DNA of 64,000 nt from positions 124,001 through 188,000 of the forward strand of contig NZ_JAIVLK010000002.1 in assembly GCF_020524585.1 (NCBI RefSeq), given 5' to 3'. The stretch is from Celeribacter naphthalenivorans. GTDB taxonomy: Bacteria > Pseudomonadota > Alphaproteobacteria > Rhodobacterales > Rhodobacteraceae. The position numbers and the translations under genes are program-made. Position 1 is the stretch's first letter. Each line of letters opens with the position of its first letter. Positions 1-64,000 of the stretch are shown in pieces. A model generated the notes under the pieces. That model saw only the letters and a program-made list of their open reading frames with translations, did not search any database and had not been told where the DNA came from.

Positions 1-1
1 C

Positions 2-175
2 TATCTGATCAAGGGCTATTCCATCGACGAGCGCATCGTTTATGGCACCGGCCGGGTGACGCCACAGGCCGAGATCGACAGCTATTGCGCGGCCCTTTTG
101 GCGCGTGACGAGATCGCCTTTGTCGACATCCGATCCGCACGCAACACGTGCTGGCAGGTGCGGGTGACGCGATAA
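2..175 (+). CDS. C-terminal fragment of an unknown protein (5' end outside window)
   Basis: An open frame runs from the window edge to a TAA at 173-175 and gives the last 57 residues of a protein, ending in the residues CWQVRVTR. It includes a stretch reading GTGRVTPQAEIDSYC. I do not recognise a family from this tail. It is on the same strand as the following exported protein, with a 71-bp gap, so the two may be separate transcription units. A long opposite-strand frame covers this region but has no support of its own. Confidence 0.5.
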   Translation, partial: YLIKGYSIDERIVYGTGRVTPQAEIDSYCAALLARDEIAFVDIRSARNTCWQVRVTR

Positions 176-246
176 GCGGGCTTTAAAGACGCGCGGCACT
201 GTCCTAAGAGAGGGGTGTTTCTCCGTTTCAGATCAAAAGGTTCTCG

Positions 247-1167
247 ATGTTCACTCGCCTCAAGTCCGCCACCGCCATGCTCACCCTTGCCGCCGTTCAG
301 GTGATCGCACCCGATCTGGCGCGTGCCCAAGACATCGCACAATTCCACCACAAGCAATGGCAGGCGAAATGCGGGCCGGACTATTGCGCGCTGACCCCGC
401 GCGCGCATCCGATCCTCTCGCTCGCGCGCAGTAATGATAGCGGGCATGATAGTGGCAATTGGGTCCTGAGCCTGCGCAATCGGGAAATGTTGGATGAGGG
501 CGTGATCCAGATCGACGGGGCCGTGCTGGACCTGTCCGAAGATGTCGAGATCACTTTTCCGGAGGTGCTGCTCGACGGCGACACGCTTGAGATCGTTTAC
601 GCCGCCGAAGGCTTTAGCGAAGGTGTGTCTCTGGCGGGGATCAAGGCGGCGCTGCTTTGGGCCGAAGACCAACAAGGGCGCGTCGAAGATCGCGTCGAGG
701 ATCGCAAGCTGACGCTGCACCAACCCGATTGGGTGGCCTTGCAGGCTGAGGCGCGCAAGATCACCGAGGAGATGTGTGACGGACCCTTGCCCGGCGTGCT
801 GGACAATGAGGCCGCGCCGCAAGAGATCGAAGGCCACCCGGAGCTGCGCGTGTTGTCGCAGCTGTGCTGGACGGCGGCCTATAATGTGGGCTCTCAGGTC
901 TATCTTTTGGGGCCGGAGCTGGACGGCGTGGCCCCGGTGCGGGGCGCGGCCATTGATGAAGAGGGCGCGGCTGTGCCGGAACTGGCGCTTTGGGGTATTC
1001 AGGGCGACACGCGCATGCTCGACAGTTTCTACAAGGGGCGGGGCCTCGGCGATTGTTTCACTCAGGAGAGCTACCGCTTCGACGGGTTTTCCTATGTGCT
1101 GGAGCGCCGTGTCGTAGATGATGCCTGTGACCAGAAAATCATCCCCCATGTGGTCTGGCCTGAATGA
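247..1167 (+). CDS. DUF1176 family exported protein
   Basis: This 306-residue protein starts with a Sec signal peptide (hydrophobic core TAMLTLAAVQVIAP, cleavage probably after ARA near residue 27), so it should be periplasmic. The N-terminal part has a paired-cysteine region (WQAKCGPDYCAL), and the C-terminal half carries the family pattern LCWTAAYN followed by FYKGRGLGDC and a late cysteine (DDACDQ), which matches DUF1176. Six cysteines suggest disulfides. The function of the family is not established. The gene stands alone ahead of purQ. The ATG at 247 is supported by the signal peptide starting there. Confidence 0.75.
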   Translation: MFTRLKSATAMLTLAAVQVIAPDLARAQDIAQFHHKQWQAKCGPDYCALTPRAHPILSLARSNDSGHDSGNWVLSLRNREMLDEGVIQIDGAVLDLSEDVEITFPEVLLDGDTLEIVYAAEGFSEGVSLAGIKAALLWAEDQQGRVEDRVEDRKLTLHQPDWVALQAEARKITEEMCDGPLPGVLDNEAAPQEIEGHPELRVLSQLCWTAAYNVGSQVYLLGPELDGVAPVRGAAIDEEGAAVPELALWGIQGDTRMLDSFYKGRGLGDCFTQESYRFDGFSYVLERRVVDDACDQKIIPHVVWPE

Positions 1168-1266
1168 CAAAGCACCTTGCGGACGTCAGGGCGCGTGAAG
1201 AGTCTTGAATAGGCGGGGGACAACGCGTATCAGGCGCGTAAACCGCCCTCACAGGAGTCCCGCCCG

Positions 1267-1935
1267 ATGAAAGCCGCCGTTCTGCAATTCCCCGGTTCCA
1301 ACTGTGACCGCGACATGGCCATGGCGCTGAAACAGGCGGGCGCCGATGTCACCATGGTCTGGCACAAAGAGGCCGATCTTCCGGCCGGTGTCGATGTGAT
1401 CGGGGTTCCGGGCGGCTTCTCCTATGGCGACTACCTGCGCTGTGGCGCGATTGCGGCCAATTCGCCGATCACCAAGGCGCTCAAGGCCCACGTCGACCGC
1501 GGTGGCTATGCCTTTGGCATCTGCAACGGCTTTCAGGTGCTGACCGAAGCGCGGCTGTTGCCGGGCGCTCTCTTGCGCAACGCCGGTCTGAAATACATCT
1601 GCCGCACCGTGGGTCTGGCGGTCGAGACCACGGACAGCCCCTATACTTCCGCCTATGCTCAAGGCCAGCACATCGGCATTCCGATTGCGCACCATGATGG
1701 CAATTTCACCGCTGACGAGGATACGCTCGACCGGCTCGAAGGGGAGGGCCTCGTGGCGTTCCGCTATCTCGACAATCCGAACGGCTCCAAGCGCAACATC
1801 GCGGGCATCCTGTCTGAAAACCGCCGCGTGCTTGGCATGATGCCGCACCCGGAGCGCGCGTCCGAGGCGGCGCATGGCAATGAAGACGGCAAGGCTTTCT
1901 TTACCTCGCTGCTCGATGCGGTGGTTTCCGCCTGA
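1267..1935 (+). CDS. purQ: phosphoribosylformylglycinamidine synthase subunit PurQ (glutaminase)
   Basis: PurQ is the class I glutamine amidotransferase subunit of FGAM synthase. It releases ammonia from glutamine for the fourth step of purine synthesis, working with PurL and PurS. The 222-residue length is normal for the family. The nucleophile elbow GICNGFQVL contains the catalytic cysteine, and the catalytic His/Glu pair is in MMPHPERA near residue 200. The N-terminus [16 protein letters not shown] is typical. An AGGAG stands just upstream of the ATG. It is followed by a clear intrinsic terminator, so it is the last gene of its unit. purS and purL are not in the window. Confidence 0.95.
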
Positions 1936-1965
1936 CACGTTGGTTTTCCGGCAAGAATTTGCTCA

Positions 1966-1989
1966 AAACGCTCCCGAGAGGGGGCGTTT
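1966..1989 (+). terminator. intrinsic terminator after purQ
   Basis: A 10-bp stem (1966-1975 with 1980-1989, one G-T pair) closes a GAGA tetraloop and ends in TTTC. It lies 30 bp after the purQ stop and before the sensor kinase gene. Confidence 0.75.
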
Positions 1990-2051
1990 CTGCGTTTTGG
2001 GCCGGTGGCTTCCCCTTGCGGGTGGCGCCCGCGCCCGCGTAATCTCACCGC

Positions 2052-3848
2052 ATGAGCGACACCGGGGGAAAATCTGACGCGGGAAAAGCCCGCACATCGG
2101 CAGGCACGACGGCCCGAACCATGGGTTGGACCGGGCGTCTGGCGCTGATCGGTTTTGTCGCGGCTGCGATTGGCGTGGTCTGGGTGTCGAACCTTTTGCT
2201 GACCGAACGCTACACCACCGTGACCCGCAACCGCGCGGAGGTGCGACAGGCGCTTTACGCCGGCAACCTGATGAGCGAATTGCAGCGAAACTCCATCGTG
2301 CCGACGCTTTTGTCCCGCGACCCGGTTCTGGTCGGCGCGCTCACCTCGAATGATTTTCAGCAGACCTCGCAACACCTGATCACCTATGTGGACGAGATCG
2401 GCGCGGCGGGGATCACGCTTTTGGACGAAACGGGGCGGGTGGTCGCGGCCACGGATCGCTCGCTTTTGGGCACGAACAACCGCCAAAGCCCGAATTTCGT
2501 CGATGCGCTGCGCTCCAACGATACGATTTTCAAGGCGCTGCAACTCGACAATGGCGCCTATGAGTTCAGCTATTCGCGCCGCATCGATGTGAACAGCTCG
2601 CTCGCGGGTGTCATCGTCGTGAAGGTCGATCTCGCCAAGTTCGAGAAAAGCTGGGCCGGGATTTCGGATGCGGTGATCGTGGTCAATTCCGAGGGCAATA
2701 TCATCCTCTCGACCGAACCGCGCTGGCGCTCGAAATCCGAAGGCGAGGCCCTGGCGACCCGCGATGCCCCCACGGCGATCGAGCGCGCGTTTCAGCTGAC
2801 GACGGATTGGTCGGCAAGCCCGGATGAGACCTATCTGGGCGGCGAGGCGGTGATGCGTCTGGAAAGCCGTATTCCGTTTCGCGGCTGGCGCATGACGTCC
2901 TTTACCACCTACGCCTCGGTGCGCGAGCGGGTGAACGGCTTTCTGGCGCTTGAGATCATGGGCTTTGCCATTTTGCTGTCGGGCGCCTTCTACATGACCT
3001 CGCGCCGCGCCGTATCGCGGGCGGGTCTTTTCCAACGTGAAAGCGCCGAATTGCGCCAGTTGAACGCCGCTCTTCAACGCGAGATCGCCGAACGCAAACG
3101 CGCTGAGAAAAGCCTTGAGGTCGCCGAACAGACCCTGGCGCAATCGTCGAAACTGGCCGTGTTGGGCGAGATGTCGGCCGCCGTCAGCCACGAGTTGAAC
3201 CAGCCTCTGGCGGCGATGAAGACATATCTGGCGGGCGCGCGGCTGTTGATCAAACGCAAGCGCTCCGAGGAGGCTTTGGCCTCTTTCGGGCGGATCGACG
3301 ATCTGATCGAACGCATGGGCGCGATCACCAAGCAGTTGAAATCCTACGCCCGCAAAGGCTCGGATCAATTGCAGGAGATCGACCTGCGCGATTGCGTGTC
3401 CTCGGCCTTGTCGATGATGGAGCCGCAATTCCGTCAGGGTGCGGTGGAGATCATCAAAAGCCTGCCGCCCGAACCCGTCATGGTCGATGGCGACCGTGTG
3501 CGGTTGGAGCAGGTCTTGGTGAACCTGTTGCGCAACGCTTTTGACGCCAGCAAAGCCTCCGAGGAGCCGCAGATCGAGATCATGGTCACCGGCGGCGTTT
3601 TGGGCGGCACTCAAGCAAGTGTGACCGTGCGTGACAACGGCACAGGCATCGAAAACCTCGACGATCTCTTCGAGCCTTTCTACACCACCAAGGCGCCGGG
3701 CGACGGGGTGGGGCTTGGCCTTGCGATCTCGTCGGGGATCGTGGCCGAACTGGGTGGGCGTTTGATGGCGCGCAACCGGCCCACGGGCGGCGCGGCCTTT
3801 GAAATGGTGCTGCCGCTGTCGCGCGAGGCGCAGCACGCGGCGGAATAA
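2052..3848 (+). CDS. dctB: DctB-type sensor histidine kinase
   Basis: This 598-residue inner-membrane kinase would phosphorylate the response regulator encoded 78 bp downstream. It has an N-terminal membrane segment near residues 26-50, a periplasmic double-Cache-like sensor region of about 250 residues, a second membrane segment near 300-320, then a coiled linker. The histidine box reads SHELNQPLAAMKTY, the variant typical of DctB/NtrB-like kinases, and is followed by a HATPase with DNGTGI and GLGLAIS. DctB proteins sense C4-dicarboxylates and control their uptake, but no dctP, dctQ or dctM genes are nearby, so the ligand is inferred. No clear ribosome site precedes the ATG at 2052. Confidence 0.8.
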   Translation: MSDTGGKSDAGKARTSAGTTARTMGWTGRLALIGFVAAAIGVVWVSNLLLTERYTTVTRNRAEVRQALYAGNLMSELQRNSIVPTLLSRDPVLVGALTSNDFQQTSQHLITYVDEIGAAGITLLDETGRVVAATDRSLLGTNNRQSPNFVDALRSNDTIFKALQLDNGAYEFSYSRRIDVNSSLAGVIVVKVDLAKFEKSWAGISDAVIVVNSEGNIILSTEPRWRSKSEGEALATRDAPTAIERAFQLTTDWSASPDETYLGGEAVMRLESRIPFRGWRMTSFTTYASVRERVNGFLALEIMGFAILLSGAFYMTSRRAVSRAGLFQRESAELRQLNAALQREIAERKRAEKSLEVAEQTLAQSSKLAVLGEMSAAVSHELNQPLAAMKTYLAGARLLIKRKRSEEALASFGRIDDLIERMGAITKQLKSYARKGSDQLQEIDLRDCVSSALSMMEPQFRQGAVEIIKSLPPEPVMVDGDRVRLEQVLVNLLRNAFDASKASEEPQIEIMVTGGVLGGTQASVTVRDNGTGIENLDDLFEPFYTTKAPGDGVGLGLAISSGIVAELGGRLMARNRPTGGAAFEMVLPLSREAQHAAE

Positions 3849-3926
3849 AACGACAGAATTTTGGGAACCAAACGGGTCCCTGAGACGTTTAGCCCTACCG
3901 GGCTACAAGAAAAAGGAAGAACACCC

Positions 3927-5261
3927 ATGGCGACGGCAATGAAAATCGCGATCGTCGATGACGAACAGGACATGCGCCAATCCATCAGCCAATGGTTGGC
4001 GCTGTCGGGCTTTGACACGGAGACATTTTCCAGCGCGGAAGATGCGGTCAAATCTTTGGGGCCCGATTATCCGGGCGTGGTCATCACCGACATCAAGATG
4101 CCCGGCATGGACGGCATGCAGTTTCTCAAGAAATTGATGAGCACGGACAGCGGTCTGCCGGTCATCATGATCACCGGCCACGGCGATGTGCCGATGGCGG
4201 TGGAGGCGATGCGGATCGGGGCGTTCGATTTTCTCGAAAAGCCGTTCAACCCGGACCGGATGACGGAACTGGCGAAAAAGGCCACCAATGCGCGGCGTCT
4301 GACGCTCGACAACCGCGCGCTTCGCCGCGAATTGTCCGACGGCACCGGCATCATGAACAAGCTGATTGGTGCGTCTCCGGTGATGGAGCGGCTGCGCGAG
4401 GATATTCTCGATCTCGGTCAAGCCGACGGGCATGTGTTGATCGACGGCGAGACGGGGACGGGCAAGACCTTGGTCGCCCACGCTTTGCACGCGGTCGGCA
4501 CGCGGGCCTCGAAGAAATTCATCACTTTCGCCTGCGCAGGCCGCGACGAGGCCGATCTGACGCGGCGACTGTTTGGGCCGGACCCGGACGGGCAAATTCA
4601 ACCGCTCATTGAGGAAGCGCGGGGCGGGACCTTGGTTCTCGAAGACATCGAGGCCATGCCGATGACGCTTCAGGCGCGGTTGCTCAAATGGATCGACGAA
4701 CAGGGCACGCCGCCCGAAACGCGCATCATCGCGATCTGTAACCTTCAGGAACAAGGGCGGACCTGTGAATCTGCACTGCGGCCCGACCTCTATTTCCGCC
4801 TCGCGGCGATGAAGATCACCACGCCGCCGCTGCGCTCGCGCGGCGAAGACATTCTGTTGCTCTTCACGCAGCTTTCTCAGCAATTCGCCGAGGAATACGG
4901 CTGCGACGCGCCGGAGGTCTCCGCGCAGGAGGCCGCGCAATTGTTGCAGGCGCCTTGGCCGGGCAACATCCGTCAGCTGATCAATGTGGCCGAGCGCTCC
5001 GTGCTGCAAAGCCGTCGCGGATCGGGCTCGATCACCTCGCTTCTCTTGTCCGAAAGCGACGCGCCGGAACAGCAGACGATGACCACCGAGGGCAAGCCTT
5101 TGAAGGAATATGTCGAAGCCTTCGAGCGCATGTTGATCGACAACACGATGCGCCGCCACAAAGGCTCGATCGTGGCGGTGATGGACGAGCTCTGCCTGCC
5201 GCGCCGGACGCTCAATGAGAAGATGGCCAAATACGGGCTGCAGCGCTCGGATTATTTGTGA
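3927..5261 (+). CDS. dctD: DctD/NtrC-like response regulator lacking the GAFTGA loop
   Basis: The order is an N-terminal receiver (acidic IVDDEQD, phosphoacceptor in ITDIKMPGMDG, Lys in EKPF), an AAA+ domain and a C-terminal Fis-type helix-turn-helix (RRTLNEKMAKYGLQR). Walker A is intact (GETGTGKT). Where NtrC-family activators carry GAFTGA, the sequence goes straight from LTRRLFG to DPDGQIQ, and the Walker B region reads LVLEDIEA rather than LFLDEIE. The GAFTGA loop contacts sigma-54, so this protein probably does not activate sigma-54 promoters. The ATG at 3927 follows AAGGAAGA and begins the receiver domain; the longer frame to 3861 has no such support. Length 444 residues. Confidence 0.82.
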   Translation: MATAMKIAIVDDEQDMRQSISQWLALSGFDTETFSSAEDAVKSLGPDYPGVVITDIKMPGMDGMQFLKKLMSTDSGLPVIMITGHGDVPMAVEAMRIGAFDFLEKPFNPDRMTELAKKATNARRLTLDNRALRRELSDGTGIMNKLIGASPVMERLREDILDLGQADGHVLIDGETGTGKTLVAHALHAVGTRASKKFITFACAGRDEADLTRRLFGPDPDGQIQPLIEEARGGTLVLEDIEAMPMTLQARLLKWIDEQGTPPETRIIAICNLQEQGRTCESALRPDLYFRLAAMKITTPPLRSRGEDILLLFTQLSQQFAEEYGCDAPEVSAQEAAQLLQAPWPGNIRQLINVAERSVLQSRRGSGSITSLLLSESDAPEQQTMTTEGKPLKEYVEAFERMLIDNTMRRHKGSIVAVMDELCLPRRTLNEKMAKYGLQRSDYL

Positions 5262-5268
5262 CATGTTG

Positions 5269-5296
5269 AAGCGGGGGTGAAAGCGCCCGCTTTTTA
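5269..5296 (+). terminator. intrinsic terminator after the dctBD-like pair
   Basis: A 7-bp stem (5269-5275 with 5286-5292) with a 10-base loop is followed by a run of five T. It lies 8 bp after the regulator stop codon. Confidence 0.75.
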
Positions 5297-5345
5297 AATG
5301 TGTATTTAAAGAGCCGAATTTCAAACGCGTAAACCACGGATCGTT

Positions 5346-6089
5346 TTGCATTTGACGGTGTTATTTTTCTTAAGTCTTTTCATTGTGTTTTGGCTCAGCA
5401 ACTTGGTTGTCGTTGTCGCCGGTGTCTGGACGCTTTTGCGCAGGCGCTATGCATTGGGAACGGGCATTTTTCTTGCTTTCTTGGCATTTTATACCCTGCC
5501 GCAACTCTACTCATATTTTCAGCTTCGCAGCGCCGAGCGTGACCTGATGGAGATGGCGTATCACGATATAGAGAAACTTGATATGCATGGTCGCCGTGTT
5601 CTTTGTCTGATGTCGCATGATGATGGCGAGGGGAGAGTGGCCTCTTTTTGTGAGCGTATGTTCGAGCGCTATACGCCCACAGAGATGATCGTTGTGGGCA
5701 GTTTTGAAGGCGACCAAGTTATGGCGTCAATGACGTTAGATTTGAGCGAGTTAAGAGGGGAGAGGCTGCGAGTTGAGGCGCGGAAGATGCCAGATGGGCG
5801 TGGCTATCTGGCGACCGTCGCAGAGCCGGCGGAAGGGCAGGTCGCGGTTTCCGATTACGATGTACTCCTGCGGCTGTCGACATTGGCGCCCGAGGAGAAT
5901 GACAGGCTGAAACTCACCTCTTCTGAAATATACGAGGCCTATGATCTGTCTATTCAAGGCCTGCCTGTCGCCCGGCTCGCCACAGGTCATGTAAGGGTCT
6001 ATAAAGGCTGGTTTTGGTTCATCGGGGACGTTGAGAAAGTCCCACGCTTCTATCAGAGGTCTGCCAATGTCCGGGCATTTTTTCGGTGA
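5346..6089 (+). CDS. membrane-anchored protein of unknown function, paralog of the next gene
   Basis: A 247-residue frame begins with two hydrophobic segments (about residues 3-27 and 37-57) followed by a soluble region of about 190 residues. Landmarks are GRRVLCLMS, a cysteine in VASFCERM, YTPTEMIVV, YDVLLR, and a C-terminal LATGHVRVYKGWFWFIGD. The same order of landmarks appears in the neighbouring gene at 6161, so the two are paralogs. I do not recognise the family. The start is uncertain: the frame opens with TTG at 5346, with a GTG at 5358 as an alternative, and neither has a clear ribosome site. Base composition is poorer in GC than the genes around it. Confidence 0.6.
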   Translation: MHLTVLFFLSLFIVFWLSNLVVVVAGVWTLLRRRYALGTGIFLAFLAFYTLPQLYSYFQLRSAERDLMEMAYHDIEKLDMHGRRVLCLMSHDDGEGRVASFCERMFERYTPTEMIVVGSFEGDQVMASMTLDLSELRGERLRVEARKMPDGRGYLATVAEPAEGQVAVSDYDVLLRLSTLAPEENDRLKLTSSEIYEAYDLSIQGLPVARLATGHVRVYKGWFWFIGDVEKVPRFYQRSANVRAFFR

Positions 6090-6160
6090 TTCCGCTGTCT
6101 TGGACGGGGCCGTGTTTTGTTATTTGAGCATTAAAACTCTTAAGAGGGGAAAGGTCATAA

Positions 6161-6937
6161 ATGATCAGTATTAGCACTTGGGATATGATTGTTGTTCTAT
6201 TGATGGGCGTGCTGGTTTTTCTGGGGCCGGTTGCTCTTTTCCTATGGGGGATTCGGTTGATCCGGCGAGGTCGGAAGGGCATCGGTTATACCTTTGTCGT
6301 TCTTCCGATTGGGTACTATCTCATCCCAAATGTTATTGCTGGTGTACAGTATCTGACGATGCGCTCCTACACTATGTCGCTGTGGGAAGTGCCTGAGACG
6401 CCTCTTACCGTGGAAGGGCGCAGTATTCTTTGTATTTCGGAGAGCGAAGGCGTCCCATCGATTTGTAGAAACCTCCTCGAATATCGAGCACCTTCCGGGA
6501 TGATCCATGTTCAGGTTTCCGACGAGGTCGATGATACAGGTGATTTGGACGCCGCCTATCAGAGGGTTGAACGTCTGACTGTTGAGACTGAAATGTTCTA
6601 TGAACATGAGATTACGAGTGTCGTTCAGACGCCGATAGAGCTGAAAGTAAAACCGGAACAATACGACGTTGTGATCCGGGAATTTTGGACGCACCAGCGC
6701 GAGGAGCATAAAGAACGCATGCTGCGAAATCTTCATGTCCGGTTTGTTCAAGTGTTCGATAAAGCGCAAAAAGCGGGTCCCGTGGCACAGTTTGCAGACG
6801 GGCACGCACAGTTGAACTATGGCATCGTATGGATGTTCGGAAACACTATTTATTTTCCCGATGGCGATGAAATGAATCTGAGGCGCAATCGTTTCATCTG
6901 CGGGGATGATGCCAATCAACATTGCTCGGGATATTGA
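6161..6937 (+). CDS. membrane-anchored protein of unknown function, paralog of the previous gene
   Basis: This 258-residue protein has two hydrophobic segments (about residues 8-33 and 42-62) and a soluble C-terminal region. Shared landmarks with the upstream gene are GRSILCISESEG, a cysteine in SICRNLLEY, APSGMIHVQ, YDVVIREF and FADGHAQLNYGIVWMFG. It ends with three cysteines not seen in the paralog (FICGDDANQHCSGY has two). The ATG at 6161 follows AGGGGAAAGG. It closes on a bidirectional terminator. Function is unknown. The low GC and the tandem duplication suggest an acquired unit. Confidence 0.7.
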   Translation: MISISTWDMIVVLLMGVLVFLGPVALFLWGIRLIRRGRKGIGYTFVVLPIGYYLIPNVIAGVQYLTMRSYTMSLWEVPETPLTVEGRSILCISESEGVPSICRNLLEYRAPSGMIHVQVSDEVDDTGDLDAAYQRVERLTVETEMFYEHEITSVVQTPIELKVKPEQYDVVIREFWTHQREEHKERMLRNLHVRFVQVFDKAQKAGPVAQFADGHAQLNYGIVWMFGNTIYFPDGDEMNLRRNRFICGDDANQHCSGY

Positions 6938-6943
6938 ATGGAA

Positions 6944-6969
6944 AAAGGCGTCCCGGTTGGGACGCCTTT
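6944..6969. terminator. bidirectional intrinsic terminator
   Basis: A perfect 11-bp stem (6944-6954 with 6959-6969) closes a GGTT loop and has A-rich and T-rich flanks. It sits between convergent genes, 6 bp after the membrane protein stop and 22 bp from the FMN reductase stop, so it can serve both. Confidence 0.85.
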
Positions 6970-6991
6970 CTCATATCTGAGCGAGGGAGCC

Positions 6992-7540
6992 TCAGATGTG
7001 GTCTGCCACCCATTTGGCATAGGCTTCGAGCCAGGATTTGAGAAAATCCTCGGTGCCTTCGGTGACAATTTTGCCGTCTTCGTCAAACATGTTCCAAAGG
7101 TTGCCGATATAGGCCTCGGGCTGTTGCATGGCGGGCATGTTGAGGAACACCAGCGGCTGGCGCAGGTGGTGGTTGGCGCCGAAACCGCCGATGCCCGAGG
7201 GGCTTGCGGTCACGATGCCGGCGGGCTTGCCGCCCCAGGCGCTGTCGCCATAGGGACGCGAGCCGACATCCAGCGCGTTCTTGATCGCGGCGGGCATCGA
7301 GCGGTTGTATTCCGGGGTCACGAAAAGCACGCCGTCGGCGGCTTTGATCTCTTTGCGGAAGCGCGCCCATGCGGCGGGCGGCGTGTCGGTGTCGAGGTCT
7401 TCGTTATAGAAGGGCAGGTCGCCGATTTCGACGAAATTGAACTCAAGGCCCTCAGGGGCAATTTTGGTCAGCGCCTTGGCAAGCTTCAGGGTGTGCGAGT
7501 CTTTGCGGAGCGAGCCAACGAGAACAGCGATACGGGTCAT
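6992..7540 (-). CDS. NADPH-dependent FMN reductase family flavoprotein
   Basis: This 182-residue protein has the flavodoxin-like fold of the NADPH-dependent FMN reductase / chromate and quinone reductase family. The FMN phosphate loop is GSLRKDSHTLKLAKAL near the N-terminus, and the second FMN-binding signature is FVTPEYNRSMPAAIKNALD, with GGKPAGIVTASPSG following. Such enzymes reduce quinones, azo dyes or metal ions with NAD(P)H; the natural substrate cannot be told from sequence. The gene stands alone. The ATG is preceded by AAGGATGT. Confidence 0.88.
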   Translation of the reverse strand: MTRIAVLVGSLRKDSHTLKLAKALTKIAPEGLEFNFVEIGDLPFYNEDLDTDTPPAAWARFRKEIKAADGVLFVTPEYNRSMPAAIKNALDVGSRPYGDSAWGGKPAGIVTASPSGIGGFGANHHLRQPLVFLNMPAMQQPEAYIGNLWNMFDEDGKIVTEGTEDFLKSWLEAYAKWVADHI

Positions 7541-8273
7541 GGTACATCCTTTCGGGATTGCGCAGAGGGCTGCGCGTTTGTGCTAAATCTTGATTTTTAA
7601 TGTAGTATTGCGAGCGCAAATAAACAGTGAAACTTATGTGCAGCGCAGCACCTGATCCCTGTCTCCGCGCACATTGAAAAAGCTTTGGCTGTTCATCCAT
7701 GAAAAGCTTTCGTTAATCGGTTTTGCGCTATTTTATGCGGCGAAACGCTTTTTGAGCCGCTTTTTAAGGGTGAACTTAGGGCGAACTGTGGCCGAAAATG
7801 TCGTTTCCATGAATTTGCGTGTTGTCTAAAGGCACATGCATCACTACTGATATAAGAACGCAGGTCCGCTTGGTGGCATTCCCGCCCCGGAAACCGCGTG
7901 TGAAAGATTCGCTGTATGCGTGTTTTGGAGGCCCGGGGTCGCGAAAACGATCGACTGTAAGGCACCGCCCGCAGAACAGACCGATACCGCCGCATGGAAT
8001 GACAAAACCTCGGCACGAACCGTCCCGACAGTCCTTTGAGGGCCCGCGGGATTTAAATGGGCGCAAGAGTGACAAAGATCACGCGATGCGCCGGAGAAGA
8101 AACGCGATGCAACGCGCACAGGCACGAAGAAACGCAGACACGGGGGCCCTTGGCCGCTGTGCGTTTGCGACCGCTGCCTTAGCCGATCCGCTCGCCCCAA
8201 AACATCACCCGCTGACCCGCGACGCCTCTTTCAACAGGGGCGCGCCCGTATCGGGTGCCGGAAGACAAATTCA
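7541..8273 (+). other. rne upstream region (about 730 bp without a supported gene)
   Basis: No frame here looks coding: the longest plus-strand frame (7819-8415) runs out of frame into rne and is rich in Arg and Pro. Several A/T-rich blocks lie at 7585-7800 and a GTGAC-N4-ATCAC palindrome lies at 8069-8082. Long rne leaders used for feedback control by RNase E are known in E. coli; a similar role here is inference. Confidence 0.5.
8069..8082. promoter_or_regulatory. GTGAC-N4-ATCAC palindrome upstream of rne
   Basis: The 14-mer GTGACAAAGATCAC is a near-perfect 5-4-5 inverted repeat, of the size bound by Crp/Fnr-family dimers. It lies about 190 bp before the rne start. Very similar 14-mers occur at 53316 and 58326 in the type III secretion locus. 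Confidence 0.4.
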
Positions 8274-11252
8274 ATGGCAAAGAAAATGCTCATCGACGCC
8301 ACCCACGCGGAGGAAACCCGCGTTGTGGTGGTCGACGGAAACAAGGTCGAGGAATTCGACTTTGAATCGGAAAACAAACGCCAGCTCGCTGGCAACATCT
8401 ACCTCGCAAAAGTAACGCGCGTCGAGCCGTCCTTGCAGGCGGCCTTCGTGGATTACGGCGGCAACCGCCACGGCTTTTTGGCGTTCTCTGAAATCCACCC
8501 GGATTACTACCAAATCCCGGTTGCGGACCGTGAGGCCTTGCTGGCCGAAGAGCTGGCCTATGCCAAAGCGCTCGAAGAGGAAGAAGACAAGCCCAAACGC
8601 TCTCGCCGCCGCCGCACGCGGTCGCGCTCGAAATCCGATGAGACCCAATCCGGTGACGTGAAAGCGGAAGGGCTCAAGAGCGAGGATGCGGTGGAGACCA
8701 AAGAGGTCGATCTGCCCGCAGAGGATGGCTCTGAGGCTGACACGCGCGCTGTTTCTGGCCCGGTTTCTGGCATGGATGTGATCGAGCCGGAGGCCTCCGA
8801 GGCCGATGCTCTGATTGCTGACGACGTTGCAGAAGAGCCGGCTCAAGAGGCCGAAACCGCAGAGGCGTCGGTCGAAGAGGGCACATCGCCCGCATTCACC
8901 GTGCAGGAAACGCCGGTCGAAGAGCCGGAAGATGCGGCGGAAACGGCGGAAGAGGGCGCATCTGACGACGAGGCGACCCAAGACGACGCAGACTCTGATG
9001 ATGAGTCTGACGATGAAGACGACTCTGACGAAGACGACGCCGAGACGGCCGCTGACAAGGACGAGTCCATCGAAAGCGTCGCCGACGATGACACCGACGA
9101 GGAAGTGCGCCCGAAACGCAAACCGCGTCCGCGCAAGTATAAGATCCAGGAAGTCGTCAAAGTGCGTCAGGTCATGCTGGTGCAGGTCGTCAAGGAAGAG
9201 CGCGGCAACAAGGGCGCGGCGCTGACCACCTACCTGTCTCTGGCCGGTCGCTACTGTGTCCTGATGCCGAACACCGCCCGTGGCGGTGGCATTTCGCGCA
9301 AGATCACCAACGCCGCAGACCGTAAGAAACTCAAAGAGATCGCAGGCGAATTGGAAGTGCCGCAGGGCGCTGGTCTGATCATCCGCACGGCGGGCGCACA
9401 GCGCACCAAGACGGAGATCAAACGCGATTACGACTATCTCAAACGGATGTGGGAACAGATCCGCGAGCTGACCCTCAAATCTGTCGCACCGGCGAAGATT
9501 TACGAGGAAGGCGACCTGATCAAACGCTCGATCCGCGACCTTTACAACAAGGACATCGACGAGGTTTTCGTCGAGGGCGAGATGGGTTATCGCGAGGCCA
9601 AGGACTTCATGCGCATGATCATGCCGTCCCACGCCAAGAACGTGAAGCATTACGCCGACCAACTGCCGCTCTTTGCGCGCTATCAGGTCGAAAGCTACCT
9701 CGCGGGCATGTTTAACCCGGTGGTTCAGCTCAAATCCGGCGGCTACATCGTGATCGACGTGACCGAAGCCTTGGTCGCCGTCGATGTGAACTCGGGCCGC
9801 GCCACGAAAGAGGGCTCGATCGAGGACACCGCGCTCAAGACCAACCTGGAGGCCGCCGAAGAGGTGGCGCGTCAGGCGCGTCTGCGGGACTTGGCCGGTC
9901 TGATCGTGATCGACTTTATCGACATGGAAGAGCGTCGCAACAACACGGCGGTCGAGAAGCGTCTGAAAGACAAGCTGAAAACCGACCGCGCGCGCATTCA
10001 GGTGGGCCGTATCTCCGGTTTCGGCCTGTTGGAAATGTCGCGTCAGCGTCTGCGTCCCGGCATGCTTGAGGCGACGACCCAGCCCTGTGCGCATTGCCAC
10101 GGCACCGGTCTGATCCGCTCCGACGACAACATGGCGCTGTCGATCCTGCGCCAGCTCGAAGAAGAGGGCACGCGCAAGCGTTCCCGTGAGGTGCTGCTGA
10201 AGGCGCCGGTGGCCATCGTCAACTATCTGATGAACCAGAAACGCGAAATGATCGCCCAGATCGAAGCGCGCTATGGCATGGCGATCCGCATCGAGGCCGA
10301 TCCTTTCCTGATCTCGCCGGACTTCTCCATCGAGAAATTCAAAACCGCCACCCGCGTGGTGCCGGAAGTGAGCGCGACGGTGATTTCTGCCTCTGCCGAT
10401 CTGATGTCGGATTACGACGACGATGAGGTCGAGGATCAGGTCGAAGAAGATGTGAACGAGGCCGAGGAGGGCGCCGCTGAGACTTCGGAAGAGAGTTCCG
10501 AGGATCAAAAGCCGAAGAAACGCCGTCGTCGTCGTCGCCGTCGCAAGTCGCGTGACGAAAACGGTGAAAACGGCGAGACTGGGTCCGAAGAGGGGGAAAC
10601 CTCTGAGGGCGAGGGCGCTGAGGCTCCGGAGGCTCAGCAAGAGGCTGAGGCCGCGTCTACGTCTGAGGACACTCCGACCGAAGAGGCCCCGAAGAAACGC
10701 ACCCGCAGCCGCCGCAAAAAGGCCGAACCGGTCGAAGAGGTGGCGTCTGAGGAGGGGGCCGAGGCCGCCAAAGAGACCGCCAAAGAAACCTCGGAGGAGG
10801 CCGCAGAGGCTCCGGTCGAAGAAAAGCCGAAGCGCACCCGGACCCGTCGCAAAAAGGCCGAAGAGCCTGTTGCGGAAGCTGCAGGTGAGGCCGCTGCAGA
10901 GGAGGCGCCGAAGCCGAAGCGCAAGCGTCGCACCAAGGCGGAGATCGAGGCCGACAAAGCCGCGAAAGCTGCCGCTGAGGCGGAAAAAGCTGCGGCAGAG
11001 GCAGCAGAGCAACCACCTGTCGAGGCCGCGCCTGAGGTGGCGTCGCAAGAGGTGGCCGAGGTCGTGCCAGAAGCAACGCCCGAGGTCGTGGAAACGCCTG
11101 TGGCTGAGGTCGCGCCCGAGGTGGAGCCTGTGGCAGAGGCCCCGGCTGAGCCAGAGGTCGCAGCGGAGCCCGAACCCGTGACAGAACCCGCCAATGCGGA
11201 GGCTGAACCGGAAGCGGACAAGCCGAAGCGCCGGGGCTGGTGGAGCCGCTAA
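8274..11252 (+). CDS. rne: ribonuclease E
   Basis: RNase E is the endonuclease that starts mRNA decay and processes rRNA and tRNA precursors. The 992-residue protein opens with MAKKMLIDATHAEETRVVVVD, then an S1 domain that is interrupted at about residues 100-285 by a very acidic insertion. The catalytic DNase I-like domain has both metal-binding aspartates (VDVNSGR near 503 and LIVIDFIDM near 546). The Zn-link is CAHCHGTG near 604. The C-terminal 300 residues are disordered and rich in Ala, Glu and Pro with an arginine patch (about residues 745-755), and end in PKRRGWWSR. Long S1 insertions are known in alphaproteobacterial RNase E. Confidence 0.93.
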   Translation: MAKKMLIDATHAEETRVVVVDGNKVEEFDFESENKRQLAGNIYLAKVTRVEPSLQAAFVDYGGNRHGFLAFSEIHPDYYQIPVADREALLAEELAYAKALEEEEDKPKRSRRRRTRSRSKSDETQSGDVKAEGLKSEDAVETKEVDLPAEDGSEADTRAVSGPVSGMDVIEPEASEADALIADDVAEEPAQEAETAEASVEEGTSPAFTVQETPVEEPEDAAETAEEGASDDEATQDDADSDDESDDEDDSDEDDAETAADKDESIESVADDDTDEEVRPKRKPRPRKYKIQEVVKVRQVMLVQVVKEERGNKGAALTTYLSLAGRYCVLMPNTARGGGISRKITNAADRKKLKEIAGELEVPQGAGLIIRTAGAQRTKTEIKRDYDYLKRMWEQIRELTLKSVAPAKIYEEGDLIKRSIRDLYNKDIDEVFVEGEMGYREAKDFMRMIMPSHAKNVKHYADQLPLFARYQVESYLAGMFNPVVQLKSGGYIVIDVTEALVAVDVNSGRATKEGSIEDTALKTNLEAAEEVARQARLRDLAGLIVIDFIDMEERRNNTAVEKRLKDKLKTDRARIQVGRISGFGLLEMSRQRLRPGMLEATTQPCAHCHGTGLIRSDDNMALSILRQLEEEGTRKRSREVLLKAPVAIVNYLMNQKREMIAQIEARYGMAIRIEADPFLISPDFSIEKFKTATRVVPEVSATVISASADLMSDYDDDEVEDQVEEDVNEAEEGAAETSEESSEDQKPKKRRRRRRRRKSRDENGENGETGSEEGETSEGEGAEAPEAQQEAEAASTSEDTPTEEAPKKRTRSRRKKAEPVEEVASEEGAEAAKETAKETSEEAAEAPVEEKPKRTRTRRKKAEEPVAEAAGEAAAEEAPKPKRKRRTKAEIEADKAAKAAAEAEKAAAEAAEQPPVEAAPEVASQEVAEVVPEATPEVVETPVAEVAPEVEPVAEAPAEPEVAAEPEPVTEPANAEAEPEADKPKRRGWWSR

Positions 11253-11286
11253 GGCACGCCCTCTAAAGCACACTCGCAAAGACATG

Positions 11287-11316
11287 AAACGGCCGGGCAC
11301 AGTCCCGGCCGTTTTC
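11287..11316 (+). terminator. intrinsic terminator after rne
   Basis: A perfect 11-bp stem (11287-11297 with 11304-11314) closes a 6-base loop and ends in TTTT. It lies 35 bp after the rne stop. Confidence 0.85.
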
Positions 11317-11402
11317 ATTTGATGCACTCTCAAACGAGAATGTGAGCCGCTGCGACAGTCACGACGCTGGTCAGAACCGCTTTCCTGTGGCATGAGCAAA
11401 AT

Positions 11403-12155
11403 ATGTTCGGAATTGATCTCTTTGACGCCACGCTTCTGCCCTCCATGTTCGTCGCGCTTGCGGCGGGGATGGTGTCGTTTCTCAGCCCCTGCGTCCTGCC
11501 CATCGTGCCGCCCTATCTGGCCTATATGTCCGGGATTTCGATGAATGAGCTGACCGGCGGCGGCAAGGCCTCTCGCAAGGCGATCCTGCCCGCTCTGATG
11601 TTCGTTTTGGGGCTCTCGACTGTCTTCCTGTTCATGGGCTTCACGGCCTCGGCCTTTGGGATGTTTTTCCTAAAAAATCAGGTGCTTTTCGCGCGCATCT
11701 CAGGCGTGGTGATCATCATTTTGGGACTGCATTTCCTGTCTGTGTTCCGCATTCCGATCCTCGACCGCGAAGCGCGTCTGGACGCGGGCGACAAGGGCGG
11801 CACCGCTCTGGGGGCTTACGTTTTGGGCCTCGCTTTCGCTTTCGGCTGGACGCCCTGCATCGGGCCGCAACTGGGCGCGATCCTGTCGATGGCGGCCTCT
11901 GAAGGGTCGGTCTCGCGCGGCACCACGCTTTTGGCGACCTATGCCATTGGCCTCGGTCTGCCGTTTCTCTTGTCTGCGATTTTCATCACCCGCGCGGTCG
12001 GTCTGATGAACCGTCTCAAACGCCATATGGGGCTGATTGAGAAAATCATGGGCGGGCTTCTTCTGCTCGTCGGCCTGCTGATGGTCACCGGCGCCTTCTC
12101 GCGCCTGTCGTACTGGCTTTTGGAAACCTTCCCGGCGCTGAGTCAACTGGGTTAA
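11403..12155 (+). CDS. ccdA: CcdA-family cytochrome c biogenesis / thiol transport protein
   Basis: CcdA carries reducing equivalents from cytoplasmic thioredoxin across the inner membrane for cytochrome c maturation and other periplasmic thiol reactions. The 250 residues form about six membrane segments. The two conserved membrane cysteines are in MVSFLSPCVLPIVPPYLAYM (near residue 30) and FGWTPCIGPQLG (near residue 155). Length is normal for the short CcdA form. The ATG directly follows AAAAT with no strong ribosome site. It precedes a membrane hydrolase by 59 bp on the same strand, but no cytochrome maturation gene is adjacent. Confidence 0.88.
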   Translation: MFGIDLFDATLLPSMFVALAAGMVSFLSPCVLPIVPPYLAYMSGISMNELTGGGKASRKAILPALMFVLGLSTVFLFMGFTASAFGMFFLKNQVLFARISGVVIIILGLHFLSVFRIPILDREARLDAGDKGGTALGAYVLGLAFAFGWTPCIGPQLGAILSMAASEGSVSRGTTLLATYAIGLGLPFLLSAIFITRAVGLMNRLKRHMGLIEKIMGGLLLLVGLLMVTGAFSRLSYWLLETFPALSQLG

Positions 12156-12214
12156 AGGGGCTTAATTTCGCCCCAAACCCGCGCTAGTGTACCGAAAACG
12201 TTAAAGGTTTCGGG

Positions 12215-13435
12215 ATGAGCGAGCAGGGTAAAGAGGTTAAACGGCGTCGGGTGTTTTACATCCCCGGCTACGACCCCATTCCGCCGCGCCGCTACCGCGA
12301 ATTGTACCGCAAAGAGGGCGCGACGCAGGCGGAAATCTCCGGCTATTCCCTCACGCTTTCCCCGAAAAAGGGCCGCAATTTCGGTTGGTCCGTTCGCGGC
12401 GAGATCGACGGTCAGGCGACTCAGAGTGAGATCGACGTCCTCGTCTGGTCCGACATCGTGCAAGGCAGCATGGAGGCGGGGATTTTCCGCACCTATCTGA
12501 TCCTTGCGCGCACCGCCTGGATTTACATCTCCACGGGCGCGCTGTTTCGCCTTATGAAGCTCCGGCGCGGGCCGGTCATTGCCGCGCTTTACCCGATTGG
12601 CGTGTTGCTGGCGCAGCTTCTGATTGCGCTCTTGTTGGTCTGGGCGATCACTTGGATCGCGGGTCTCATGGGGGCGGCTTGGATCGGTTTTGGTCTCGGC
12701 CTGATCGCGGGCTATTTGCTTTTGCGTTGGTTCAAGGCGAAAGACGGCAAGCTGTTCGCCTATTATCTGATGCATGACTACGGGTTTTCGGCGCGCTGGC
12801 GCGGGGCCAATCCGCCGATGCTGGACGCTCGCATGGCCGCGTTTCGCGCCGAGATTGCTGAGGCGCTCACGCAGGATTGGGACGAGGTTCTGCTCGTCGG
12901 ACATAGCTCCGGCGCGCATTTGGGCGTGTCTATTCTGGCCGATCTGATCCGGGCGGGCGAGGGGGCTAAGGCAGGCCCCGTTCTGTCCTTCCTGACCCTT
13001 GGTCATGTCGTGCCGATGGTGTCTTATTTGCCGGAGGCCAAGGTGCTGCGCCGCGATCTGGCCTATCTTTCGGCGCGTCCTGAGCTTTTCTGGCTCGATG
13101 TCACGGCGCCGGGCGACCCGTGTTCTTTCGCGCTCTGCGATCCGATCAAGGTTTCTGGCGTGGCGCCTGACGGGCAAAAATGGCCGCTGGTGATGTCGGC
13201 CGCCTTCACCCAGACGCTCAGCCCCGAGAAACAGGCCACCATGAAACGCCGTTTCTTCCGGCGGCATTTTCAGTATCTCTGTGCGTTCGATCGGCCCGGT
13301 GACTACGACTATTTCAAAATCACCGCAGGCGGCGAAACTCTAGCCACGCGGTTTGCGGATGCGATGCCAAGCCCCTCGCGGATCGACACGCCGGCCAATA
13401 AATTTATCGAAATGGCGCCGGAGGATAGGTCATGA
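12215..13435 (+). CDS. membrane-anchored alpha/beta hydrolase-like protein
   Basis: This 406-residue protein begins with a soluble part containing VFYIPGYDPIPPRRYRELY, has two membrane segments at about residues 120-175, then a hydrolase-like part with the nucleophile elbow VLLVGHSSGAHLG near residue 228. Related proteins are common in Rhodobacterales but I know of no proven substrate; a lipid or ester substrate is a guess. Its stop overlaps the start of the P450 gene by 4 bp (ATGA), so the two are probably co-translated. Confidence 0.65.
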   Translation: MSEQGKEVKRRRVFYIPGYDPIPPRRYRELYRKEGATQAEISGYSLTLSPKKGRNFGWSVRGEIDGQATQSEIDVLVWSDIVQGSMEAGIFRTYLILARTAWIYISTGALFRLMKLRRGPVIAALYPIGVLLAQLLIALLLVWAITWIAGLMGAAWIGFGLGLIAGYLLLRWFKAKDGKLFAYYLMHDYGFSARWRGANPPMLDARMAAFRAEIAEALTQDWDEVLLVGHSSGAHLGVSILADLIRAGEGAKAGPVLSFLTLGHVVPMVSYLPEAKVLRRDLAYLSARPELFWLDVTAPGDPCSFALCDPIKVSGVAPDGQKWPLVMSAAFTQTLSPEKQATMKRRFFRRHFQYLCAFDRPGDYDYFKITAGGETLATRFADAMPSPSRIDTPANKFIEMAPEDRS

Positions 13436-14805
13436 TCCCGCCAAAACCGACCCCGCGCCCGGAAAAAACCAGTCTGCGCAATTACGTCAAACTCTTCCGC
13501 AAGGACATTCTCTCGGCGCAACCGGCCAAGCTCTATCGCGCCTGGATGGCGGAATATAAGACGCCGTTTTTCCGCAGTTTTCTGGTCAACCAGCCCTCTT
13601 TGGTCAAACGCGTGCTCAATGAGGAGCCGATGAATTTCCCCAAATCGGGGCGCGTGGCAGAGGGGCTCAGACCGCTTCTGGGCAATTCGGTGTTCCTGAC
13701 CAATGGCGAGACCTGGCTCAAACAACGGCGCATCATCGACCCGGCGTTCGAGGGCGGGCGGCTGAAGGACACGTTTCCGGCGATGCTTGGGGCAGGGCAG
13801 GCGATGGTGGCGCGGTTGCAGGATCAGACCGGAGCCAAAGACGGCCCGCTCGACATCGAACCCTACGCCTCAGAGGGCGCGGCGGATGTGATTTTCCGCA
13901 CGCTGTTCTCGATCCCGATCACCCATGACACCGCCTCGAAGGTCTTTGAGGAGTTCCAAGGCTATCAACGCGCCCAACCCATTCTCAACATCGCCGCCTT
14001 CATCCCGCTGCCGAAATGGTTGCCCCGGTTTCATCGCAAACGCACTCGCGACGGCGCCAAGGCGATCCGCAAGCTGATCACCGATCTGACCGCCAAACGC
14101 ATGGCGGAGATCAAAGCGGGCACCGCGCCCGACGATCTGGCGACGAAGATCATGACCACCGCCGATCCGCAAACGGGAGAGCGGTTTGACACCGAGGAAA
14201 TGGTCGATCAAGTGGCGATCTTTTTCCTCGCGGGGCATGAGACCTCGGCCACGGCGCTGGCTTGGGCGCTTTGGCTTTTGGCGGCGAATCCGGAGGTTCA
14301 GGACCGTGTGGCAGAGGAGGCGCTGAGCCTGCCCGACGCGCCGACGTTTTCGGACCTCTCAAAACTGCGCTTTACCAAAGACGTGTTCCGTGAAACGCTC
14401 AGGCTCTATCCGCCGGTGCCGATGATGGTGCGTGAGGCGAAATGTCCGGTGCGGTTTCGCGAACGCGACGTGCCGAAAGGGGCGCAGATTGTGCTCTCGC
14501 CCTGGCACCTCGGGCGGCATGAGATTTTTTGGGAACGGCCTGATGAATTCGACCCGGATCGGTTCAAAACCGAAAACGGCAAGACCTGTCTGCGCGACGC
14601 CTTCATCCCGTTTTCCTCGGGGCCGCGGGTCTGTACCGGCGCGGGATTTGCCATGGTCGAGGGGCCATTGTTTCTGGCGCTTTTGCTGCGGGCGTTTCGA
14701 GTTGAAACCGTCGCGGACAAGACGCCCGTGCCCGTCGCGCATCTCACCGTGCGCTCGAAAGACGGCATCTGGCTCAAACTCACGCCTCGGCAGGACGCTT
14801 TTTGA
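13432..14805 (+). CDS. cytochrome P450
   Basis: This is a complete 457-residue heme monooxygenase. The I-helix oxygen-activation motif is FLAGHETSATALAW, the K-helix ExxR is FRETLRLYPPVP, and the heme-binding loop is FSSGPRVCTGAGFA with the axial cysteine. No N-terminal membrane anchor is seen, so it is probably soluble and needs a separate ferredoxin and reductase, which are not nearby. The pattern resembles bacterial class I P450s of the fatty acid or sterol-like type, but the substrate is not readable. It is coupled to the hydrolase gene upstream by an ATGA overlap. Confidence 0.92.
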   Translation: MIPPKPTPRPEKTSLRNYVKLFRKDILSAQPAKLYRAWMAEYKTPFFRSFLVNQPSLVKRVLNEEPMNFPKSGRVAEGLRPLLGNSVFLTNGETWLKQRRIIDPAFEGGRLKDTFPAMLGAGQAMVARLQDQTGAKDGPLDIEPYASEGAADVIFRTLFSIPITHDTASKVFEEFQGYQRAQPILNIAAFIPLPKWLPRFHRKRTRDGAKAIRKLITDLTAKRMAEIKAGTAPDDLATKIMTTADPQTGERFDTEEMVDQVAIFFLAGHETSATALAWALWLLAANPEVQDRVAEEALSLPDAPTFSDLSKLRFTKDVFRETLRLYPPVPMMVREAKCPVRFRERDVPKGAQIVLSPWHLGRHEIFWERPDEFDPDRFKTENGKTCLRDAFIPFSSGPRVCTGAGFAMVEGPLFLALLLRAFRVETVADKTPVPVAHLTVRSKDGIWLKLTPRQDAF

Positions 14806-14820
14806 GGGCGGAAATCCTCA

Positions 14821-14886
14821 CAGGGTAAGCTGTTCGGGCAAACGCGCGTTCCGGCATCGCGCGAAAAACCGGAACAGCCTCCCTGT
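14821..14886 (+). promoter_or_regulatory. nested hairpin upstream of cysK
   Basis: An outer stem pairs 14829-14835 with 14872-14878 and is extended by CAGGG (14821-14825) against CCCTG (14881-14885). An inner 6-bp CG stem pairs 14843-14848 with 14858-14863, and an alternative TTCCGG/CCGGAA pairing (14849-14854 with 14869-14874) competes with the outer stem. There is no T-run, so it may be a folded leader of cysK as much as a terminator of the P450 unit. Confidence 0.4.
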
Positions 14887-14962
14887 CTCTTTGGCGCTGT
14901 CTTGAGTTCGCGGAATGGACGTCCTACACATTCAGGGACTGCGAGATTTAAAGGATATATCT

Positions 14963-16009
14963 ATGTCTGCTCCTTCTGCCCTGAAACGCGATATGATCGA
15001 CAGCATCGGCAACACGCCCCTGATCCGGCTCAAAGGCCCGTCGGAGGCGACCGGCTGTGAGATTTACGGCAAGGCGGAATTCATGAACCCCGGCCAGTCG
15101 GTCAAGGACCGCGCCGCCCTGTTCATCATTCAGGACGCGCTGAAAAAAGGCACGCTGAAACCCGGCGGCACGATTGTCGAAGGGACGGCGGGCAACACCG
15201 GCATCGGTCTGGCGCTTGTCGGCTCTGCTTTGGGCTTTCGCACCGTCATCGTGATTCCGGAAACGCAGTCTCAGGAGAAAAAGGACATGATCCGGCTCGC
15301 AGGCGCGGAACTCGTTCAAGTGCCCGCTGCGCCCTATAAAAATCCGAACAATTACGTGCGTTATTCCGAGCGTCTGGCCGCGAAACTTGCACAAAGCGAA
15401 CCGAACGGCGTGATCTGGGCCAATCAGTTCGACAACGTGGCGAACCGTCAGGCGCATATCGAAACCACCGGCCCGGAGATCTGGGATCAGACCGGCGGCA
15501 AGGTGGATGGCTTTATCTGCGCGGTGGGCTCCGGCGGCACTTTCGCGGGTGTCGGCATGGCGCTTCAGCCCAAGGGCGTGAAAATCGGTCTCGCCGATCC
15601 GATGGGCGCGGCACTCTATAGCTACTACAAAACCGGCGAGCTGAAATCCGAGGGCGGTTCGATCACCGAAGGCATCGGGCAGGGCCGGATCACCGCCAAC
15701 CTCGAAGGCTTCACCCCGGATTTCGCCTATCAAATCCCGGACGAAGAGGCGCTTCCGGTCGTTTTCGACCTGTTGGAACACGAAGGCCTCTGCGTCGGCG
15801 GCTCGTCCGGCATCAACGTCGCGGGCGCGATGCGCATGGCGCGCGAGATGGGGCCGGGTCACACCATTGTAACGATCCTGTGCGACTACGGCACGCGCTA
15901 CCAGTCGAAATTGTTTAACCCCGAGTTTCTCAAGGAAAAACAACTGCCCGTGCCGGAATGGCTTGACCGTGGACCGCGCGCGCTGCCTGACGTATATGAA
16001 GGGGTATGA
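14963..16009 (+). CDS. cysK: cysteine synthase (O-acetylserine sulfhydrylase)
   Basis: CysK makes L-cysteine from O-acetylserine and sulfide using pyridoxal phosphate. The PLP lysine is in NPGQSVKDRAAL, the substrate loop is EGTAGNTGIGLALVG, the phosphate-binding loop is VGSGGTFAGVGMAL, and GGSSGINVAGAMRMA follows. The protein is 348 residues, somewhat longer than typical CysK (about 310-325), with a C-terminal extension. The ATG at 14963 follows AAAGGA at good spacing and begins MSAPSALKRDMID; the frame extends to 14915 but without a ribosome site. Its stop overlaps the start of the channel gene (ATGA). Confidence 0.9.
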   Translation: MSAPSALKRDMIDSIGNTPLIRLKGPSEATGCEIYGKAEFMNPGQSVKDRAALFIIQDALKKGTLKPGGTIVEGTAGNTGIGLALVGSALGFRTVIVIPETQSQEKKDMIRLAGAELVQVPAAPYKNPNNYVRYSERLAAKLAQSEPNGVIWANQFDNVANRQAHIETTGPEIWDQTGGKVDGFICAVGSGGTFAGVGMALQPKGVKIGLADPMGAALYSYYKTGELKSEGGSITEGIGQGRITANLEGFTPDFAYQIPDEEALPVVFDLLEHEGLCVGGSSGINVAGAMRMAREMGPGHTIVTILCDYGTRYQSKLFNPEFLKEKQLPVPEWLDRGPRALPDVYEGV

Positions 16010-18483
16010 TCAGCCAGTTTTTACGTCGATTCATCCTGATAGTCCTTTTGGCCCTGCCGCTTTCGGCAGCGGCCCAAGAGGGGGCCACACCCGATTACAA
16101 GCAATGGGAAAGTGAGGCGCGCGTTGCGGAAGAGCAAATCTCCGCAAGCGACACCTCGAATGCCGCGCTTGAAACGCTTCGTGGTGAGCTTGTCACCTGG
16201 CGTGAAAGTTTCCTTTCCGCAGAGGGTGCGAATTCCACCCGGATCGAGACGCTCAAGGCGCAGATCGACGCGCTGGGGGCCGCGCCCGCCGAGGGTGAAA
16301 GCGAAAGCGCCGAAATCACCCAGCGGCGTCGCGAGCTGAACAGCCAACTTGAAAGCGCGCAGGCGCCGATCAAGACCGCCGAAGAGGCCTATACCCGTGC
16401 CAACGGGCTGATTTCCGAAATTGACGCAACGCTCACCGAACGTCAGGCCGATGAGCTGATGAGCCTCGGTCCGAGTCCGCTCAATCCGACGCTTTGGCCC
16501 GCCGCCTTTGGCGCTCTGGCGCAAACGGGTGTCGCGGGCTGGACCTCCATCGTGGAAAATGCCGCCTCGCAAACCGGGCGCAGCACGCTGAAAACCAATG
16601 GGGCGATGATCGGCCTGTCGCTTTTGGTGGCGCTGATTTTCATCATGCGTGGGCGGCATTGGTCGGAAAGCCTCACCAATTGGGTGCGCGCTCGTGTGTC
16701 GGGGGATGCGGGCAAGGGCGTCACGGGGTTTCTGGCCTCTTTGCTGCAAATTCTGATGCCGATGATCGGCCTGATCGCCATTCTCGTGGCGGCGACGCTG
16801 ACCGGCGCCTTGGGGCCGCGCGCCGCTGTGGCGATGGCCGCGATCCCGCAAATCGGTCTGGTGTATTTCTTCTGGCGCTGGATTGCAGGGCGCCTGTTCT
16901 ATGCGACGGGCGCGGAGGAGCCGATCCTCGATCTGGGGGCGGTGCGCCGCGTCGAGGCGATGACCATGGGGGCCTTGGCGGGCATCATGTCGGTGCTCAA
17001 CGAGGTGCTGATTCAGCTGGCGGAGATCGATGCCTATACGCCCGCGACCCTGGCGGTTCTGAGCTTTCCTCTGGTGCTGGTGGCGGGGATTGCGCTGTTT
17101 CGTCTGGCGCGGATTCTGGCGCCTGCGAAAATCTCCGCCTCGGATGAAGAGCATCCTGAGGGGGCCGTCGAAGGTCAGGGCTTTGGCGCGCTGATCCTGC
17201 AAACCATCGCGCGCATCGTGTTGATCGCCTCGGTTTTGGCCGTGTTGCTGGCGGCGGCCGGCTATATGGAAGCGGCCAAGAGCATCGTCTTTCCGCTGTT
17301 GCGTTCGCTGGGCCTCATGGGCTTTGTCGCGGTGCTCTCAAAGCTTTGCTACGATCTCTACGCCTTGGTGACGCGCCAACAGGAGGGCGCCAAGGACGCG
17401 CTTATTCCGGTCTTTGCCTCCTTCCTGATCACCGTGGCGTCCCTGCCGTTCTTCGCGCTGATCTGGGGCATGCGCGAGGATCAGCTCTGGGAGCTGTGGG
17501 TCCAGATCAACGAGGGCGTGTCCCTGGGCGGGGTCACCATTTCGCCCGGCGTTTTTGTGACCTTTGTCATCGTCTTTATGATCGGTCTTGGCGCAACGCG
17601 GCTGTTCAAAGCGGCACTCAGAAGCACCGTTCTGCCGAAGACCAAGCTCGACAAAGGCGGCCAAAACGCCATCATCGCGGGCGCCGGATACCTTGGCGTC
17701 TTTCTGTCGGCGATCATTGCCATCGTCTCGGCGGGCATCGATCTGTCGGCACTGGCGATTGTCGCGGGTGCGCTGTCTCTCGGCATCGGTTTCGGCCTTC
17801 AGAACATCGTGCAGAACTTTGTCTCCGGCATCATTCTGTTGATCGAGCGGCCGATTTCCGAGGGCGACTGGATCGATGTCGGCAATGGCCAGATGGGCTT
17901 TGTGCGCGATATTTCCGTGCGTTCGACGCGGGTCGAGACCTTTGACAAGACCGACCTGATCGTGCCGAACGCCGATCTGATTTCCAATCAGGTGACCAAC
18001 TACACGCGCGGCAATCTTATCGGTCGGGTGATCGTGCCCGTGGGCGTGGCCTATGGCACTGACACGCGCAAGGTCGAGGCGATCCTACGCGAGATTGCCG
18101 AGGACCAGCCGATGGTGGCGATGAACCCCGCGCCGCAGGTCTGGTTCCTGAATTTCGGGGCCGATGCGCTTGAGTTCGAGATCCGCGCGATCCTGCGGGA
18201 CGTGACCTATATCGTGGCGGTGAAAAACGACATCAACCACGCGATCGCGAAACGCTTTGCCGAGGAAGGCATCGAGATTCCCTTTGCGCAGCGCGACATC
18301 TGGCTGCGCAATCCTGAGGTTTTGTCGCCAAAACCGGCGGTGCCGGATGCGGGTCAGGCGACTGAGGGGCAGAAGCCGCAAAGCACAGCGGGTGAGACGC
18401 CGAGCAAGGCCGATCCAAGGATGTTGGAAGACGAAGATTTCGACCAGGACGCGGAGGGCGACGCAGATGGGGACAGCACATGA
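16006..18483 (+). CDS. MscS-family mechanosensitive channel with N-terminal DUF3772-like domain
   Basis: The 825-residue protein has a signal peptide (about residues 1-23, ending SAAAQE), a periplasmic coiled region to about residue 150 that resembles DUF3772, and then about ten membrane segments. The last membrane segment and pore motif are in ALSLGIGFGLQNIVQNFVSG near residue 590, followed by the beta domain (ISEGDWIDVGN, RSTRVETFDKTDLIVPN) and an acidic tail. Such large channels release solutes on membrane tension. It overlaps cysK upstream and the editing protein downstream by 4 bp each, so the three form one operon. Confidence 0.88.
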   Translation: MISQFLRRFILIVLLALPLSAAAQEGATPDYKQWESEARVAEEQISASDTSNAALETLRGELVTWRESFLSAEGANSTRIETLKAQIDALGAAPAEGESESAEITQRRRELNSQLESAQAPIKTAEEAYTRANGLISEIDATLTERQADELMSLGPSPLNPTLWPAAFGALAQTGVAGWTSIVENAASQTGRSTLKTNGAMIGLSLLVALIFIMRGRHWSESLTNWVRARVSGDAGKGVTGFLASLLQILMPMIGLIAILVAATLTGALGPRAAVAMAAIPQIGLVYFFWRWIAGRLFYATGAEEPILDLGAVRRVEAMTMGALAGIMSVLNEVLIQLAEIDAYTPATLAVLSFPLVLVAGIALFRLARILAPAKISASDEEHPEGAVEGQGFGALILQTIARIVLIASVLAVLLAAAGYMEAAKSIVFPLLRSLGLMGFVAVLSKLCYDLYALVTRQQEGAKDALIPVFASFLITVASLPFFALIWGMREDQLWELWVQINEGVSLGGVTISPGVFVTFVIVFMIGLGATRLFKAALRSTVLPKTKLDKGGQNAIIAGAGYLGVFLSAIIAIVSAGIDLSALAIVAGALSLGIGFGLQNIVQNFVSGIILLIERPISEGDWIDVGNGQMGFVRDISVRSTRVETFDKTDLIVPNADLISNQVTNYTRGNLIGRVIVPVGVAYGTDTRKVEAILREIAEDQPMVAMNPAPQVWFLNFGADALEFEIRAILRDVTYIVAVKNDINHAIAKRFAEEGIEIPFAQRDIWLRNPEVLSPKPAVPDAGQATEGQKPQSTAGETPSKADPRMLEDEDFDQDAEGDADGDST

Positions 18484-19232
18484 CCGTGCTGCTGTTTCGC
18501 GAAGATGCCTATCTGCAAGAGGCCGAGGCCAGGGTGCTGCGCCACACCTCCGAGGGCGGTGTGGTGTTGGACCGCACGATTTTTTATCCCACGGGGGGCG
18601 GTCAGCCCGGCGACAGCGGGCGGTTGGATTGGTCTGAGGGCGGCACCAAAGCTGGCCTGACGATTGCCACGACGGTGAAAGGCGCACCGAATGGTGCCCG
18701 CGATGAGATCGTCCTGATCCCTGCCGAACCCGCCCCCCTGCCGCCCATTGGCGCCACGGTGACCCAGCGTTTGGATTGGATGCGACGGCATCATCACATG
18801 CGCATTCACACGGCGTTGCATCTTTTGTCCGTTGTCTTGCCCTATCCGGTGACGGGCGGGGCGATTGGCGCGGAAAAGGGCCGGTTGGATTTCCAGATGC
18901 CGGAGCCCGTCGCGGACAAACAGGCGCTCGAAGACGATCTCAACGCCCTGATTGAGCGTGATCTGGTGGTCACCGAGGATTGGATCACCGACGAAGAGTT
19001 GATTGCCAATCCGGCCATCGTCAAGACCATGTCGGTCATGCCGCCGATGGGGCAGGGCCAGACTGAGGGCCGCGTGCGGTTGATCCGGATCGGGCTGGGA
19101 CGCGATCAGATCGACCTGCAACCCTGTGGCGGCACCCATGTGGCGCGCACCTCTGAAATCGGGCGCATCCGCATCGGCAAGCTCGAGAAAAAAGGCCGCG
19201 ACAATCGCCGGGTCTCGATCCATCTGGATTGA
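18480..19232 (+). CDS. alanyl-tRNA editing protein AlaX family
   Basis: The 250-residue protein is a free-standing relative of the AlaRS editing domain, which removes serine or glycine wrongly attached to tRNA-Ala. The N-terminal beta-barrel has TIFYPTGGGQPGDSGRL, the zinc ligands are in HHHMRIHTALHLLS near residue 105 and CGGTHVARTSEIG near residue 216. The length suits the AlaX-M (AlaXp-II) type. The start overlaps the channel gene stop (ATGA). The position just ahead of a tRNA-Ser gene may be chance, although mischarged serine is the main editing substrate. Confidence 0.88.
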   Translation: MTVLLFREDAYLQEAEARVLRHTSEGGVVLDRTIFYPTGGGQPGDSGRLDWSEGGTKAGLTIATTVKGAPNGARDEIVLIPAEPAPLPPIGATVTQRLDWMRRHHHMRIHTALHLLSVVLPYPVTGGAIGAEKGRLDFQMPEPVADKQALEDDLNALIERDLVVTEDWITDEELIANPAIVKTMSVMPPMGQGQTEGRVRLIRIGLGRDQIDLQPCGGTHVARTSEIGRIRIGKLEKKGRDNRRVSIHLD

Positions 19233-19363
19233 GTGTATTGCCTTGTTTTTATGGCGCAAAAGACCCTTTTCGCAGAGACGCTTTCGCGCGGCGTCAAAAA
19301 ACATTCATTTTCTGACAATCGGGGGGTTGCACCCCCCCCATGATCTCCACTATAGACGCCGGC

Positions 19364-19453
19364 GGAGAGGTGGCCGAGTGGTCGAAGGCGCACGCCTGGA
19401 AAGTGTGTAGGCGGGGAACCGTCTCGAGGGTTCGAATCCCTTCCTCTCCGCCA
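19364..19453 (+). tRNA. tRNA-Ser (anticodon GGA)
   Basis: The acceptor stem pairs GGAGAGG (19364-19370) with CCTCTCC (19443-19449), the discriminator is G and CCA is encoded at 19451-19453. The anticodon stem is CACGC/GTGTG and the 7-base loop CTGGAAA gives anticodon GGA, reading UCC and UCU. A long variable arm follows the anticodon stem, and the T-arm contains GGTTCGAATCC. Length 90 bases is right for a class II tRNA-Ser. Confidence 0.96.
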
Positions 19454-20394
19454 TATACCCTAAGAAAACCTGTGCTTGCTGCGATGTGTTGGCGGCATTT
19501 CCCTTTATTTAGACGGGGTTATTTGCGGCCTGTTGAGGGCTTCGCGTTTGGCTTTCATGCTTTTCTCACGTATGTTTCGCTCCAGCCTGTTCATTTGATG
19601 TTGTCCCACATGGGGGAGGGCGTTGGTAGGGGGCTGCGATGTAGGGCCGCTTTGGTCTACGGGCTGGATTGATCGTCTGTCTTGCGGTCAGAAGGCAGGA
19701 TTAAGCCAAACAGATGTTGCGGCTCCTTTCCGAGTGCAATCGCCCAATCGTTCAACAAGGTCTGACGACGGTCATGCTGCCCAAATGGGGCGCGCTAGAA
19801 TGTGCCTGCTTTCGCTGAGGAGGCGCGACAAAAGCAAACACCCACAGCGTGCTGAGCTTATGTCCTCTGGCTCGAGAAAGCGCCCTTCCGTTGGACGCGA
19901 GGCCTGTCATTCAAAAGCGCTGGAAACGGACCGGTTGGCAGGGGGTGGCCATCGTGATTCGGGTTGGATTCACGATTGGGCCGCTTGTGTTGTTCAGTGC
20001 GGTTTGTGCATTGCGGCGTGGCGAGGCGGCGATTGCGCGCAAATTTTCCTACAATACTAAAGTATATATTCTAGATGCTTTTGCGGGAGGCGTGACCCTG
20101 CGTGTTTGGGGGAATTGAGGTTTGCTGTTTGAGTTTATGCAATAATATAGCTCTTTTAAGAATTCTTTTTCACGTTGTTGATACCGCGTTTCAGCAAGGT
20201 CACATCGCTTTAAGGCTTCGCCGTTATGTTCGGGAAGTCGTTTTTTTACTTAGGTATGTCCTTATATACAAAATGCTGGATATGGGTTTCTCTCTGTCGT
20301 ATAAAATAGTAAGTAACGTCGACGAAGCCTCTTGTGTTCGATGTGGATGTTGCGGGTGTCGTGTTGATTTTTGAAGTGTGGAGTGCGTCAGAAA
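19454..20394 (+). other. gene-poor stretch between tRNA-Ser and the repeat-protein island
   Basis: About 940 bp with no convincing gene. Short frames overlap in all phases without conserved motifs or ribosome sites. From about 20,040 the sequence becomes A/T-rich and holds TAC-N4-GTA motifs at 20055-20064 and 20247-20256, so its right part is probably the promoter region of the gene at 20395. The left part may be remnant DNA at an island boundary. Confidence 0.5.
20054..20065. promoter_or_regulatory. ATACT-AA-AGTAT palindrome in the island promoter region
   Basis: A perfect 5-2-5 inverted repeat containing TACTAAAGTA. A related 10-mer TACTTAGGTA is at 20247-20256, 139 bp before the repeat-protein start. 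Similar elements recur upstream of the other island units at 22026, 28431, 32412, 34440 and 34461. Confidence 0.4.
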
Positions 20395-21993
20395 ATGGCG
20401 AAAAATGATCAGGATAAGCCGGTACAGCGCCCTGTAGATGAGGCCGCGCACCCTTTTCCTGTGGGCGCATCCCAACAAGAACGTATGAATCAGAAAGCCG
20501 GCCTGAACGGTGCGGCAGCCACCGCTATTGGTATGGGCTTGGCCTTGCAGGCGGGAATGTCAGAGGGGCTCAGCGCCTTTGCTGGCACGCCTCAAGAGGC
20601 GGTCGCCGAACAGGATGGGTCGGAAGACATCGTCCAGATTGCTCAAGCTGAAACAGACGCGCCGGAGGACGGCGAACTCAATGAAGAATTGCCTGATGTC
20701 GGTGCGGATGAGGGTGCCGACGATGTGTTGGGTGAATTTGACGTTGCTGTGTCTGGAGCCGTTGCCGCAGCGGGGCGGACCGCACAGACATCCGATGCAG
20801 GTGCGGCAAATGCGGCGGCAGTCGAGATTTTGGCGGAGGCCGATGAAGCAACGGCTGCACGCTTGGGGGGCGATTCCAATGATCCTCCCAAGGCTGATTT
20901 TTTCGACGGCGATGACGATGACGGCGGTCTGCTCGGGGATGTTCTCGATCCCATCATTGGGGATGATGGTCTTGTCGATGCGCTCCTAGACGCGCTGTTG
21001 GGCGAAGGTGGAATCCTCGATACGCTCCTTGGGGATGAGAGCCTTGTCGCTACGCTGCTCGACACTTTGATCGGTGAAGATGGCTTGCTCGATCTTGACG
21101 CTTTGGAGGCGCTTCTTGGCCCTGATGGGCTTTTGGGGAGTGCGCTGACGGAGTTGCTCGGAGATGAGTCTCTGTTGGCCGATTTGCTCGGCGAAGACGG
21201 TGTGATCGATGATCTCATGGATGCGCTGGTCGGCGAAGATGGTGTGTTGAGCAGCATCCTTGACCCGATTTTGGGGGACGGGGTGCTCGACGGCGTGTTG
21301 GGCGACGATGGAATCATTTCGGACGTTGTCGATGACCTGTTTGGCGAGGGCGGCCTTTTGGACGATCTGGTCGGCGATTTGCCGATCATCGGAGATCTCG
21401 TCGGCGATGGCGGCCTGCTCAGCGGGTTGCTTGGTCTGGGCGGCGGATCTGATGCGACGGATGAGGCAGATGGTGTCAGTGGTGAGGAAGAAGGTGATTT
21501 CCTCGATACGCTGATCGGCCTCGATTCGTCCGCTGGGGATGTCGGAGATGTTCTCGGCGAGGTGACGGACACAATTCTGGATGGCGTCGATGACGTGCTG
21601 ACGGGCCTGTTGGGCGATGAGGATGTCTTTGACATCGACGTTCCAGAGGTGGCTCTGGGCGGGTTCGACGATCTGTTTGCCGGTCTTGTGGGCGAGGACA
21701 GCCTGACCGGATCGTTGGCCGATCAAGGGCTCTTGGCGGGCGATGTCGGCCTGCCGCTGGATGGTGAAATCGATAGCCTGCTGAGTGAAATCCTCGGCCC
21801 CTCGAGCTCGGATGTCATGGCGGGCGGCGATGCTCTGGATGCGATTCTGGGTGATGTGGTCGAAGACAGCGGCGAGCTCATTGGCGGCTTGCTCGGTGAG
21901 ACTGGCGATTTGGCTGGGGCACTTGTTGATACGGTCGGTGTCGAGGATACGCTCCTTGATGGATTGTTCTCGCATGATGATGCCGCACAGTAA
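20395..21993 (+). CDS. acidic Leu/Gly/Asp repeat protein 1 (probable type I-exported surface protein)
   Basis: The 532-residue protein has a polar N-terminus, a hydrophobic patch near residues 41-55 (AAATAIGMGLALQAGM), an acidic Ala-rich region, and from about residue 170 irregular repeats of the type LLGDDGLLDxLLG. There is no Sec signal peptide and no classical RTX nonapeptide. Being acidic, low-complexity and next to a TolC/ABC/HlyD operon, it is probably an exported adhesin or matrix protein. Unlike the other two repeat proteins it has no BapA-prefix-like start. The ATG at 20395 has GGAG 11 bases upstream. The opposite strand shows a long proline-rich frame that is only a shadow. Confidence 0.7.
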   Translation: MAKNDQDKPVQRPVDEAAHPFPVGASQQERMNQKAGLNGAAATAIGMGLALQAGMSEGLSAFAGTPQEAVAEQDGSEDIVQIAQAETDAPEDGELNEELPDVGADEGADDVLGEFDVAVSGAVAAAGRTAQTSDAGAANAAAVEILAEADEATAARLGGDSNDPPKADFFDGDDDDGGLLGDVLDPIIGDDGLVDALLDALLGEGGILDTLLGDESLVATLLDTLIGEDGLLDLDALEALLGPDGLLGSALTELLGDESLLADLLGEDGVIDDLMDALVGEDGVLSSILDPILGDGVLDGVLGDDGIISDVVDDLFGEGGLLDDLVGDLPIIGDLVGDGGLLSGLLGLGGGSDATDEADGVSGEEEGDFLDTLIGLDSSAGDVGDVLGEVTDTILDGVDDVLTGLLGDEDVFDIDVPEVALGGFDDLFAGLVGEDSLTGSLADQGLLAGDVGLPLDGEIDSLLSEILGPSSSDVMAGGDALDAILGDVVEDSGELIGGLLGETGDLAGALVDTVGVEDTLLDGLFSHDDAAQ

Positions 21994-22023
21994 TGTGTAA
22001 ACTAGGGTTGAAATTTCCACCCC

Positions 22024-22038
22024 AATACTTGATGTATT
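22024..22038. promoter_or_regulatory. AATAC-N5-GTATT palindrome upstream of the export operon
   Basis: A perfect 5-5-5 inverted repeat between repeat protein 1 and the TolC gene, related to the TAC-N4-GTA elements elsewhere in the island. Confidence 0.35.
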
Positions 22039-22046
22039 AAATATAT

Positions 22047-22085
22047 ACCTTTAGGTGGTAAAAGGCTTAATGTTTCACCTTTAGG
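22047..22085. repeat. direct repeat of ACCTTTAGG spaced by exactly 30 bp
   Basis: ACCTTTAGG occurs at 22047-22055 and 22077-22085. Each copy lies within a small inverted repeat (ACC-TTTA-GGT and CACC-TTTAG-GGTG). The 30-bp spacing is close to three helical turns, as expected for cooperating protein sites. It lies 190 bp before the TolC start. Confidence 0.4.
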
Positions 22086-22276
22086 GTGCATCATGAGAAG
22101 GCCGTATCCGCTTTTGTGGATCCGGCTACGTCAAACGTTTGTTCTGGGGGGTCGATCGCTCTTTTGCAGGGGGGAATCGATAGCGATGATATGATGTTAA
22201 GAACTTTTGTAGCGATGCGGAGACCGACCCTAATTCTGGGTTCACTTCCTATCTCCACGGCTGTGAGTACTCTCAG

Positions 22277-23587
22277 ATGAGGCGGGAAAGCAGGAGACCT
22301 TTGCCAGCCACACGCACGCTCGGGCGGTCCCTTGGGAAACGCGTCCGGAAGGGCCTCATTGCATCCGCTTGTGTTCTGACAGTTTTCTCAGCACCTGCCG
22401 CATGGGCGCAGATGTCGTTACAGGAAGCGGTCTTGGTTGCTTCGGTGAACGATCCTGGCGTCGAAGCGTTGCGGCAAGAAGTTGCGATGAAAACCGTCGA
22501 TATTCAGGCGGCGCGCGATGCCTATTTCCCGTCCATCAGCCTCTCCGGCGACACAAGCACGACAGATAGTGATGGTCCGGGGCTTACCATGAGCGTCACG
22601 CAGGTGCTCTTCGATTGGGGCAAGACAAAAGCGGATATCGAAGAAGCCTCTCAGGTCCGCGTCCAGGCAGTGTCCGATCTGAAGGTTGCGATCGAAGATC
22701 TGACATTCGAGATTGCGGGCTTTTTTCTTGATGTAGAGGTTTTGGATCGCAAAATCGCCTATACGAGAGAGTATATGGCATTTGCGCGCCGTTTGGCGGA
22801 TCAGGCGCAGGATCGCGCCCGTGCGGGCGTCAGCGACAACAGCGAAGTGGCGCGTGCGCGCCTTGAGATTGCGCGTGCGGATGAGCAGATGTCGCAACTT
22901 TTGGCCAATCGCCAAATCGCCATGGCCCAACTGGAATTTCTCATTGGTCAGCCGGTGCCGAGCGTCAATAGGCCGCCCGTGATCGGCTTTTCGGAGCATT
23001 ACGGAAGTTCCGAAAAAATCCGCGCGGCCATTCGCATCGCGCCGGAATATGTCGCCGCCCGGGCCGCCGTGGCCGAAGCTGAGGCGGGGATCACCACCGC
23101 GAAAGCGCAGCGGTTTCCCACGATCAATCTTCAGGCGCAGGGGCGCGTTGATTTGAATGGCGGCGAGACACAAACCGCCTTGGGGATTTCCGCAGGTGTG
23201 GACCTGAATTCGCGTGGCTTTGGTCAGCGCCAGATTCAGATGGCCCAGCTTCAGGTCGAAGGCGCGAAAGCCTCGCTCAATGGGGTCGAACGTCAACTCA
23301 TGAACACGGCCAGCAGTGCGCTGGAACGGCTAAGCCTTTTGCGGCGGAGCGAAAGCTCCAAAGCGGTGCAGCTTCGCGAGTCGGAGAAAGTTCTGAGCAC
23401 CTACGAAGAGCAATTCGTCGCGGGACGACGTGAGATTCTCGATTTGCTGACGACGGGGCGTGATCTTTATGACGCTCAGCTTGATGAGATTGACACATAC
23501 GATGAACGCAAACGCACGGAATATGAATCGGCCAAGGAACTCGGTGTGCTTGGCACGATGCTCTCCGTCACCACGGTGATACAGTAA
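22277..23587 (+). CDS. TolC-family outer membrane channel of a type I secretion system
   Basis: The 436-residue protein has a signal peptide ending in APAAWAQ near residue 45 and two TolC-type repeats: long helices alternating with short beta segments (DAYFPSISLSGD with LFDWGKTKADIEEA, and RFPTINLQAQGRVD with SAGVDLNSRGFGQ). TolC proteins form the outer membrane tunnel for substrates pumped by an ABC transporter and adaptor. Both partners follow in the same operon. The start at 22277 gives a long n-region rich in Arg; a later start within the signal peptide is possible. Confidence 0.88.
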   Translation: MRRESRRPLPATRTLGRSLGKRVRKGLIASACVLTVFSAPAAWAQMSLQEAVLVASVNDPGVEALRQEVAMKTVDIQAARDAYFPSISLSGDTSTTDSDGPGLTMSVTQVLFDWGKTKADIEEASQVRVQAVSDLKVAIEDLTFEIAGFFLDVEVLDRKIAYTREYMAFARRLADQAQDRARAGVSDNSEVARARLEIARADEQMSQLLANRQIAMAQLEFLIGQPVPSVNRPPVIGFSEHYGSSEKIRAAIRIAPEYVAARAAVAEAEAGITTAKAQRFPTINLQAQGRVDLNGGETQTALGISAGVDLNSRGFGQRQIQMAQLQVEGAKASLNGVERQLMNTASSALERLSLLRRSESSKAVQLRESEKVLSTYEEQFVAGRREILDLLTTGRDLYDAQLDEIDTYDERKRTEYESAKELGVLGTMLSVTTVIQ

Positions 23588-23606
23588 TTAGGGAACGGAC
23601 GTTGGC

Positions 23607-25742
23607 ATGAAAGATACGGTATCGCACGATCCTCTTGTCCTGGGCCTTCTGGAACTTTGCCGGTTGCAGGGGGTGTCCAGCTCGGTCACCCAGTTGACCG
23701 AAGGATTGCCGCTTGAGGCGGGGAGCCATTTGACACCGGAGATGGCGCCTTTGGCGTTGCGACGTGCCAATATGAGCTGCCGGATCAGCCGCGAGGTGCT
23801 GGACACTCTGCCTGAACATAGTTTTCCGGTTCTGCTCTTTCTGAAAGACGGCCGCACGCTGATCCTCGAAGAGATGTCGGGCCAGCGGGCCAGAGTCGTT
23901 CTACCGGAGTCCGGCGGCGGTCGAGCCGTTTGGACCCTCGAAGAACTTGAGCGCCTACACGACGGTAAACTGTTGATTTCAAAGCCGCTCGACATCGTGT
24001 CCGACCGTCTGGATGGCAAAAAGGCGGGGCGTGGGCATTGGTTGCTTGGGCCGCTGTGGGAAAATTGGTGGATTTATAGCGACGTGATGATCGCGTCCTT
24101 TGCGGCCAATCTTCTGGCCGTCGCGACCGCGCTGTTTTCGATGCAGGTCTATGACCGCGTGGTGCCCAACAATGCGATGGACACCCTGTGGATTCTGGCC
24201 AGTGGTGTTGGCATCGCCATCGTGCTTGAGCTGGTCTTGCGCTTGATGCGCTCGTCTTTGGTCGATGTCTCTGGGCGCGATTTGGATTTGCGTCTTTCGG
24301 CACAGCTTTTTGACAAGGTGGCGAACATGCGCCTTGTCAACCAGCCCGCCTCACCGGGCGTCTTCGCAAACCAAGTCCGTGATTTCGGCGTTGTGCGTGA
24401 GTTCTTCACGTCGAGCACCGTGACGGCCATTTGCGATCTGCCTTTCGTGCTGATCTTCCTGGGCGTGATCTGGTTCATCGGTGGCTCTGTCGCGCTGGTG
24501 GTGTTGGCCGGGGTGATCCTGACGGTTTTGCCCGGCATTTTGATGCAAAAGAAACTGGCGCGGGCCTCAAAGGAAAACACCCGCGAGGCGGCTGCGCTCA
24601 ACGGGCTGTTGCTCGAAACCATCACCAATCTCGAAACGGTCAAAGCGGCGCGCGCCGAAGGTCGGCTTCAGCGGGCGCACGCACAGCTGACGGCGACGAT
24701 GGCGACGACGGCGGTGAAGACCCGCAATCTGACGACGTTGATGACGCAGCTGGTCAGCGCGGTTCAGCGCCTTGCATATGCGGGTGTGGTGATCGCTGGC
24801 GTCTATCTGATCAGCGCCGGTGATTTGACCGTCGGTAGCCTCATCGCCTGTACCTTGTTGTCGACCCGTGCGATGTCTCCGATGGGGCAGGTGGCCGGGC
24901 TTCTTGCCAAGTGGCAACATGTGCGCGCCGCGATGGAAGGTCTCGACGAGATCATGAAAATGCCGGTCGAGCGCCCCTCGGATCGGCATTTCGTGCGCGC
25001 AGAAATGATGCAGGGCGACTACCAGCTTCAGGACGTGGTGTTTCGCCACAATCCCGAGGCTCCGCCGGTCTTGGCCATCCCTGAATTGAAAATCGAAGCC
25101 GGGGAGCGGATTTCTCTTTTGGGTGGCAACGGGGCCGGGAAATCGACGCTGTTGCGTTTGCTGGCCGGTTTGACCGATCCGCAAACGGGGAGCGTCCTGT
25201 TGGACAATCTTGCCTTGAGCCAGATCGATCCGATCGACCGGCGGCGTCAGATCGGCTATCTGCCGCAGAGCGTCGCTTTGTTTCAGGGCACGCTGCGCGA
25301 GAATCTTTTGCTCGATCACGGGCTGCATTCCGACGAAGAGCTTTTGACCGCGCTTGATGCCGTGGGACTTGGCAAATTCGTGCGCCAACACGTGCGCGGG
25401 CTCGATCTTCAGATTCAAAGCAATGCCAATGTCTCCGGCGGTCAGCGACAGTCCATCGGTTTGGCGCGCGTCTTGTTGCAGGACCCGAAAGTGGTGCTGC
25501 TCGATGAACCGACCTCAGCGTTTGACCATGTGACCGAAGCCAAAGTGATCGCCTATCTCAAAGACTGGCTCAAAGGCCGCACGACGATCATTTCCACCCA
25601 CAAGCGCGAGTTGCTCGGTCTCACCGAGCGGGCGATTGTGTTGAAGGACGGGCGCGTGGCGCGGGATGGTGATCTGCTTCAGATCCTCAACACGGCGCGG
25701 GCCAATTCGGCGCAGTCCAAACCGGTGCAGGCCGTGAAATGA
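23607..25742 (+). CDS. type I secretion ABC transporter with C39-like N-terminal domain
   Basis: The 711-residue protein has an N-terminal C39-like domain (about 1-125), a transmembrane domain of about six helices (150-430) and an ATPase domain (480-700). Walker A is LLGGNGAGKST near 505, the signature is VSGGQRQSIGLARVL near 609 and Walker B VVLLDEPTSAFD. The peptidase domain lacks the catalytic cysteine (GVSSSVTQL where active enzymes have a Cys), so it is a docking domain of the HlyB/LapB kind and the substrate is not cut at a double-glycine site. Domain order matches adhesin exporters such as LapB. It overlaps the HlyD gene by 4 bp. Confidence 0.9.
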   Translation: MKDTVSHDPLVLGLLELCRLQGVSSSVTQLTEGLPLEAGSHLTPEMAPLALRRANMSCRISREVLDTLPEHSFPVLLFLKDGRTLILEEMSGQRARVVLPESGGGRAVWTLEELERLHDGKLLISKPLDIVSDRLDGKKAGRGHWLLGPLWENWWIYSDVMIASFAANLLAVATALFSMQVYDRVVPNNAMDTLWILASGVGIAIVLELVLRLMRSSLVDVSGRDLDLRLSAQLFDKVANMRLVNQPASPGVFANQVRDFGVVREFFTSSTVTAICDLPFVLIFLGVIWFIGGSVALVVLAGVILTVLPGILMQKKLARASKENTREAAALNGLLLETITNLETVKAARAEGRLQRAHAQLTATMATTAVKTRNLTTLMTQLVSAVQRLAYAGVVIAGVYLISAGDLTVGSLIACTLLSTRAMSPMGQVAGLLAKWQHVRAAMEGLDEIMKMPVERPSDRHFVRAEMMQGDYQLQDVVFRHNPEAPPVLAIPELKIEAGERISLLGGNGAGKSTLLRLLAGLTDPQTGSVLLDNLALSQIDPIDRRRQIGYLPQSVALFQGTLRENLLLDHGLHSDEELLTALDAVGLGKFVRQHVRGLDLQIQSNANVSGGQRQSIGLARVLLQDPKVVLLDEPTSAFDHVTEAKVIAYLKDWLKGRTTIISTHKRELLGLTERAIVLKDGRVARDGDLLQILNTARANSAQSKPVQAVK

Positions 25743-26911
25743 GCAACGCCGATCTGATCACAACGAGCCATATCGACGGCAGCTATCGCAGGCAGACCGT
25801 GAAACGCGCGCGCTTGGTGATCCAGACGGTCGTGCTGTCATTGGTCATCGCAATCGGCTGGGCCGCGCTGGCCCAGATCAACGAGATCACCCGCGGCGAC
25901 GGGCGCGTCGTGCCGCTGCGTCGTTTGCAATCCATCCAAAGTTTGGAGGGTGGCATCCTTGCGGAACTGCATGTGAGCGAGGGGGACATCGTTCAGGAAG
26001 GCCAGCTGATCGCCCGTCTCGACCCCACGCGGTCGCAAACGGCCTTCAACGCCACGCAGGCCGAGATCACCGCATTGGCGGCAGAGGTTCAACGTCTCGA
26101 GGCGGAGGTTCTGGAGCAGCCGCATCTGGAGTTTGGGCCAACGCCCAACGAGGCGGAAGCGACGGAATTGCGCCTCTTCGAAGCCCGCCGGACCAAGCTT
26201 GAAGCCTCACTGGCTTCGCTTGAAGAGGAACGTGGCACGATCGAGAGCCAGATCGAAATCACCAGCCCGCTGGCCGCGGGCGGGGCCGTCAGCCAGATCG
26301 ATCTTTTGCAGTTGCGTCAGCAAAAGGCGGAGCTTGACGGCAAGATCAACGAAGTGCGCAACGCCTATGTGCAGGACGCCTACAAGGATCTCGCGGCACG
26401 GCGCGCCAAACTGACGACCTTGCAGCAGGACCTGATCCAGAAGCAGGACGAATTCCAACGCACGGAAATCCGCTCGCCCGTGGCCGGACGTGTCAACAAC
26501 ATCGAAATCACCACACTGGGCGGCGTGGTGCAGCCCGGTGAGCCGATCATGGAGATCACGCCGACGGACGATCAGCTTTTGATCGAGACCAAGGTCAAGC
26601 CGCAAGACGTTGCCTTTGTCGCGCCGGGCATGCCCGCGAGCGTCAAGATCACGGCCTATGATTTTGCGACCTATGGCGATCTCGCCGGGGTGGTCACGCA
26701 GATTTCCGAGGACACGGTCGAAGAGGACACGCCGCAGGGTCCGCAAGATTTCTACCGCGTGATGGTGCGCACGGAGACCAGCTATCTCGAACGCTTTGGG
26801 GAGCAGTTCGCGATCCGGCCCGGCATGGTCGCGCAGGTCGATATCGAAAGCGGAGAGCGGTCGGTTCTGAGCTATCTGACCCGTCCGCTGATGCGCGCAA
26901 GATTGCGTTGA
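25739..26911 (+). CDS. HlyD-family periplasmic adaptor subunit
   Basis: This 390-residue membrane fusion protein has one membrane segment near residues 27-45 (VVLSLVIAIGWAALAQI), a lipoyl-like half (LQSIQSLEGGILAELHVSEG), a long coiled-coil hairpin (about 95-225), the returning lipoyl half (IRSPVAGRVNNIEITTLGG) and a C-terminal beta barrel. It links the ABC pump to TolC. The ATGA overlap with the pump gene indicates coupled translation. It is most like the LapC/HlyD type. Confidence 0.9.
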   Translation: MSNADLITTSHIDGSYRRQTVKRARLVIQTVVLSLVIAIGWAALAQINEITRGDGRVVPLRRLQSIQSLEGGILAELHVSEGDIVQEGQLIARLDPTRSQTAFNATQAEITALAAEVQRLEAEVLEQPHLEFGPTPNEAEATELRLFEARRTKLEASLASLEEERGTIESQIEITSPLAAGGAVSQIDLLQLRQQKAELDGKINEVRNAYVQDAYKDLAARRAKLTTLQQDLIQKQDEFQRTEIRSPVAGRVNNIEITTLGGVVQPGEPIMEITPTDDQLLIETKVKPQDVAFVAPGMPASVKITAYDFATYGDLAGVVTQISEDTVEEDTPQGPQDFYRVMVRTETSYLERFGEQFAIRPGMVAQVDIESGERSVLSYLTRPLMRARLR

Positions 26912-26987
26912 GCGTTTTGGATGTGGGGGCATCAGAAACGCAGACGCAGAGCTGAAACAATTGAAGAGATGTAAGAGAAAGACACCT

Positions 26988-28316
26988 ATGCTGCCGCCAC
27001 TCTTTGCTCCTGCCGTGCGACGCACGGCGGTTCTTTTTCCTGCTTTGGCACTGATTGCGACAGTGGGTACTGCGCAATCTGTTGGGACCCAATCGGTGCA
27101 AAGCTTTGCCCGCGTCGAAGTGCGCGGGGCGCAGTTCATCCCGGAACAGGACATTCAGATGACCTGCGGGGCGGTGCCGAATGTGCCCTATCTCTCGCTG
27201 GAACTGCGCGCCATCGAGGATTGTCTCATGTCCACGGGCGTGTTCGAGAGTGTTGTGCTTTATCCCGAGGGGGAGACGCTTGTCATCGAGGTGCAGGAGT
27301 TGAACACCCAGCCGGGGCGGATCGAGGGCAGCCTGAGTTACGCGTCGCAAGACGGGGTGATCGGTGGGCTGTTTTTTGAACGCTACAACCTTTTGCCCGA
27401 CACCTACGGCTCGGTGCGGCTGGAATATAATTCCGAAGTCAAACGGGCCATCGCGCGTCTCTATCATGTCGATGTCATCGGCGACGACATTGATTTGGGC
27501 TTTCGCACGGGGTGGGAGGAGATCTCCTACGACGACCGCTCTTTCTCGCGCGAGGCGGCTCAGATCGAAGCCTATCTGGCCTGGACACTCACGACGAGGA
27601 CGCGTCTGGAGGCGGGTCTGGGATACCGTGATTACCGGCTTTTCGATGTGGCGCCAGACGCCAGTGCGCTTTTGCTGGCGGAAGAGACCGACAGCATCGC
27701 GGCGCCCTATGTGCGACTGGGCCTCAATCACAGCTCTTTTGAGGATGGCGAACGTGGCTGGGGCACCTGGGAATACAATCTCGGCATGGACCAGTATTTC
27801 TGGAACCTCGGCACGGATGACGAATTGTCCGATTTCCGCTTTGAAACCCGCTCCTATGTGCCGCTTGGGGCACAGTCTCGCATGTTGATCTCTCTCGAGG
27901 CGGGCACGGTTTCGGGGCAACAGGGCAATGCCACACGGGTTCTGGACCGCTTTGCGCCCGGCGCCGACATGTTTCGCGGCTTTGCGCCGCGCGGCGTTGG
28001 GCCGCGTGACAACGGTGAAGGGCTTGGTGGCAACAAGTTTGCGGTGTCTTCCGTCGAGTTCCAGCACAATTTCGAAGCCCTCGTCGAGGCGCCCGTGGTG
28101 GGAGGCGTGTTCTGGCAAACGGGCGCGGCTTGGGGCTTGGACGATACGCAGGGTGGGGCGATCGACGACGATTACCACCAGCGCAGTTCCGTGGGGCTGT
28201 CGTTGTCCTTTGAGGTGGGAACAAGCCCCATTTCTCTCTACATCGCAAAGCCGATCGAGAAAGAGGACGGCGATGAAGAGCAGGTTTTTGGTCTGAGCTT
28301 AAGCACACGTTTTTAG
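26988..28316 (+). CDS. small Omp85/BamA-like outer membrane protein in the type I secretion operon
   Basis: The 442-residue protein has a hydrophobic signal sequence ending near TVGTAQS, one POTRA-like domain (VEVRGAQFIPEQDI through LVIEVQEL), and a C-terminal beta barrel of alternating residues that ends in phenylalanine (VFGLSLSTRF), the usual outer-membrane signal. RGFAPRGVGPRDNGEGLGG resembles the region before the last strands in BamA, TamA and FhaC. The ATG at 26988 follows AAGAGAAAGA; the frame also opens at a TTG at 26961. Its place after TolC, ABC and HlyD is unusual. It may help the exported protein cross or anchor in the outer membrane; this is inference. Confidence 0.75.
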   Translation: MLPPLFAPAVRRTAVLFPALALIATVGTAQSVGTQSVQSFARVEVRGAQFIPEQDIQMTCGAVPNVPYLSLELRAIEDCLMSTGVFESVVLYPEGETLVIEVQELNTQPGRIEGSLSYASQDGVIGGLFFERYNLLPDTYGSVRLEYNSEVKRAIARLYHVDVIGDDIDLGFRTGWEEISYDDRSFSREAAQIEAYLAWTLTTRTRLEAGLGYRDYRLFDVAPDASALLLAEETDSIAAPYVRLGLNHSSFEDGERGWGTWEYNLGMDQYFWNLGTDDELSDFRFETRSYVPLGAQSRMLISLEAGTVSGQQGNATRVLDRFAPGADMFRGFAPRGVGPRDNGEGLGGNKFAVSSVEFQHNFEALVEAPVVGGVFWQTGAAWGLDDTQGGAIDDDYHQRSSVGLSLSFEVGTSPISLYIAKPIEKEDGDEEQVFGLSLSTRF

Positions 28317-28362
28317 GCGTTTTTGACATCGGTTCGTCGGTGTCATGTCTGGAAATTTGATG

Positions 28363-28397
28363 GGCGTTGGCATCTCGCGGAGCCAACGCCTGTTTTC
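28363..28397 (+). terminator. intrinsic terminator of the export operon
   Basis: A perfect 9-bp stem (28363-28371 with 28382-28390) closes a 10-base loop and is followed by TGTTTT. It marks the end of the TolC-ABC-HlyD-Omp85 unit. Confidence 0.8.
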
Positions 28398-28427
28398 TAT
28401 GCAATTCCTCGAGATTGATTTTGTACT

Positions 28428-28460
28428 ACATACTAAAGATTATTTTTTAAAAATAAGTAT
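28428..28460. promoter_or_regulatory. ACATACTAAAG element in an A/T-rich promoter region
   Basis: ACATACTAAAGAT begins at 28428 and an AGTAT half-site ends at 28460, giving widely spaced ATACT/AGTAT arms around an A/T core. The element matches ACATACTTTTG at 32409 and ACATACTTAAG at 34458. Confidence 0.4.
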
Positions 28461-28581
28461 AGGTATAAATATCCATTCGTGCTATCTCATGTCTCAAGAC
28501 GGCGCAAGGACCTCAGGGTTTAGGGGGCGGCGCGATTCGAGATTTCGGGAGTTGGTCCCGGTTAGAGTGTTTGGTGATTTC

Positions 28582-28812
28582 ATGCTTTTCAAACGACAAC
28601 AGGCAAGCGGCAATAAGCGGAGCAGTCTGGAAGATCGTCTTTTTGCAAAAATGGACCGGAAAACGGCGCAGCAAAAAGGGGCGAATGGAGATTTGGTGCA
28701 AGTGCTTCGGGTGAACCGCCATCTGTCGGTTTGGTCGGAGCTTACGGAAGATGCTGCACCATCACGAAAGCACGCAATGCGTCGGCCGGTGCGGTTGGCA
28801 TACTTGGAGTAA
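28582..28812 (+). CDS. possible small basic protein, unknown
   Basis: A 76-residue frame starting MLFKRQQASGNKRSSLEDRL and ending RPVRLAYLE. It is Lys/Arg-rich at the start and has no recognised domain. It lies downstream of the terminator and of the A/T-rich promoter, and 45 bp before a receiver-like gene on the same strand. The ribosome site is weak. It may be real or only leader sequence. Confidence 0.3.
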   Translation: MLFKRQQASGNKRSSLEDRLFAKMDRKTAQQKGANGDLVQVLRVNRHLSVWSELTEDAAPSRKHAMRRPVRLAYLE

Positions 28813-28857
28813 ATATAAGACGCCGAAAGTGCGTCTGGGGATGACGGGGGCTCACGC

Positions 28858-29286
28858 ATGCTACAGCAAACTTTAAAACCGGAAAATGCCGTCGCAGTTT
28901 CAGCCGGGTCTGCGCATTTGGTGATCAATGTGATTGCCTTCACCGATTGGGACGCAATCCCCATGGATATGTCTCAAATCAGGCAAGGATTTCAGATGTC
29001 CTTGCTCCACAGCGACAATGCGCACAATGCGCTGAGCCATCTACATGGTGGCGTCTGGAAACCAGATGTTCTTGTCGTGGATGAGGATTTTTTTGGTGCG
29101 CCGGAGGCCGCAGCAGATGCCTGCTTGCAAATCCGACGCACCTATCCCGATATTCGCATTGTCGCGCTTGAAAGCGAGATGTGGGAAGGGGAGTCCGTTC
29201 TGTCTTCTCTCGGAATCTGTCACGCCATTTTGCCCGCGAAAGCCTGCGGGCAAACGGTTCTGCGATCCTTGCGTCAGCTACATTAA
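28858..29286 (+). CDS. receiver-like protein with incomplete phosphorylation site
   Basis: The 142-residue protein reads like a lone response-regulator receiver domain: an aspartate at the right place in PDVLVVDEDFFG, alternating strands and helices, IRIVAL for the fourth strand, and a lysine in AILPAKACG. The N-terminal acidic pair normally needed for magnesium is not clear (only HSDNAHNAL is near). There is no output domain. It lies between the export operon and the two-component genes and may act as a sink or adaptor in that pathway; this is inference. The ATG follows GGGGGCTCACGC, a weak ribosome site. Confidence 0.55.
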   Translation: MLQQTLKPENAVAVSAGSAHLVINVIAFTDWDAIPMDMSQIRQGFQMSLLHSDNAHNALSHLHGGVWKPDVLVVDEDFFGAPEAAADACLQIRRTYPDIRIVALESEMWEGESVLSSLGICHAILPAKACGQTVLRSLRQLH

Positions 29287-29329
29287 CGCGTTCTCTTTTT
29301 ATCTGAGGCAGGGAATAAAGAGAAACGCG
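29287..29329. terminator. hairpin between convergent genes
   Basis: A nearly perfect stem (29287-29302 with 29315-29329, one unpaired base) with a T-rich 5' arm and A-rich 3' arm sits between the receiver-like gene and the NarL-type regulator, and can end transcription from both sides. Confidence 0.6.
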
Positions 29330-29366
29330 GTGCAAGGGAGAGCGGTGCGGGCGTTTCGCAACAGGC

Positions 29367-30002
29367 TCAGATGTAGTTCCTGTCCTGCGCCACGATGACC
29401 GCTTGTGTCCGGTTGTTCGCGCCGAGTTTCGTGCAGATTGATTTCACATGCATCTTGACGGTGGCTTCAGCGAGGCTCAGACCCTGCGCGATTTCGCGGT
29501 TCGATTGCCCCTCTGCCAAATGCTCAAGCACTTGCATTTCTCTTTCCGAAAGCGGTGATTTCGTCGTGCCGCGTGATTTAAGGCGTTGCAGGTCAAGCAA
29601 CTCGACCGGCACATATCGTCCGCCCGCCGCCATAAAGCGGATTTCGTTGGCCAAATCTTTCAAAGACGCGGTCTTGAGGATGACGCCAGAGCTACCCATG
29701 GCGAGAATCTCGGTGACAACCTGAGCTGTCGGATCGCTGGTCAAAAGCCCGGTCGGTTTGCCTTGGTTTTTCTCAAGCGCTTTCCCCAGCCCCTCGACAC
29801 CGTTCATGCCCGGCATGTTCAAGTCGACCAAAACCAAATCATAAGGGCCATCGCGGTCGAGAATGTCGATGGCTACATTCAGATCGGGAGCCGTTGTTAC
29901 CTCGAATTCTGGGAGGTTGGAAAGAAAATGATCGAACATTTCCAAAACCATCGCGTGGTCGTCTGCAATCAGAATTCTCGTCTTAGAGGCGGTCGCCGTC
30001 AT
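29367..30002 (-). CDS. NarL/FixJ-family response regulator
   Basis: The 211-residue protein has a receiver (ILIADDHAMVLEMFD, phosphoacceptor in LVLVDLNMPGM, Lys in VILKTAS) and a LuxR-type helix-turn-helix (LSEREMQVLEHLAEGQSNREIA then ATVKMHVKSICTKLGANNRTQA). The ATG at 30002 follows AAGGAAAGCAG; the frame extends 15 codons further without support. It lies next to the hybrid kinase on the same strand and between the export operon and the repeat-protein genes, so it probably controls the island, perhaps through the TAC-N4-GTA elements. Confidence 0.88.
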   Translation of the reverse strand: MTATASKTRILIADDHAMVLEMFDHFLSNLPEFEVTTAPDLNVAIDILDRDGPYDLVLVDLNMPGMNGVEGLGKALEKNQGKPTGLLTSDPTAQVVTEILAMGSSGVILKTASLKDLANEIRFMAAGGRYVPVELLDLQRLKSRGTTKSPLSEREMQVLEHLAEGQSNREIAQGLSLAEATVKMHVKSICTKLGANNRTQAVIVAQDRNYI

Positions 30003-30198
30003 CTGCTTTCCTTCTTTTCCAAGCCTGTGCGGCCCAGTTGGTCTCACTGGTGAACTTCAATACGCAATGAAGCTCTATAGAGATCACTAAAATATTTTCA
30101 CCACTCTTTAACTGAGCAAATGCTCATTATGTTCCGGAATTCTGCACGAAATCCACATTTTGCAATCTATGGTTGTATTTGAGGTGGGGCAATATAGC

Positions 30199-32253
30199 TT
30201 ATGGTAGTTCAAAAATCGCTTTTTGAGTGCGCGCGAGGTCTTTTTCCAATTGTTTCTGACAGTCCTCTAAGGGGGCGCCAGCATCAAAAGCCTTTTCCAT
30301 ACACCGCAAGCAGGCTTCCAATGCGCCAAGTCCCGTGAGGCTACAGGCCCCTGTCGCCGCATGCAGCATGCGACCCGTATCGGGGCTAATGCCGTCTTTT
30401 TGCAGCTTGGACAACACTTGGCCCGCCTCGGCATGTGCGCGGGTCATGAAAGAGGTTGCGCCCTGATGGCCAAGTTGTGTCAGCAGTTCGTGCACAATCT
30501 CGTCTTTGAGCGGCGGAACCTCTGTCGCTTCCGGCTCAACGGCCTTGACCTCGTCCTGTGAGGCCGGCGGCGACAGCCTTTGCGACGTCCCTCTGGCGTC
30601 CTCCAAGACCGCGTGTAACGCCGCGCGCAACTGTGCCGGTCGAATGGGTTTCTCAAGCACCTTCGCAATACCGGCGGCGTCACAGGCCGAGAGCACGGCA
30701 TCCGCCACATGCGCCGTCAGAGCCACGATGGGGCCGTGCCAGTTGATGTCTTTTTGTTTGCGCACGCGTTGCGCGAATTCGACGCCGGACATGTAAGGGA
30801 GGGTCATGTCGGTCAGGATCAGATCGAGTTTGTCGGTAATGTCCGATTTCGTGAGCAAGGAAAGCGCTTCAAGGCCTGTTCCAGCCGGCCAGACATGGGC
30901 GCCTGCGGCGCGCAGGACATGGCAAATCCAGTCCCGGCTTGCGGGGCTGTCCTCGACCAGAATGATGGAGAACCCTTGCAAAGAGTTTTCTTCGGGCAGC
31001 GACTTGTTTGGCGTTTCGGAAAACAGGCCCGTCTGCTCTCCTTTTTCTAAAACCAGTGTCACCTCCATCACCGTGCCAATGACCGCGGCGTCCGTGTCGG
31101 TTGCCGTCTCACAGTCGCCTGTATAGCGATCGGAGAATTCAAGCGTGCCGCCGAGTTGTCGCAAGGCATGGGCGAGGACATTCAATCCCGCCGACGGGCG
31201 CTCGGATTGGGCGGTGGTGCTGTCTCGCGAGGATTCGATCTGCTTCGCGTCGGCCTGACCGAGCGCTTTCAAAAGGCGCGCTTTTTGATCCGGGGGCAGG
31301 CCGCCCCCCATGTCTTTGACCGTCAGAGTAAGTTTGAGCGAGGGCTCATCGGTTTCCGTTGTGGCGATGGGACGACAAGAGAGCCCGATTTCGACATCCT
31401 GCCCGCCGTATTTGGCAGAGTTGTCGATAATATTTTGAAAGAGTGCCCGCACAAAACGCACCGGCCCATGCACCCACACATCTTCATGTGGATCGAGCCA
31501 AAGTTTGAGATTCACATGACGGGCGCGCGCGATCGGAGAGATCATCATCATGAGGCTGCGCAATTCCTCGGTGATGTTGAATGTCTCGTCCGGACGCAGG
31601 CCGCTGACGCTTTGCTCACCGCGAATGACACCAAGCACGTTGCTGATATGCTCCAGCGCCAACTCGGAGGTTTTCTTGAGCTGATTGCGGGCCTGTTGGT
31701 TTTGGGCCATGTCGTTAGTGGCGGCGGTGTCCAGAACATTCTCCGCCGTTGCCAGGAGAGACTGGATCGGCGTACGCAGGTCATGCGCGACGCGCATGAG
31801 CGTGGCGGCACGTGAGCGGTTGCGCAGCCAAGCGGCCTCGTGATCATTTTCTGAAAGTCGCAAAAGAAAGCCGTCGCCCGCCCCAAGAGAGAGATGGACG
31901 ACTTCGCCCTCCAGCTCGGTTGCGCCAAGCGTGAGTGAGGTGGCGACACTGGTGGCGCGATTCGCCTGTTTGCACAGGGCTTTCCAGTCGAGTTTGTCTT
32001 GCAGATCCCCCTGATCAAGCTGCAGACGCTGTGCGGGAGCGTTGGCCAGAAGGATGCTTCCGGTCTCGGTGGCAAGTAAGGAAGGGCGCCGGTCCGTCGC
32101 GATGAGACGCGCAATGGTTTGAATGATCGGTCGCATCGCTGCGTTGTTCTGAGCGGGCGATGCATAGGGGTCAGACGTCATGTTTAACCATACCTGTGTT
32201 TCAGTCCTCGACGGAGTTTCCGTGCTGTCTGCGTCAGTTCTTTGCTTGGCCAT
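30199..32253 (-). CDS. hybrid histidine kinase with receiver and Hpt-like domain
   Basis: The order is a short PAS-like N-terminus, histidine box RVAHDLRTPIQSLLATAE, HATPase (NIIDNSAKYGG, DMGGGLPPDQ), receiver (ILVEDSPASRDW, LILTDMTLPYMSG, EKPIRPAQL) and a C-terminal Hpt-like helical bundle with LHAATGACSLTG. No membrane segment is seen, so the kinase is probably cytoplasmic and senses an internal signal or a partner. The likely output is the NarL-type regulator 196 bp downstream. The start is uncertain: ATG codons at 32253 and 32181 both lack good ribosome sites; 32253 is used here. Confidence 0.82.
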   Translation of the reverse strand: MAKQRTDADSTETPSRTETQVWLNMTSDPYASPAQNNAAMRPIIQTIARLIATDRRPSLLATETGSILLANAPAQRLQLDQGDLQDKLDWKALCKQANRATSVATSLTLGATELEGEVVHLSLGAGDGFLLRLSENDHEAAWLRNRSRAATLMRVAHDLRTPIQSLLATAENVLDTAATNDMAQNQQARNQLKKTSELALEHISNVLGVIRGEQSVSGLRPDETFNITEELRSLMMMISPIARARHVNLKLWLDPHEDVWVHGPVRFVRALFQNIIDNSAKYGGQDVEIGLSCRPIATTETDEPSLKLTLTVKDMGGGLPPDQKARLLKALGQADAKQIESSRDSTTAQSERPSAGLNVLAHALRQLGGTLEFSDRYTGDCETATDTDAAVIGTVMEVTLVLEKGEQTGLFSETPNKSLPEENSLQGFSIILVEDSPASRDWICHVLRAAGAHVWPAGTGLEALSLLTKSDITDKLDLILTDMTLPYMSGVEFAQRVRKQKDINWHGPIVALTAHVADAVLSACDAAGIAKVLEKPIRPAQLRAALHAVLEDARGTSQRLSPPASQDEVKAVEPEATEVPPLKDEIVHELLTQLGHQGATSFMTRAHAEAGQVLSKLQKDGISPDTGRMLHAATGACSLTGLGALEACLRCMEKAFDAGAPLEDCQKQLEKDLARTQKAIFELP

Positions 32254-32408
32254 GTTCAACTTAGCCGTGTGCAATCTGTCACGCGCTGAGTGTCGCTGAG
32301 TGATTGGCGCAAAGGAAGGGGAGATGCAACTTTTCGGCAATGTTTCTCGCTGCGTATTGTTCTAACTCTGATCAATTTGATGCTCTAAATATTATTATTG
32401 ATGTAACT

Positions 32409-32419
32409 ACATACTTTTG
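32409..32419. promoter_or_regulatory. ACATACTTTTG element upstream of repeat protein 2
   Basis: The 11-mer lies 71 bp before the start of repeat protein 2 in an A/T-rich stretch, between divergent genes (hybrid kinase and repeat protein). A TTACGTAA palindrome follows at 32444-32451. Confidence 0.4.
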
Positions 32420-32490
32420 ATAACTAAGGGGAGGGGTTATTGCTTACGTAACGATTCTGGCCGCAGGGGCCACATGAAAGGACTAGGGAA

Positions 32491-34284
32491 ATGGCGATGA
32501 GTGGATTTGTTGTTGGCGACGCAGTGGATGTTCAGATTCATCTGAATAAGGACAGCGTGAGCCGTTTTGTGAAATCCGGAAACGACCTTGTTATTGAACA
32601 GGTCAATGGTGACACGCTCACCCTCAGCAATTTTTATATCGAAACCGCCAGTGGCGAGGCGCATCGCCTGCTCTATGCAGATGGCACGTTCAGCGGTGTC
32701 GAAGGCGTCTGGGACGATGAAGACGCGGTCGCAGGGCTTGGTCAGGGGTTCTCCTTGGATGAAGCCGGCGCTGGTCTGGCCGCCTTGGCGGGGCTTGGTG
32801 CCGCAGTGCTTTTGGATGACGACGACGACAATTCAGACGATGATGACGATGATACGGTCGACCCGGATCCCGAGCCCGAGCCCGAGCCGGAGCCCGAGCC
32901 GGACCAATCGACGGGCATTCTCGACTCTGTTGTGGATGACGACGGTCTTCTGGGGTCTTTGACCGGCAACGAAGGTGGCCTTGGCGCGATCACAGGATCC
33001 GAAGGCCTGCTGGGCAGCCTGATCGGCAATGACGGCCTTTTGGGTGCCGTGACCGGCGAAGAAGGTCTCTTGGGTGGTCTGCTGGGCGCAGGTCTGCTCG
33101 GTGACGGCCCGAGCTCCGATGATCCTTTGTCCAGCGTGACCGATGCGCTGTTGGGCGAGGGCTCGCTTGTCGGTGGCTTGCTCGGCAGCACCGGTCTCAC
33201 CGCCGGTTTGCTGGACGCTGACGGTCTTGTCGGTAGCCTTCTGACCGAAGACGGTCTCGTGGGCGGATTGCTGGGCGATGAGGGGCTCGTCGGTGGGCTT
33301 TTGGCGGAGGACGGTCTCGTGGGCGGTCTTCTCGGCGGCGATAGCCTTGTCGGTGGCCTGCTTGGCAACGAAGGTCTGGTGGGCGGTCTCACGGATGGTC
33401 TTCTCGGCGGCGAAGGCGGCTTGCTCGACGGTCTTCCGCTGGTCGGTGGTTTGACCGATGGGTTGCTGGGCGGCGAAGGCGGCCTGTTGGACGGCCTTCC
33501 GATTGTGGGCGGTCTCACGGATGGTCTTCTCGGCGGCGAAGATGGGCTGCTTGGCGGCCTGACCGGCGACGACGGACTTCTGGGCGGCTTGCTCGGCGGG
33601 GAAGGGGGACTTCTGGATGGTCTCCCGCTCGTGGGTGATCTGACCGACGGACTTCTCGGCGGCGAAGATGGACTCCTCGGCGGTTTGACCGGCGACGACG
33701 GTCTGCTTGGCGGCCTGCTCGGCGGCGAGGGCGGTCTTCTCGACGGGCTTCCGCTGGTTGGTGATCTGACCGATGGTCTCTTGGGCGGCGAAGATGGCCT
33801 GCTGGGCGGCTTGACGGATGGTGTCCTAGGCGGTGAGGGTGCCGGGCTTCTGGATCCTGTGCTGGCTGATGGGGGGCTGCTGGGCGATGTGACTGGCAAT
33901 AGCGGGCTGCTCGGTGATGTGACTGGCAACGATGGCCTGCTTGGCGGCGTCGTTGGGGATGAGGGGCTCGTGACAGAACTGACGGGTCTGACCTTGCTGA
34001 CCGATGGGGGCGAGGCCTCTGACGGTCTGCTCGGTGGCCTGACCGATGGCTTGCTGGACGGCATCATCGGCGAAGACGGTCTTCTGGGCGGTCTGACCGG
34101 TGGTCTGCTCGGTGGTGAGGATGGCCTGCTTGATGGGGTGATCGGCGACGAAGGTCTGGTCGGCGGTCTGCTCAGCGACGGTGGTCTCGTTGGCGGGCTT
34201 ACGGACGGTTTGCTCGGTGGAGAGGATGGTCTTCTGGGCGATTTGACCGGTGGTCTGCTCGGTGGTGACGATTCTCTGATCTGA
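32491..34284 (+). CDS. acidic repeat protein 2 with BapA-prefix-like N-terminus
   Basis: The 597-residue protein begins with a domain like the prefix of BapA-type biofilm adhesins (SRFVKSGNDLVIEQVNGDTLTLSNFY), then a short hydrophobic stretch (AGLAALAGLGAAVLL), an acidic linker with Asp runs and a Pro-Glu repeat, and about 450 residues of LLG-rich repeats. The clearest unit is 42 residues (GGEGGLLDGLPLVGDLTDGL followed by [22 protein letters not shown]). No RTX nonapeptide is seen. It is probably secreted by the nearby type I system and acts at the cell surface. AAGGA precedes the ATG. Ends in GGDDSLI. Confidence 0.8.
   Translation: MAMSGFVVGDAVDVQIHLNKDSVSRFVKSGNDLVIEQVNGDTLTLSNFYIETASGEAHRLLYADGTFSGVEGVWDDEDAVAGLGQGFSLDEAGAGLAALAGLGAAVLLDDDDDNSDDDDDDTVDPDPEPEPEPEPEPDQSTGILDSVVDDDGLLGSLTGNEGGLGAITGSEGLLGSLIGNDGLLGAVTGEEGLLGGLLGAGLLGDGPSSDDPLSSVTDALLGEGSLVGGLLGSTGLTAGLLDADGLVGSLLTEDGLVGGLLGDEGLVGGLLAEDGLVGGLLGGDSLVGGLLGNEGLVGGLTDGLLGGEGGLLDGLPLVGGLTDGLLGGEGGLLDGLPIVGGLTDGLLGGEDGLLGGLTGDDGLLGGLLGGEGGLLDGLPLVGDLTDGLLGGEDGLLGGLTGDDGLLGGLLGGEGGLLDGLPLVGDLTDGLLGGEDGLLGGLTDGVLGGEGAGLLDPVLADGGLLGDVTGNSGLLGDVTGNDGLLGGVVGDEGLVTELTGLTLLTDGGEASDGLLGGLTDGLLDGIIGEDGLLGGLTGGLLGGEDGLLDGVIGDEGLVGGLLSDGGLVGGLTDGLLGGEDGLLGDLTGGLLGGDDSLI
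33406..33832 (+). repeat. 42-residue (126-bp) tandem repeats inside repeat protein 2
   Basis: Successive copies encode identical or nearly identical residues while third codon positions differ throughout (for example LLDGLPLV is encoded differently in each copy). This is a coding repeat and not a CRISPR array or satellite. Confidence 0.75.
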
Positions 34285-34304
34285 TCGATCTCGGAAACGC
34301 GATG

Positions 34305-34335
34305 AAGCGCCCTGCCTTTGGCGGGGCGTTTTTCT
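34305..34335 (+). terminator. intrinsic terminator after repeat protein 2
   Basis: A 12-bp stem (34305-34316 with 34320-34331, with G-T pairs) with a 3-base loop ends in a T-run. It lies 20 bp after the stop codon. Confidence 0.82.
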
Positions 34336-34437
34336 GTTTTGATGGCCCTTTGTGAGCACGAGGCCGGGGGGAAATGCGCCTGAGTTGTGCGTGTCGTCGG
34401 ATTTTCTCCGAATATGATGCGAGAAAACTTGACTAGG

Positions 34438-34470
34438 CATACTAAAATATCTCAGATACATACTTAAGTC
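34438..34470. promoter_or_regulatory. two CATACT elements upstream of repeat protein 3
   Basis: CATACTAAAAT at 34438 and ACATACTTAAGTC at 34458 are spaced 21 bp apart (two helical turns), about 75-100 bp before the repeat protein 3 start. A GTATGAACTTACGTATG segment follows at 34475-34491. Confidence 0.45.
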
Positions 34471-34536
34471 TTTCGTATGAACTTACGTATGTGTTCGTTA
34501 CTGTGCGAAGGGTGTAATTGGGTATTGGAGTGAAAC

Positions 34537-36423
34537 ATGACTATGAAAACAATTCAGGCGTCCCCGAATGAGGTGCGCGTTCCGCTGAACATCGACCAGA
34601 CCGGGCTTGAGACATACAGCCGGTCGGGCAATGATCTGATCATTGATCTTGGCAATGGGGATATGATCACCGTTGCTGGCTATTACGTCCCGGCTGCAGA
34701 CGGGTCGCTTCATAGCATTGTCTATAGCAACGATATGGTGATTGAAGGCGATCCCGCGGCGGCTGGCCTTGGTGAAAGCATGCCCGAGGAAGCCGTGGCG
34801 GCGCTCGGTCTTGGCGCCCTCGGTCTCGCAGCACTCGCCGGTGGCGGTGGAGGCGGCGGTGATGACAGCGACGCCGATGCGGACGCCGACGCGGATGCTG
34901 ACGCCGACGCGGATGCTGACGCCGACGCGGATGCAGATGCGGACGCCGACGCGGATGCTGACGCCGATGCAGATGCTGACGCCGATGCAGATGCTGACGC
35001 CGATGCAGATGCAGATGCTGACGCCGATGCTGATGCTGATGCGGACGCCGATGCCGACGCGGATGCTGATGCTGACGCCGACGCGGATGCAGATGCTGAC
35101 GCCGATGCTGACGCGGATGCCGATGCAGATGCTGACGCCGATGCTGACGCGGATGCCGATGCAGATGCTGACGCCGACGCTGATGCGGACGCCGATGCCG
35201 ACGCGGATGCGGATGCCGATGCTGACGCCGACGCGGATGCTGATGCGGACGCTGATGCAGACGCCGATGCGGATGTTCAGGGCTTCCTCGATCCGCTGAT
35301 CGGTGCTGGCGGTCTGCTGGCCGGTCTCACGGACAACGGTGCGCTGTTGGGCGATATCACGGGGTCTGATGGCCTTCTGGGTGATCTCGTCGGGGAAGAC
35401 GGCGTGCTTGGGGGGCTTGGAAACGACCTTCTGGGGCAACCGCTTCTGGGCGACGGGGTCCAAGGTGACGATATTGGCCTGCTTGACGGTCTCGTCTCCG
35501 ATACCGGCTTGCTCGGCGATCTGACCGGAAACTCCGGCCTGCTGGGCGACGTCACGGGCTCCGGTGGCCTTCTGGGCGATCTGTTGACGAACGATGGCGT
35601 GCTTGGTGACATCACGGGCTCTGAAGGGCTTGTCGGCGATTTGATCGGCACCGGCCTGCTCGGCGAAGGCGCAACCGACGGCAGTTCGGATGGCGGCCTC
35701 CTTGGCGGTGATCTCCTCGGCGGTTTGACGGACGGTCTGCTCGGCGGTCTGACAGATGGTTTGCTCGGCGGCGAAGGCGATCTGCTTGGTGGTCTGACGG
35801 ACGGCCTCTTGGGCGGTGACCTTCTCGGTGGTCTGACCGATGGTCTGCTTGGCGGCGAGGGCGACTTGCTTGGTGGCCTGACAGACGGCCTCTTGGGCGG
35901 TGATCTGCTCGGTGGTTTGACCGATGGGCTGCTTGGCGGCGAGGGCGACCTGCTTGGTGGTCTGACAGACGGCCTTTTGGGCGGTGACCTTCTCGGTGGT
36001 TTGACCGACGGTCTGCTCGGTGGCGAAGGCGATCTGCTTGGTGGCGTGACGGACGGCCTCTTGGGCGATGATCTCCTTGGCGGGCTGACCGATGGTCTCC
36101 TTGGCGGCGAAGGTGGGCTTTTGTCTGGGCTGACGGGCAGTGACGCTGGCTTGCTCGACGATGTGCTCGCAGATGGTGGCCTGCTCGGCGATGTGACCGG
36201 CAACAGTGGCCTCTTGGGCGACATCACCGGCAATGACGGAGTGCTTGGCGACGTGATCGGTGACGCAGGACTTGTTGCCGATGCGACAGGGCTTGTCCTG
36301 GTGACGGATGGTGACCCGGCGGCGTCCGGTGGGCTCCTTGGTGGGCTGACGGATGGTTTGCTTGGCGGTGATCTGTTGGGCGACGACCTGCTGGGCGGTG
36401 TCACCGACATCCTGCCGATCTAA
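34537..36423 (+). CDS. acidic repeat protein 3 with BapA-prefix-like N-terminus and Asp-Ala tract
   Basis: The 628-residue protein has a BapA-prefix-like domain ([32 protein letters not shown]), a hydrophobic Ala/Leu segment near residue 90, a Gly run, then a pure alternating Asp-Ala tract of 135 residues (112-246), and about 380 residues of LLG repeats. A 28-residue unit ([28 protein letters not shown]) is repeated about four times. The layout matches repeat protein 2 and suggests a paralog made by duplication. It is probably exported by the same type I system; the Asp-Ala tract would be a stiff, highly charged spacer. The final residues are GGVTDILPI. Function is inferred from context only. 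Confidence 0.8.
34870..35274 (+). repeat. Asp-Ala dipeptide tract, 135 codons
   Basis: The codons alternate GAC/GAT with GCC/GCG/GCT/GCA without interruption for 405 bp (67 Asp-Ala pairs plus a final Asp). Codon choice varies irregularly, so the DNA is not a simple 6-bp satellite although the protein is perfectly regular. Confidence 0.9.
35705..36120 (+). repeat. 28-residue (84-bp) tandem repeats inside repeat protein 3
   Basis: Four tandem copies of a 28-residue unit follow each other. The protein sequence is nearly unchanged (one Gly to Asp and one Leu to Val change in the last copy) while synonymous sites differ. Confidence 0.75.
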
Positions 36424-36433
36424 ACAAAACAGA

Positions 36434-36457
36434 CCCGGGCGGAATTGCCCGCCCGGG
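36434..36457 (+). terminator. GC-rich hairpin after repeat protein 3
   Basis: A perfect 9-bp stem (36434-36442 with 36449-36457) closes a 6-base loop 10 bp after the stop codon. There is no T-run, so it may be an mRNA end-protecting hairpin or a weak terminator. Confidence 0.6.
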
Positions 36458-36504
36458 CTCTATCTGGGGCATAGCGTGGCCAAGCCGGTAGTATAAAAAG
36501 AGAT

Positions 36505-36664
36505 CACCATCCAACGGCCATTGGATGGTGTAGGAGAAGACCCTGCAAATAACTTCTCCGCACGCAGGGCTGGTCTCTCACCGGACCAACCCAACACTTG
36601 AGAGGCGGATTGTGTCACCCCCAATATCACTCACCCAGCATGATCTGCCTCTCTCCTTTAGGAG
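36505..36664 (+). ncRNA. folded leader or small RNA with H-type pseudoknot
   Basis: Three elements can be read directly. First, a perfect 10-bp hairpin (36505-36514 with 36521-36530, loop CGGCCA). Second, an H-type pseudoknot: GGAGAAG (36533-36539) pairs with CTTCTCC (36553-36559) and CCCTGC (36541-36546) pairs with GCAGGG (36564-36569). Third, an 11-bp stem (36600-36610 with 36643-36653, one G-T pair) that ends just before the ribosome site. CTCC (36654-36657) can also pair with the ribosome-site GGAG (36661-36664). It could be a cis-regulatory leader of the 63-residue peptide gene or an independent small RNA. No known family was recognised. Confidence 0.5.
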
Positions 36665-36670
36665 TTCGAC

Positions 36671-36862
36671 ATGAACCAAAGCTTGAATGATCTCCGGCAT
36701 ACTGATGCATCGACACAGGGACTGTCCAGCAATTTGATTGCGGACGCGCTTTACGCAAGTGTTATTGCTGAATCTTTGGGCTTTTCAGCGACGTCTCGTG
36801 CCTTCGCAGCTCTGGCGGCAGACCATCAGGCGCTTTTCAAAGCGGGTCAGGGCCAGAGTTAG
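36671..36862 (+). CDS. 63-residue peptide behind a folded leader
   Basis: The ATG at 36671 follows TTTAGGAG at six bases, a strong ribosome site. The product is a small, mostly helical, neutral peptide (MNQSLNDLRH... ending AGQGQS) with an Ala/Leu-rich central part (LIADALYASVIAESLGFSAT). There is no signal peptide and no membrane helix. No family recognised. It lies between the repeat protein 3 unit and the large CapA-containing gene. The folded RNA ahead of it suggests translational control. Confidence 0.6.
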   Translation: MNQSLNDLRHTDASTQGLSSNLIADALYASVIAESLGFSATSRAFAALAADHQALFKAGQGQS

Positions 36863-37052
36863 GGCCAGAACAGCTGAGCCAGAGCTTTGCCGCCATGGTC
36901 TTGTCGTGAGGACTGTGTCGACATGTCTTTTCTGGGACGCCAGTGTTGACTTGGATCGTGGTGCTATGATCCTATCCTTTCGGCGTATTTACTATGCTCA
37001 AAAGGTGAGGGTGTCTGAGCCGTTCGGGATGAACCTGCTCAGGATATAAGTC

Positions 37053-40000
37053 ATGACGAAGACTATTTGCGACCCGCTCTCCCGCCTGACCGCCTCGCCT
37101 TTGGTGCCGCTAAGCCAACTTTTGGCGCAGGCACGTGCGGCGCTGACCTATGCGATGTCATCCGCTGAAAAAAACGCGCCGCTTCGGGTCTTTTTCTCGA
37201 TCAGCAACGGCACCGAACGTGCGACAGTCATTCATTTTTCCGCGCCGGATGTGAAAGCCCTTTGGACGCAGCTCGAACAGTGGTGCATCGAGGCGGACGC
37301 CTCCGACAGGAAGGTCCGTTGGGTGCGCGTGGATTGGGTCAGCCAAAGCTGGGCCTTGTCATGGGAGCAGGCACAACAGGCGTTTCAAGCCAGCAAACGC
37401 AACTATTTCCGCTATGGCGTGGCACTGGACCCCGGGTTTTCTCAGGCGTTTCTCGAACAGGAACTGAATGCCAATGCGATGCTCTATCTTGGCAATGCGG
37501 TCGAACACGCGGGATTGAACATCAAGAACTTCACGGCCTATGGCAAGCGACGTTTCGGTGCGGCGTTCACCTTGCCGACTGAGGCGCAGGCCCCCGTGCA
37601 GCTTTTTGCGACAGAGGCGTTTTTGCTTGAGGCCGATGCGCCGCCTGTGCCGCTACATGGCTATGAAGGCGGGGTCGAAGGGCGGGATACCGGGCGGCGC
37701 AAATTGGCGGATCTGGATCAGCCCTGCGTCACGCGGTTGATTGACGACGCCAGCCGTTTTTTGGCTGAGCAGCTCGACGAGAAGGGCCAATTTACCTACG
37801 GGCTGCATCCGTGTTTTGATCGGGAAATCAACTCTTACAACACCTTGCGCCATGCGAGCACGCTTTATGCGATGCTGGAGGCCTGGGAGGTGACGCAGGA
37901 TGCGGCGCTCAAAGAGGCGATTGATCGCGGGCTTGCTTTTCTGACCGAGACGTTGATCCAACCCTACGACGCGCCGGAGGGGGGACAGGTCGCTTACCTG
38001 CGCGACATGAACAATGAGCTCAAACTGGGCGGAAGTGCCGTTTGTCTTCTGGCGCTTGTGAAATACACCGAACTGACCGGCGATGAGCGTCATCTGTCCC
38101 TTCTTGAGGCGCTGGCCTTGGGGATTGTGCGGCTTCAGGACGCAGAGACGGGACAGTTGGCGCATGTGCTCAATGCCGATGATCTTTCGGTCAAGGAGGT
38201 GTTTCGCATCATCTATTACGATGGCGAGGCGGCCTTTGGATTGATGCGCCTGTACGGATTGACCAAGGACCCGCGCTGGATCGCGACGGTTGAGAAAGCG
38301 TTCGACTATTTCATCGCGCAGGAGCATTGGAAAATTCACGATCACTGGCTGAGCTACTGTGTCAACGAGCTGACACTCTACCGGCCGGAGGAACGCTATT
38401 TTCGCTTTGGACTTCAGAATGTTGTCGGGCATCTCGACTTTGTGCTCGACCGGATTACCACCTTTCCGACGCTGCTCGAATTGATGATGGCCGCGCATAA
38501 GATGATCGGTCGCCTCGACCAAAGCGCGGAGCATCGTCATCTCCTGAAGCAGTTGGATCGTGATACATTTTACCGGGCACTGGAAACCCGGGCGCATCAT
38601 CTGCTGAACGGCTTTTTCTGGCCCGAGATTGCGATGTATTTCAAAAATCCTGCGCGTATCTTGGGGAGTTTTTTCATCCGGCATCACGCGTTTCGGGTGC
38701 GCATTGACGATGTGGAACATTACCTCTCGGGCTATGTTGCCTATCTGCGGTATTATCTCGGCCAAGCCCAAGCGACAGCTGCAATCGAGAGTGCGCCACA
38801 GGCTTCGGTCCCAAGTTTGCCGCATCCGGCACAGGCTGTCGTGGCACTGGCGGGCAGTCTCAATCTCGGCGGGCGCGTGCATGACCGCGCCGGACAGCTT
38901 GGACTGGATCAACTGATTGAGCTTCCCGTGTTGAAAGAGGCAGATTTGTCGATTGCGACCCTTGATTGTGTGGTGAGCACATTGGGCCAGCAGGGGGTCG
39001 ACAAGGGCGAGCAGGGGCCGTTCTATCGGCGCGCCCGGCCAGAGATGATCGAGGTGCTCGCCAATGCCGGGATCGATGCGGTGACGGTCGCCAATGCCCA
39101 TAGCGGCGATTACGGTCCAGCGGCGCTTTTGCAGCAAAAAGACATTCTGGATGCGGTCGGTATCGCCAGTGCAGGCAGCGGATCTGATCGTGAAGCGGCC
39201 TTTCAGCCGACCTATTGTCAGGCGGGCGATCTGCGTGTTGCGCTGTTTGGTATCGATGCCTCCCAAGAACGCTTTGCGGCAGGTGAGGCTGAGGCCGGAA
39301 CGGCTTATCTCTCGCCCCACCATCCGGATGCGTGGCGCCTGACGCAGGAGTTCAACGCCGCGGCAGAGCAGGCGGATGTCGTTTTCGTCTCCGTGCATTG
39401 GGGGAAACAGGTCGCTGAGGCGACCCAACGTGCGCTGTCGCAGGCCCTGATCGACGCAGGGGCCGATCTGGTCTTTGGCGCACGCGACAGCCGGCTTGAA
39501 GGCGTCGAAATTTATAACTCCAAGCCGATCCTGCCGGGCTTGGGGGTGATCTTGTCAGAAGCTTTGCGAAGCGACATCAAACCGGGCGGCGTGTTTCGTC
39601 TTGGCCTTGAGCGTGGCCGCGTGGCTTGGGTCGAGTTTCTTCCCATCGGTGTCGGGTATGGTTTTTGCGAGACCTTGCCCGCCGCCGCCGCCGCGCCCGT
39701 CCTTGCCGATTTCGCTGCGCGCTGTCGGGCGGTCGGAACCTCTGTTGAGATCACGGAGCAGGCTGTGGTGATCCATGTCGATGCGCCTGCGGATCGTGCC
39801 GCCAGGCCGACAGACACGACGAACGCCCGAACCGAAGCCGTTGCGAAACAGGAGAAACCCCGTCGGCTTGAACGCCTGTCGGAGTTTGCGCCCGCCGTCC
39901 GTCTCGGACAGGCGACCCATGTGCCCCGCGATGCCCGGGTCGTCCCTCAGATCGTGAACGGGCTTGAGCTCTTGGGGGTTCGTCTCAATCCGACGCAGAT

Positions 40001-40340
40001 CACCCGCCGCGAGATGCTTTGGGTGGAGACGTGGTGGCGCGCAACGCCTGTGCCACCGGATGATTTGAAGCTCGAGTATCGGGCCGTTCCGCCCGGCGGG
40101 GAGCATCGCGCGATCTGGGGGCTCGGTTCGGCGCATGATCCCTGTGACTGGATGCAGCCAACCTCCCGCTGGCAGGCGGGAGAAATCTATTATGACCGTT
40201 TCGGCCTGCGTCCTCCGGCGCTCGAACATCTGCGTGCGGCGTATTTGCAGCTTGAAATCCGTGTTGTTGGACGGCGCCCGAATACGGACTGCTATCTTTT
40301 TCCAAGACCTCTTCCGCTACGCTTGGGAGACCCATCGTAG
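37053..40340 (+). CDS. large protein with alpha/alpha-barrel and CapA-like domains
   Basis: The 1095-residue protein has an unrecognised N-terminal region (1-205, with YFRYGVALDPGFSQAFLEQE), an (alpha/alpha)6-barrel-like region (about 205-570, with NTLRHASTLYAMLEAW and YDGEAAFGLMRLYG), a CapA/PGA_cap metallophosphatase-like domain (about 590-890) and a C-terminal beta-rich region (about 930-1090). In the CapA domain the usual ANNHxxDYG reads ANAHSGDYG and the second metal region reads SVHWGKQV. CapA proteins act in poly-gamma-glutamate capsule formation. No signal peptide is seen. Being next to the acidic surface-protein island, a role in an envelope polymer is plausible but unproven. Confidence 0.7.
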   Translation: MTKTICDPLSRLTASPLVPLSQLLAQARAALTYAMSSAEKNAPLRVFFSISNGTERATVIHFSAPDVKALWTQLEQWCIEADASDRKVRWVRVDWVSQSWALSWEQAQQAFQASKRNYFRYGVALDPGFSQAFLEQELNANAMLYLGNAVEHAGLNIKNFTAYGKRRFGAAFTLPTEAQAPVQLFATEAFLLEADAPPVPLHGYEGGVEGRDTGRRKLADLDQPCVTRLIDDASRFLAEQLDEKGQFTYGLHPCFDREINSYNTLRHASTLYAMLEAWEVTQDAALKEAIDRGLAFLTETLIQPYDAPEGGQVAYLRDMNNELKLGGSAVCLLALVKYTELTGDERHLSLLEALALGIVRLQDAETGQLAHVLNADDLSVKEVFRIIYYDGEAAFGLMRLYGLTKDPRWIATVEKAFDYFIAQEHWKIHDHWLSYCVNELTLYRPEERYFRFGLQNVVGHLDFVLDRITTFPTLLELMMAAHKMIGRLDQSAEHRHLLKQLDRDTFYRALETRAHHLLNGFFWPEIAMYFKNPARILGSFFIRHHAFRVRIDDVEHYLSGYVAYLRYYLGQAQATAAIESAPQASVPSLPHPAQAVVALAGSLNLGGRVHDRAGQLGLDQLIELPVLKEADLSIATLDCVVSTLGQQGVDKGEQGPFYRRARPEMIEVLANAGIDAVTVANAHSGDYGPAALLQQKDILDAVGIASAGSGSDREAAFQPTYCQAGDLRVALFGIDASQERFAAGEAEAGTAYLSPHHPDAWRLTQEFNAAAEQADVVFVSVHWGKQVAEATQRALSQALIDAGADLVFGARDSRLEGVEIYNSKPILPGLGVILSEALRSDIKPGGVFRLGLERGRVAWVEFLPIGVGYGFCETLPAAAAAPVLADFAARCRAVGTSVEITEQAVVIHVDAPADRAARPTDTTNARTEAVAKQEKPRRLERLSEFAPAVRLGQATHVPRDARVVPQIVNGLELLGVRLNPTQITRREMLWVETWWRATPVPPDDLKLEYRAVPPGGEHRAIWGLGSAHDPCDWMQPTSRWQAGEIYYDRFGLRPPALEHLRAAYLQLEIRVVGRRPNTDCYLFPRPLPLRLGDPS

Positions 40341-40400
40341 CCGCTGCGCCAGATGGGGACTTCTCACACAGGTTTACGAGATTTTGGGGCTTTGGGGCAT

Positions 40401-40435
40401 AAAACCCGCGCCACGTCGAAGGTCGCGCGGGTTTT
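40401..40435. terminator. bidirectional intrinsic terminator
   Basis: A perfect 11-bp stem (40401-40411 with 40425-40435) with A4 on the left arm and T4 on the right lies between the CapA-like gene and the convergent ABC permease gene. Confidence 0.85.
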
Positions 40436-40455
40436 GACCATCTGTGAGCGGGGCG

Positions 40456-41472
40456 TTACGCGCCGCGCATGATCATCCGGTAGCGCATCTGGTCAAAGAT
40501 CACCGCAAGGATCAACAAGCTGCCCAGCAGCACCATCTGCATGTAGGAACTGACGCGGGCGATGTTCATGCCGTTTTGCACCATGACGATGAAAAACGCG
40601 CCCAAGACCACGTTCTGAACCCGCCCGATGCCGCCTCGCAATGAGACGCCCGCGATGACACAGGCTGCGATCGATTCAAGCGCCATGGTGCCGCCGAGAT
40701 TGGCCTCGCCGCTCTCGACGCGGGCGGTCAAAAGCACGCCGGTCAGCGCGGCGATCAGCGAACAGAGCACATAGGCCAGAACCAGCGTCTTCTTGGTGTC
40801 GATGGCCGAGAGATGCGCGGCCTTGATGTTGCCGCCGACGGCATAGATGCGGGTGCCCAGCGTGGTGCGCGACATCATCAGCCACATCACGACGATACAG
40901 ATCACCGCGATGAACACCGGCACGGGCACGCCGAACCATTTGCCGAACCCGAAGGTGTCGCCAAAGGCAATGGGCAGGCCGGAGATCGGGATGCCGCCGG
41001 TCATGAAGAGCGCAAGCCCTGCGCCCACGGAGGAGACGCCCAGCGTCATGATGAAAGGCGAGACCTCGAAATAGGCCACACCCACGCCGTTGATCAGCCC
41101 GACGATCAGCGCGACGCAGCCGCCTGCGAGGATGCCGGTCGCGATGATCAGGAACACGCTGTCAAAGACGCCCGCGGCCCATGTCATCGACAGGGCGGAG
41201 GCCACAGAGGTCAGCGCAATCGCGGTGCCGACCGACAGATCGAACCCGCCGGAGACCAAGACCAGCATTTGCCCCAAGGAGACGAGCACCAGATAGACCG
41301 ACTGGCGCGCGACATTCATCAGGTTCTGCCCGGTCAGGAATTTGTCGGACATAAAGGAGAACACCACCAACGCGATGCCCAGAAAGAACGGCAAGACGCC
41401 CACGCGGATGAACAGGGTTTTGATCGGATTGGCGCGCGGTGTGACCTGCGCCGCTGCGGTTGCATCGCTCAT
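40456..41472 (-). CDS. ABC transporter permease, RbsC/sugar type
   Basis: The 338-residue permease has about nine membrane segments and the family pattern LVLVSGGFDLSVGTAIAL and VIAGVSLRGGIGRVQNVVLGAFF, typical of ribose/xylose-type importers. It would form a homodimeric channel with the ATPase encoded upstream, whose stop it overlaps by 4 bp. It is the last gene of the long minus-strand operon that starts with pxpA. The substrate is set by the binding protein and is unknown. Confidence 0.9.
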   Translation of the reverse strand: MSDATAAAQVTPRANPIKTLFIRVGVLPFFLGIALVVFSFMSDKFLTGQNLMNVARQSVYLVLVSLGQMLVLVSGGFDLSVGTAIALTSVASALSMTWAAGVFDSVFLIIATGILAGGCVALIVGLINGVGVAYFEVSPFIMTLGVSSVGAGLALFMTGGIPISGLPIAFGDTFGFGKWFGVPVPVFIAVICIVVMWLMMSRTTLGTRIYAVGGNIKAAHLSAIDTKKTLVLAYVLCSLIAALTGVLLTARVESGEANLGGTMALESIAACVIAGVSLRGGIGRVQNVVLGAFFIVMVQNGMNIARVSSYMQMVLLGSLLILAVIFDQMRYRMIMRGA

Positions 41473-42971
41473 TGGACGGGCTCGCTTTCGGTGAAGAAAT
41501 AGTTCAGGACGGTGTCTTCGCTGGCCTCAGCGCGCGGCAGCTCTGCCGACACATGACCATTGGCGAAAACAAGAATGCGGTGGGACAGGTTGATCGCTTC
41601 GGGCAGATCGGAGGAGATCACGATCACCGCCTTGCCCGCTTCGGCCAGAGCCTTGATTTTCAGGTAAAGGGCCGCGCGGGTGCCCATATCGACGCCCACG
41701 GTGGGTTCGTCGAAAATATAGACATCGGCCTCCTGACCAAAGGCTTTGCCGAAGAGCACCTTTTGCTGATTACCGCCCGATAGTTGCGACACACGCCGGG
41801 CGCGGTAGTCCTCGGGCAGCTCGACCCGCGTGGCAATCCCGGCCACCGTGTCACGCACATTGCGCCAGTCGATCCAGCCGCGTTTCACGGGCGCACCGGA
41901 GGTCACGACATTGAGCGCAAGGTTCTCGTCAGAGGTCTTGGCCAGATCCAGCCCCTCGTGTTTGCGATCAGGTGACAGGTAATAGAGGCCTGCGCGGATG
42001 ATCTCGCGAGTCGGCAGTCCGGTGATGTCGTGCCCGTTCAAGTGGACCGTGCCGGAACGTCGGGGACCTAAGCCCATCATGGCGCGGAAGAACCGCGATT
42101 TGCCGCAGCCGACCAACCCCGCCACACCCAGAACCTCGCCTCGGCGCAGGCGGAGCGAAGAGGGCGCGATACCGAGGGTGGCGAGATCCGCGACCTCAAG
42201 CACCACGTCGCCGGGCGTCGTGGCGATGGTCGGATAGATGTCGGCAATCTGGCGTCCGGTCATCATTTCGACCAAAGCTGCCTCATCCGTGCCCGCCATC
42301 TCGACCGTGCCGATCTTGGCCCCGTCGCGCAGCACGGTGATGCGGTCGGCGATGCGTTTGAACTCCTGCATCCGGTGCGAAATATAGATGATGCCGACGC
42401 CTTTGGCCTTTTGTCGGTCGATGAAATGGAACAGGTGATCCACCTCGCGTTCGGTCAGGGAGGCGGTGGGTTCATCAAGGATCAGCACCTTCAGATCGCC
42501 GTGAAACGCCTTGGAAATCTCCAGCATCTGCTGCTGTGCGCGCGACAGCGTGGAGACCTGCGCGGTGGGGGAAATCGGAAAGCCCAGCTCATCGAAAATC
42601 TCCTGCGCCCGGCGGCGCATATCGGCATGGTCGATCAAAATCCCCATGCGCGGCTCCTGTCCGAGAAACATGTTCTCGGCCACGGTGAGCGTGGGGATGA
42701 GAGAGAATTCCTGAAACACCGTGTAGACGCCATGCGCCTTGGCGCGGGCCACGGAGTCGAAGGCCACCTCGTGATGATCGAGGTAAATTTTGCCCTCGGA
42801 GGGTGTATTTGCGCCTGCGAGCATGGAGATCAGCGTGGATTTCCCCGCGCCGTTTTCGCCAAATAAAACATGCACTTCGCCCGCCATAAGATCAAAATCT
42901 ACGCCATCGAGGGCACGCACGCCGGGGTAGGTCTTGGTGAGGTTGTGGGTCGTGAGAAGAGGAAGAGTCAT
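41469..42971 (-). CDS. ABC transporter ATP-binding protein, RbsA/sugar type
   Basis: The 500-residue protein has two ATPase halves, as in RbsA. The first has FGENGAGKSTLISML, signature STLSRAQQQMLEISKA and Walker B VLILDEPTAS. The second has GLVGCGKSRFFRAM (a degenerate Walker A), QLSGGNQQKVLFGKA and VYIFDEPTVGVD. The ATG at 42971 follows AGGAGG; the frame extends nine codons further. It powers the importer with the permease downstream and the TorT-like binding protein upstream. Confidence 0.92.
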   Translation of the reverse strand: MTLPLLTTHNLTKTYPGVRALDGVDFDLMAGEVHVLFGENGAGKSTLISMLAGANTPSEGKIYLDHHEVAFDSVARAKAHGVYTVFQEFSLIPTLTVAENMFLGQEPRMGILIDHADMRRRAQEIFDELGFPISPTAQVSTLSRAQQQMLEISKAFHGDLKVLILDEPTASLTEREVDHLFHFIDRQKAKGVGIIYISHRMQEFKRIADRITVLRDGAKIGTVEMAGTDEAALVEMMTGRQIADIYPTIATTPGDVVLEVADLATLGIAPSSLRLRRGEVLGVAGLVGCGKSRFFRAMMGLGPRRSGTVHLNGHDITGLPTREIIRAGLYYLSPDRKHEGLDLAKTSDENLALNVVTSGAPVKRGWIDWRNVRDTVAGIATRVELPEDYRARRVSQLSGGNQQKVLFGKAFGQEADVYIFDEPTVGVDMGTRAALYLKIKALAEAGKAVIVISSDLPEAINLSHRILVFANGHVSAELPRAEASEDTVLNYFFTESEPVQ

Positions 42972-43038
42972 GGGGCCTCCTATCGGGTGAGACGGCAAGG
43001 CCTCACCCGTGTCTTCGGATCAAAGAGGGATCAGGCGA

Positions 43039-44103
43039 TCACTCGACGGAGAAGACGGGGCGGAAGCCTTCCGGCGGCAGGATCGCATCGCGGGACAGAT
43101 CGCCAATGGTGTCGCTGTCGACGACAAAGATTTTCGGCCCGACGTGTTTGACGTAGTCCTTGCCTTCGATGATCCGCACGGCTTGGTCCATGGCGATCCG
43201 GCCCTGAATGACCATGGAATCCGCCGGTGCCGCCGCGATCATGCCGCGCTGGATGCCTGTGTAGACGCCAGGCGTCATGTAAAAGGCCAAAAGGCCGATC
43301 TCATCCGTCAGACCGCGTTCACGCAACAGACCCTGTGCGGCTTCGGCGGTGACGGCCGTGCCCGCGAGGTAGCTCACATCCGGGTCGGATTGCAGCACGT
43401 CCTCGACGAGTTTGAGTTGGGCTTCCTTGCCGGTGTCGCCGTAGCGCGGTTCCAGAACCTCAATGGCGGAGCCTTTGACGGCCTCCATAAAGCCGGAGTT
43501 CGCGGCCTCGACCCAACCTGCGCCTGCCGGACCGGGGAACCAGCCGACTTTGGCCGGATCGCTGCCCGCCGGGTGTTTTTCGGCCAGATATTTGCCGGTC
43601 TCAAAGCCCATCGTGTAGAAGGACACGAGAGATTTGGCGGAGATGTCGGGCGAGGAGACGCCGTTGATCACATCGATCACCGGAATGCCTTTGGCGGCGG
43701 TCTCTTTGATCACGTTGTTCAGGCCATCGTAAGAAATCGCGCCGATGATCACCGCGTCAGCCCCTGCGGCCACACAATCCTCGATCTGGCTCACCTGTTT
43801 GGCAAGCTCGGTGTAGCCGCCTGCTTCGACGAGGTTCATCTTGACGCCGAGACGCTTGGCTTCTTCTGCGACGCCATAGTCGACACCCAGCCAATAGGCG
43901 TCTTTCATATGCGGGAAGGACACGCAGATGTCATAGGCCGCATCGGCCTTCTCAAGCGGCGTGTAGGTGACGGCGCTGGCGGTCCCGTCGGTCGAGAAGG
44001 CGGGGGTCACCTCTTCGGCCTCATAGGGAAACCAGTCTTCGGCAAAGCTGGGGGATGTGGCCAGCGCGGCAAGCGCCGCGCCTGTCATCAGGGCGAGTTT
44101 CAT
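43039..44103 (-). CDS. TorT-like periplasmic substrate-binding protein
   Basis: The 354-residue protein starts with a signal peptide (MKLALMTGAALAALATSPSFA). It is a periplasmic binding protein of the LacI/RbsB fold, closest in pattern to TorT: FPHMKDAYWLGVDYGVAEEA, NLVEAGGYTELAKQ, DAVIIGAISYDGLN, KVGWFPGPAGAGWVEAA. TorT itself binds trimethylamine N-oxide and works with the sensor TorS, but here the gene sits between pxpC and a sugar-type ABC importer, so it should be the importer's receptor. The ATG at 44103 follows AAGGAG. The ligand may be an N-methylated or lactam-like compound given the operon; this is inference. Confidence 0.82.
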   Translation of the reverse strand: MKLALMTGAALAALATSPSFAEDWFPYEAEEVTPAFSTDGTASAVTYTPLEKADAAYDICVSFPHMKDAYWLGVDYGVAEEAKRLGVKMNLVEAGGYTELAKQVSQIEDCVAAGADAVIIGAISYDGLNNVIKETAAKGIPVIDVINGVSSPDISAKSLVSFYTMGFETGKYLAEKHPAGSDPAKVGWFPGPAGAGWVEAANSGFMEAVKGSAIEVLEPRYGDTGKEAQLKLVEDVLQSDPDVSYLAGTAVTAEAAQGLLRERGLTDEIGLLAFYMTPGVYTGIQRGMIAAAPADSMVIQGRIAMDQAVRIIEGKDYVKHVGPKIFVVDSDTIGDLSRDAILPPEGFRPVFSVE

Positions 44104-44208
44104 GGATCTGACTCCTTGTTGGTTCATCAGGGAAGGCGGCTTTGTGCCGCTTATTGTTGTGGTCTGGCTTTCGAGGTGGGGCCGAAGCCCCGGGGGGACG
44201 TCGGCCCC

Positions 44209-45180
44209 TCAGGAGAGGGACTGACGAATGTCTGAAATCAGGGCTTTGCGTGCGGCGCGGGCGGCAAGTGCTTCGTCCATCTCGACGCGTTTGAATTTGA
44301 CCGGCGTGTTGGGCTGTAATTGCCCGATGAGGTCCATATCGGCGGAGATCACCGCGCCGAGGGTGAAATACCCGCCGCCCGACACCGCATCGCGGTGCAA
44401 CACGATGGGCTCAAGCCCGCCGGGCACCTGAATGGAGCCGTAGGAATAACAGCCGTCGACGATATTCGACGGATCGGAGCCTGCGCCGAAGGGCTGCGGA
44501 CGGTCGACGAATTCCATCGGCTGGCCGCCACGGAAGCGGTAGCCCATGCGGTCGGCCTCGGGCGCGACCACCCAATCGTCGTCAAAGAACGCCTTTTGGC
44601 TCTTTTCCGTCAAACGGTGCCAATACAGGCCGGTCAGGACGCGCAATTCGGCCGGGGTGCCGGGGCGGCGTCGGAGCGCGTCGGGGACCACGCGTCCCTC
44701 CGCCACCACCGACCCGTCGCCGACAGGGATCACATCGCCTGCGGCAATGGCGCGGCCTTCAAAGCCACCCAAAGCGCCAATCGGATAGGTCGAGCGCGAG
44801 CCAAGTGCGGGCGGCGTGTCGATGCCGCCGGAGACCGCGATATAGATGCGCGCGCCGGTTTTCAGAAAGCCGAAGGACAGCACCTGACCGGGTTTCACCG
44901 TAAAGGAGGTCCATGTCTCGCGCGGCTCGCCGTCAAGGAACATGGGCATCTCTGCGCCTGTCACGGCCACGCTCATCTCGGCGCCGAATTTGATCTCCGG
45001 CCCCATGAAGACGGCTTCCAATCCCGCGGCCCCTTCGTCATTGCCAACGAGCAGGTTTGCGGCCCGAAACGCGAGGCGATCCATCGCGCCGCCTTCGGGA
45101 ATGCCGAGGTGAAAATAGCCGGGGCGGCCAAGGTCCTGAATGGTCGTTGCAAGCCCGGGTTTGATGATCTCAAGCGTCAT
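44209..45180 (-). CDS. pxpC: biotin-dependent carboxyltransferase-type protein, PxpC/KipA family
   Basis: The 323-residue protein belongs to the AHS2 (KipA, 5-oxoprolinase subunit C) family: MTLEIIKPGLATTIQDLGRP at the start, IPEGGAMDRLAFRAANLLVGN, YIAVSGGIDTPPALGSRSTY and a late SGGYFTLGAVIS. This family occurs in 5-oxoprolinase (PxpABC) and as a domain of urea carboxylase. It overlaps the PxpB-like gene by 11 bp, so the two are probably co-translated subunits. Confidence 0.9.
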   Translation of the reverse strand: MTLEIIKPGLATTIQDLGRPGYFHLGIPEGGAMDRLAFRAANLLVGNDEGAAGLEAVFMGPEIKFGAEMSVAVTGAEMPMFLDGEPRETWTSFTVKPGQVLSFGFLKTGARIYIAVSGGIDTPPALGSRSTYPIGALGGFEGRAIAAGDVIPVGDGSVVAEGRVVPDALRRRPGTPAELRVLTGLYWHRLTEKSQKAFFDDDWVVAPEADRMGYRFRGGQPMEFVDRPQPFGAGSDPSNIVDGCYSYGSIQVPGGLEPIVLHRDAVSGGGYFTLGAVISADMDLIGQLQPNTPVKFKRVEMDEALAARAARKALISDIRQSLS

Positions 45181-46045
45181 TGAGGGCCTCCATCAGCTTG
45201 GCGTTAAAGCCGGTCATGTCGTCGTTGAACGCGTCGAGATCAAAAGCGACCTCGGCGATGCGCGGCGTGTAGGTGCCATCCTCGACCGCCTGCGTGATGC
45301 GGTCGTATTCGGCGCGGTCGATGGGTTTCCATTTCACGATGTCGCCGGGTTTAAAGAAGACCATGAAGTCTTTGAGATAGCTGATCTTTTGCTCCGGGTC
45401 GTAGATCGGCATCGGCGTGATGCCGAACATCTGGTACCCGCCCGCGCCGCGCACGGAATAGATGCAGGAGAAACAGCCACCATAGCCCACCGTCAGCTTC
45501 GGCGTGTCGGTGCGGGGGCGCAGGTATTTCGGCACTTCGAGCTGTTTGTCGCGCTCGACGAGTTGGTAGAGAAACGGCAGGCCGGAGACAAAGCCGACCA
45601 TCGAGACGAACCACGGCTGGCTGTGATGCGCCTCGATGAAATCGGCGACCGTATCATAGCCGTTGATCCGCGCGGCGTAATCGAGATCGCTGCCCGTCGG
45701 GTCTTGGTGGCGTTCGCGGAACCGCATCAGGGTCTCGTGGGTCCAGGGGTCCTCGTAATAGAGCGGGATTTCGATGATCCGGGTGTCGAGGCGCTTTTCC
45801 TGCGCTTCGGCCTGATGTTCGAAGGCTTTGATCTTCTCCATCATCGCGTCGGGCGCGATCACGTCGGGGTCGAACCGCACTTCGAAAGAGGCATTGGCGG
45901 GCAGGATCTCGGTCACGCCGGGGATATTCGCCTCGCGCACCATGTTCGACAGAGAGAGCGCGATGAAGAAGGCGTCGAGCGACATTTCATCGTCGATCTC
46001 GACATAGATATGTTCGTCCCCGCCATATGTGTAACGCGTTTTCAT
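45170..46045 (-). CDS. pxpB: PxpB/KipI-family subunit (AHS1), divergent
   Basis: The 291-residue protein has the AHS1 (KipI, 5-oxoprolinase subunit B) layout, but it is longer and divergent: MVGFVSGLPFLYQL stands for the usual GFxPGFxYL, and VGYGGCFSCIYSVRGAGGYQ, MFGITPMPIYDP stands for the usual glycine-rich ATP-site region SPGGWxxIG. The N-terminal half is strongly acidic. It overlaps accC-like and pxpC-like genes on both sides (4 and 11 bp). It probably forms a complex with the PxpC-like protein. The exact reaction may differ from 5-oxoproline hydrolysis. Confidence 0.8.
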   Translation of the reverse strand: MKTRYTYGGDEHIYVEIDDEMSLDAFFIALSLSNMVREANIPGVTEILPANASFEVRFDPDVIAPDAMMEKIKAFEHQAEAQEKRLDTRIIEIPLYYEDPWTHETLMRFRERHQDPTGSDLDYAARINGYDTVADFIEAHHSQPWFVSMVGFVSGLPFLYQLVERDKQLEVPKYLRPRTDTPKLTVGYGGCFSCIYSVRGAGGYQMFGITPMPIYDPEQKISYLKDFMVFFKPGDIVKWKPIDRAEYDRITQAVEDGTYTPRIAEVAFDLDAFNDDMTGFNAKLMEALNDA

Positions 46046-47427
46046 GCGGCGTCTCCTTTGGTTGCGGACAGGTTGCCAGCCTCAAGCCAGGGCTCGAGCC
46101 ATTGGGTGTGGAAGGCGCCTTTGCGCACCTCCGGGTCGGAGGCCAAGGCCAGATGCAGCGGCGCGGTGGTTTTCGTGCCGCCGATCTCCATGCTTTCGAG
46201 CGCCTCCACCAGCTTGTCGATGGCGGCCTCGCGGGTCTCGGCGTAAACGATGACCTTGCCCAGCAGAGAGTCGTAGAAGGGCGGGATTTGATAGCCCTCG
46301 GAGAGGAAGTGATCGAAGCGCACGCCGTCGCCGGTGGGTTCCTTCAGCGTGGAGACGACACCGGGCCAGGGCATGAAGTTCAGGAACGGGTCCTCGGCGC
46401 AGAGGCGCACTTCGATGGCGTGACCGGTCTTTTTGATCTCATCTTGCGTCATCGACAGTGCCGCACCACCGCAGACCTTGATCATTTCGGCCACAAGATC
46501 GACGCCGGTGACCATTTCGGTCACGGGATGTTCGACCTGAATGCGGGTGTTCATCTCGATGAAGTAGAACTCATTCGCCGCTTCGTCGTAGAGGTATTCC
46601 AAGGTGCCCGCGCCGCGATAGTTCACCGCTTTGGCCAGCGCCACGGCAGAGGCGCAGAGGCTCTCGCGGGTCTCGTCGTCAAGGCACATCGCACCTGCTT
46701 CTTCCCAGACCTTCTGGCGGCGGCGTTGCAGCGAGCATTCGCGCTCATAGCAATGCACGGCTGTCTCGCCATCGCCCAGGATTTGCACCTCGATATGGCG
46801 CGGCGAGAGGATCGCGCGTTCGATGTAGAGACCCCCGTCGCCAAAGGCGGCTTCGGCCTCGGCCTTGGCTTGCGGGGCCAGCGTTTTCAACTCGGCTTCG
46901 TCTTTCGCGATGCGGATGCCGCGCCCACCGCCGCCTGCGGCGGCTTTGATCATCACCGGATAGCCAATCTTTTCGGCGACAGATAACGCCTCAGAGACGT
47001 CGATGCGCCCGTCGGACCCGGGGACAACCGGCACGCCAGCGGCCTCCGCAGCCTGACGGGCCGCAACTTTGTCGCCCATGCGCTCGATCGTGTCGGCGGA
47101 GGGGCCGACGAAAATCAGACCGGCCTCTTCCACGGCGCGGGCAAAGGCGGGGCTTTCGGACAAAAAGCCATAGCCCGGATGGATCGCGTCCGCCTTGGTG
47201 GCCTTTGCGGCTTTCAAAATGGCGGGGATGTTGAGGTAGCTGTCTTTCGATTGCGCGGGACCGACGCAGATGGCCTCATCGGCCAGTTTGACGGCCAACA
47301 TCTCTGTGTCCGCTTCGGAATGCGCCTGAATCGTGTGGATGCCGAGGGCTTTCGCGGCTTTCACCACGCGCACGGCGATCTCCCCACGGTTGGCGATGAA
47401 CAGTCGTTGGATCGCCATGTCAGTCAA
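46042..47427 (-). CDS. biotin carboxylase subunit (AccC-like)
   Basis: The 461-residue protein is a complete biotin carboxylase: KILIANRGEIAVR-type start (RLFIANRGEIAVRV), the ATP-grasp glycine loop MIKAAAGGGGRGIRIA, HIEVQILGD, ERECSLQRRRQKVWEEA, and the active-site EMNTRIQVEHPVTE. It loads CO2 on the biotin of the small carrier encoded next to it. In this operon it is more likely to serve a dedicated carboxylase with the AHS1/AHS2 proteins than fatty acid synthesis. It overlaps the carrier gene by 8 bp. Confidence 0.93.
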   Translation of the reverse strand: MTDMAIQRLFIANRGEIAVRVVKAAKALGIHTIQAHSEADTEMLAVKLADEAICVGPAQSKDSYLNIPAILKAAKATKADAIHPGYGFLSESPAFARAVEEAGLIFVGPSADTIERMGDKVAARQAAEAAGVPVVPGSDGRIDVSEALSVAEKIGYPVMIKAAAGGGGRGIRIAKDEAELKTLAPQAKAEAEAAFGDGGLYIERAILSPRHIEVQILGDGETAVHCYERECSLQRRRQKVWEEAGAMCLDDETRESLCASAVALAKAVNYRGAGTLEYLYDEAANEFYFIEMNTRIQVEHPVTEMVTGVDLVAEMIKVCGGAALSMTQDEIKKTGHAIEVRLCAEDPFLNFMPWPGVVSTLKEPTGDGVRFDHFLSEGYQIPPFYDSLLGKVIVYAETREAAIDKLVEALESMEIGGTKTTAPLHLALASDPEVRKGAFHTQWLEPWLEAGNLSATKGDAA

Positions 47428-47653
47428 GCTCCGCCAAGACGGCGCCTGCGGTGACGGGGGTGGCGTCGTCGACGTTGTAGCTTTTGAAGGTGCCCGCGAT
47501 GTCGGCAGTAACGGCGATGAAGGTTTTCATCACTTCGATCAGGCCGATCTGGTCGCCCACGGCCACCGCATCCCCGGGCGCCTTAAAGGGCGGCTCTTCG
47601 GGGGAGGGTTTGTGATAAAACGTGCCGGGGAGGGGGGATTGAATGTCGCTCAT
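47420..47653 (-). CDS. biotin carboxyl carrier protein (short)
   Basis: A 77-residue biotinyl domain alone. The biotin lysine is in LIEVMKTFIAV and the fold ends in TPVTAGAVLAELD. There is no long Ala/Pro linker as in AccB of fatty acid synthesis. It starts with ATG after AACCACATC with GGGAAACC nearby. Short carriers of this kind partner dedicated carboxylases, here the AccC-like protein downstream. Confidence 0.92.
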   Translation of the reverse strand: MSDIQSPLPGTFYHKPSPEEPPFKAPGDAVAVGDQIGLIEVMKTFIAVTADIAGTFKSYNVDDATPVTAGAVLAELD

Positions 47654-47682
47654 GATGTGGTTTCCCTGTTGTTTGGACCGGT

Positions 47683-48462
47683 TCAGGCGGTCTCGAGCAC
47701 GGCGGAGGCCGGTGCGATGTTGATCCCGTTCTCGGTGAGAGCGGCGCGAATGGCGCGCCCGATCTCAACCGCGCCGGGGGTGTCGGAATGGAAACAGATG
47801 GACTCGAACGCGATGTCGATATCTTTGCCGGTGACGGTGGTCACCTTGCCTTCGACGCAGGCACGCAAACATTTCTGGGCGATCTCTTCGGGATCGGGCC
47901 GCGCCACGCGGCGGGTGAAGACGATGGAGCCGTCGTCGCCATAGTCACGGTCGGCGTAGAATTCCCGGATCACCGGCTGGCCCAGACGTTTGGCAACCTC
48001 GTAGGTTTTCGAGGTCCCCATGCAAAAGATCAAGAGATCGCCGCTGATCGCCGCCAGACTTTCGATCATGTGGCGCGACAGGTCTTCGTTGACAGCAGCC
48101 TCCATGTAGAGCGCGCCGTGGGGTTTGACGTGCTGGAGGCGAATGCCGTGACGGCGCCCGAATTCACGCACCGCGCCGACCTGATAGATGATGTCATTGA
48201 CCAGCTCTTCGGGCGTGGTCTTGATGTAGCGGCGGCCAAAGCCCTGAAGATCGCGGTAGCCGGGATGCGCGCCAAGGCCCACGCCGTAGGCCTGCGCCAG
48301 TTTGATCACCCGATCCATGGAGTTCGGATCGCCGGCATGAAACCCGGCCGCGATATTGGCCGAGGAGATCAGAGCCATCAGCTCTTCATCGGGGGCGTCG
48401 CTCAGAACCCAATGCCCGAAGCCCTCTCCCATGTCGCAATTCAAATCGATGATCTTTCGCAT
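47683..48462 (-). CDS. pxpA: LamB/YcsF family protein, 5-oxoprolinase subunit PxpA
   Basis: The 259-residue protein begins [20 protein letters not shown] and has [38 protein letters not shown] and [11 protein letters not shown], the metal-binding signatures of the YcsF family. PxpA opens the 5-oxoproline ring together with PxpB and PxpC using ATP. It is the first gene of an eight-gene minus-strand operon and its ATG at 48462 follows AAGGA. In this operon, a biotin carboxylase may activate the lactam first; this is inference. Confidence 0.93.
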
Positions 48463-48769
48463 GTTCGGTCCTTAATTTCTTTGGACCCATCCTCTGAAAA
48501 AAATCTTCCTGTTGTAAAATTCAAAATATTGTTTGTGCATTATCGAAAAATCAGAATGAAAGAGCGGGAAAGAGATCATCTGTAAATCGCTTAAAACAGG
48601 GATTTGGTGCAAAAATGGGCGGAGTTGAAACGAAATCGCCTGAAAGTTGTTCTGATTTGTAGATAATGCATATCTACAAATTCGAAATTTACGTTTCCGC
48701 GCTCCTGCGACAGGATGTTTCGGAATAAACCGCCGATGGGTATCGGAGATTCCGAACAGGGACAGCACC
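48463..48769. promoter_or_regulatory. divergent promoter region between pxpA and lysR gene
   Basis: This 307-bp A/T-rich region separates the carboxylase operon (minus) from the LysR gene (plus). The main element is the palindrome at 48655-48681, listed separately. No gene is seen here. Confidence 0.7.
48655..48681. promoter_or_regulatory. LysR-type operator: 11-5-11 palindrome
   Basis: ATTTGTAGATA (48655-48665) and TATCTACAAAT (48671-48681) form a perfect 11-bp inverted repeat around ATGCA. It contains the T-N11-A pattern of LysR-family sites and lies about 90 bp from the lysR start and 190 bp from the pxpA start. Confidence 0.7.
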
Positions 48770-49687
48770 ATGAATCTGCGTCAGTTGAAATATTTCATTG
48801 CCACCGCCGAGCTCGGTCAGGTCAGCCGCGCCGCCAGCGAACTCAGGATTTCGCAAAGCTCGATCACCACCGCCGTGCGCGAGTTGGAACAGGATCTCGA
48901 CGCCATCCTCTTCGTGCGCACCGCGCATGGCATGGAGTTGACGCCGCCGGGGCGCGAGCTTTTGGGGGCGGCGCGCGAAATCATGGAAAAGGTCGAAATG
49001 GCGCGCAATGTGGTGCAGGGGCATTCCGAGATCGAAGGCACGATCAACATCGCTGCGACCTATACGGTGATCGGATATTTCCTGCCCTTCCACCTCGACC
49101 GGCTGCAACACAGGTTCCCCAAACTCGACATTCGTCTGAGCGAGTTGAACCGCGAGAGCATCGAAGAGGGGCTGATCACCAATCGCTTCGACATGGCGGT
49201 GCTTTTGACCTCGAACACGCAAAGTCCCGAACTTGAGACCCAAACCCTGTTGAGTTCCCCGCGTCGGCTGTGGGTGCCGCAAAACCATCCGCTGCAAATC
49301 AAAGGCCAGGCGCATTTCGAGGAGATCGCCGAGGAGGATTACATCATGCTGACGGTCGATGAGGCGGCGCATACCTCGATGAAATATTGGGGGCCGACGG
49401 GGTTGGTGCCCAAGGTCAAGCTGCGGACCTCTTCGACCGAGGCGGTGCGGTCCATGGTCGCCAACGGGCAGGGCGTGACGATCCTCTCCGATATGGTCTA
49501 TCGGCCCTGGTCGCTCGAGGGGCGGCGGATCGGCACGGTGGTGGTGGATCGCGACATCCCGTCGATGGACGTCGGTCTGGCCTGGCGCAAGGGGCAGGAG
49601 TGGAGCGAGGCGACGCGGATGTTCTTTGACTACTTCAGCGAAGTGTTCCAGGCGCCGCAGATGGGGCATTTGGGGGTGAGAGGCTAG
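48770..49687 (+). CDS. LysR-family transcriptional regulator
   Basis: The 305-residue protein has the N-terminal winged helix (MNLRQLKYFIATAELGQVSR, AASELRISQSSITTAVRELE) and a C-terminal co-inducer domain (TINIAATYTVIGYFLPFHLD onward). It is divergent from the pxpA-led operon, the classic arrangement for a regulator that controls its neighbour and itself. The ATG is preceded by ACAGGGACAGCACC. The inducer is probably the imported substrate or a product of it. Confidence 0.93.
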   Translation: MNLRQLKYFIATAELGQVSRAASELRISQSSITTAVRELEQDLDAILFVRTAHGMELTPPGRELLGAAREIMEKVEMARNVVQGHSEIEGTINIAATYTVIGYFLPFHLDRLQHRFPKLDIRLSELNRESIEEGLITNRFDMAVLLTSNTQSPELETQTLLSSPRRLWVPQNHPLQIKGQAHFEEIAEEDYIMLTVDEAAHTSMKYWGPTGLVPKVKLRTSSTEAVRSMVANGQGVTILSDMVYRPWSLEGRRIGTVVVDRDIPSMDVGLAWRKGQEWSEATRMFFDYFSEVFQAPQMGHLGVRG

Positions 49688-49711
49688 GGGCGTGAGGCGA
49701 AGCGAAACCTT

Positions 49712-50086
49712 TTAGCCCCGCATCAACTCCGCCAGCGCCTTTTGCACCTCTTCGTCCAGCCCGGCCTCTTGCTGCAAGAGCGCTCCGGCGGCCTGCATCG
49801 CGGGCCCGTCGCCCGAGGCAAATTTCTCCGCCAGCGCAAGTCGCGTGGCGCTCAGAGCGGATGGGGTGATCAGATCGGCGGAAATTCTCTCGGGCACCAC
49901 ATCGAGTGCGAGGCGTTCATCCAGCGTATGGCGGGCCAGAATCGCATCGAGCGCCTGCACCTGCGGTAGGAAAATCGCGCGCGCGACGGGGCTGTCGGTT
50001 GGCAGGTGGACATCGTCTTCGGCCCGCAGCCGGTCGATGCCGCTGACCCCGATGTGCATCCCGGCAATGCGTGTAGAACTCGCCAA
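49712..50086 (-). CDS. small protein of the type III secretion locus, unknown
   Basis: A 124-residue, mostly helical protein. The TTG start at 50086 has AAAGGGAGC at good spacing, and this ribosome site lies in the end of the upstream TPR gene, which suggests coupling. An in-frame ATG at 50059 is an alternative. Size and helical character would suit an inner-rod or needle-type protein, but no conserved SctI or SctF motif is seen, so I leave it unassigned. Confidence 0.55.
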   Translation of the reverse strand: MASSTRIAGMHIGVSGIDRLRAEDDVHLPTDSPVARAIFLPQVQALDAILARHTLDERLALDVVPERISADLITPSALSATRLALAEKFASGDGPAMQAAGALLQQEAGLDEEVQKALAELMRG

Positions 50087-50089
50087 GGG

Positions 50090-50713
50090 TCAGCTCCCTT
50101 TCAGCGCATCGGCAATCGGACGGGTGCGCCGATCAGAGAATTGCTGTTGCAACAGTTGCTTTTGCGAATAGCGCAGCACATTCACGAATTTCGGGTTGCG
50201 GCGGGACATATGCGCGGCCCCCGACAGGTGCTTGCGGGCCTCTTTCAGATGACCGAGCGCGCCGTCGATGGTGCCCAAAAGCGCAAGCGAGCGCGGCTCT
50301 TCGGGCCAGACGCGGGTTAGGAAACTGGCCACGCTATGTGCCATCTTGTTCTGACCCATCGCATGCAACTGCGTGGCAAGACCATACAAAGACTGAATTT
50401 TATGTTCAGCCAGCGCCGCCGAGGACAAAAAAGCGGTCGCGGCCTGTTCGGCCTCACCGGCAGCGGCCAATTCGCAGGCGGTGAAATAGTTGGCGTCATT
50501 CCAGACATCGGGTTCTGCGGCGCGCAACATTTCAAGAAGCTCGAAGACCTCGAGGCGCGTCGCCCCGCTTTCAAATCGCACGCCCGACGCTGACGTCAGG
50601 TCAGGGGTATCGTGCTCAGGCAAAAGGCTGCTGATGACATCGGGCATGTCCAATCCCTCGAAGTCCGTCAAGGCTCCGGGATCCAGAACCCTGTCCAGCA
50701 TGGTATTCAGCAT
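50090..50713 (-). CDS. TPR protein of the type III secretion locus
   Basis: A 207-residue helical protein with tetratricopeptide-like pairs (DANYFTACELAAAGEAEQAA, SLYGLATQLHAMGQ, SLALLGTIDGALGHLKEARKHL). The ATG at 50713 follows AAGGAAATGG; the frame extends 14 codons further without a ribosome site. It may be a chaperone or a cytosolic sorting-platform accessory protein. It lies between the SctD gene and the small protein gene on the same strand. Confidence 0.65.
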   Translation of the reverse strand: MLNTMLDRVLDPGALTDFEGLDMPDVISSLLPEHDTPDLTSASGVRFESGATRLEVFELLEMLRAAEPDVWNDANYFTACELAAAGEAEQAATAFLSSAALAEHKIQSLYGLATQLHAMGQNKMAHSVASFLTRVWPEEPRSLALLGTIDGALGHLKEARKHLSGAAHMSRRNPKFVNVLRYSQKQLLQQQFSDRRTRPIADALKGS

Positions 50714-50855
50714 ATGTCCATTTCCTTGTTTGAATGGAACCGGCGGTTCGGACATGATTTCGCATCATCACACTGTCAGAGTTCATCTGTCCTACATTTA
50801 TCATTTAACACACCCCGACGTCGATAAGTTCCGCAAGGCGTGCGCGGCGCGGCGC

Positions 50856-53195
50856 TTATTCGGACGTGCTGACCTTCCAGCTCAACCTATCCGGGTAAAG
50901 CGCGACCTGATATCCCGAGGTCAACCGCAAAAGCACCCCCAGTTCGCCAATCGAAACGATGCGGCTGTCGAGGGTCGGGGCCGAGCCTTCGTGCAATTTG
51001 CGACCGTTTTCCAGCATGACGTAACGTGCGCCACTCAGATCGACACCGGTCATCACCAGAGGAAAACGCGGCGTGTCTCTGAAGATGTAATCGGCAAATC
51101 TGTCGTTGCGTTCGGTTTCCTGCAAAAAGGTCGAAGAGGTCGCGAGCCGCATCGAAAAGGGGCTGACCTCCTGCATGAGGCAGGCGCGCAGGCGATCCGG
51201 CGACAGCGCAGCTTCGAGAATGGTCTGACGGGTCGCATCGTCGAACCCCGACAGATCGGCATCCCCCCCGAGGCTTAGAATATCGAGCCAGAGCATGACG
51301 GCGGGGAGCGTCTCGGCGTGCAGGCTGGCGCCGGGCCAACATTGTCCCTCCGTGGAGAGGTCGCGATACGGCTGGGCGGAGAGAGGGCGCGGCCCGCGCA
51401 AAAGGGTCTGGCCGTCTTGCAAGGCCGCCTGTTGGCGCTGCGCCAGATGGAACAGTTCCGGCGACAGCTGCGCGAGTCCGGGCAACAGGGCCTGCGCCGT
51501 TTCAGACAGCGCCAGATCCCCGGTGTCCGTCGCGGCAAAGAGACGTGCGCTTGCGCTCATCAGCTGTCTTGAGCGCGGATCGTCTGGTGCGCCGACCGGG
51601 AAGCGTTCGTAATCGGTGCCCGTTGCGGGCAGGGCGCTCAGCCCGGTTTGGGCCTCTGTGGTGTCCTGAAGTAGGGCGGCAATCGTGCCCGCAGCGGCGG
51701 AGCCGGGCATCGCAATTTGAGGGGGGACACCTGCGGAGGAGAATTGCCCGGCCTGAAGTGCCGACAGGCTGGTCACCCGGCCGTTGGTTGCCGAGGCGAC
51801 GATGGCATCGACCACATCGGGGTTGTTCGCGGCGTAATCGGAAATCACCGAGGCGATCAGCGGCGGCACTGTGGTGCGCGTCGGGCTGCTGTTCGGTGCG
51901 CCGTCGCTTGCGCTCTCTTCCACGGAAAGCTGCGGGTCACTGTCCGCCGTGAACGGTCCAAACACCTGATCCGGGCCAAGGGTCACGCCATCGGTGAGCG
52001 ACTGTGACGAAAGCTGTCGACCGCCCAGAGCTCCGATGATCTCGCTCTTGCCGACCACGAGAGGCACGGAGTTGTCGCTGACCGGCGCGTTTTCCAGCGT
52101 CACGAAAGACCGAAGCGGCACGTCGTTGGCAAAGCGTTTGGCGTAGGCCTGTACGAAACCGACCCAATTGTCGGCCTTTTCCGCAGGGATCACGCCGGTG
52201 GTCTCGATCAGCATGCCATCGAGGCGGGCGATCACCAGATCGGTCAGGGACAGCCGGTTGATCAAGGCTTGCACTTCGGCAAGATAGGTGCCGGCGGTGC
52301 GGATGTCGTTTTGCACGGCGCTGAGGCCAAAGACCTGTGTGCGAATGGTCGTGACGATCTCATCGGTCTCTGCCGGATCGAGGTGCACACCTGCAAGCGT
52401 CACCACACCATCCGCCGACAAGGAGGCCGTCAGATTGGGGTCCTGCGCGCTCAAAAGCCCGTCGATGTCGGCCTGCATCGCGTCGAGGGCCCAGATCCGC
52501 CTGTGGACGTTCAATCCGGTCTCGGCGATGGCATTCTCCACTGCGCGCCGCTCTGCCGCGCCGGGCACATAGCCGGTGACGATGAGCCTGCCGTCGGCTT
52601 CGGCGGCGGCGTCCAGCTCTGCCGGGAAGGTCAGGGACGCAAGCACGCTGCGCAGCGTGGCGATCTCGGCTGCGGTGTCGGCCGATTGCGCGGAGGGCGA
52701 GGTCTCTTGCGGGGATTGCAAGGCGACCCCGGCGACGCCGAGCCCCAACAAAACCACGAGTGCCGCCGCCGAGGCTGGTATGGTCCAGCCTTCCAGTTTC
52801 GGCAGCGACCAGGATTTTGCGCTTTTCGAAGTCTGCGCGGCTGAGGCGCCCGGGATCAGAAGTTCCGCCCAATTTGCGCCTTCGACGCCCAAGGCAAAGC
52901 GCGTGGTCGCGGCGGTCACCACATCGAGCTGGGCGATCTCGCGCCAGTCCTCGCCGCCCGGTTCGATCACCAGACCCGAGGCCATGGAGAGCGGCGTCCC
53001 CAAGGCTTGCAGCGCGATCTTGCTGCCGCTCACCCGAATGCGCCCCTGAAGCGCGGGCATGGCGATGTCGATCAGCCGCAGATCGGCATCCTCGCCCGAT
53101 CCGAAACTGTAAACGCCATCGGACAGCGCGACCTCGGCGCCGGATTGGGTGCCGTTGAGAAGTTTGAGAATGATGGTGCGGTCGGTCTCTGACAT
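50856..53195 (-). CDS. sctD: SctD/YscD-family type III secretion inner-membrane ring protein, extended
   Basis: The 779-residue protein has an N-terminal FHA-like domain (about 1-95, GVYSFGSGEDADLRLIDIAM), one membrane helix (139-159) and periplasmic ring-building repeats (about 190-390, with LIVTGYVPGAAERRAVENAI). This matches EscD/YscD/HrpQ proteins, which form the inner-membrane ring around the export gate. Ordinary SctD is about 400-430 residues; here a further 350-380 residues follow, ending in a beta-rich part (YVMLENGRKLHEGSAPTLDS). The ATG at 53195 starts the FHA region; the frame extends 14 codons further upstream. It is divergent from the secretin gene. Confidence 0.82.
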   Translation of the reverse strand: MSETDRTIILKLLNGTQSGAEVALSDGVYSFGSGEDADLRLIDIAMPALQGRIRVSGSKIALQALGTPLSMASGLVIEPGGEDWREIAQLDVVTAATTRFALGVEGANWAELLIPGASAAQTSKSAKSWSLPKLEGWTIPASAAALVVLLGLGVAGVALQSPQETSPSAQSADTAAEIATLRSVLASLTFPAELDAAAEADGRLIVTGYVPGAAERRAVENAIAETGLNVHRRIWALDAMQADIDGLLSAQDPNLTASLSADGVVTLAGVHLDPAETDEIVTTIRTQVFGLSAVQNDIRTAGTYLAEVQALINRLSLTDLVIARLDGMLIETTGVIPAEKADNWVGFVQAYAKRFANDVPLRSFVTLENAPVSDNSVPLVVGKSEIIGALGGRQLSSQSLTDGVTLGPDQVFGPFTADSDPQLSVEESASDGAPNSSPTRTTVPPLIASVISDYAANNPDVVDAIVASATNGRVTSLSALQAGQFSSAGVPPQIAMPGSAAAGTIAALLQDTTEAQTGLSALPATGTDYERFPVGAPDDPRSRQLMSASARLFAATDTGDLALSETAQALLPGLAQLSPELFHLAQRQQAALQDGQTLLRGPRPLSAQPYRDLSTEGQCWPGASLHAETLPAVMLWLDILSLGGDADLSGFDDATRQTILEAALSPDRLRACLMQEVSPFSMRLATSSTFLQETERNDRFADYIFRDTPRFPLVMTGVDLSGARYVMLENGRKLHEGSAPTLDSRIVSIGELGVLLRLTSGYQVALYPDRLSWKVSTSE

Positions 53196-53315
53196 GGTGA
53201 TCTTTCGCCCCCTCCGGGGTGCTGCGCGACGGCGCATTGCGGGCTGATTTGCGGGCTGAAGCTAGGGAAAGCGGGGCCTTGCGTCCACGTCTTGTCCCTT
53301 TTCGCGCGACCGCTG

Positions 53316-53329
53316 GTGACAAATATCAC
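53316..53329. promoter_or_regulatory. GTGAC-N4-ATCAC palindrome between sctD and the secretin gene
   Basis: GTGACAAATATCAC is a 5-4-5 inverted repeat in the 261-bp divergent region, 121 bp from the sctD start and 128 bp from the secretin start. It differs by one base from the element upstream of rne (8069) and by two from that at 58326. Confidence 0.45.
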
Positions 53330-53456
53330 TTGTGGACCGACGGCATGCGCCGGGGACCGTAGGATCACTTTTTTCCTCCTCAGAGGCCGATATAGTTGCC
53401 GCAAAACAAACGGGCGCTGTCTCTAGTGGTCATGCGTCGTGGCAGGAGTTGAGAAT

Positions 53457-55736
53457 ATGGGCATGAACGGTTTGCGGTTTCTCGGGGCAATGTCCCGTCC
53501 GTTGCGATATGGGGTCGTGGGCGTCTGTTTTTTGCTGGCCTCTTGTACGACGTCGGGCACAAGCTCTTCCGGTGCCGCGCCGCAACTGGTGTCGGCGCAT
53601 CCGCGTGGCGGCGGGCCTGAGGTGATCACGGTCGCCCGCGACGAGACCGCGCTCAAACGCTTTTTCTCGGCGCAGAACCTGCGCGAAACCGTATTCTCCT
53701 CTCAGCCCACGCCGCGCCTCGCCTCCTCAGGCGCCCAGCCGACCGGCTTTCTCGACACCCGTCAACTGAATGCGCCGGGGGTGACCGGCGCCAATGCCGA
53801 GGAACAGTTCAACTTCGACACCTCCATGTTGGTGATCGAACCGCTGCGTCGGCAACAGATCATCGGCGGCGAATGGCAGGCCGATCTGGGCCGTGGCCCA
53901 CGCGTGGCGCTGGACTTCACCAACGAGCCGTTGCGCAATGTGACGGAGAATGTTCTCGGCGGCATTCTGGGCGTGAACTACATCGTTTCCGACACGGTCG
54001 AGGGCACGGTCACCTTCCGCTCCGAAAGAGAATTTTCGAAATCCGAGCTGTTGCAGATCCTCTCTGACATTCTCGCAAGCCGCGGCTATCTGATCCAGTA
54101 TTTCAACTCGGTCTATCACATCGGCCTGCCCGAAGAGCTGGAGCAGCTTACAGGGCTGCGCGGACGCAGCACACTTGAGAGCGATCAGACCTATGTTATT
54201 GAACTGGCAGGACCTTTGCCGGAAAACCTTGCCGAAGTGGCGGGCTCTCTGGTGCCGCCGGGCAATGTTGTGGCCGCAGTGCCGGGCAGCAACAATCTTG
54301 TGGTGCGGGGCGATCCGTCGCAATTCCAGTCAATCGAAGACATGGTGCGGATGCTGGCCGGGCGCCCGGGGCGGTCGCAAAAGCTGGCTATTTTGCCGCT
54401 GCGCCATGCCGCGCCCAATATTGTCGCGACGCAAATGGGCGATGTCTACGCGCAGCGTGGGCTGGGCGACGCCTATTTCCTGCCGATTGAACAGCGCAAT
54501 TCGCTTTTGATCGTGGCCGAAAGCCAAGCCGCCGTGAATGCCGCGCGCGAACTGGCCGTCGGTCTCGATGTGAACAACCGCGACGAGATCGGCCTTCGGG
54601 TGATCCAATTGGCGCACCTCGATGCCACGGAAGCCGCAGAACAGCTCAACGAGATTTTCGGCGGCACCGGGCAGGCGGGGGTCACGAGTGAAACCACCGG
54701 CGACATCTCGGACATCGTCACGGCGGCCTCGGAAATCGCCAATTCGGGCACGTCGGCACGGGGGGTGAGCAGGAATGGCGCCAATGCGCCACGCTTCTTG
54801 CGCAATGGTGAAAGCGAGGACCAGGACGAGGCCGCGCCTGCGCCCCGTGTGGTGTCCGGCAATGCCGTCACCTCGCCGGTGCAGATCACCGCGAACACCC
54901 GCAACAATGCCCTGATGGTGCGCTCGACCTATGCTGATTTCAAACGCATCAACAATGTGGTGCGGGTGCTCGACACGCCGCAATCGCAGGTGGTGATCGA
55001 GGCGACCATCGTCGAAGTGACGATCAATGACGCGCTGCAATATGGCGTTCAGGCCTTCCTCGAGACCAGCGGCGTCTCCGTGCGCTCTTCCAGCTCGACG
55101 GCGGCCTCTGACAGTGGCGGGGCCGGGTTCTCTGCCATTTTGGGCAAGGACAGGAACCGTCAACTGGTGCTGAGCGCCTTGCAATCTGCGACCAATGTCA
55201 AAGTGATCTCTTCGCCCTATCTGACGGTGACGAATGGCTCCATGGGCCGTCTCGCGGTGGGCGATCAGATCCCCTATGTCACCGCGTCCCAGACCTCGAG
55301 CTCGGGCGGCGATGTGGTCGTGACGCAAGAGGTGCAGGCCAAGGATGTCGGTGTGATCCTTGAGGTTCAGCCGACGATTTCGCCCTCCAATGGTGTGACG
55401 CTCGATATTTCGCAAGAAATCAGCAGCGCCGCCTCTATCGAAACGGCCGCCGGGGCGAACCCCATCGTGTCTCAGCGCAGCGTGCAGAGCCAGGTCAATG
55501 TGCAATCGGGCGACACGATCCTCTTGGGTGGGCTTATTCAGGAGCGCTCGGAGAACAACGAAAGCGGTGTGCCGGTGTTGCGCAAAATCCCGGTGCTGGG
55601 CAATGCGTTCAACCAGACGGAAAACACCCAGGTGCGCACCGAACTGTTGATCCTCCTGACCCCGCGCGTGGCCCGCAACAACAGCCAGATCAACGACCTG
55701 ACGCGTCAGTTGCAGTTGATGTCTGCAGCGAATTGA
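53457..55736 (+). CDS. sctC: GspD-like lipoprotein secretin of the type III secretion locus
   Basis: The 759-residue outer membrane secretin has a lipobox (FLLASC, Cys30), an N0-type domain (VALDFTNEPLRNVTENVLGG), further N domains with QLAHLDATEAAEQLNEIFGG and NALMVRSTYADFKRINNVVR, and the secretin domain (VIEATIVEVTINDALQYGVQ, then VPVLRKIPVLGNAF). The layout with several KH-like N domains and a lipoprotein signal is more like GspD of type II secretion than ordinary SctC, but the neighbours are type III genes (SctD, SctT, SctW). AGGAG precedes the ATG at 53457; a GTG at 53439 is an alternative. Confidence 0.8.
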   Translation: MGMNGLRFLGAMSRPLRYGVVGVCFLLASCTTSGTSSSGAAPQLVSAHPRGGGPEVITVARDETALKRFFSAQNLRETVFSSQPTPRLASSGAQPTGFLDTRQLNAPGVTGANAEEQFNFDTSMLVIEPLRRQQIIGGEWQADLGRGPRVALDFTNEPLRNVTENVLGGILGVNYIVSDTVEGTVTFRSEREFSKSELLQILSDILASRGYLIQYFNSVYHIGLPEELEQLTGLRGRSTLESDQTYVIELAGPLPENLAEVAGSLVPPGNVVAAVPGSNNLVVRGDPSQFQSIEDMVRMLAGRPGRSQKLAILPLRHAAPNIVATQMGDVYAQRGLGDAYFLPIEQRNSLLIVAESQAAVNAARELAVGLDVNNRDEIGLRVIQLAHLDATEAAEQLNEIFGGTGQAGVTSETTGDISDIVTAASEIANSGTSARGVSRNGANAPRFLRNGESEDQDEAAPAPRVVSGNAVTSPVQITANTRNNALMVRSTYADFKRINNVVRVLDTPQSQVVIEATIVEVTINDALQYGVQAFLETSGVSVRSSSSTAASDSGGAGFSAILGKDRNRQLVLSALQSATNVKVISSPYLTVTNGSMGRLAVGDQIPYVTASQTSSSGGDVVVTQEVQAKDVGVILEVQPTISPSNGVTLDISQEISSAASIETAAGANPIVSQRSVQSQVNVQSGDTILLGGLIQERSENNESGVPVLRKIPVLGNAFNQTENTQVRTELLILLTPRVARNNSQINDLTRQLQLMSAAN

Positions 55737-55755
55737 TCGCGGACGGATGTCTGAT

Positions 55756-55787
55756 CGGCACGTCTCTGTCTTGAGAGGGGCGTGCCG
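55756..55787. terminator. hairpin between convergent secretin and sctT genes
   Basis: A 7-bp stem (55756-55762 with 55781-55787), with further partial pairing inside, lies 20 bp after the secretin stop and 10 bp before the end of sctT. It has no T-run. Confidence 0.5.
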
Positions 55788-55796
55788 GGGTCGGGC

Positions 55797-56612
55797 TTAT
55801 TGCGCCTGACTTGCGACGCGCATGATGGTGTAAAAGGTCTCGAGAAAGCCCCACATCTGATCCTCTTGCCCCAGCGCATAGCGGAACAGGAGCGGGATGT
55901 AGAAAATCAGGATGAACACGGCGATGGCGCTTTTGATCGGCATCGCGAGGATAAAGACCTGAATTTGCGGCGCAAAGCGGCTGACCATGGCCAGCGCGAA
56001 TTCGGCCAGAAACATGATCGCGATCACCGGCCCGGAATACAGCACGACAAGCATCATGCCGTGGTCGAGCACGGTGAGCAAAAGCTCGGGGAAATCGGTG
56101 ATGGTCAATGGCAGGGCCTGAAAAATCGGCCAGCTCGTGTAGGACCGGTAGAGCATCTGGATCATCACCAGAAAGCCACCGACCGAGAAGAAATAGGTGA
56201 TGAAAGCCTGCGAAAACAGGATGCCTAGGGGCGAGGCCTCATGGCCCTGAAGCGGGTCGATGGAAGAGGCGATCGCGGCGCCACGTTGGTTGTCGATGTA
56301 ATTGCCCGCCGCCTGCATCGCCCAGAACATCCAGAACACCAGATAGCCCATGACAAAGCCCAGAGCGACCTCCTTGGCGAAATATATCATGAACAACCCG
56401 GTGTTGTCGCGCAGCGCTGGCGCAAAAGGGATCGCAAGCGGCGTGAGCGGCAGGGCGATCACCAGAATCGCGACATTGCGCGCCATGCGCGGCACGGCGG
56501 TCGGCGCAAGCAATTGCGAGGCCGCGACAAAGGCATAGGCGCGGGGCAGGCACAGCAAAAATGCCGCCAGCATGTGTTCGCTCTCGCGAAACAGGGCAAC
56601 GATCTGATCCAA
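55797..56612 (-). CDS. sctT: SctT/YscT-family type III export gate protein
   Basis: The 271-residue inner-membrane protein has about six to eight membrane helices and the family patterns AKEVALGFVMGYLVFWMFWA, GNYIDNQRGAAIASSIDPL and EFALAMVSRFAPQIQVFILA, MPIKSA. It forms the export gate with SctR and SctS, none of which is in the window. The start is a TTG at 56612 with AAAGGGA upstream; an ATG 13 codons later is an alternative. The SSIDPLQG-type motif distinguishes it from flagellar FliR, which has a related fold. Confidence 0.9.
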   Translation of the reverse strand: MDQIVALFRESEHMLAAFLLCLPRAYAFVAASQLLAPTAVPRMARNVAILVIALPLTPLAIPFAPALRDNTGLFMIYFAKEVALGFVMGYLVFWMFWAMQAAGNYIDNQRGAAIASSIDPLQGHEASPLGILFSQAFITYFFSVGGFLVMIQMLYRSYTSWPIFQALPLTITDFPELLLTVLDHGMMLVVLYSGPVIAIMFLAEFALAMVSRFAPQIQVFILAMPIKSAIAVFILIFYIPLLFRYALGQEDQMWGFLETFYTIMRVASQAQ

Positions 56613-56644
56613 GCTAAAGGTCCCTTTTTGACATCTGCATCATG

Positions 56645-56660
56645 CACGCGCGCGCGCGCG
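56645..56660. repeat. alternating CG palindrome in the sctT/sctW divergent region
   Basis: CACGCGCGCGCGCGTG is a perfect 16-bp palindrome of alternating purine and pyrimidine, able in principle to form Z-DNA or a cruciform. It is 33 bp from the sctT start. A GTGTC-GTCT-GACAC inverted repeat follows at 56665-56678. Confidence 0.6.
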
Positions 56661-56735
56661 TGGCTTGTGTCGTCTGACACCGCGCTGAGGGTCAGGGGCG
56701 TGTTAGCCTGAGGCGACCAAAATGAGGGACCCATT

Positions 56736-57926
56736 GTGAGCATCACCTCCGCCAGAGAAACCGTTCAGAGCCAAATCGCGACCCATAATGCCGCATCTCC
56801 CGTCGGCAGCGACGTGATGGCAGGGCAGGCCGGAAAGTCGCGCCTGTCCGGCGAAAGCGTGCAGGTTTCGCCCAGTCAGGCCGACATCACCGATGCGCTC
56901 GAAGAGCTGGGCATGGCGGCGGCCACGCGGGGCAAATCCGACCTCGACAAGATGAAAATGCGGCGCGGCGCGGCGGCCAACCTCGATGCGCTGGGCCGTA
57001 TCGCGGAATATTACGACAAGCTTCCCGACATGCCGTCCGACGACCGGCGCCGTGAGTTGGTGCGGGAGTTCAAGGGCTATGAGGACCTGTTCCAGAATGG
57101 CGGTGACGGCTCGAAGCTGCCGACCGCCGAAGACCTGCGCGAGCTGTTGCAGAGCTTCGATGGCGACATTGCGCATCAATTCGCAGCACTTGAGAATATC
57201 CGCGAAGAGGCGGTGCAATCCGGCGCACCTCAGGCCTATGTCGCGGTGCTCGACACCCTGCGCGAAGAGATGCGTCGCCCGGAAAATGCCCGCGAAATCA
57301 TGGCGGGGTTTGCCTCGGCTGGACAGGCGCAGAAACTGGCGGGTGAGCTTGGGACAGAGCCAGAAGCCTATCGCAATTCCTACCGCGAAATCCTGCGCGA
57401 GACGCCCAATCTCGGGCGGTTGTTCGGTGCGTTGCGCCAGTTCGATCTGACGCAGAACTACGATCAGGTGATCGACAGTTTCATCGCCACGGCGGGGGCG
57501 GATATGTCCAGTTTCGGCCCCTCGACCGATGCGGTGCAATTGGGCGGCGTGGTCGCCGAGCTGTCCAAGCTCAAAACCCTGCGCACTGTGCTCGATATGT
57601 CCGTGACGGTGGGGGCCACGCTGGATCGCATGTGCCCACCGGACGGCAAGGCCGCCCGTCCCGATGGCGAAGAGATCGCCGCGCGGATGTTTGGTTTTGC
57701 CACGATGCCCACGCCGTCGATGGTCGAGGCTGAGAAATTGATCAAGCCCTATGAGGCGGAAGAGGCCGAGGTGCCGGTCGCGGCGATCAACCTGTTGCGC
57801 GATCTGCATGGCCAATTGCCCGATGCGGTGATGCCCTCGGATGCGGCGCGGCTCGGCCAGTCGCGCATTCTCATGACACTCTCGGATCGGCTCGTTGCCG
57901 CCGAAGACGCCGCTTACGAGGCATAA
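56736..57926 (+). CDS. sctW: SctW (YopN/TyeA, HrpJ-domain) gatekeeper
   Basis: The 396-residue helical protein matches the type III gatekeeper: a disordered Ser-rich N-terminus (possible export signal), an HrpJ-type domain (about 60-250, KYEDLFQNG-like YEDLFQNGGD and QHLFAALENI-like AHQFAALENIREEA) and a TyeA-like C-terminal part (about 270-396). SctW controls the order of secretion so that translocators leave before effectors. The GTG start at 56736 has GAGGGA six bases upstream. It begins the translocator operon. Confidence 0.82.
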   Translation: MSITSARETVQSQIATHNAASPVGSDVMAGQAGKSRLSGESVQVSPSQADITDALEELGMAAATRGKSDLDKMKMRRGAAANLDALGRIAEYYDKLPDMPSDDRRRELVREFKGYEDLFQNGGDGSKLPTAEDLRELLQSFDGDIAHQFAALENIREEAVQSGAPQAYVAVLDTLREEMRRPENAREIMAGFASAGQAQKLAGELGTEPEAYRNSYREILRETPNLGRLFGALRQFDLTQNYDQVIDSFIATAGADMSSFGPSTDAVQLGGVVAELSKLKTLRTVLDMSVTVGATLDRMCPPDGKAARPDGEEIAARMFGFATMPTPSMVEAEKLIKPYEAEEAEVPVAAINLLRDLHGQLPDAVMPSDAARLGQSRILMTLSDRLVAAEDAAYEA

Positions 57927-57935
57927 GGACACAGT

Positions 57936-58316
57936 ATGACCACGCTTTCCAGACAGGCGACCTCCGCCGTGACCCGTTTCGCCGAAAATATGGGGCTGAC
58001 CGCTTTGCCCGCCACGGACGGCAGCTTTGGCTTCGATTTCGAACGCATGGGGCGGGTGTCGATCACCGGCTCTGAGAGCGGCGATGTGTTGGTGTCTCTG
58101 ACCCGGCGGCTGTTGCTCGACGGGGTGCAGAACCTCGCGCATCTGGCCGGGCAGGCGGGGATTTCCGATCTCGACGGGCAGGTGATCCATGCCGCGCGCA
58201 ACCGCTATGACCAACCGGTGCTGATTGCCCGGCTGCGTGAAGAAGAGCTTGAGACCTCGCGCCTCGAAACCGTGATTTCCGATCTCGACGGGCGGTTCGC
58301 AGCGCTTGGGTGGTGA
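57936..58316 (+). CDS. CesT-family type III secretion chaperone
   Basis: The 126-residue acidic protein has the class I chaperone pattern: a helix with FAENMGLTALPA, strands SFGFDFERMGRVSITG and DVLVSLTRRL, and a final helix. Length and charge are typical. It follows sctW by 9 bp, with AAGGA ahead of its ATG, so SctW or the translocators are likely clients. Confidence 0.75.
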   Translation: MTTLSRQATSAVTRFAENMGLTALPATDGSFGFDFERMGRVSITGSESGDVLVSLTRRLLLDGVQNLAHLAGQAGISDLDGQVIHAARNRYDQPVLIARLREEELETSRLETVISDLDGRFAALGW

Positions 58317-58325
58317 GGCTTTGGT

Positions 58326-58339
58326 GTGACCAATGTCAC
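58326..58339. promoter_or_regulatory. GTGAC-N4-GTCAC palindrome upstream of the translocator genes
   Basis: GTGACCAATGTCAC is a perfect 5-4-5 inverted repeat, 35 bp before the LcrH-like chaperone start, in the 57-bp gap after the CesT gene. It resembles the elements at 53316 and 8069. Confidence 0.45.
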
Positions 58340-58373
58340 CCGGTATTTTTGGACGCGCAGATAAGGTGCCCGC

Positions 58374-58952
58374 ATGACACAGCGCACTGCAGAGACATAT
58401 GTGGCCGAACTCCTCGCCCCCGAAAACCGGGAGGCGGTCGAGGCCATTATCGCCGCCACCGAACGGTTTGAGGCCGAGTCCGGCATGGCCGAGAACCCCG
58501 TCTATCAGGGGCTGAAAGAGGGTCGGACACTGGCGCAGATCCGAGGGATGAGCCGCGAGGACCTCGAGGTGCTCTACGGCTACGGCTACACGCTTTTGAC
58601 CCAGAAGTTCCTCGACAAGGCGTTGGTGATTTTTAGCCATCTCGCGCTGATCGATCCTTTGGAGGCGCGCAATCACTATTGCCTTGGGGCCTGCCTGCAA
58701 CAGCAGGGCAACATGCGCGCCGCGCGCGACGCTTTCGCGACATTCATCGCATTGGACGCCACCAACCCCGAGGGGCTGATGCGGCTCGGGGAATGTTTGC
58801 TGGCCGAGGGCGATCGCGAGGCGGCCGGGGATGCGTTCCGGCTGGCGCTCGGAGAGGCCGAGAAAGGCCATGGCACGGCGAAATCGCGCGATGCGGCAGA
58901 GGCCCGGATCGCGATGCTTGACTTGACGACGGGAGACCAGAATGCGGATTGA
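58374..58952 (+). CDS. sctG: LcrH/SycD-family translocator chaperone
   Basis: The 192-residue protein has the TPR pattern of class II chaperones (VLYGYGYTLLTQKFLDKALV, LGACLQQQGNMRAARDAFAT, MRLGECLLAEGDREAAGDAF). Such chaperones bind the two translocators before secretion. It overlaps the translocator gene that follows by 11 bp, in the usual order of chaperone then SctE then SctB. Confidence 0.87.
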   Translation: MTQRTAETYVAELLAPENREAVEAIIAATERFEAESGMAENPVYQGLKEGRTLAQIRGMSREDLEVLYGYGYTLLTQKFLDKALVIFSHLALIDPLEARNHYCLGACLQQQGNMRAARDAFATFIALDATNPEGLMRLGECLLAEGDREAAGDAFRLALGEAEKGHGTAKSRDAAEARIAMLDLTTGDQNAD

Positions 58953-59940
58953 AGACAGGGGGCCGCTCGGCGGCACCGGTGCGCTCGGCCCGGATGCGGA
59001 AAAAGAACGTGAGGTGCGCTCCAAAGGGACGTCGGGGGCAAGCGGTGCTGTCCCGGACGCCGTGCGCCCGAGTTATGCCAGCATGCTGGAGGGCCTCGCC
59101 GCCTTTGCGCCCACCGATCTGGGCACGGATTTCGAAGCACGTCTGGCAGAAATCGCTCAGAAAATGCAGGACGCGAAAGGCGAGGCCGATATGGATCGGT
59201 TGAGCAACGAACAGGAAACCAAACGCAACCAAATCCAGGAAAACCGCGACCGGCTCGATGCCGCGCAGGGTAAGATGGAAGGGTCGGGTGTGGCGGATGA
59301 CGCGGGACGTGTCAGCGCCATCATCGGGTCTGTGGCGGCGGGCCTCGGCGCTGCGGCCATGATGGTCGTCGGGGCGGTCGTGACCGCCGTGCCGGGGCTT
59401 CAGGTGCTCGGCGGGGCCATGTTCATCGGTGGCATGTTTATGGCTGCGGGGGCGATCAATGGTCTTGTCGCAGGGGCCAGCGACAGTGGCATGGGCGTGG
59501 CTGGCAATCTTCTGACCGCCATCGGAGTGGAAGACGACGTGGCTGCGGGCTGGGATATGGCGGCGTCCATCACCTTGGCCGTGGGGGCCGTGGTCTCCGC
59601 CGTCGTCGGGACTGCGATCTCGGGGGGCGCGGGGGCACCTGCGGCTGTGGGGGCCATGCTGACCTTGGTCAATGCGGTCAACGCCGCGACATCGGGCGTC
59701 ACTGCTGTCGCGACCAGCACCTCTGGCCTTGTCGCCAATGCGCTGAGATCCGATGCCGCTGAAATGCGCGCCCAGACCCAAGAGTCGCAAGCGGTCATCC
59801 AGCAGATTGATGGCCTCATGGAAGAGCTGATGGATTTCCTGAGAACCTCCACGGACCAAGTCAACGCCTTGCTCGACAGCGCTATGCAATTGCACCGCGA
59901 CACGGGCGATAGCCTGTCACGCACCCGTTTCGCCGGGTGA
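58942..59940 (+). CDS. sctE: SctE-like type III translocator (YopB/IpaB class)
   Basis: The 332-residue protein has a coiled-coil segment (about 80-115) and two long hydrophobic regions (about 130-172 and 210-250), the hallmark of the large pore-forming translocator. Glycine/alanine-rich helices include SVAAGLGAAAMMVVGAVVTA and LAVGAVVSAVVGTAISGG. A C-terminal helical tail follows. It inserts into a host membrane with the smaller translocator. It lies between its likely chaperone and the SctB-like gene. Family assignment rests on size, helices and context. Confidence 0.75.
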   Translation: MRIEDRGPLGGTGALGPDAEKEREVRSKGTSGASGAVPDAVRPSYASMLEGLAAFAPTDLGTDFEARLAEIAQKMQDAKGEADMDRLSNEQETKRNQIQENRDRLDAAQGKMEGSGVADDAGRVSAIIGSVAAGLGAAAMMVVGAVVTAVPGLQVLGGAMFIGGMFMAAGAINGLVAGASDSGMGVAGNLLTAIGVEDDVAAGWDMAASITLAVGAVVSAVVGTAISGGAGAPAAVGAMLTLVNAVNAATSGVTAVATSTSGLVANALRSDAAEMRAQTQESQAVIQQIDGLMEELMDFLRTSTDQVNALLDSAMQLHRDTGDSLSRTRFAG

Positions 59941-59962
59941 GACATCACGAAAGGATACGATC

Positions 59963-60892
59963 ATGCCTATTCAATTCATTCCCGGCCTTGGCGCAACCAC
60001 CGGTGCTCAGCCCTCGCAATCCGAAGACATGGCCCCGACAAAGGGAGATGCACAAGCCGGCGCAGGGGCGCTGAGTTCGAGCTCTCCGCTTGAGGAGATG
60101 AGGGCCCTTTTCGAATCCGCTCTCTTGAACAACGGAAATCGCGCGGGCCAAGACGGGGCCGCGGGCGGTGCTGGCGCGGAATGGGGCACAAACGATCTTT
60201 TTTCTGACCCCAATGATTTCGATTTGAACGGCAGCTTTGGACGGTTGGAAGCGGCCGCAGAGAAACTGACCCAAGCCGGGATGGATCCGCTTGAGGTGTT
60301 GAATGAGCTTCTGGGCGAATTGGGCGCCGCCGAAGATCTTGCGGCGCTGATGATTGAATTTGCCTCCATGGGGCGTCAAAACGCGCTCGATCAACGTCTC
60401 AGCGCGCGCGATCAGGCGCGGGCCGATCTGGAGGGGCAGGCGCAAACCATGCGCGAGGCCGCCGTCACGCAGCTCGTGGTCTCCGTCGTCTCGACCGCCG
60501 CCGCCGTGGGGGCGTCGGTTGTCTCCTTCAAGGGGGCGGGGCAGGCCGGCAAGCTGGCGGGGGCTGCGAAAGACGCTTCTATGGAAGGGGCATCCGAGAT
60601 GTCCACGGCGCTCAACACGCAGGCCCAGAACGTCAGCACGCGCGCACAGGCGGTGTCCGGGTTGATCAATGCGGGCTCCTCTGCGGGCGAAGGCGGCGGC
60701 AATATGATCTCGAAGAACATCGAAGCCGGGGGGCAGGAACTGGCCGCAAAAGCGCAGACCGAACAATCGAATGCCGAATTGGGCAAGAGCGTCATGGACG
60801 ATTTCAAGGACTTGGTGCGCTCCATCATTCAGTTCCTGAAAGATCAACAACAGGCCGAGATCGATCGCATGGCCACAACCACCCGGATTTGA
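59963..60892 (+). CDS. sctB: SctB-like type III translocator (YopD class)
   Basis: The 309-residue protein has a long polar N-terminus, one hydrophobic helix near residues 172-192 (AVTQLVVSVVSTAAAVGASV), and a helical C-terminus (LGKSVMDDFKDLVRSIIQFL). This fits the small translocator. AAGGA precedes the ATG by ten bases. It pairs with the SctE-like protein upstream. Confidence 0.7.
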   Translation: MPIQFIPGLGATTGAQPSQSEDMAPTKGDAQAGAGALSSSSPLEEMRALFESALLNNGNRAGQDGAAGGAGAEWGTNDLFSDPNDFDLNGSFGRLEAAAEKLTQAGMDPLEVLNELLGELGAAEDLAALMIEFASMGRQNALDQRLSARDQARADLEGQAQTMREAAVTQLVVSVVSTAAAVGASVVSFKGAGQAGKLAGAAKDASMEGASEMSTALNTQAQNVSTRAQAVSGLINAGSSAGEGGGNMISKNIEAGGQELAAKAQTEQSNAELGKSVMDDFKDLVRSIIQFLKDQQQAEIDRMATTTRI

Positions 60893-60893
60893 G

Positions 60894-61427
60894 ATGCAAC
60901 GCAGTTTTCCGTCTTCGCGAGGTCCCGAGGTTGCCGATGCCGTGACCCGCATCTGGCAGGTGCTGGGCCTCTCCGCTCCGATGGAGCCGATCGGCGCGCG
61001 GTTCGATTTCGAGCTTGAGGACACGCCCGTCGAGATTGCGCGCACCCCTGATGGGGCGGCGCTTCGGATCACCGCCACGCTTGGTCACCTCGCTGGCGAC
61101 CCGCATCTGTGCGATGATCAGCTGTCGCGGCTTTTGAGGCTCTCGCTTGCGCTGGTCGGCGTGAACCGTGCGGTGCTGAGTTTTCCGGCGGGGCAGGATG
61201 CGGCACGGATCGCCGAGCTGTCGCGCCCGGATCATGCGCCCGAGGCCGTCTATGCGGAGATCGTGATCGCAGAGGCCGCAGAGGCGGTCGAGGCGCTGCG
61301 CGAGTTGATGCAGTGGCGCAGTTTTGCCGGGGATGTCATCGCGCCGGTGGGCCAGTCCCCCGACGCGGGCGCCCCTGTGGCCCCTCGGGCGCTTGACCCC
61401 GCCGATATGGTCATTTTCCAACCTTGA
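60894..61427 (+). CDS. CesT-like type III secretion chaperone 2
   Basis: The 177-residue protein has the class I chaperone pattern (RIWQVLGLSAPMEP, FDFELEDTPVEIARTPDGAA, LSRLLRLSLALVGVNRAVLS) and an acidic, helical C-terminal end. It is one base beyond the SctB-like stop, so translation is coupled. Its client is probably an effector or a translocator. Confidence 0.65.
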   Translation: MQRSFPSSRGPEVADAVTRIWQVLGLSAPMEPIGARFDFELEDTPVEIARTPDGAALRITATLGHLAGDPHLCDDQLSRLLRLSLALVGVNRAVLSFPAGQDAARIAELSRPDHAPEAVYAEIVIAEAAEAVEALRELMQWRSFAGDVIAPVGQSPDAGAPVAPRALDPADMVIFQP

Positions 61428-61453
61428 ACCCCCTGCCGATGAGAAACTCTGAC

Positions 61454-61909
61454 ATGTCCCCTGATACCCTGCCCATTGGTCTCGCCGCTCAGTTTGGCCT
61501 GTCCCGCAACGATCTGTTGCCTGTCGCCCGACAAGCGCGCCAGAAATTGAACAGCGGCCAGCCTAAAGAGGCGCTTTCGCTGTTCGGTCAGCTGGTGCTG
61601 GGCTGCCCCGATGATCGCGATTTTCAGATCGGTCTGGCCCATGCCGCTCTGGCCTCAGACGAGCCTGAGCTGGCGCTTCAGGCCGCGACGGCGGCCATCG
61701 TTTTTGAGCCGACCCGCGCGGATGGCTATCTTTTGTCGGGCCGTGCCTGTTTGGCCCTCGAAGACTTCGGCGCAGCCGAGGAGGATTTCGCGGAGGCCGT
61801 CACCCGCGCCGCCAGCACCACGCCGGAGGGTGAAAGCCAGGCCGCCATCGGCCAAGTGGCGCAGAGCTGTCTGGACGCGCTCAAGACCGCTTTGATGGCG
61901 CATGGCTGA
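61454..61909 (+). CDS. TPR chaperone-like protein of the type III locus (1)
   Basis: The 151-residue protein has TPR-like helix pairs (QKLNSGQPKEALSLFGQLVL, IGLAHAALASDEPELALQA, ADGYLLSGRACLALEDFG). It resembles LcrH-type chaperones without being typical. The start is uncertain (TTG 61424, ATG 61439 or ATG 61454). It overlaps the next gene by 8 bp. Confidence 0.6.
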   Translation: MSPDTLPIGLAAQFGLSRNDLLPVARQARQKLNSGQPKEALSLFGQLVLGCPDDRDFQIGLAHAALASDEPELALQAATAAIVFEPTRADGYLLSGRACLALEDFGAAEEDFAEAVTRAASTTPEGESQAAIGQVAQSCLDALKTALMAHG

Positions 61910-62480
61910 TCTCAATCTGACCCAGGATTTGACCCATGACCTGACCCCGGCGGAGCAGGTGGCGATGCGGCAGGCTCTGGTGGGCCTCGCCGGGCAGACG
62001 GGGTTTGCCTATGACCGTGTGTTCGACGCTCTCACGGCGGGGCAGAGCCTTGTCGAGGCGCTGAACCTGCCGTCGGAGATTGTCGATTTGCTCTATGCCC
62101 AAGCCTTCGCGCGGTTCAACGCGGGCGATATTTCGACGGCTCAAAGCCTGTTTCTGGCGCTCACGCTGATCGCGCCCGAAGTGCGGGACCATTGGTTGGG
62201 CCTCGGCATTTGTTTGCGGCGGTCGGGCGAGGCGCAGGGTGCACCCGAGGCGGCGCAGGCCGCGTTTCTGAGGGCCGAAGAGATCGCCCCCGACGATCCG
62301 GCGGTGCAGTTTCACCTGACCGAGTTGATGTGCCAGCGCCGGGACTGGCATGGCGCCGAGGGGCATCTCAAACGTTTCATCGCCTTGCCCGAGACGGCGG
62401 CGCGGCTTCGGTTGATCCCTGAGATGCGCAAACTCGCCACCCTGCTCGAAACGCAACTGACGCGCAAAGGCAAAGCATGA
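61902..62480 (+). CDS. LcrH-like TPR chaperone of the type III locus (2)
   Basis: The 192-residue protein has TPR units very like the LcrH gene at 58374 (VDLLYAQAFARFNAGDISTA, LGLGICLRRSGEAQG, QFHLTELMCQRRDWHGAEGH). It is probably a second class II chaperone or a sorting protein. Overlaps both neighbours (8 and 4 bp). Confidence 0.65.
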   Translation: MADLNLTQDLTHDLTPAEQVAMRQALVGLAGQTGFAYDRVFDALTAGQSLVEALNLPSEIVDLLYAQAFARFNAGDISTAQSLFLALTLIAPEVRDHWLGLGICLRRSGEAQGAPEAAQAAFLRAEEIAPDDPAVQFHLTELMCQRRDWHGAEGHLKRFIALPETAARLRLIPEMRKLATLLETQLTRKGKA

Positions 62481-63163
62481 GCGGGCCGGAGGGGCTTTCC
62501 GATCTGCTGCACGCCGTGCTTCAGCGCGAGATTGACCGGCTGGACATCGACAGGGCTGAGAGTGACATCCCTGAGGGGGACGACATCGAGACAGAGGAAG
62601 GGGGGGCGGCTGAGATCGCGCCCGGTCTCGGTGCGCTGTTCGTGCCACATTTCCCCGCGATCGAGACGTTCTCCGAAGGGGCGGCCCTGAGCCTCTCGGA
62701 ACTCAGCCCGCCCGTCGATTGGCGCGATACGGACGGGGCGGCGCCGACGGCCTTTATGGAAACGCTTGTGGTGCTGAACGCCGCCATGGTGCCCGGCTGG
62801 CCCTTCTCGTCGAGCCTGCTGCGCGATGCGCCGATGCTGCCTCTGCCTGTGAAACCCGTGGTGTCCGAGCCGGGGGGCGAAATGTCAGAGAAAGAGCGCG
62901 CGCAATATCTGGCCAGCCTCATGGCTCCCTATCGCGAGGCGCTGTTGCGGCTGCGCAAGCTGTTGCGTGACATCGAACGGCTCGATCCGGCGGAGGCGGA
63001 AGGCGCTTTTCGGGCCTTGATGCAAATGCTTGGCATGGTGGCGCAGGCGGTGCGCGAGGCCTTGGACCTCAAAGATGCCGGGCTGCGGGTGGCTGAGGAA
63101 TTGGCGCTGGCCAACCCGTCGCCGCAAGGCCCCGGATCTAAGCGGCATCGCTACCGGCTTTGA
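62477..63163 (+). CDS. unknown protein of the type III locus
   Basis: A 228-residue protein with an acidic first half, a Pro-rich middle and a helical C-terminus (YREALLRLRKLLRDIERLD, LMQMLGMVAQAVREALDL). There is no membrane helix or signal peptide. The ATGA overlap with the TPR gene shows it belongs to this operon. Its helical tail could suit an effector or a SctQ/SctK-like accessory protein, but I cannot assign it. Its end overlaps the convergent next gene by 26 bp. Confidence 0.6.
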   Translation: MSGPEGLSDLLHAVLQREIDRLDIDRAESDIPEGDDIETEEGGAAEIAPGLGALFVPHFPAIETFSEGAALSLSELSPPVDWRDTDGAAPTAFMETLVVLNAAMVPGWPFSSSLLRDAPMLPLPVKPVVSEPGGEMSEKERAQYLASLMAPYREALLRLRKLLRDIERLDPAEAEGAFRALMQMLGMVAQAVREALDLKDAGLRVAEELALANPSPQGPGSKRHRYRL

Positions 63164-63773
63164 GCGCGCGCCGCCTCATCAACCAGAGCAGGGCGAAAAG
63201 CCCAAGAGCACATCCCAAGAGGTTGCTCAGACGAAACACAAGGGTTTGAAGCCGCGGCCACAGTGCGGGCGAGGCGGACGTCTCTTGTCCGCGCGGCATC
63301 ACATCGCCTGCGCCTTGATGCAAGAGGACCGCCAGACGCGCTTCGAAGCCGTCACGCGAGGCGCCGCGGTTCGCGAGGGCCAGAAACCCCTGACGCCAGC
63401 CCGCCGGGGTGGCCAGAGCCTCAGGGACGGTGATTTCGATCCACTCCTGCCCCTGCAGGGTTGCGGCGGCCTGATCGTAATGCACGTGCGAGAGGACAAA
63501 AAGGAGAGCCGGTTGCGTCGGATCGGGCCGCTCTGACACCGGGTGCAGCCCCGTCTCATCGAGATCGTAGACCGTCACACCGGGGTGCAACCGCGCCCAA
63601 AGGGCATCGACCAAGGCGGCGGGGCCTTGGGGCGTTTGCCGATGGCCCGCCGCCTTGTCCGGCGCAGGCATGAGGGCGACCAGCGTCAGGGCCACCATCG
63701 AGACCGCCAAAAGATTGGCGGCCATATCGGGAAGCCAGCGCCACGAACTTTGGGGCGGAGTCACGGCGCGCAT
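63138..63773 (-). CDS. membrane protein with N- and C-terminal helices, unknown
   Basis: The 211-residue protein has a membrane helix near residues 17-37 (MAANLLAVSMVALTLVALM) and one near 178-197 (LSNLLGCALGLFALLWLM), with a periplasmic region of about 140 residues. The start WLPDMAANLLAVSMVALTL is reminiscent of ExbD/TolR, but the C-terminal helix is not. The ATG at 63773 overlaps the end of the upstream partial gene by 13 bp. Whether it serves the type III system is open. Confidence 0.6.
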   Translation of the reverse strand: MRAVTPPQSSWRWLPDMAANLLAVSMVALTLVALMPAPDKAAGHRQTPQGPAALVDALWARLHPGVTVYDLDETGLHPVSERPDPTQPALLFVLSHVHYDQAAATLQGQEWIEITVPEALATPAGWRQGFLALANRGASRDGFEARLAVLLHQGAGDVMPRGQETSASPALWPRLQTLVFRLSNLLGCALGLFALLWLMRRRALKAGSDAA

Positions 63774-64000
63774 GACAATTTTCCCTCAGACAGATGACGC
63801 TCGCAGGCCGTGCTGCGGCGGATCAGGGTGATCTCTTGCCCGCCAAGCTGCGCCAGACGCGATTCCGTCAAAAACGCCGCTTCGCGCCCGTCGGGGTCGA
63901 TGATCAATGTGACGGGGGCGGTTGTGAGGAGGGCCGTGCTGAGCGCATCGAGGGGGATGTGCTCGGAGGGGGAAAGCCAAAGCCCGGTTTCACTGGCGAT
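63761..64000 (-). CDS. C-terminal part of an unknown protein (5' end outside window)
   Basis: An open frame from the window edge gives the last 79 residues before the TGA at 63761-63763. It contains APVTLIIDPDGREAAFLTES and GGQEITLIRRST, a beta-rich pattern a little like the periplasmic half of ExbD/TolR, but this is too short for an assignment. It is coupled to the membrane protein gene that follows. Confidence 0.5.
   Translation of the reverse strand: MASETGLWLSPSEHIPLDALSTALLTTAPVTLIIDPDGREAAFLTESRLAQLGGQEITLIRRSTACERHLSEGKLSCAP

What the first reader, a model, noticed from the sequence alone, without database searches (positions are those of the whole stretch)
20395..36423. Candidate adhesin-export island with its own Omp85-like protein and two-component control
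Seen: three acidic LLG-repeat proteins, TolC, ABC with inactive C39-like domain, HlyD, an Omp85-like barrel, NarL-type regulator, hybrid kinase and a lone receiver-like protein, all in 16 kb. Known: BapA/LapA-type adhesins leave through type I systems with C39-like ABC proteins. Inference: repeats without RTX motifs plus a dedicated Omp85-like member make this a distinct variant, possibly undescribed.
Basis: partly seen in the sequence, partly recalled or inferred. Interest (0 to 1): 0.8.

Follow-up and report, generated by a model that had tools for sequence, protein, structure and literature searches.

The report
Repeat-adhesin exporter with dedicated BamA-like protein
A marine-type bacterium carries a patchily distributed gene island that appears to build its own exporter, with an unusual extra outer-membrane helper protein and its own genetic switch, to put long acidic repeat proteins on the cell surface.

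Summary
Window 20395-36423 (Celeribacter-like Rhodobacteraceae) holds LLG1-TolC-ABC-HlyD-Omp85-REC, then RR and HK on the other strand, then LLG2-LLG3. It is conserved: a pattern-led scan of 84,980 species genomes gave 34 relatives, HlyD directly preceding Omp85 in 30. In 246 family genomes Omp85, its ABC clade and LLG2 occur in the same 6; in 20 genus genomes Omp85 and LLG2 occur in the same 9. The Omp85 models as one POTRA plus 16 strands, nearest BamA. LLG2 and LLG3 carry the BapA prefix domain, an exchangeable low-complexity stalk and LLG repeats. No LapG. New: a TACATACTTWAG element enriched in substrate promoters; its strict form also marks BapA_N genes on other contigs, one running into LLG repeats. 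Best reading: a dedicated type I secretion system for BapA-type surface proteins with its own BamA-like assembly factor and regulon, a new variant of a known kind. Export, adhesion, the Omp85 role and RR binding are inferred.

The parts
20395..21993 (+). LLG1: acidic repeat protein, no BapA_N; conserved (A/S)A(S/T)AIGMGL segment and C-terminal region
   Evidence: BLAST group of LLG1 present in 30 of 43 stretches, a few members being other LLG proteins
22277..23587 (+). TolC-family outer membrane channel
   Evidence: PF02321 2.7e-45
23607..25742 (+). LssB-type T1SS ABC permease/ATPase whose N-domain is not recognised as C39
   Evidence: TIGR03375 812.5 bits, above cut-off; no C39 Pfam match
25739..26911 (+). 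HlyD-type periplasmic adaptor
   Evidence: TIGR01843 311.5 bits, above cut-off
26961..28316 (+). BamA-like Omp85 with one POTRA and a 16-strand barrel (translation may start at the ATG at 26988)
   Evidence: PF01103; model pLDDT 82.1; Foldseek and VIA-align to BamA
28427..28433 (.). TACATAC/GTATGTA element between Omp85 and REC, 431 bp before REC
28858..29286 (+). Lone receiver-like protein (REC142)
   Evidence: alignment of 8 sequences with DEDFFG and LPAK motifs; no Pfam match
29367..30047 (-). NarL/LuxR-type response regulator
   Evidence: Response_reg 5.4e-17, GerE 3.4e-21
30199..32340 (-). Hybrid histidine kinase; no transmembrane segment by hydropathy; His-containing C-terminal segment (HPt-like, my reading)
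32408..32414 (+). TACATAC element, 83 bp before LLG2
32491..34284 (+). LLG2: BapA_N, (D/E-P)n stalk, DGLLGxLTGx repeats, C-terminus DDSLI
   Evidence: PF22783 1.4e-7, NF033677 36.3 bits
34457..34463 (+). TACATAC element (within ATACATACTTAAG), 80 bp before LLG3
34537..36423 (+). LLG3: BapA_N, (Asp-Ala)n stalk with an unbroken run of 67, LLG repeats
   Evidence: PF22783 6e-7

Best explanation
The island encodes a dedicated type I secretion system for BapA-type surface repeat proteins. ABC, HlyD and TolC export LLG1-3 and LLG paralogues encoded elsewhere, using a C-terminal acidic-hydrophobic signal. The BapA_N domain and the glycine-rich hydrophobic stretch behind it hold LLG2 and LLG3 at the cell, an extended acidic stalk carries the LLG repeat region outward, and the protein acts in attachment or biofilm. 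The one-POTRA Omp85 is a private BamA-like assembly factor that installs or partners the cognate TolC or the emerging protein at the outer membrane. The phosphorelay (HK, RR) switches the substrate genes through the TACATACTTWAG element. Shown by computation: gene content, synteny, co-occurrence, architecture, fold model, distribution of the element. Inferred: export, retention, adhesion, the Omp85 role, RR binding.
For: ABC and HlyD above curated T1SS cut-offs. HlyD directly followed by Omp85 in 30 of 34 loci. Same 6 of 246 genomes for Omp85, ABC clade and LLG2; same 9 of 20 genus genomes for Omp85 and LLG2. Distances of Omp85 correlate with TolC 0.87, HlyD 0.85, ABC 0.82 over 26 loci (permutation p 0.0005 over 28 loci). 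BamA-like fold with one POTRA, while the genome also has a 794-aa BamA frame. C-terminal acidic-hydrophobic ending in 48 of 70 LLG proteins against 1800 of 7000 internal 6-mers (the motif was chosen after seeing the ends). Stalk exchange with conserved ends. Element core: 82 sites in 32 loci against 7.2 expected, 65 of 82 in substrate-side promoter zones that are 6.4% of bases. Strict element: 16 hits in 19 genus genomes, 15 of them in island-bearing genomes, each of the 15 before an LLG, BapA_N or REC gene.
Against: No experiment. G292 (behind L057) has exporter and Omp85 but no LLG2-like match. In G085 Omp85 and ABC lie about 17 kb apart. In four distant loci Tad secretin, CpaD and TadE genes stand between HlyD and Omp85, so its partner may be a wider apparatus. 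The window's LLG1 promoter has only a one-mismatch core; 24 of 56 LLG2/3-class and 6 of 15 LLG1 promoters lack the exact core. No site before TolC, ABC, HlyD, Omp85 or sBapN genes is what chance predicts there (0.08-0.36 expected), so it shows absence of enrichment only. The strict pattern's raw count is no higher than its reversed control (16 against 17; the places of the control hits were not examined); only its placement tells. TIGR01844 is below its cut-off. No housekeeping control for the correlated distances. No LLG2 structure was obtained.
Confidence: 0.6

Rival explanations
1. The Omp85 is itself the outer-membrane exit for the LLG proteins, in the manner of two-partner secretion, and TolC serves another substrate.
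For: A 16-strand Omp85 barrel encoded beside secreted-looking proteins.
Against: A TolC gene stands directly before the ABC gene in 41 of 43 stretches; no TpsB-type POTRA_2 Pfam match; the rows listed by structure are BamA and TamA; LLG2 and LLG3 start with BapA_N, without a signal-peptide-like start (my reading of the sequence).
Confidence: 0.12
2. The LLG proteins are exported but form a polyanionic, ion-binding surface or matrix coat rather than acting as adhesins.
For: Net charges of -109 to -145 and Asp-Ala or Asp-Pro-Thr stalks. PMC5588039 (passages) itself speculates on calcium mineral nucleation for Asp-Ala BapA.
Against: The BapA prefix domain is annotated in biofilm-associated proteins, and one orthologue has Big_9/cadherin-like domains as stalk.
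Confidence: 0.3
3. The Omp85 belongs to a wider Tad-like surface apparatus and only travels with the exporter.
For: Tad secretin, CpaD and TadE genes lie between HlyD and Omp85 in L057, L059, L060 and L086, and Tad genes stand beside Omp85 in L058 without the cognate exporter nearby; a Tad cluster with CpaF follows the island on pSMR1-2.
Against: HlyD directly precedes Omp85 in 30 of 34 loci, and Tad genes were labelled in only 6 of 43 stretches; the stretches are short and the rest of each genome was not searched for Tad genes.
Confidence: 0.2
4. The TACATACTTWAG element is read by a regulator other than the island RR.
For: No binding test. Two loci without RR or HK in the stretch (L053, L063) still carry the core.
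Against: RR and HK are in 34 and 33 of 43 stretches, the element lies in the HK-LLG2 divergent promoter, and only 1 strict hit was found in 10 island-less genus genomes.
Confidence: 0.3

Closest known systems
BapA/BapBCD of Paracoccus denitrificans (PMC5588039, passages seen)
   Same: T1SS-dependent acidic surface protein, 891 Asp-Ala dipeptides, encoded immediately beside its exporter; needed for biofilm.
   Different: Its Table 1 gene numbers (2413 ABC, 2412 fusion protein, 2411 outer membrane protein) with bapA upstream imply another gene order, and 'omp85' does not occur in the text; one large adhesin, not several LLG proteins. Sequences were not compared here.
Adhesins with the BapA prefix-like domain: BapA, SiiEA, Blp2 (PF22783; NF033677, NF047714, NF040520)
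   Same: N-terminal prefix domain.
   Different: LLG decapeptides and low-complexity stalks in the window proteins; Ig/cadherin-type domains only in the L024/L032 orthologue of LLG3.
LapA-LapG type T1SS adhesins (recalled)
   Same: LssB/LapB-type ABC with an N-domain that is not a C39 peptidase.
   Different: LapG (PF06035) found in 0 of 20 genus genomes; transcriptional two-component control is proposed instead.
BamA-like Omp85 subfamily (PMC4104836, passages seen)
   Same: 1-3 POTRA plus barrel, present in addition to BamA.
   Different: 'type i secretion' does not occur in that paper's main text.

Membership tests
Type I secretion system, LssB type | ABC of TIGR03375 and HlyD of TIGR01843 above cut-off | tested here: met
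   812.5 of 693.1 bits; 311.5 of 208.65 bits
Type I secretion system, LssB type | TolC-family outer membrane protein in the same gene cluster | tested here: met
   PF02321 above cut-off; the narrower TIGR01844 is at 145.7 bits, below its 225.15 cut-off
Type I secretion system, LssB type | Substrates leave the cell through it | not testable with these tools
   needs deletion mutants
BapA-type adhesin | BapA prefix domain | tested here: met
   LLG2 and LLG3 above the PF22783 cut-off; NF033677 cut-off met by LLG2, not by LLG3; LLG1 no match
BapA-type adhesin | Ig-like (Big) repeats | tested here: not met
   none in LLG1-3 of the window; present in the L024 orthologue of LLG3
LapA/LapG-controlled adhesin | LapG protease (PF06035) in the genome | tested here: not met
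   0 of 20 genus genomes; Caulobacter control rings
RTX protein | Arrays of the nonapeptide GGxGxDxUx | tested here: not met
   one isolated match in LLG3, no Pfam RTX match
BamA-like Omp85 | 1-3 POTRA and a 16-strand barrel, in addition to BamA | tested here: met
TpsB (two-partner secretion) | POTRA_2-type domains | tested here: inconclusive
   no POTRA_2 match at E up to 0.1; TpsB not among the 50 rows listed
P. denitrificans BapABCD | Sequence homology to BapA and BapBCD | not tested
   that locus was not retrieved; only the paper's description was compared

The most novel reading that the evidence does not exclude
A four-component type I secretion system in which a private one-POTRA BamA-like protein is an obligate subunit that folds, threads or anchors a family of exchangeable-stalk LLG surface proteins, with a promoter element marking the substrate set across the genome.
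Probability: 0.35. Interest if true: 0.75.

Novelty: new variant of a known kind. Interest (0 to 1): 0.6.

Why it matters
Type I secretion is usually described with three envelope parts (recalled). A conserved, co-inherited BamA-like fourth gene would show that some of these systems bring their own outer-membrane assembly factor. The exchangeable stalks and the promoter element make substrate sets findable by DNA search, which already turned up BapA_N genes on other contigs. The Omp85 is on 9 plasmid records, so the system may bear on how marine Rhodobacteraceae gain the ability to attach.

Tried and rejected
Integrative element at tRNA-Ser: the longest word of the tRNA found again downstream in the window is 12 bases, so no attachment repeat. 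LapG control: rejected. Defence system: no PADLOC match for the 4 proteins given. Literature: 9 searches of the open-access library listed no paper that by title or abstract describes an Omp85 in a type I adhesin operon; only passages of PMC5588039 and PMC4104836 were read, the rest were listings. The first distance correlations for RR picked paralogues and were redone, which left out 2 of 28 loci (L049, L050). Rows dropped before counts: 5 near-duplicates named, 5, 2 of 34, 4, 79 LLG frames became 73 (running off an end) and 70 (same C-terminus). The 43 stretches include related strains and one locus cut in two (L082, L083). A first promoter scan of 30 loci mishandled minus-strand loci; redid 25 of the 36 rows, leaving out the giant G004 frame and rows without a locus. 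An earlier count gave 14 of 16 and 'all 9'; recounted these are 13 of 15 and 8 of 9. LLG2 structure: not obtained. The viral fold library was not searched.
Full report
Observation. LLG2 and LLG3 carry the BapA prefix domain; LLG1 does not. Net charges run from -109 to -145. LLG2 repeats with a best lag of 10 residues, consensus DGLLGxLTGx.

Conservation. Besides the own genome, orthologues of the Omp85 (frames of about 450-545 residues, 53-68% identity) occur in 9 of 60 relatives, distinct from BamA frames of about 800 residues. Ten loci of 15-20 kb from these nine genomes show the order LLG1-TolC-ABC-HlyD-Omp85-REC, RR and HK reversed, LLG2-LLG3 as far as the contigs reach: L022, L025 and L029 end within the LLG2/LLG3 part, REC was not matched in L028, and LLG2 of L023 is split over two frames. 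A pattern-led scan of genomes of 84,980 species returned 34 loci, among them Celeribacter, Roseovarius, Sulfitobacter, Pseudosulfitobacter, Shimia, Salipiger, Tritonibacter and Paracoccus. HlyD directly precedes Omp85 in 30 of 34. Over 43 stretches, some redundant, I labelled Omp85 in 42, ABC 42, HlyD 42, TolC 41, RR 34, HK 33, the LLG1 group 30, a short BapA_N protein before TolC 27, a glycosyltransferase after Omp85 19 and REC 16. In a FastTree of four joined proteins, drawn without support values, the window's clade carries REC where most other loci carry the glycosyltransferase, and Celeribacter species fall in separate places, which fits horizontal transfer. Nine plasmid records carry the Omp85; of three read, pSMR1-2 has the whole island, while in Sulfitobacter dubius toxin-antitoxin and insertion-sequence genes follow Omp85.

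Co-occurrence. In 246 family genomes, nearly one per genus, Omp85 (E up to 1e-50), the ABC clade (1e-200) and LLG2 (1e-10) are each found in 6, the same 6. By my arithmetic this has a chance of about 3.5e-12 if genomes were independent, which they are not; the thresholds were mine. In 20 genus genomes Omp85 and LLG2 are in the same 9. In 101 Paracoccus genomes the ABC clade is in 3. Against: of four distant genomes, one (G292, behind L057) has no LLG2-like match, and in G085 Omp85 and ABC lie about 17 kb apart. Protein distances of Omp85 correlate with TolC 0.87, HlyD 0.85 and ABC 0.82 over 26 loci; there is no housekeeping control.

The repeat proteins. In 34 proteins with BapA_N and LLG repeats the stalks are (Asp-Ala)n with runs of 28-75, (Asp-Pro-Thr)n-like, (Asp/Glu-Pro)n, (Gly-Pro-Thr)n and others; one orthologue has Big_9/cadherin-like domains. 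In two records named Pseudosulfitobacter pseudonitzschiae, LLG3 has a DPT stalk (L038) or a DA stalk (L084) between conserved ends. The C-terminus ends acidic-then-hydrophobic in 48 of 70 proteins against 1800 of 7000 internal hexamers, a motif chosen after seeing the ends; such ends are known from type I substrates (recalled).

Regulon. TACATAC/GTATGTA lies within 300 bp upstream of LLG2/3-class genes in 32 of 56 (1.3 expected), LLG1 9 of 15 (0.4), HK 15 of 30 (0.5), REC 5 of 14 (0.2) and glycosyltransferase 6 of 16 (0.1); RR 1 of 34; TolC, ABC, HlyD, Omp85 and the short BapA_N gene 0 of 36, 42, 37, 37 and 21, where chance also predicts about none, so they merely show no enrichment. In 32 loci there are 82 sites against 7.2 expected, 65 of them in promoter zones of LLG, REC, glycosyltransferase and HK genes that are 6.4% of bases. 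The 64-kb window has three sites: 28427, 32408 and 34457. The strict form WTACATACTWWDG has 16 hits in 19 of the 20 genus genomes: 15 in the nine with the island (none in G011; two of the 15 are the two island copies of G014), 1 in ten without it; the reversed control has 17, whose places I did not examine. All 15 lie before an LLG, BapA_N or REC gene, the farthest about 530 bp away. Four lie before BapA_N genes on other contigs: the window genome's own C17, with a collagen-type stalk; G015 C38; G014 C6, which runs from a collagen-like stalk into LLG repeats; and G010 C6. C17, C38 and G010 C6 genes run off their contig ends, so their LLG part is unseen. Within one mismatch of TACATACTT, 13 of 15 island-type BapA_N genes have a site, against 1 of 8 genes of a separate Big-domain BapA_N adhesin. 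That the island RR reads the element is inference.

Mechanism and verdict. I commit to a dedicated type I secretion system for BapA-type surface proteins with a private BamA-like assembly factor and transcriptional control in place of LapG release (LapG 0 of 20). The nearest described system I know is P. denitrificans BapA with 891 Asp-Ala dipeptides (passages). It works like that system; membership was not tested by sequence. A new variant of a known kind, interest 0.6.

Noticed in passing
L057, L058, L059, L060, L086: Tad-pilus outer-membrane genes (secretin, CpaD, TadE, TadG, not all labelled in each) lie beside Omp85 or between it and the T1SS genes; no CpaF or TadB/C was recognised in those stretches by the clustering used.
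   Followed up: partly
L038:18000-19814 and L084:25629-27137: LLG3 proteins in two records named P. pseudonitzschiae have different stalks, (DPT)n and (DA)n, of similar length between conserved ends.
   Followed up: yes
   Followed up: partly
window 23607-25742, residues 18 and 58: Two cysteines of the ABC N-terminal domain are invariant in 40 of 40 aligned orthologues.
   Followed up: no
G004:C1:3426170-3430846: A 9315-residue open frame with repeated BapA_N-like matches.
   Followed up: no
G000:C11:227952-228122 and relatives: A separate BapA_N adhesin frame of about 1050 residues, with Big domains in the one scanned, in 8 of 9 genus genomes, with and without the island.
   Followed up: partly
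window 37053-40340: PGA_cap (CapA-like) 1095-aa protein right after the island; matched near the island also in L043, and by a short stretch in L023.
   Followed up: no
L029 and L030 (G014:C10 and C48): Two closely similar island copies on two contigs of one genome: real duplication or assembly effect.
   Followed up: no
NZ_CP085168.1 and NZ_CP085169.1: The Omp85 is matched with equal scores on two plasmids of Sulfitobacter sp. DSM 110093.
   Followed up: no
L023 (G018), about 4445-5572: LLG2 appears split over two reading frames in this genome.
   Followed up: no
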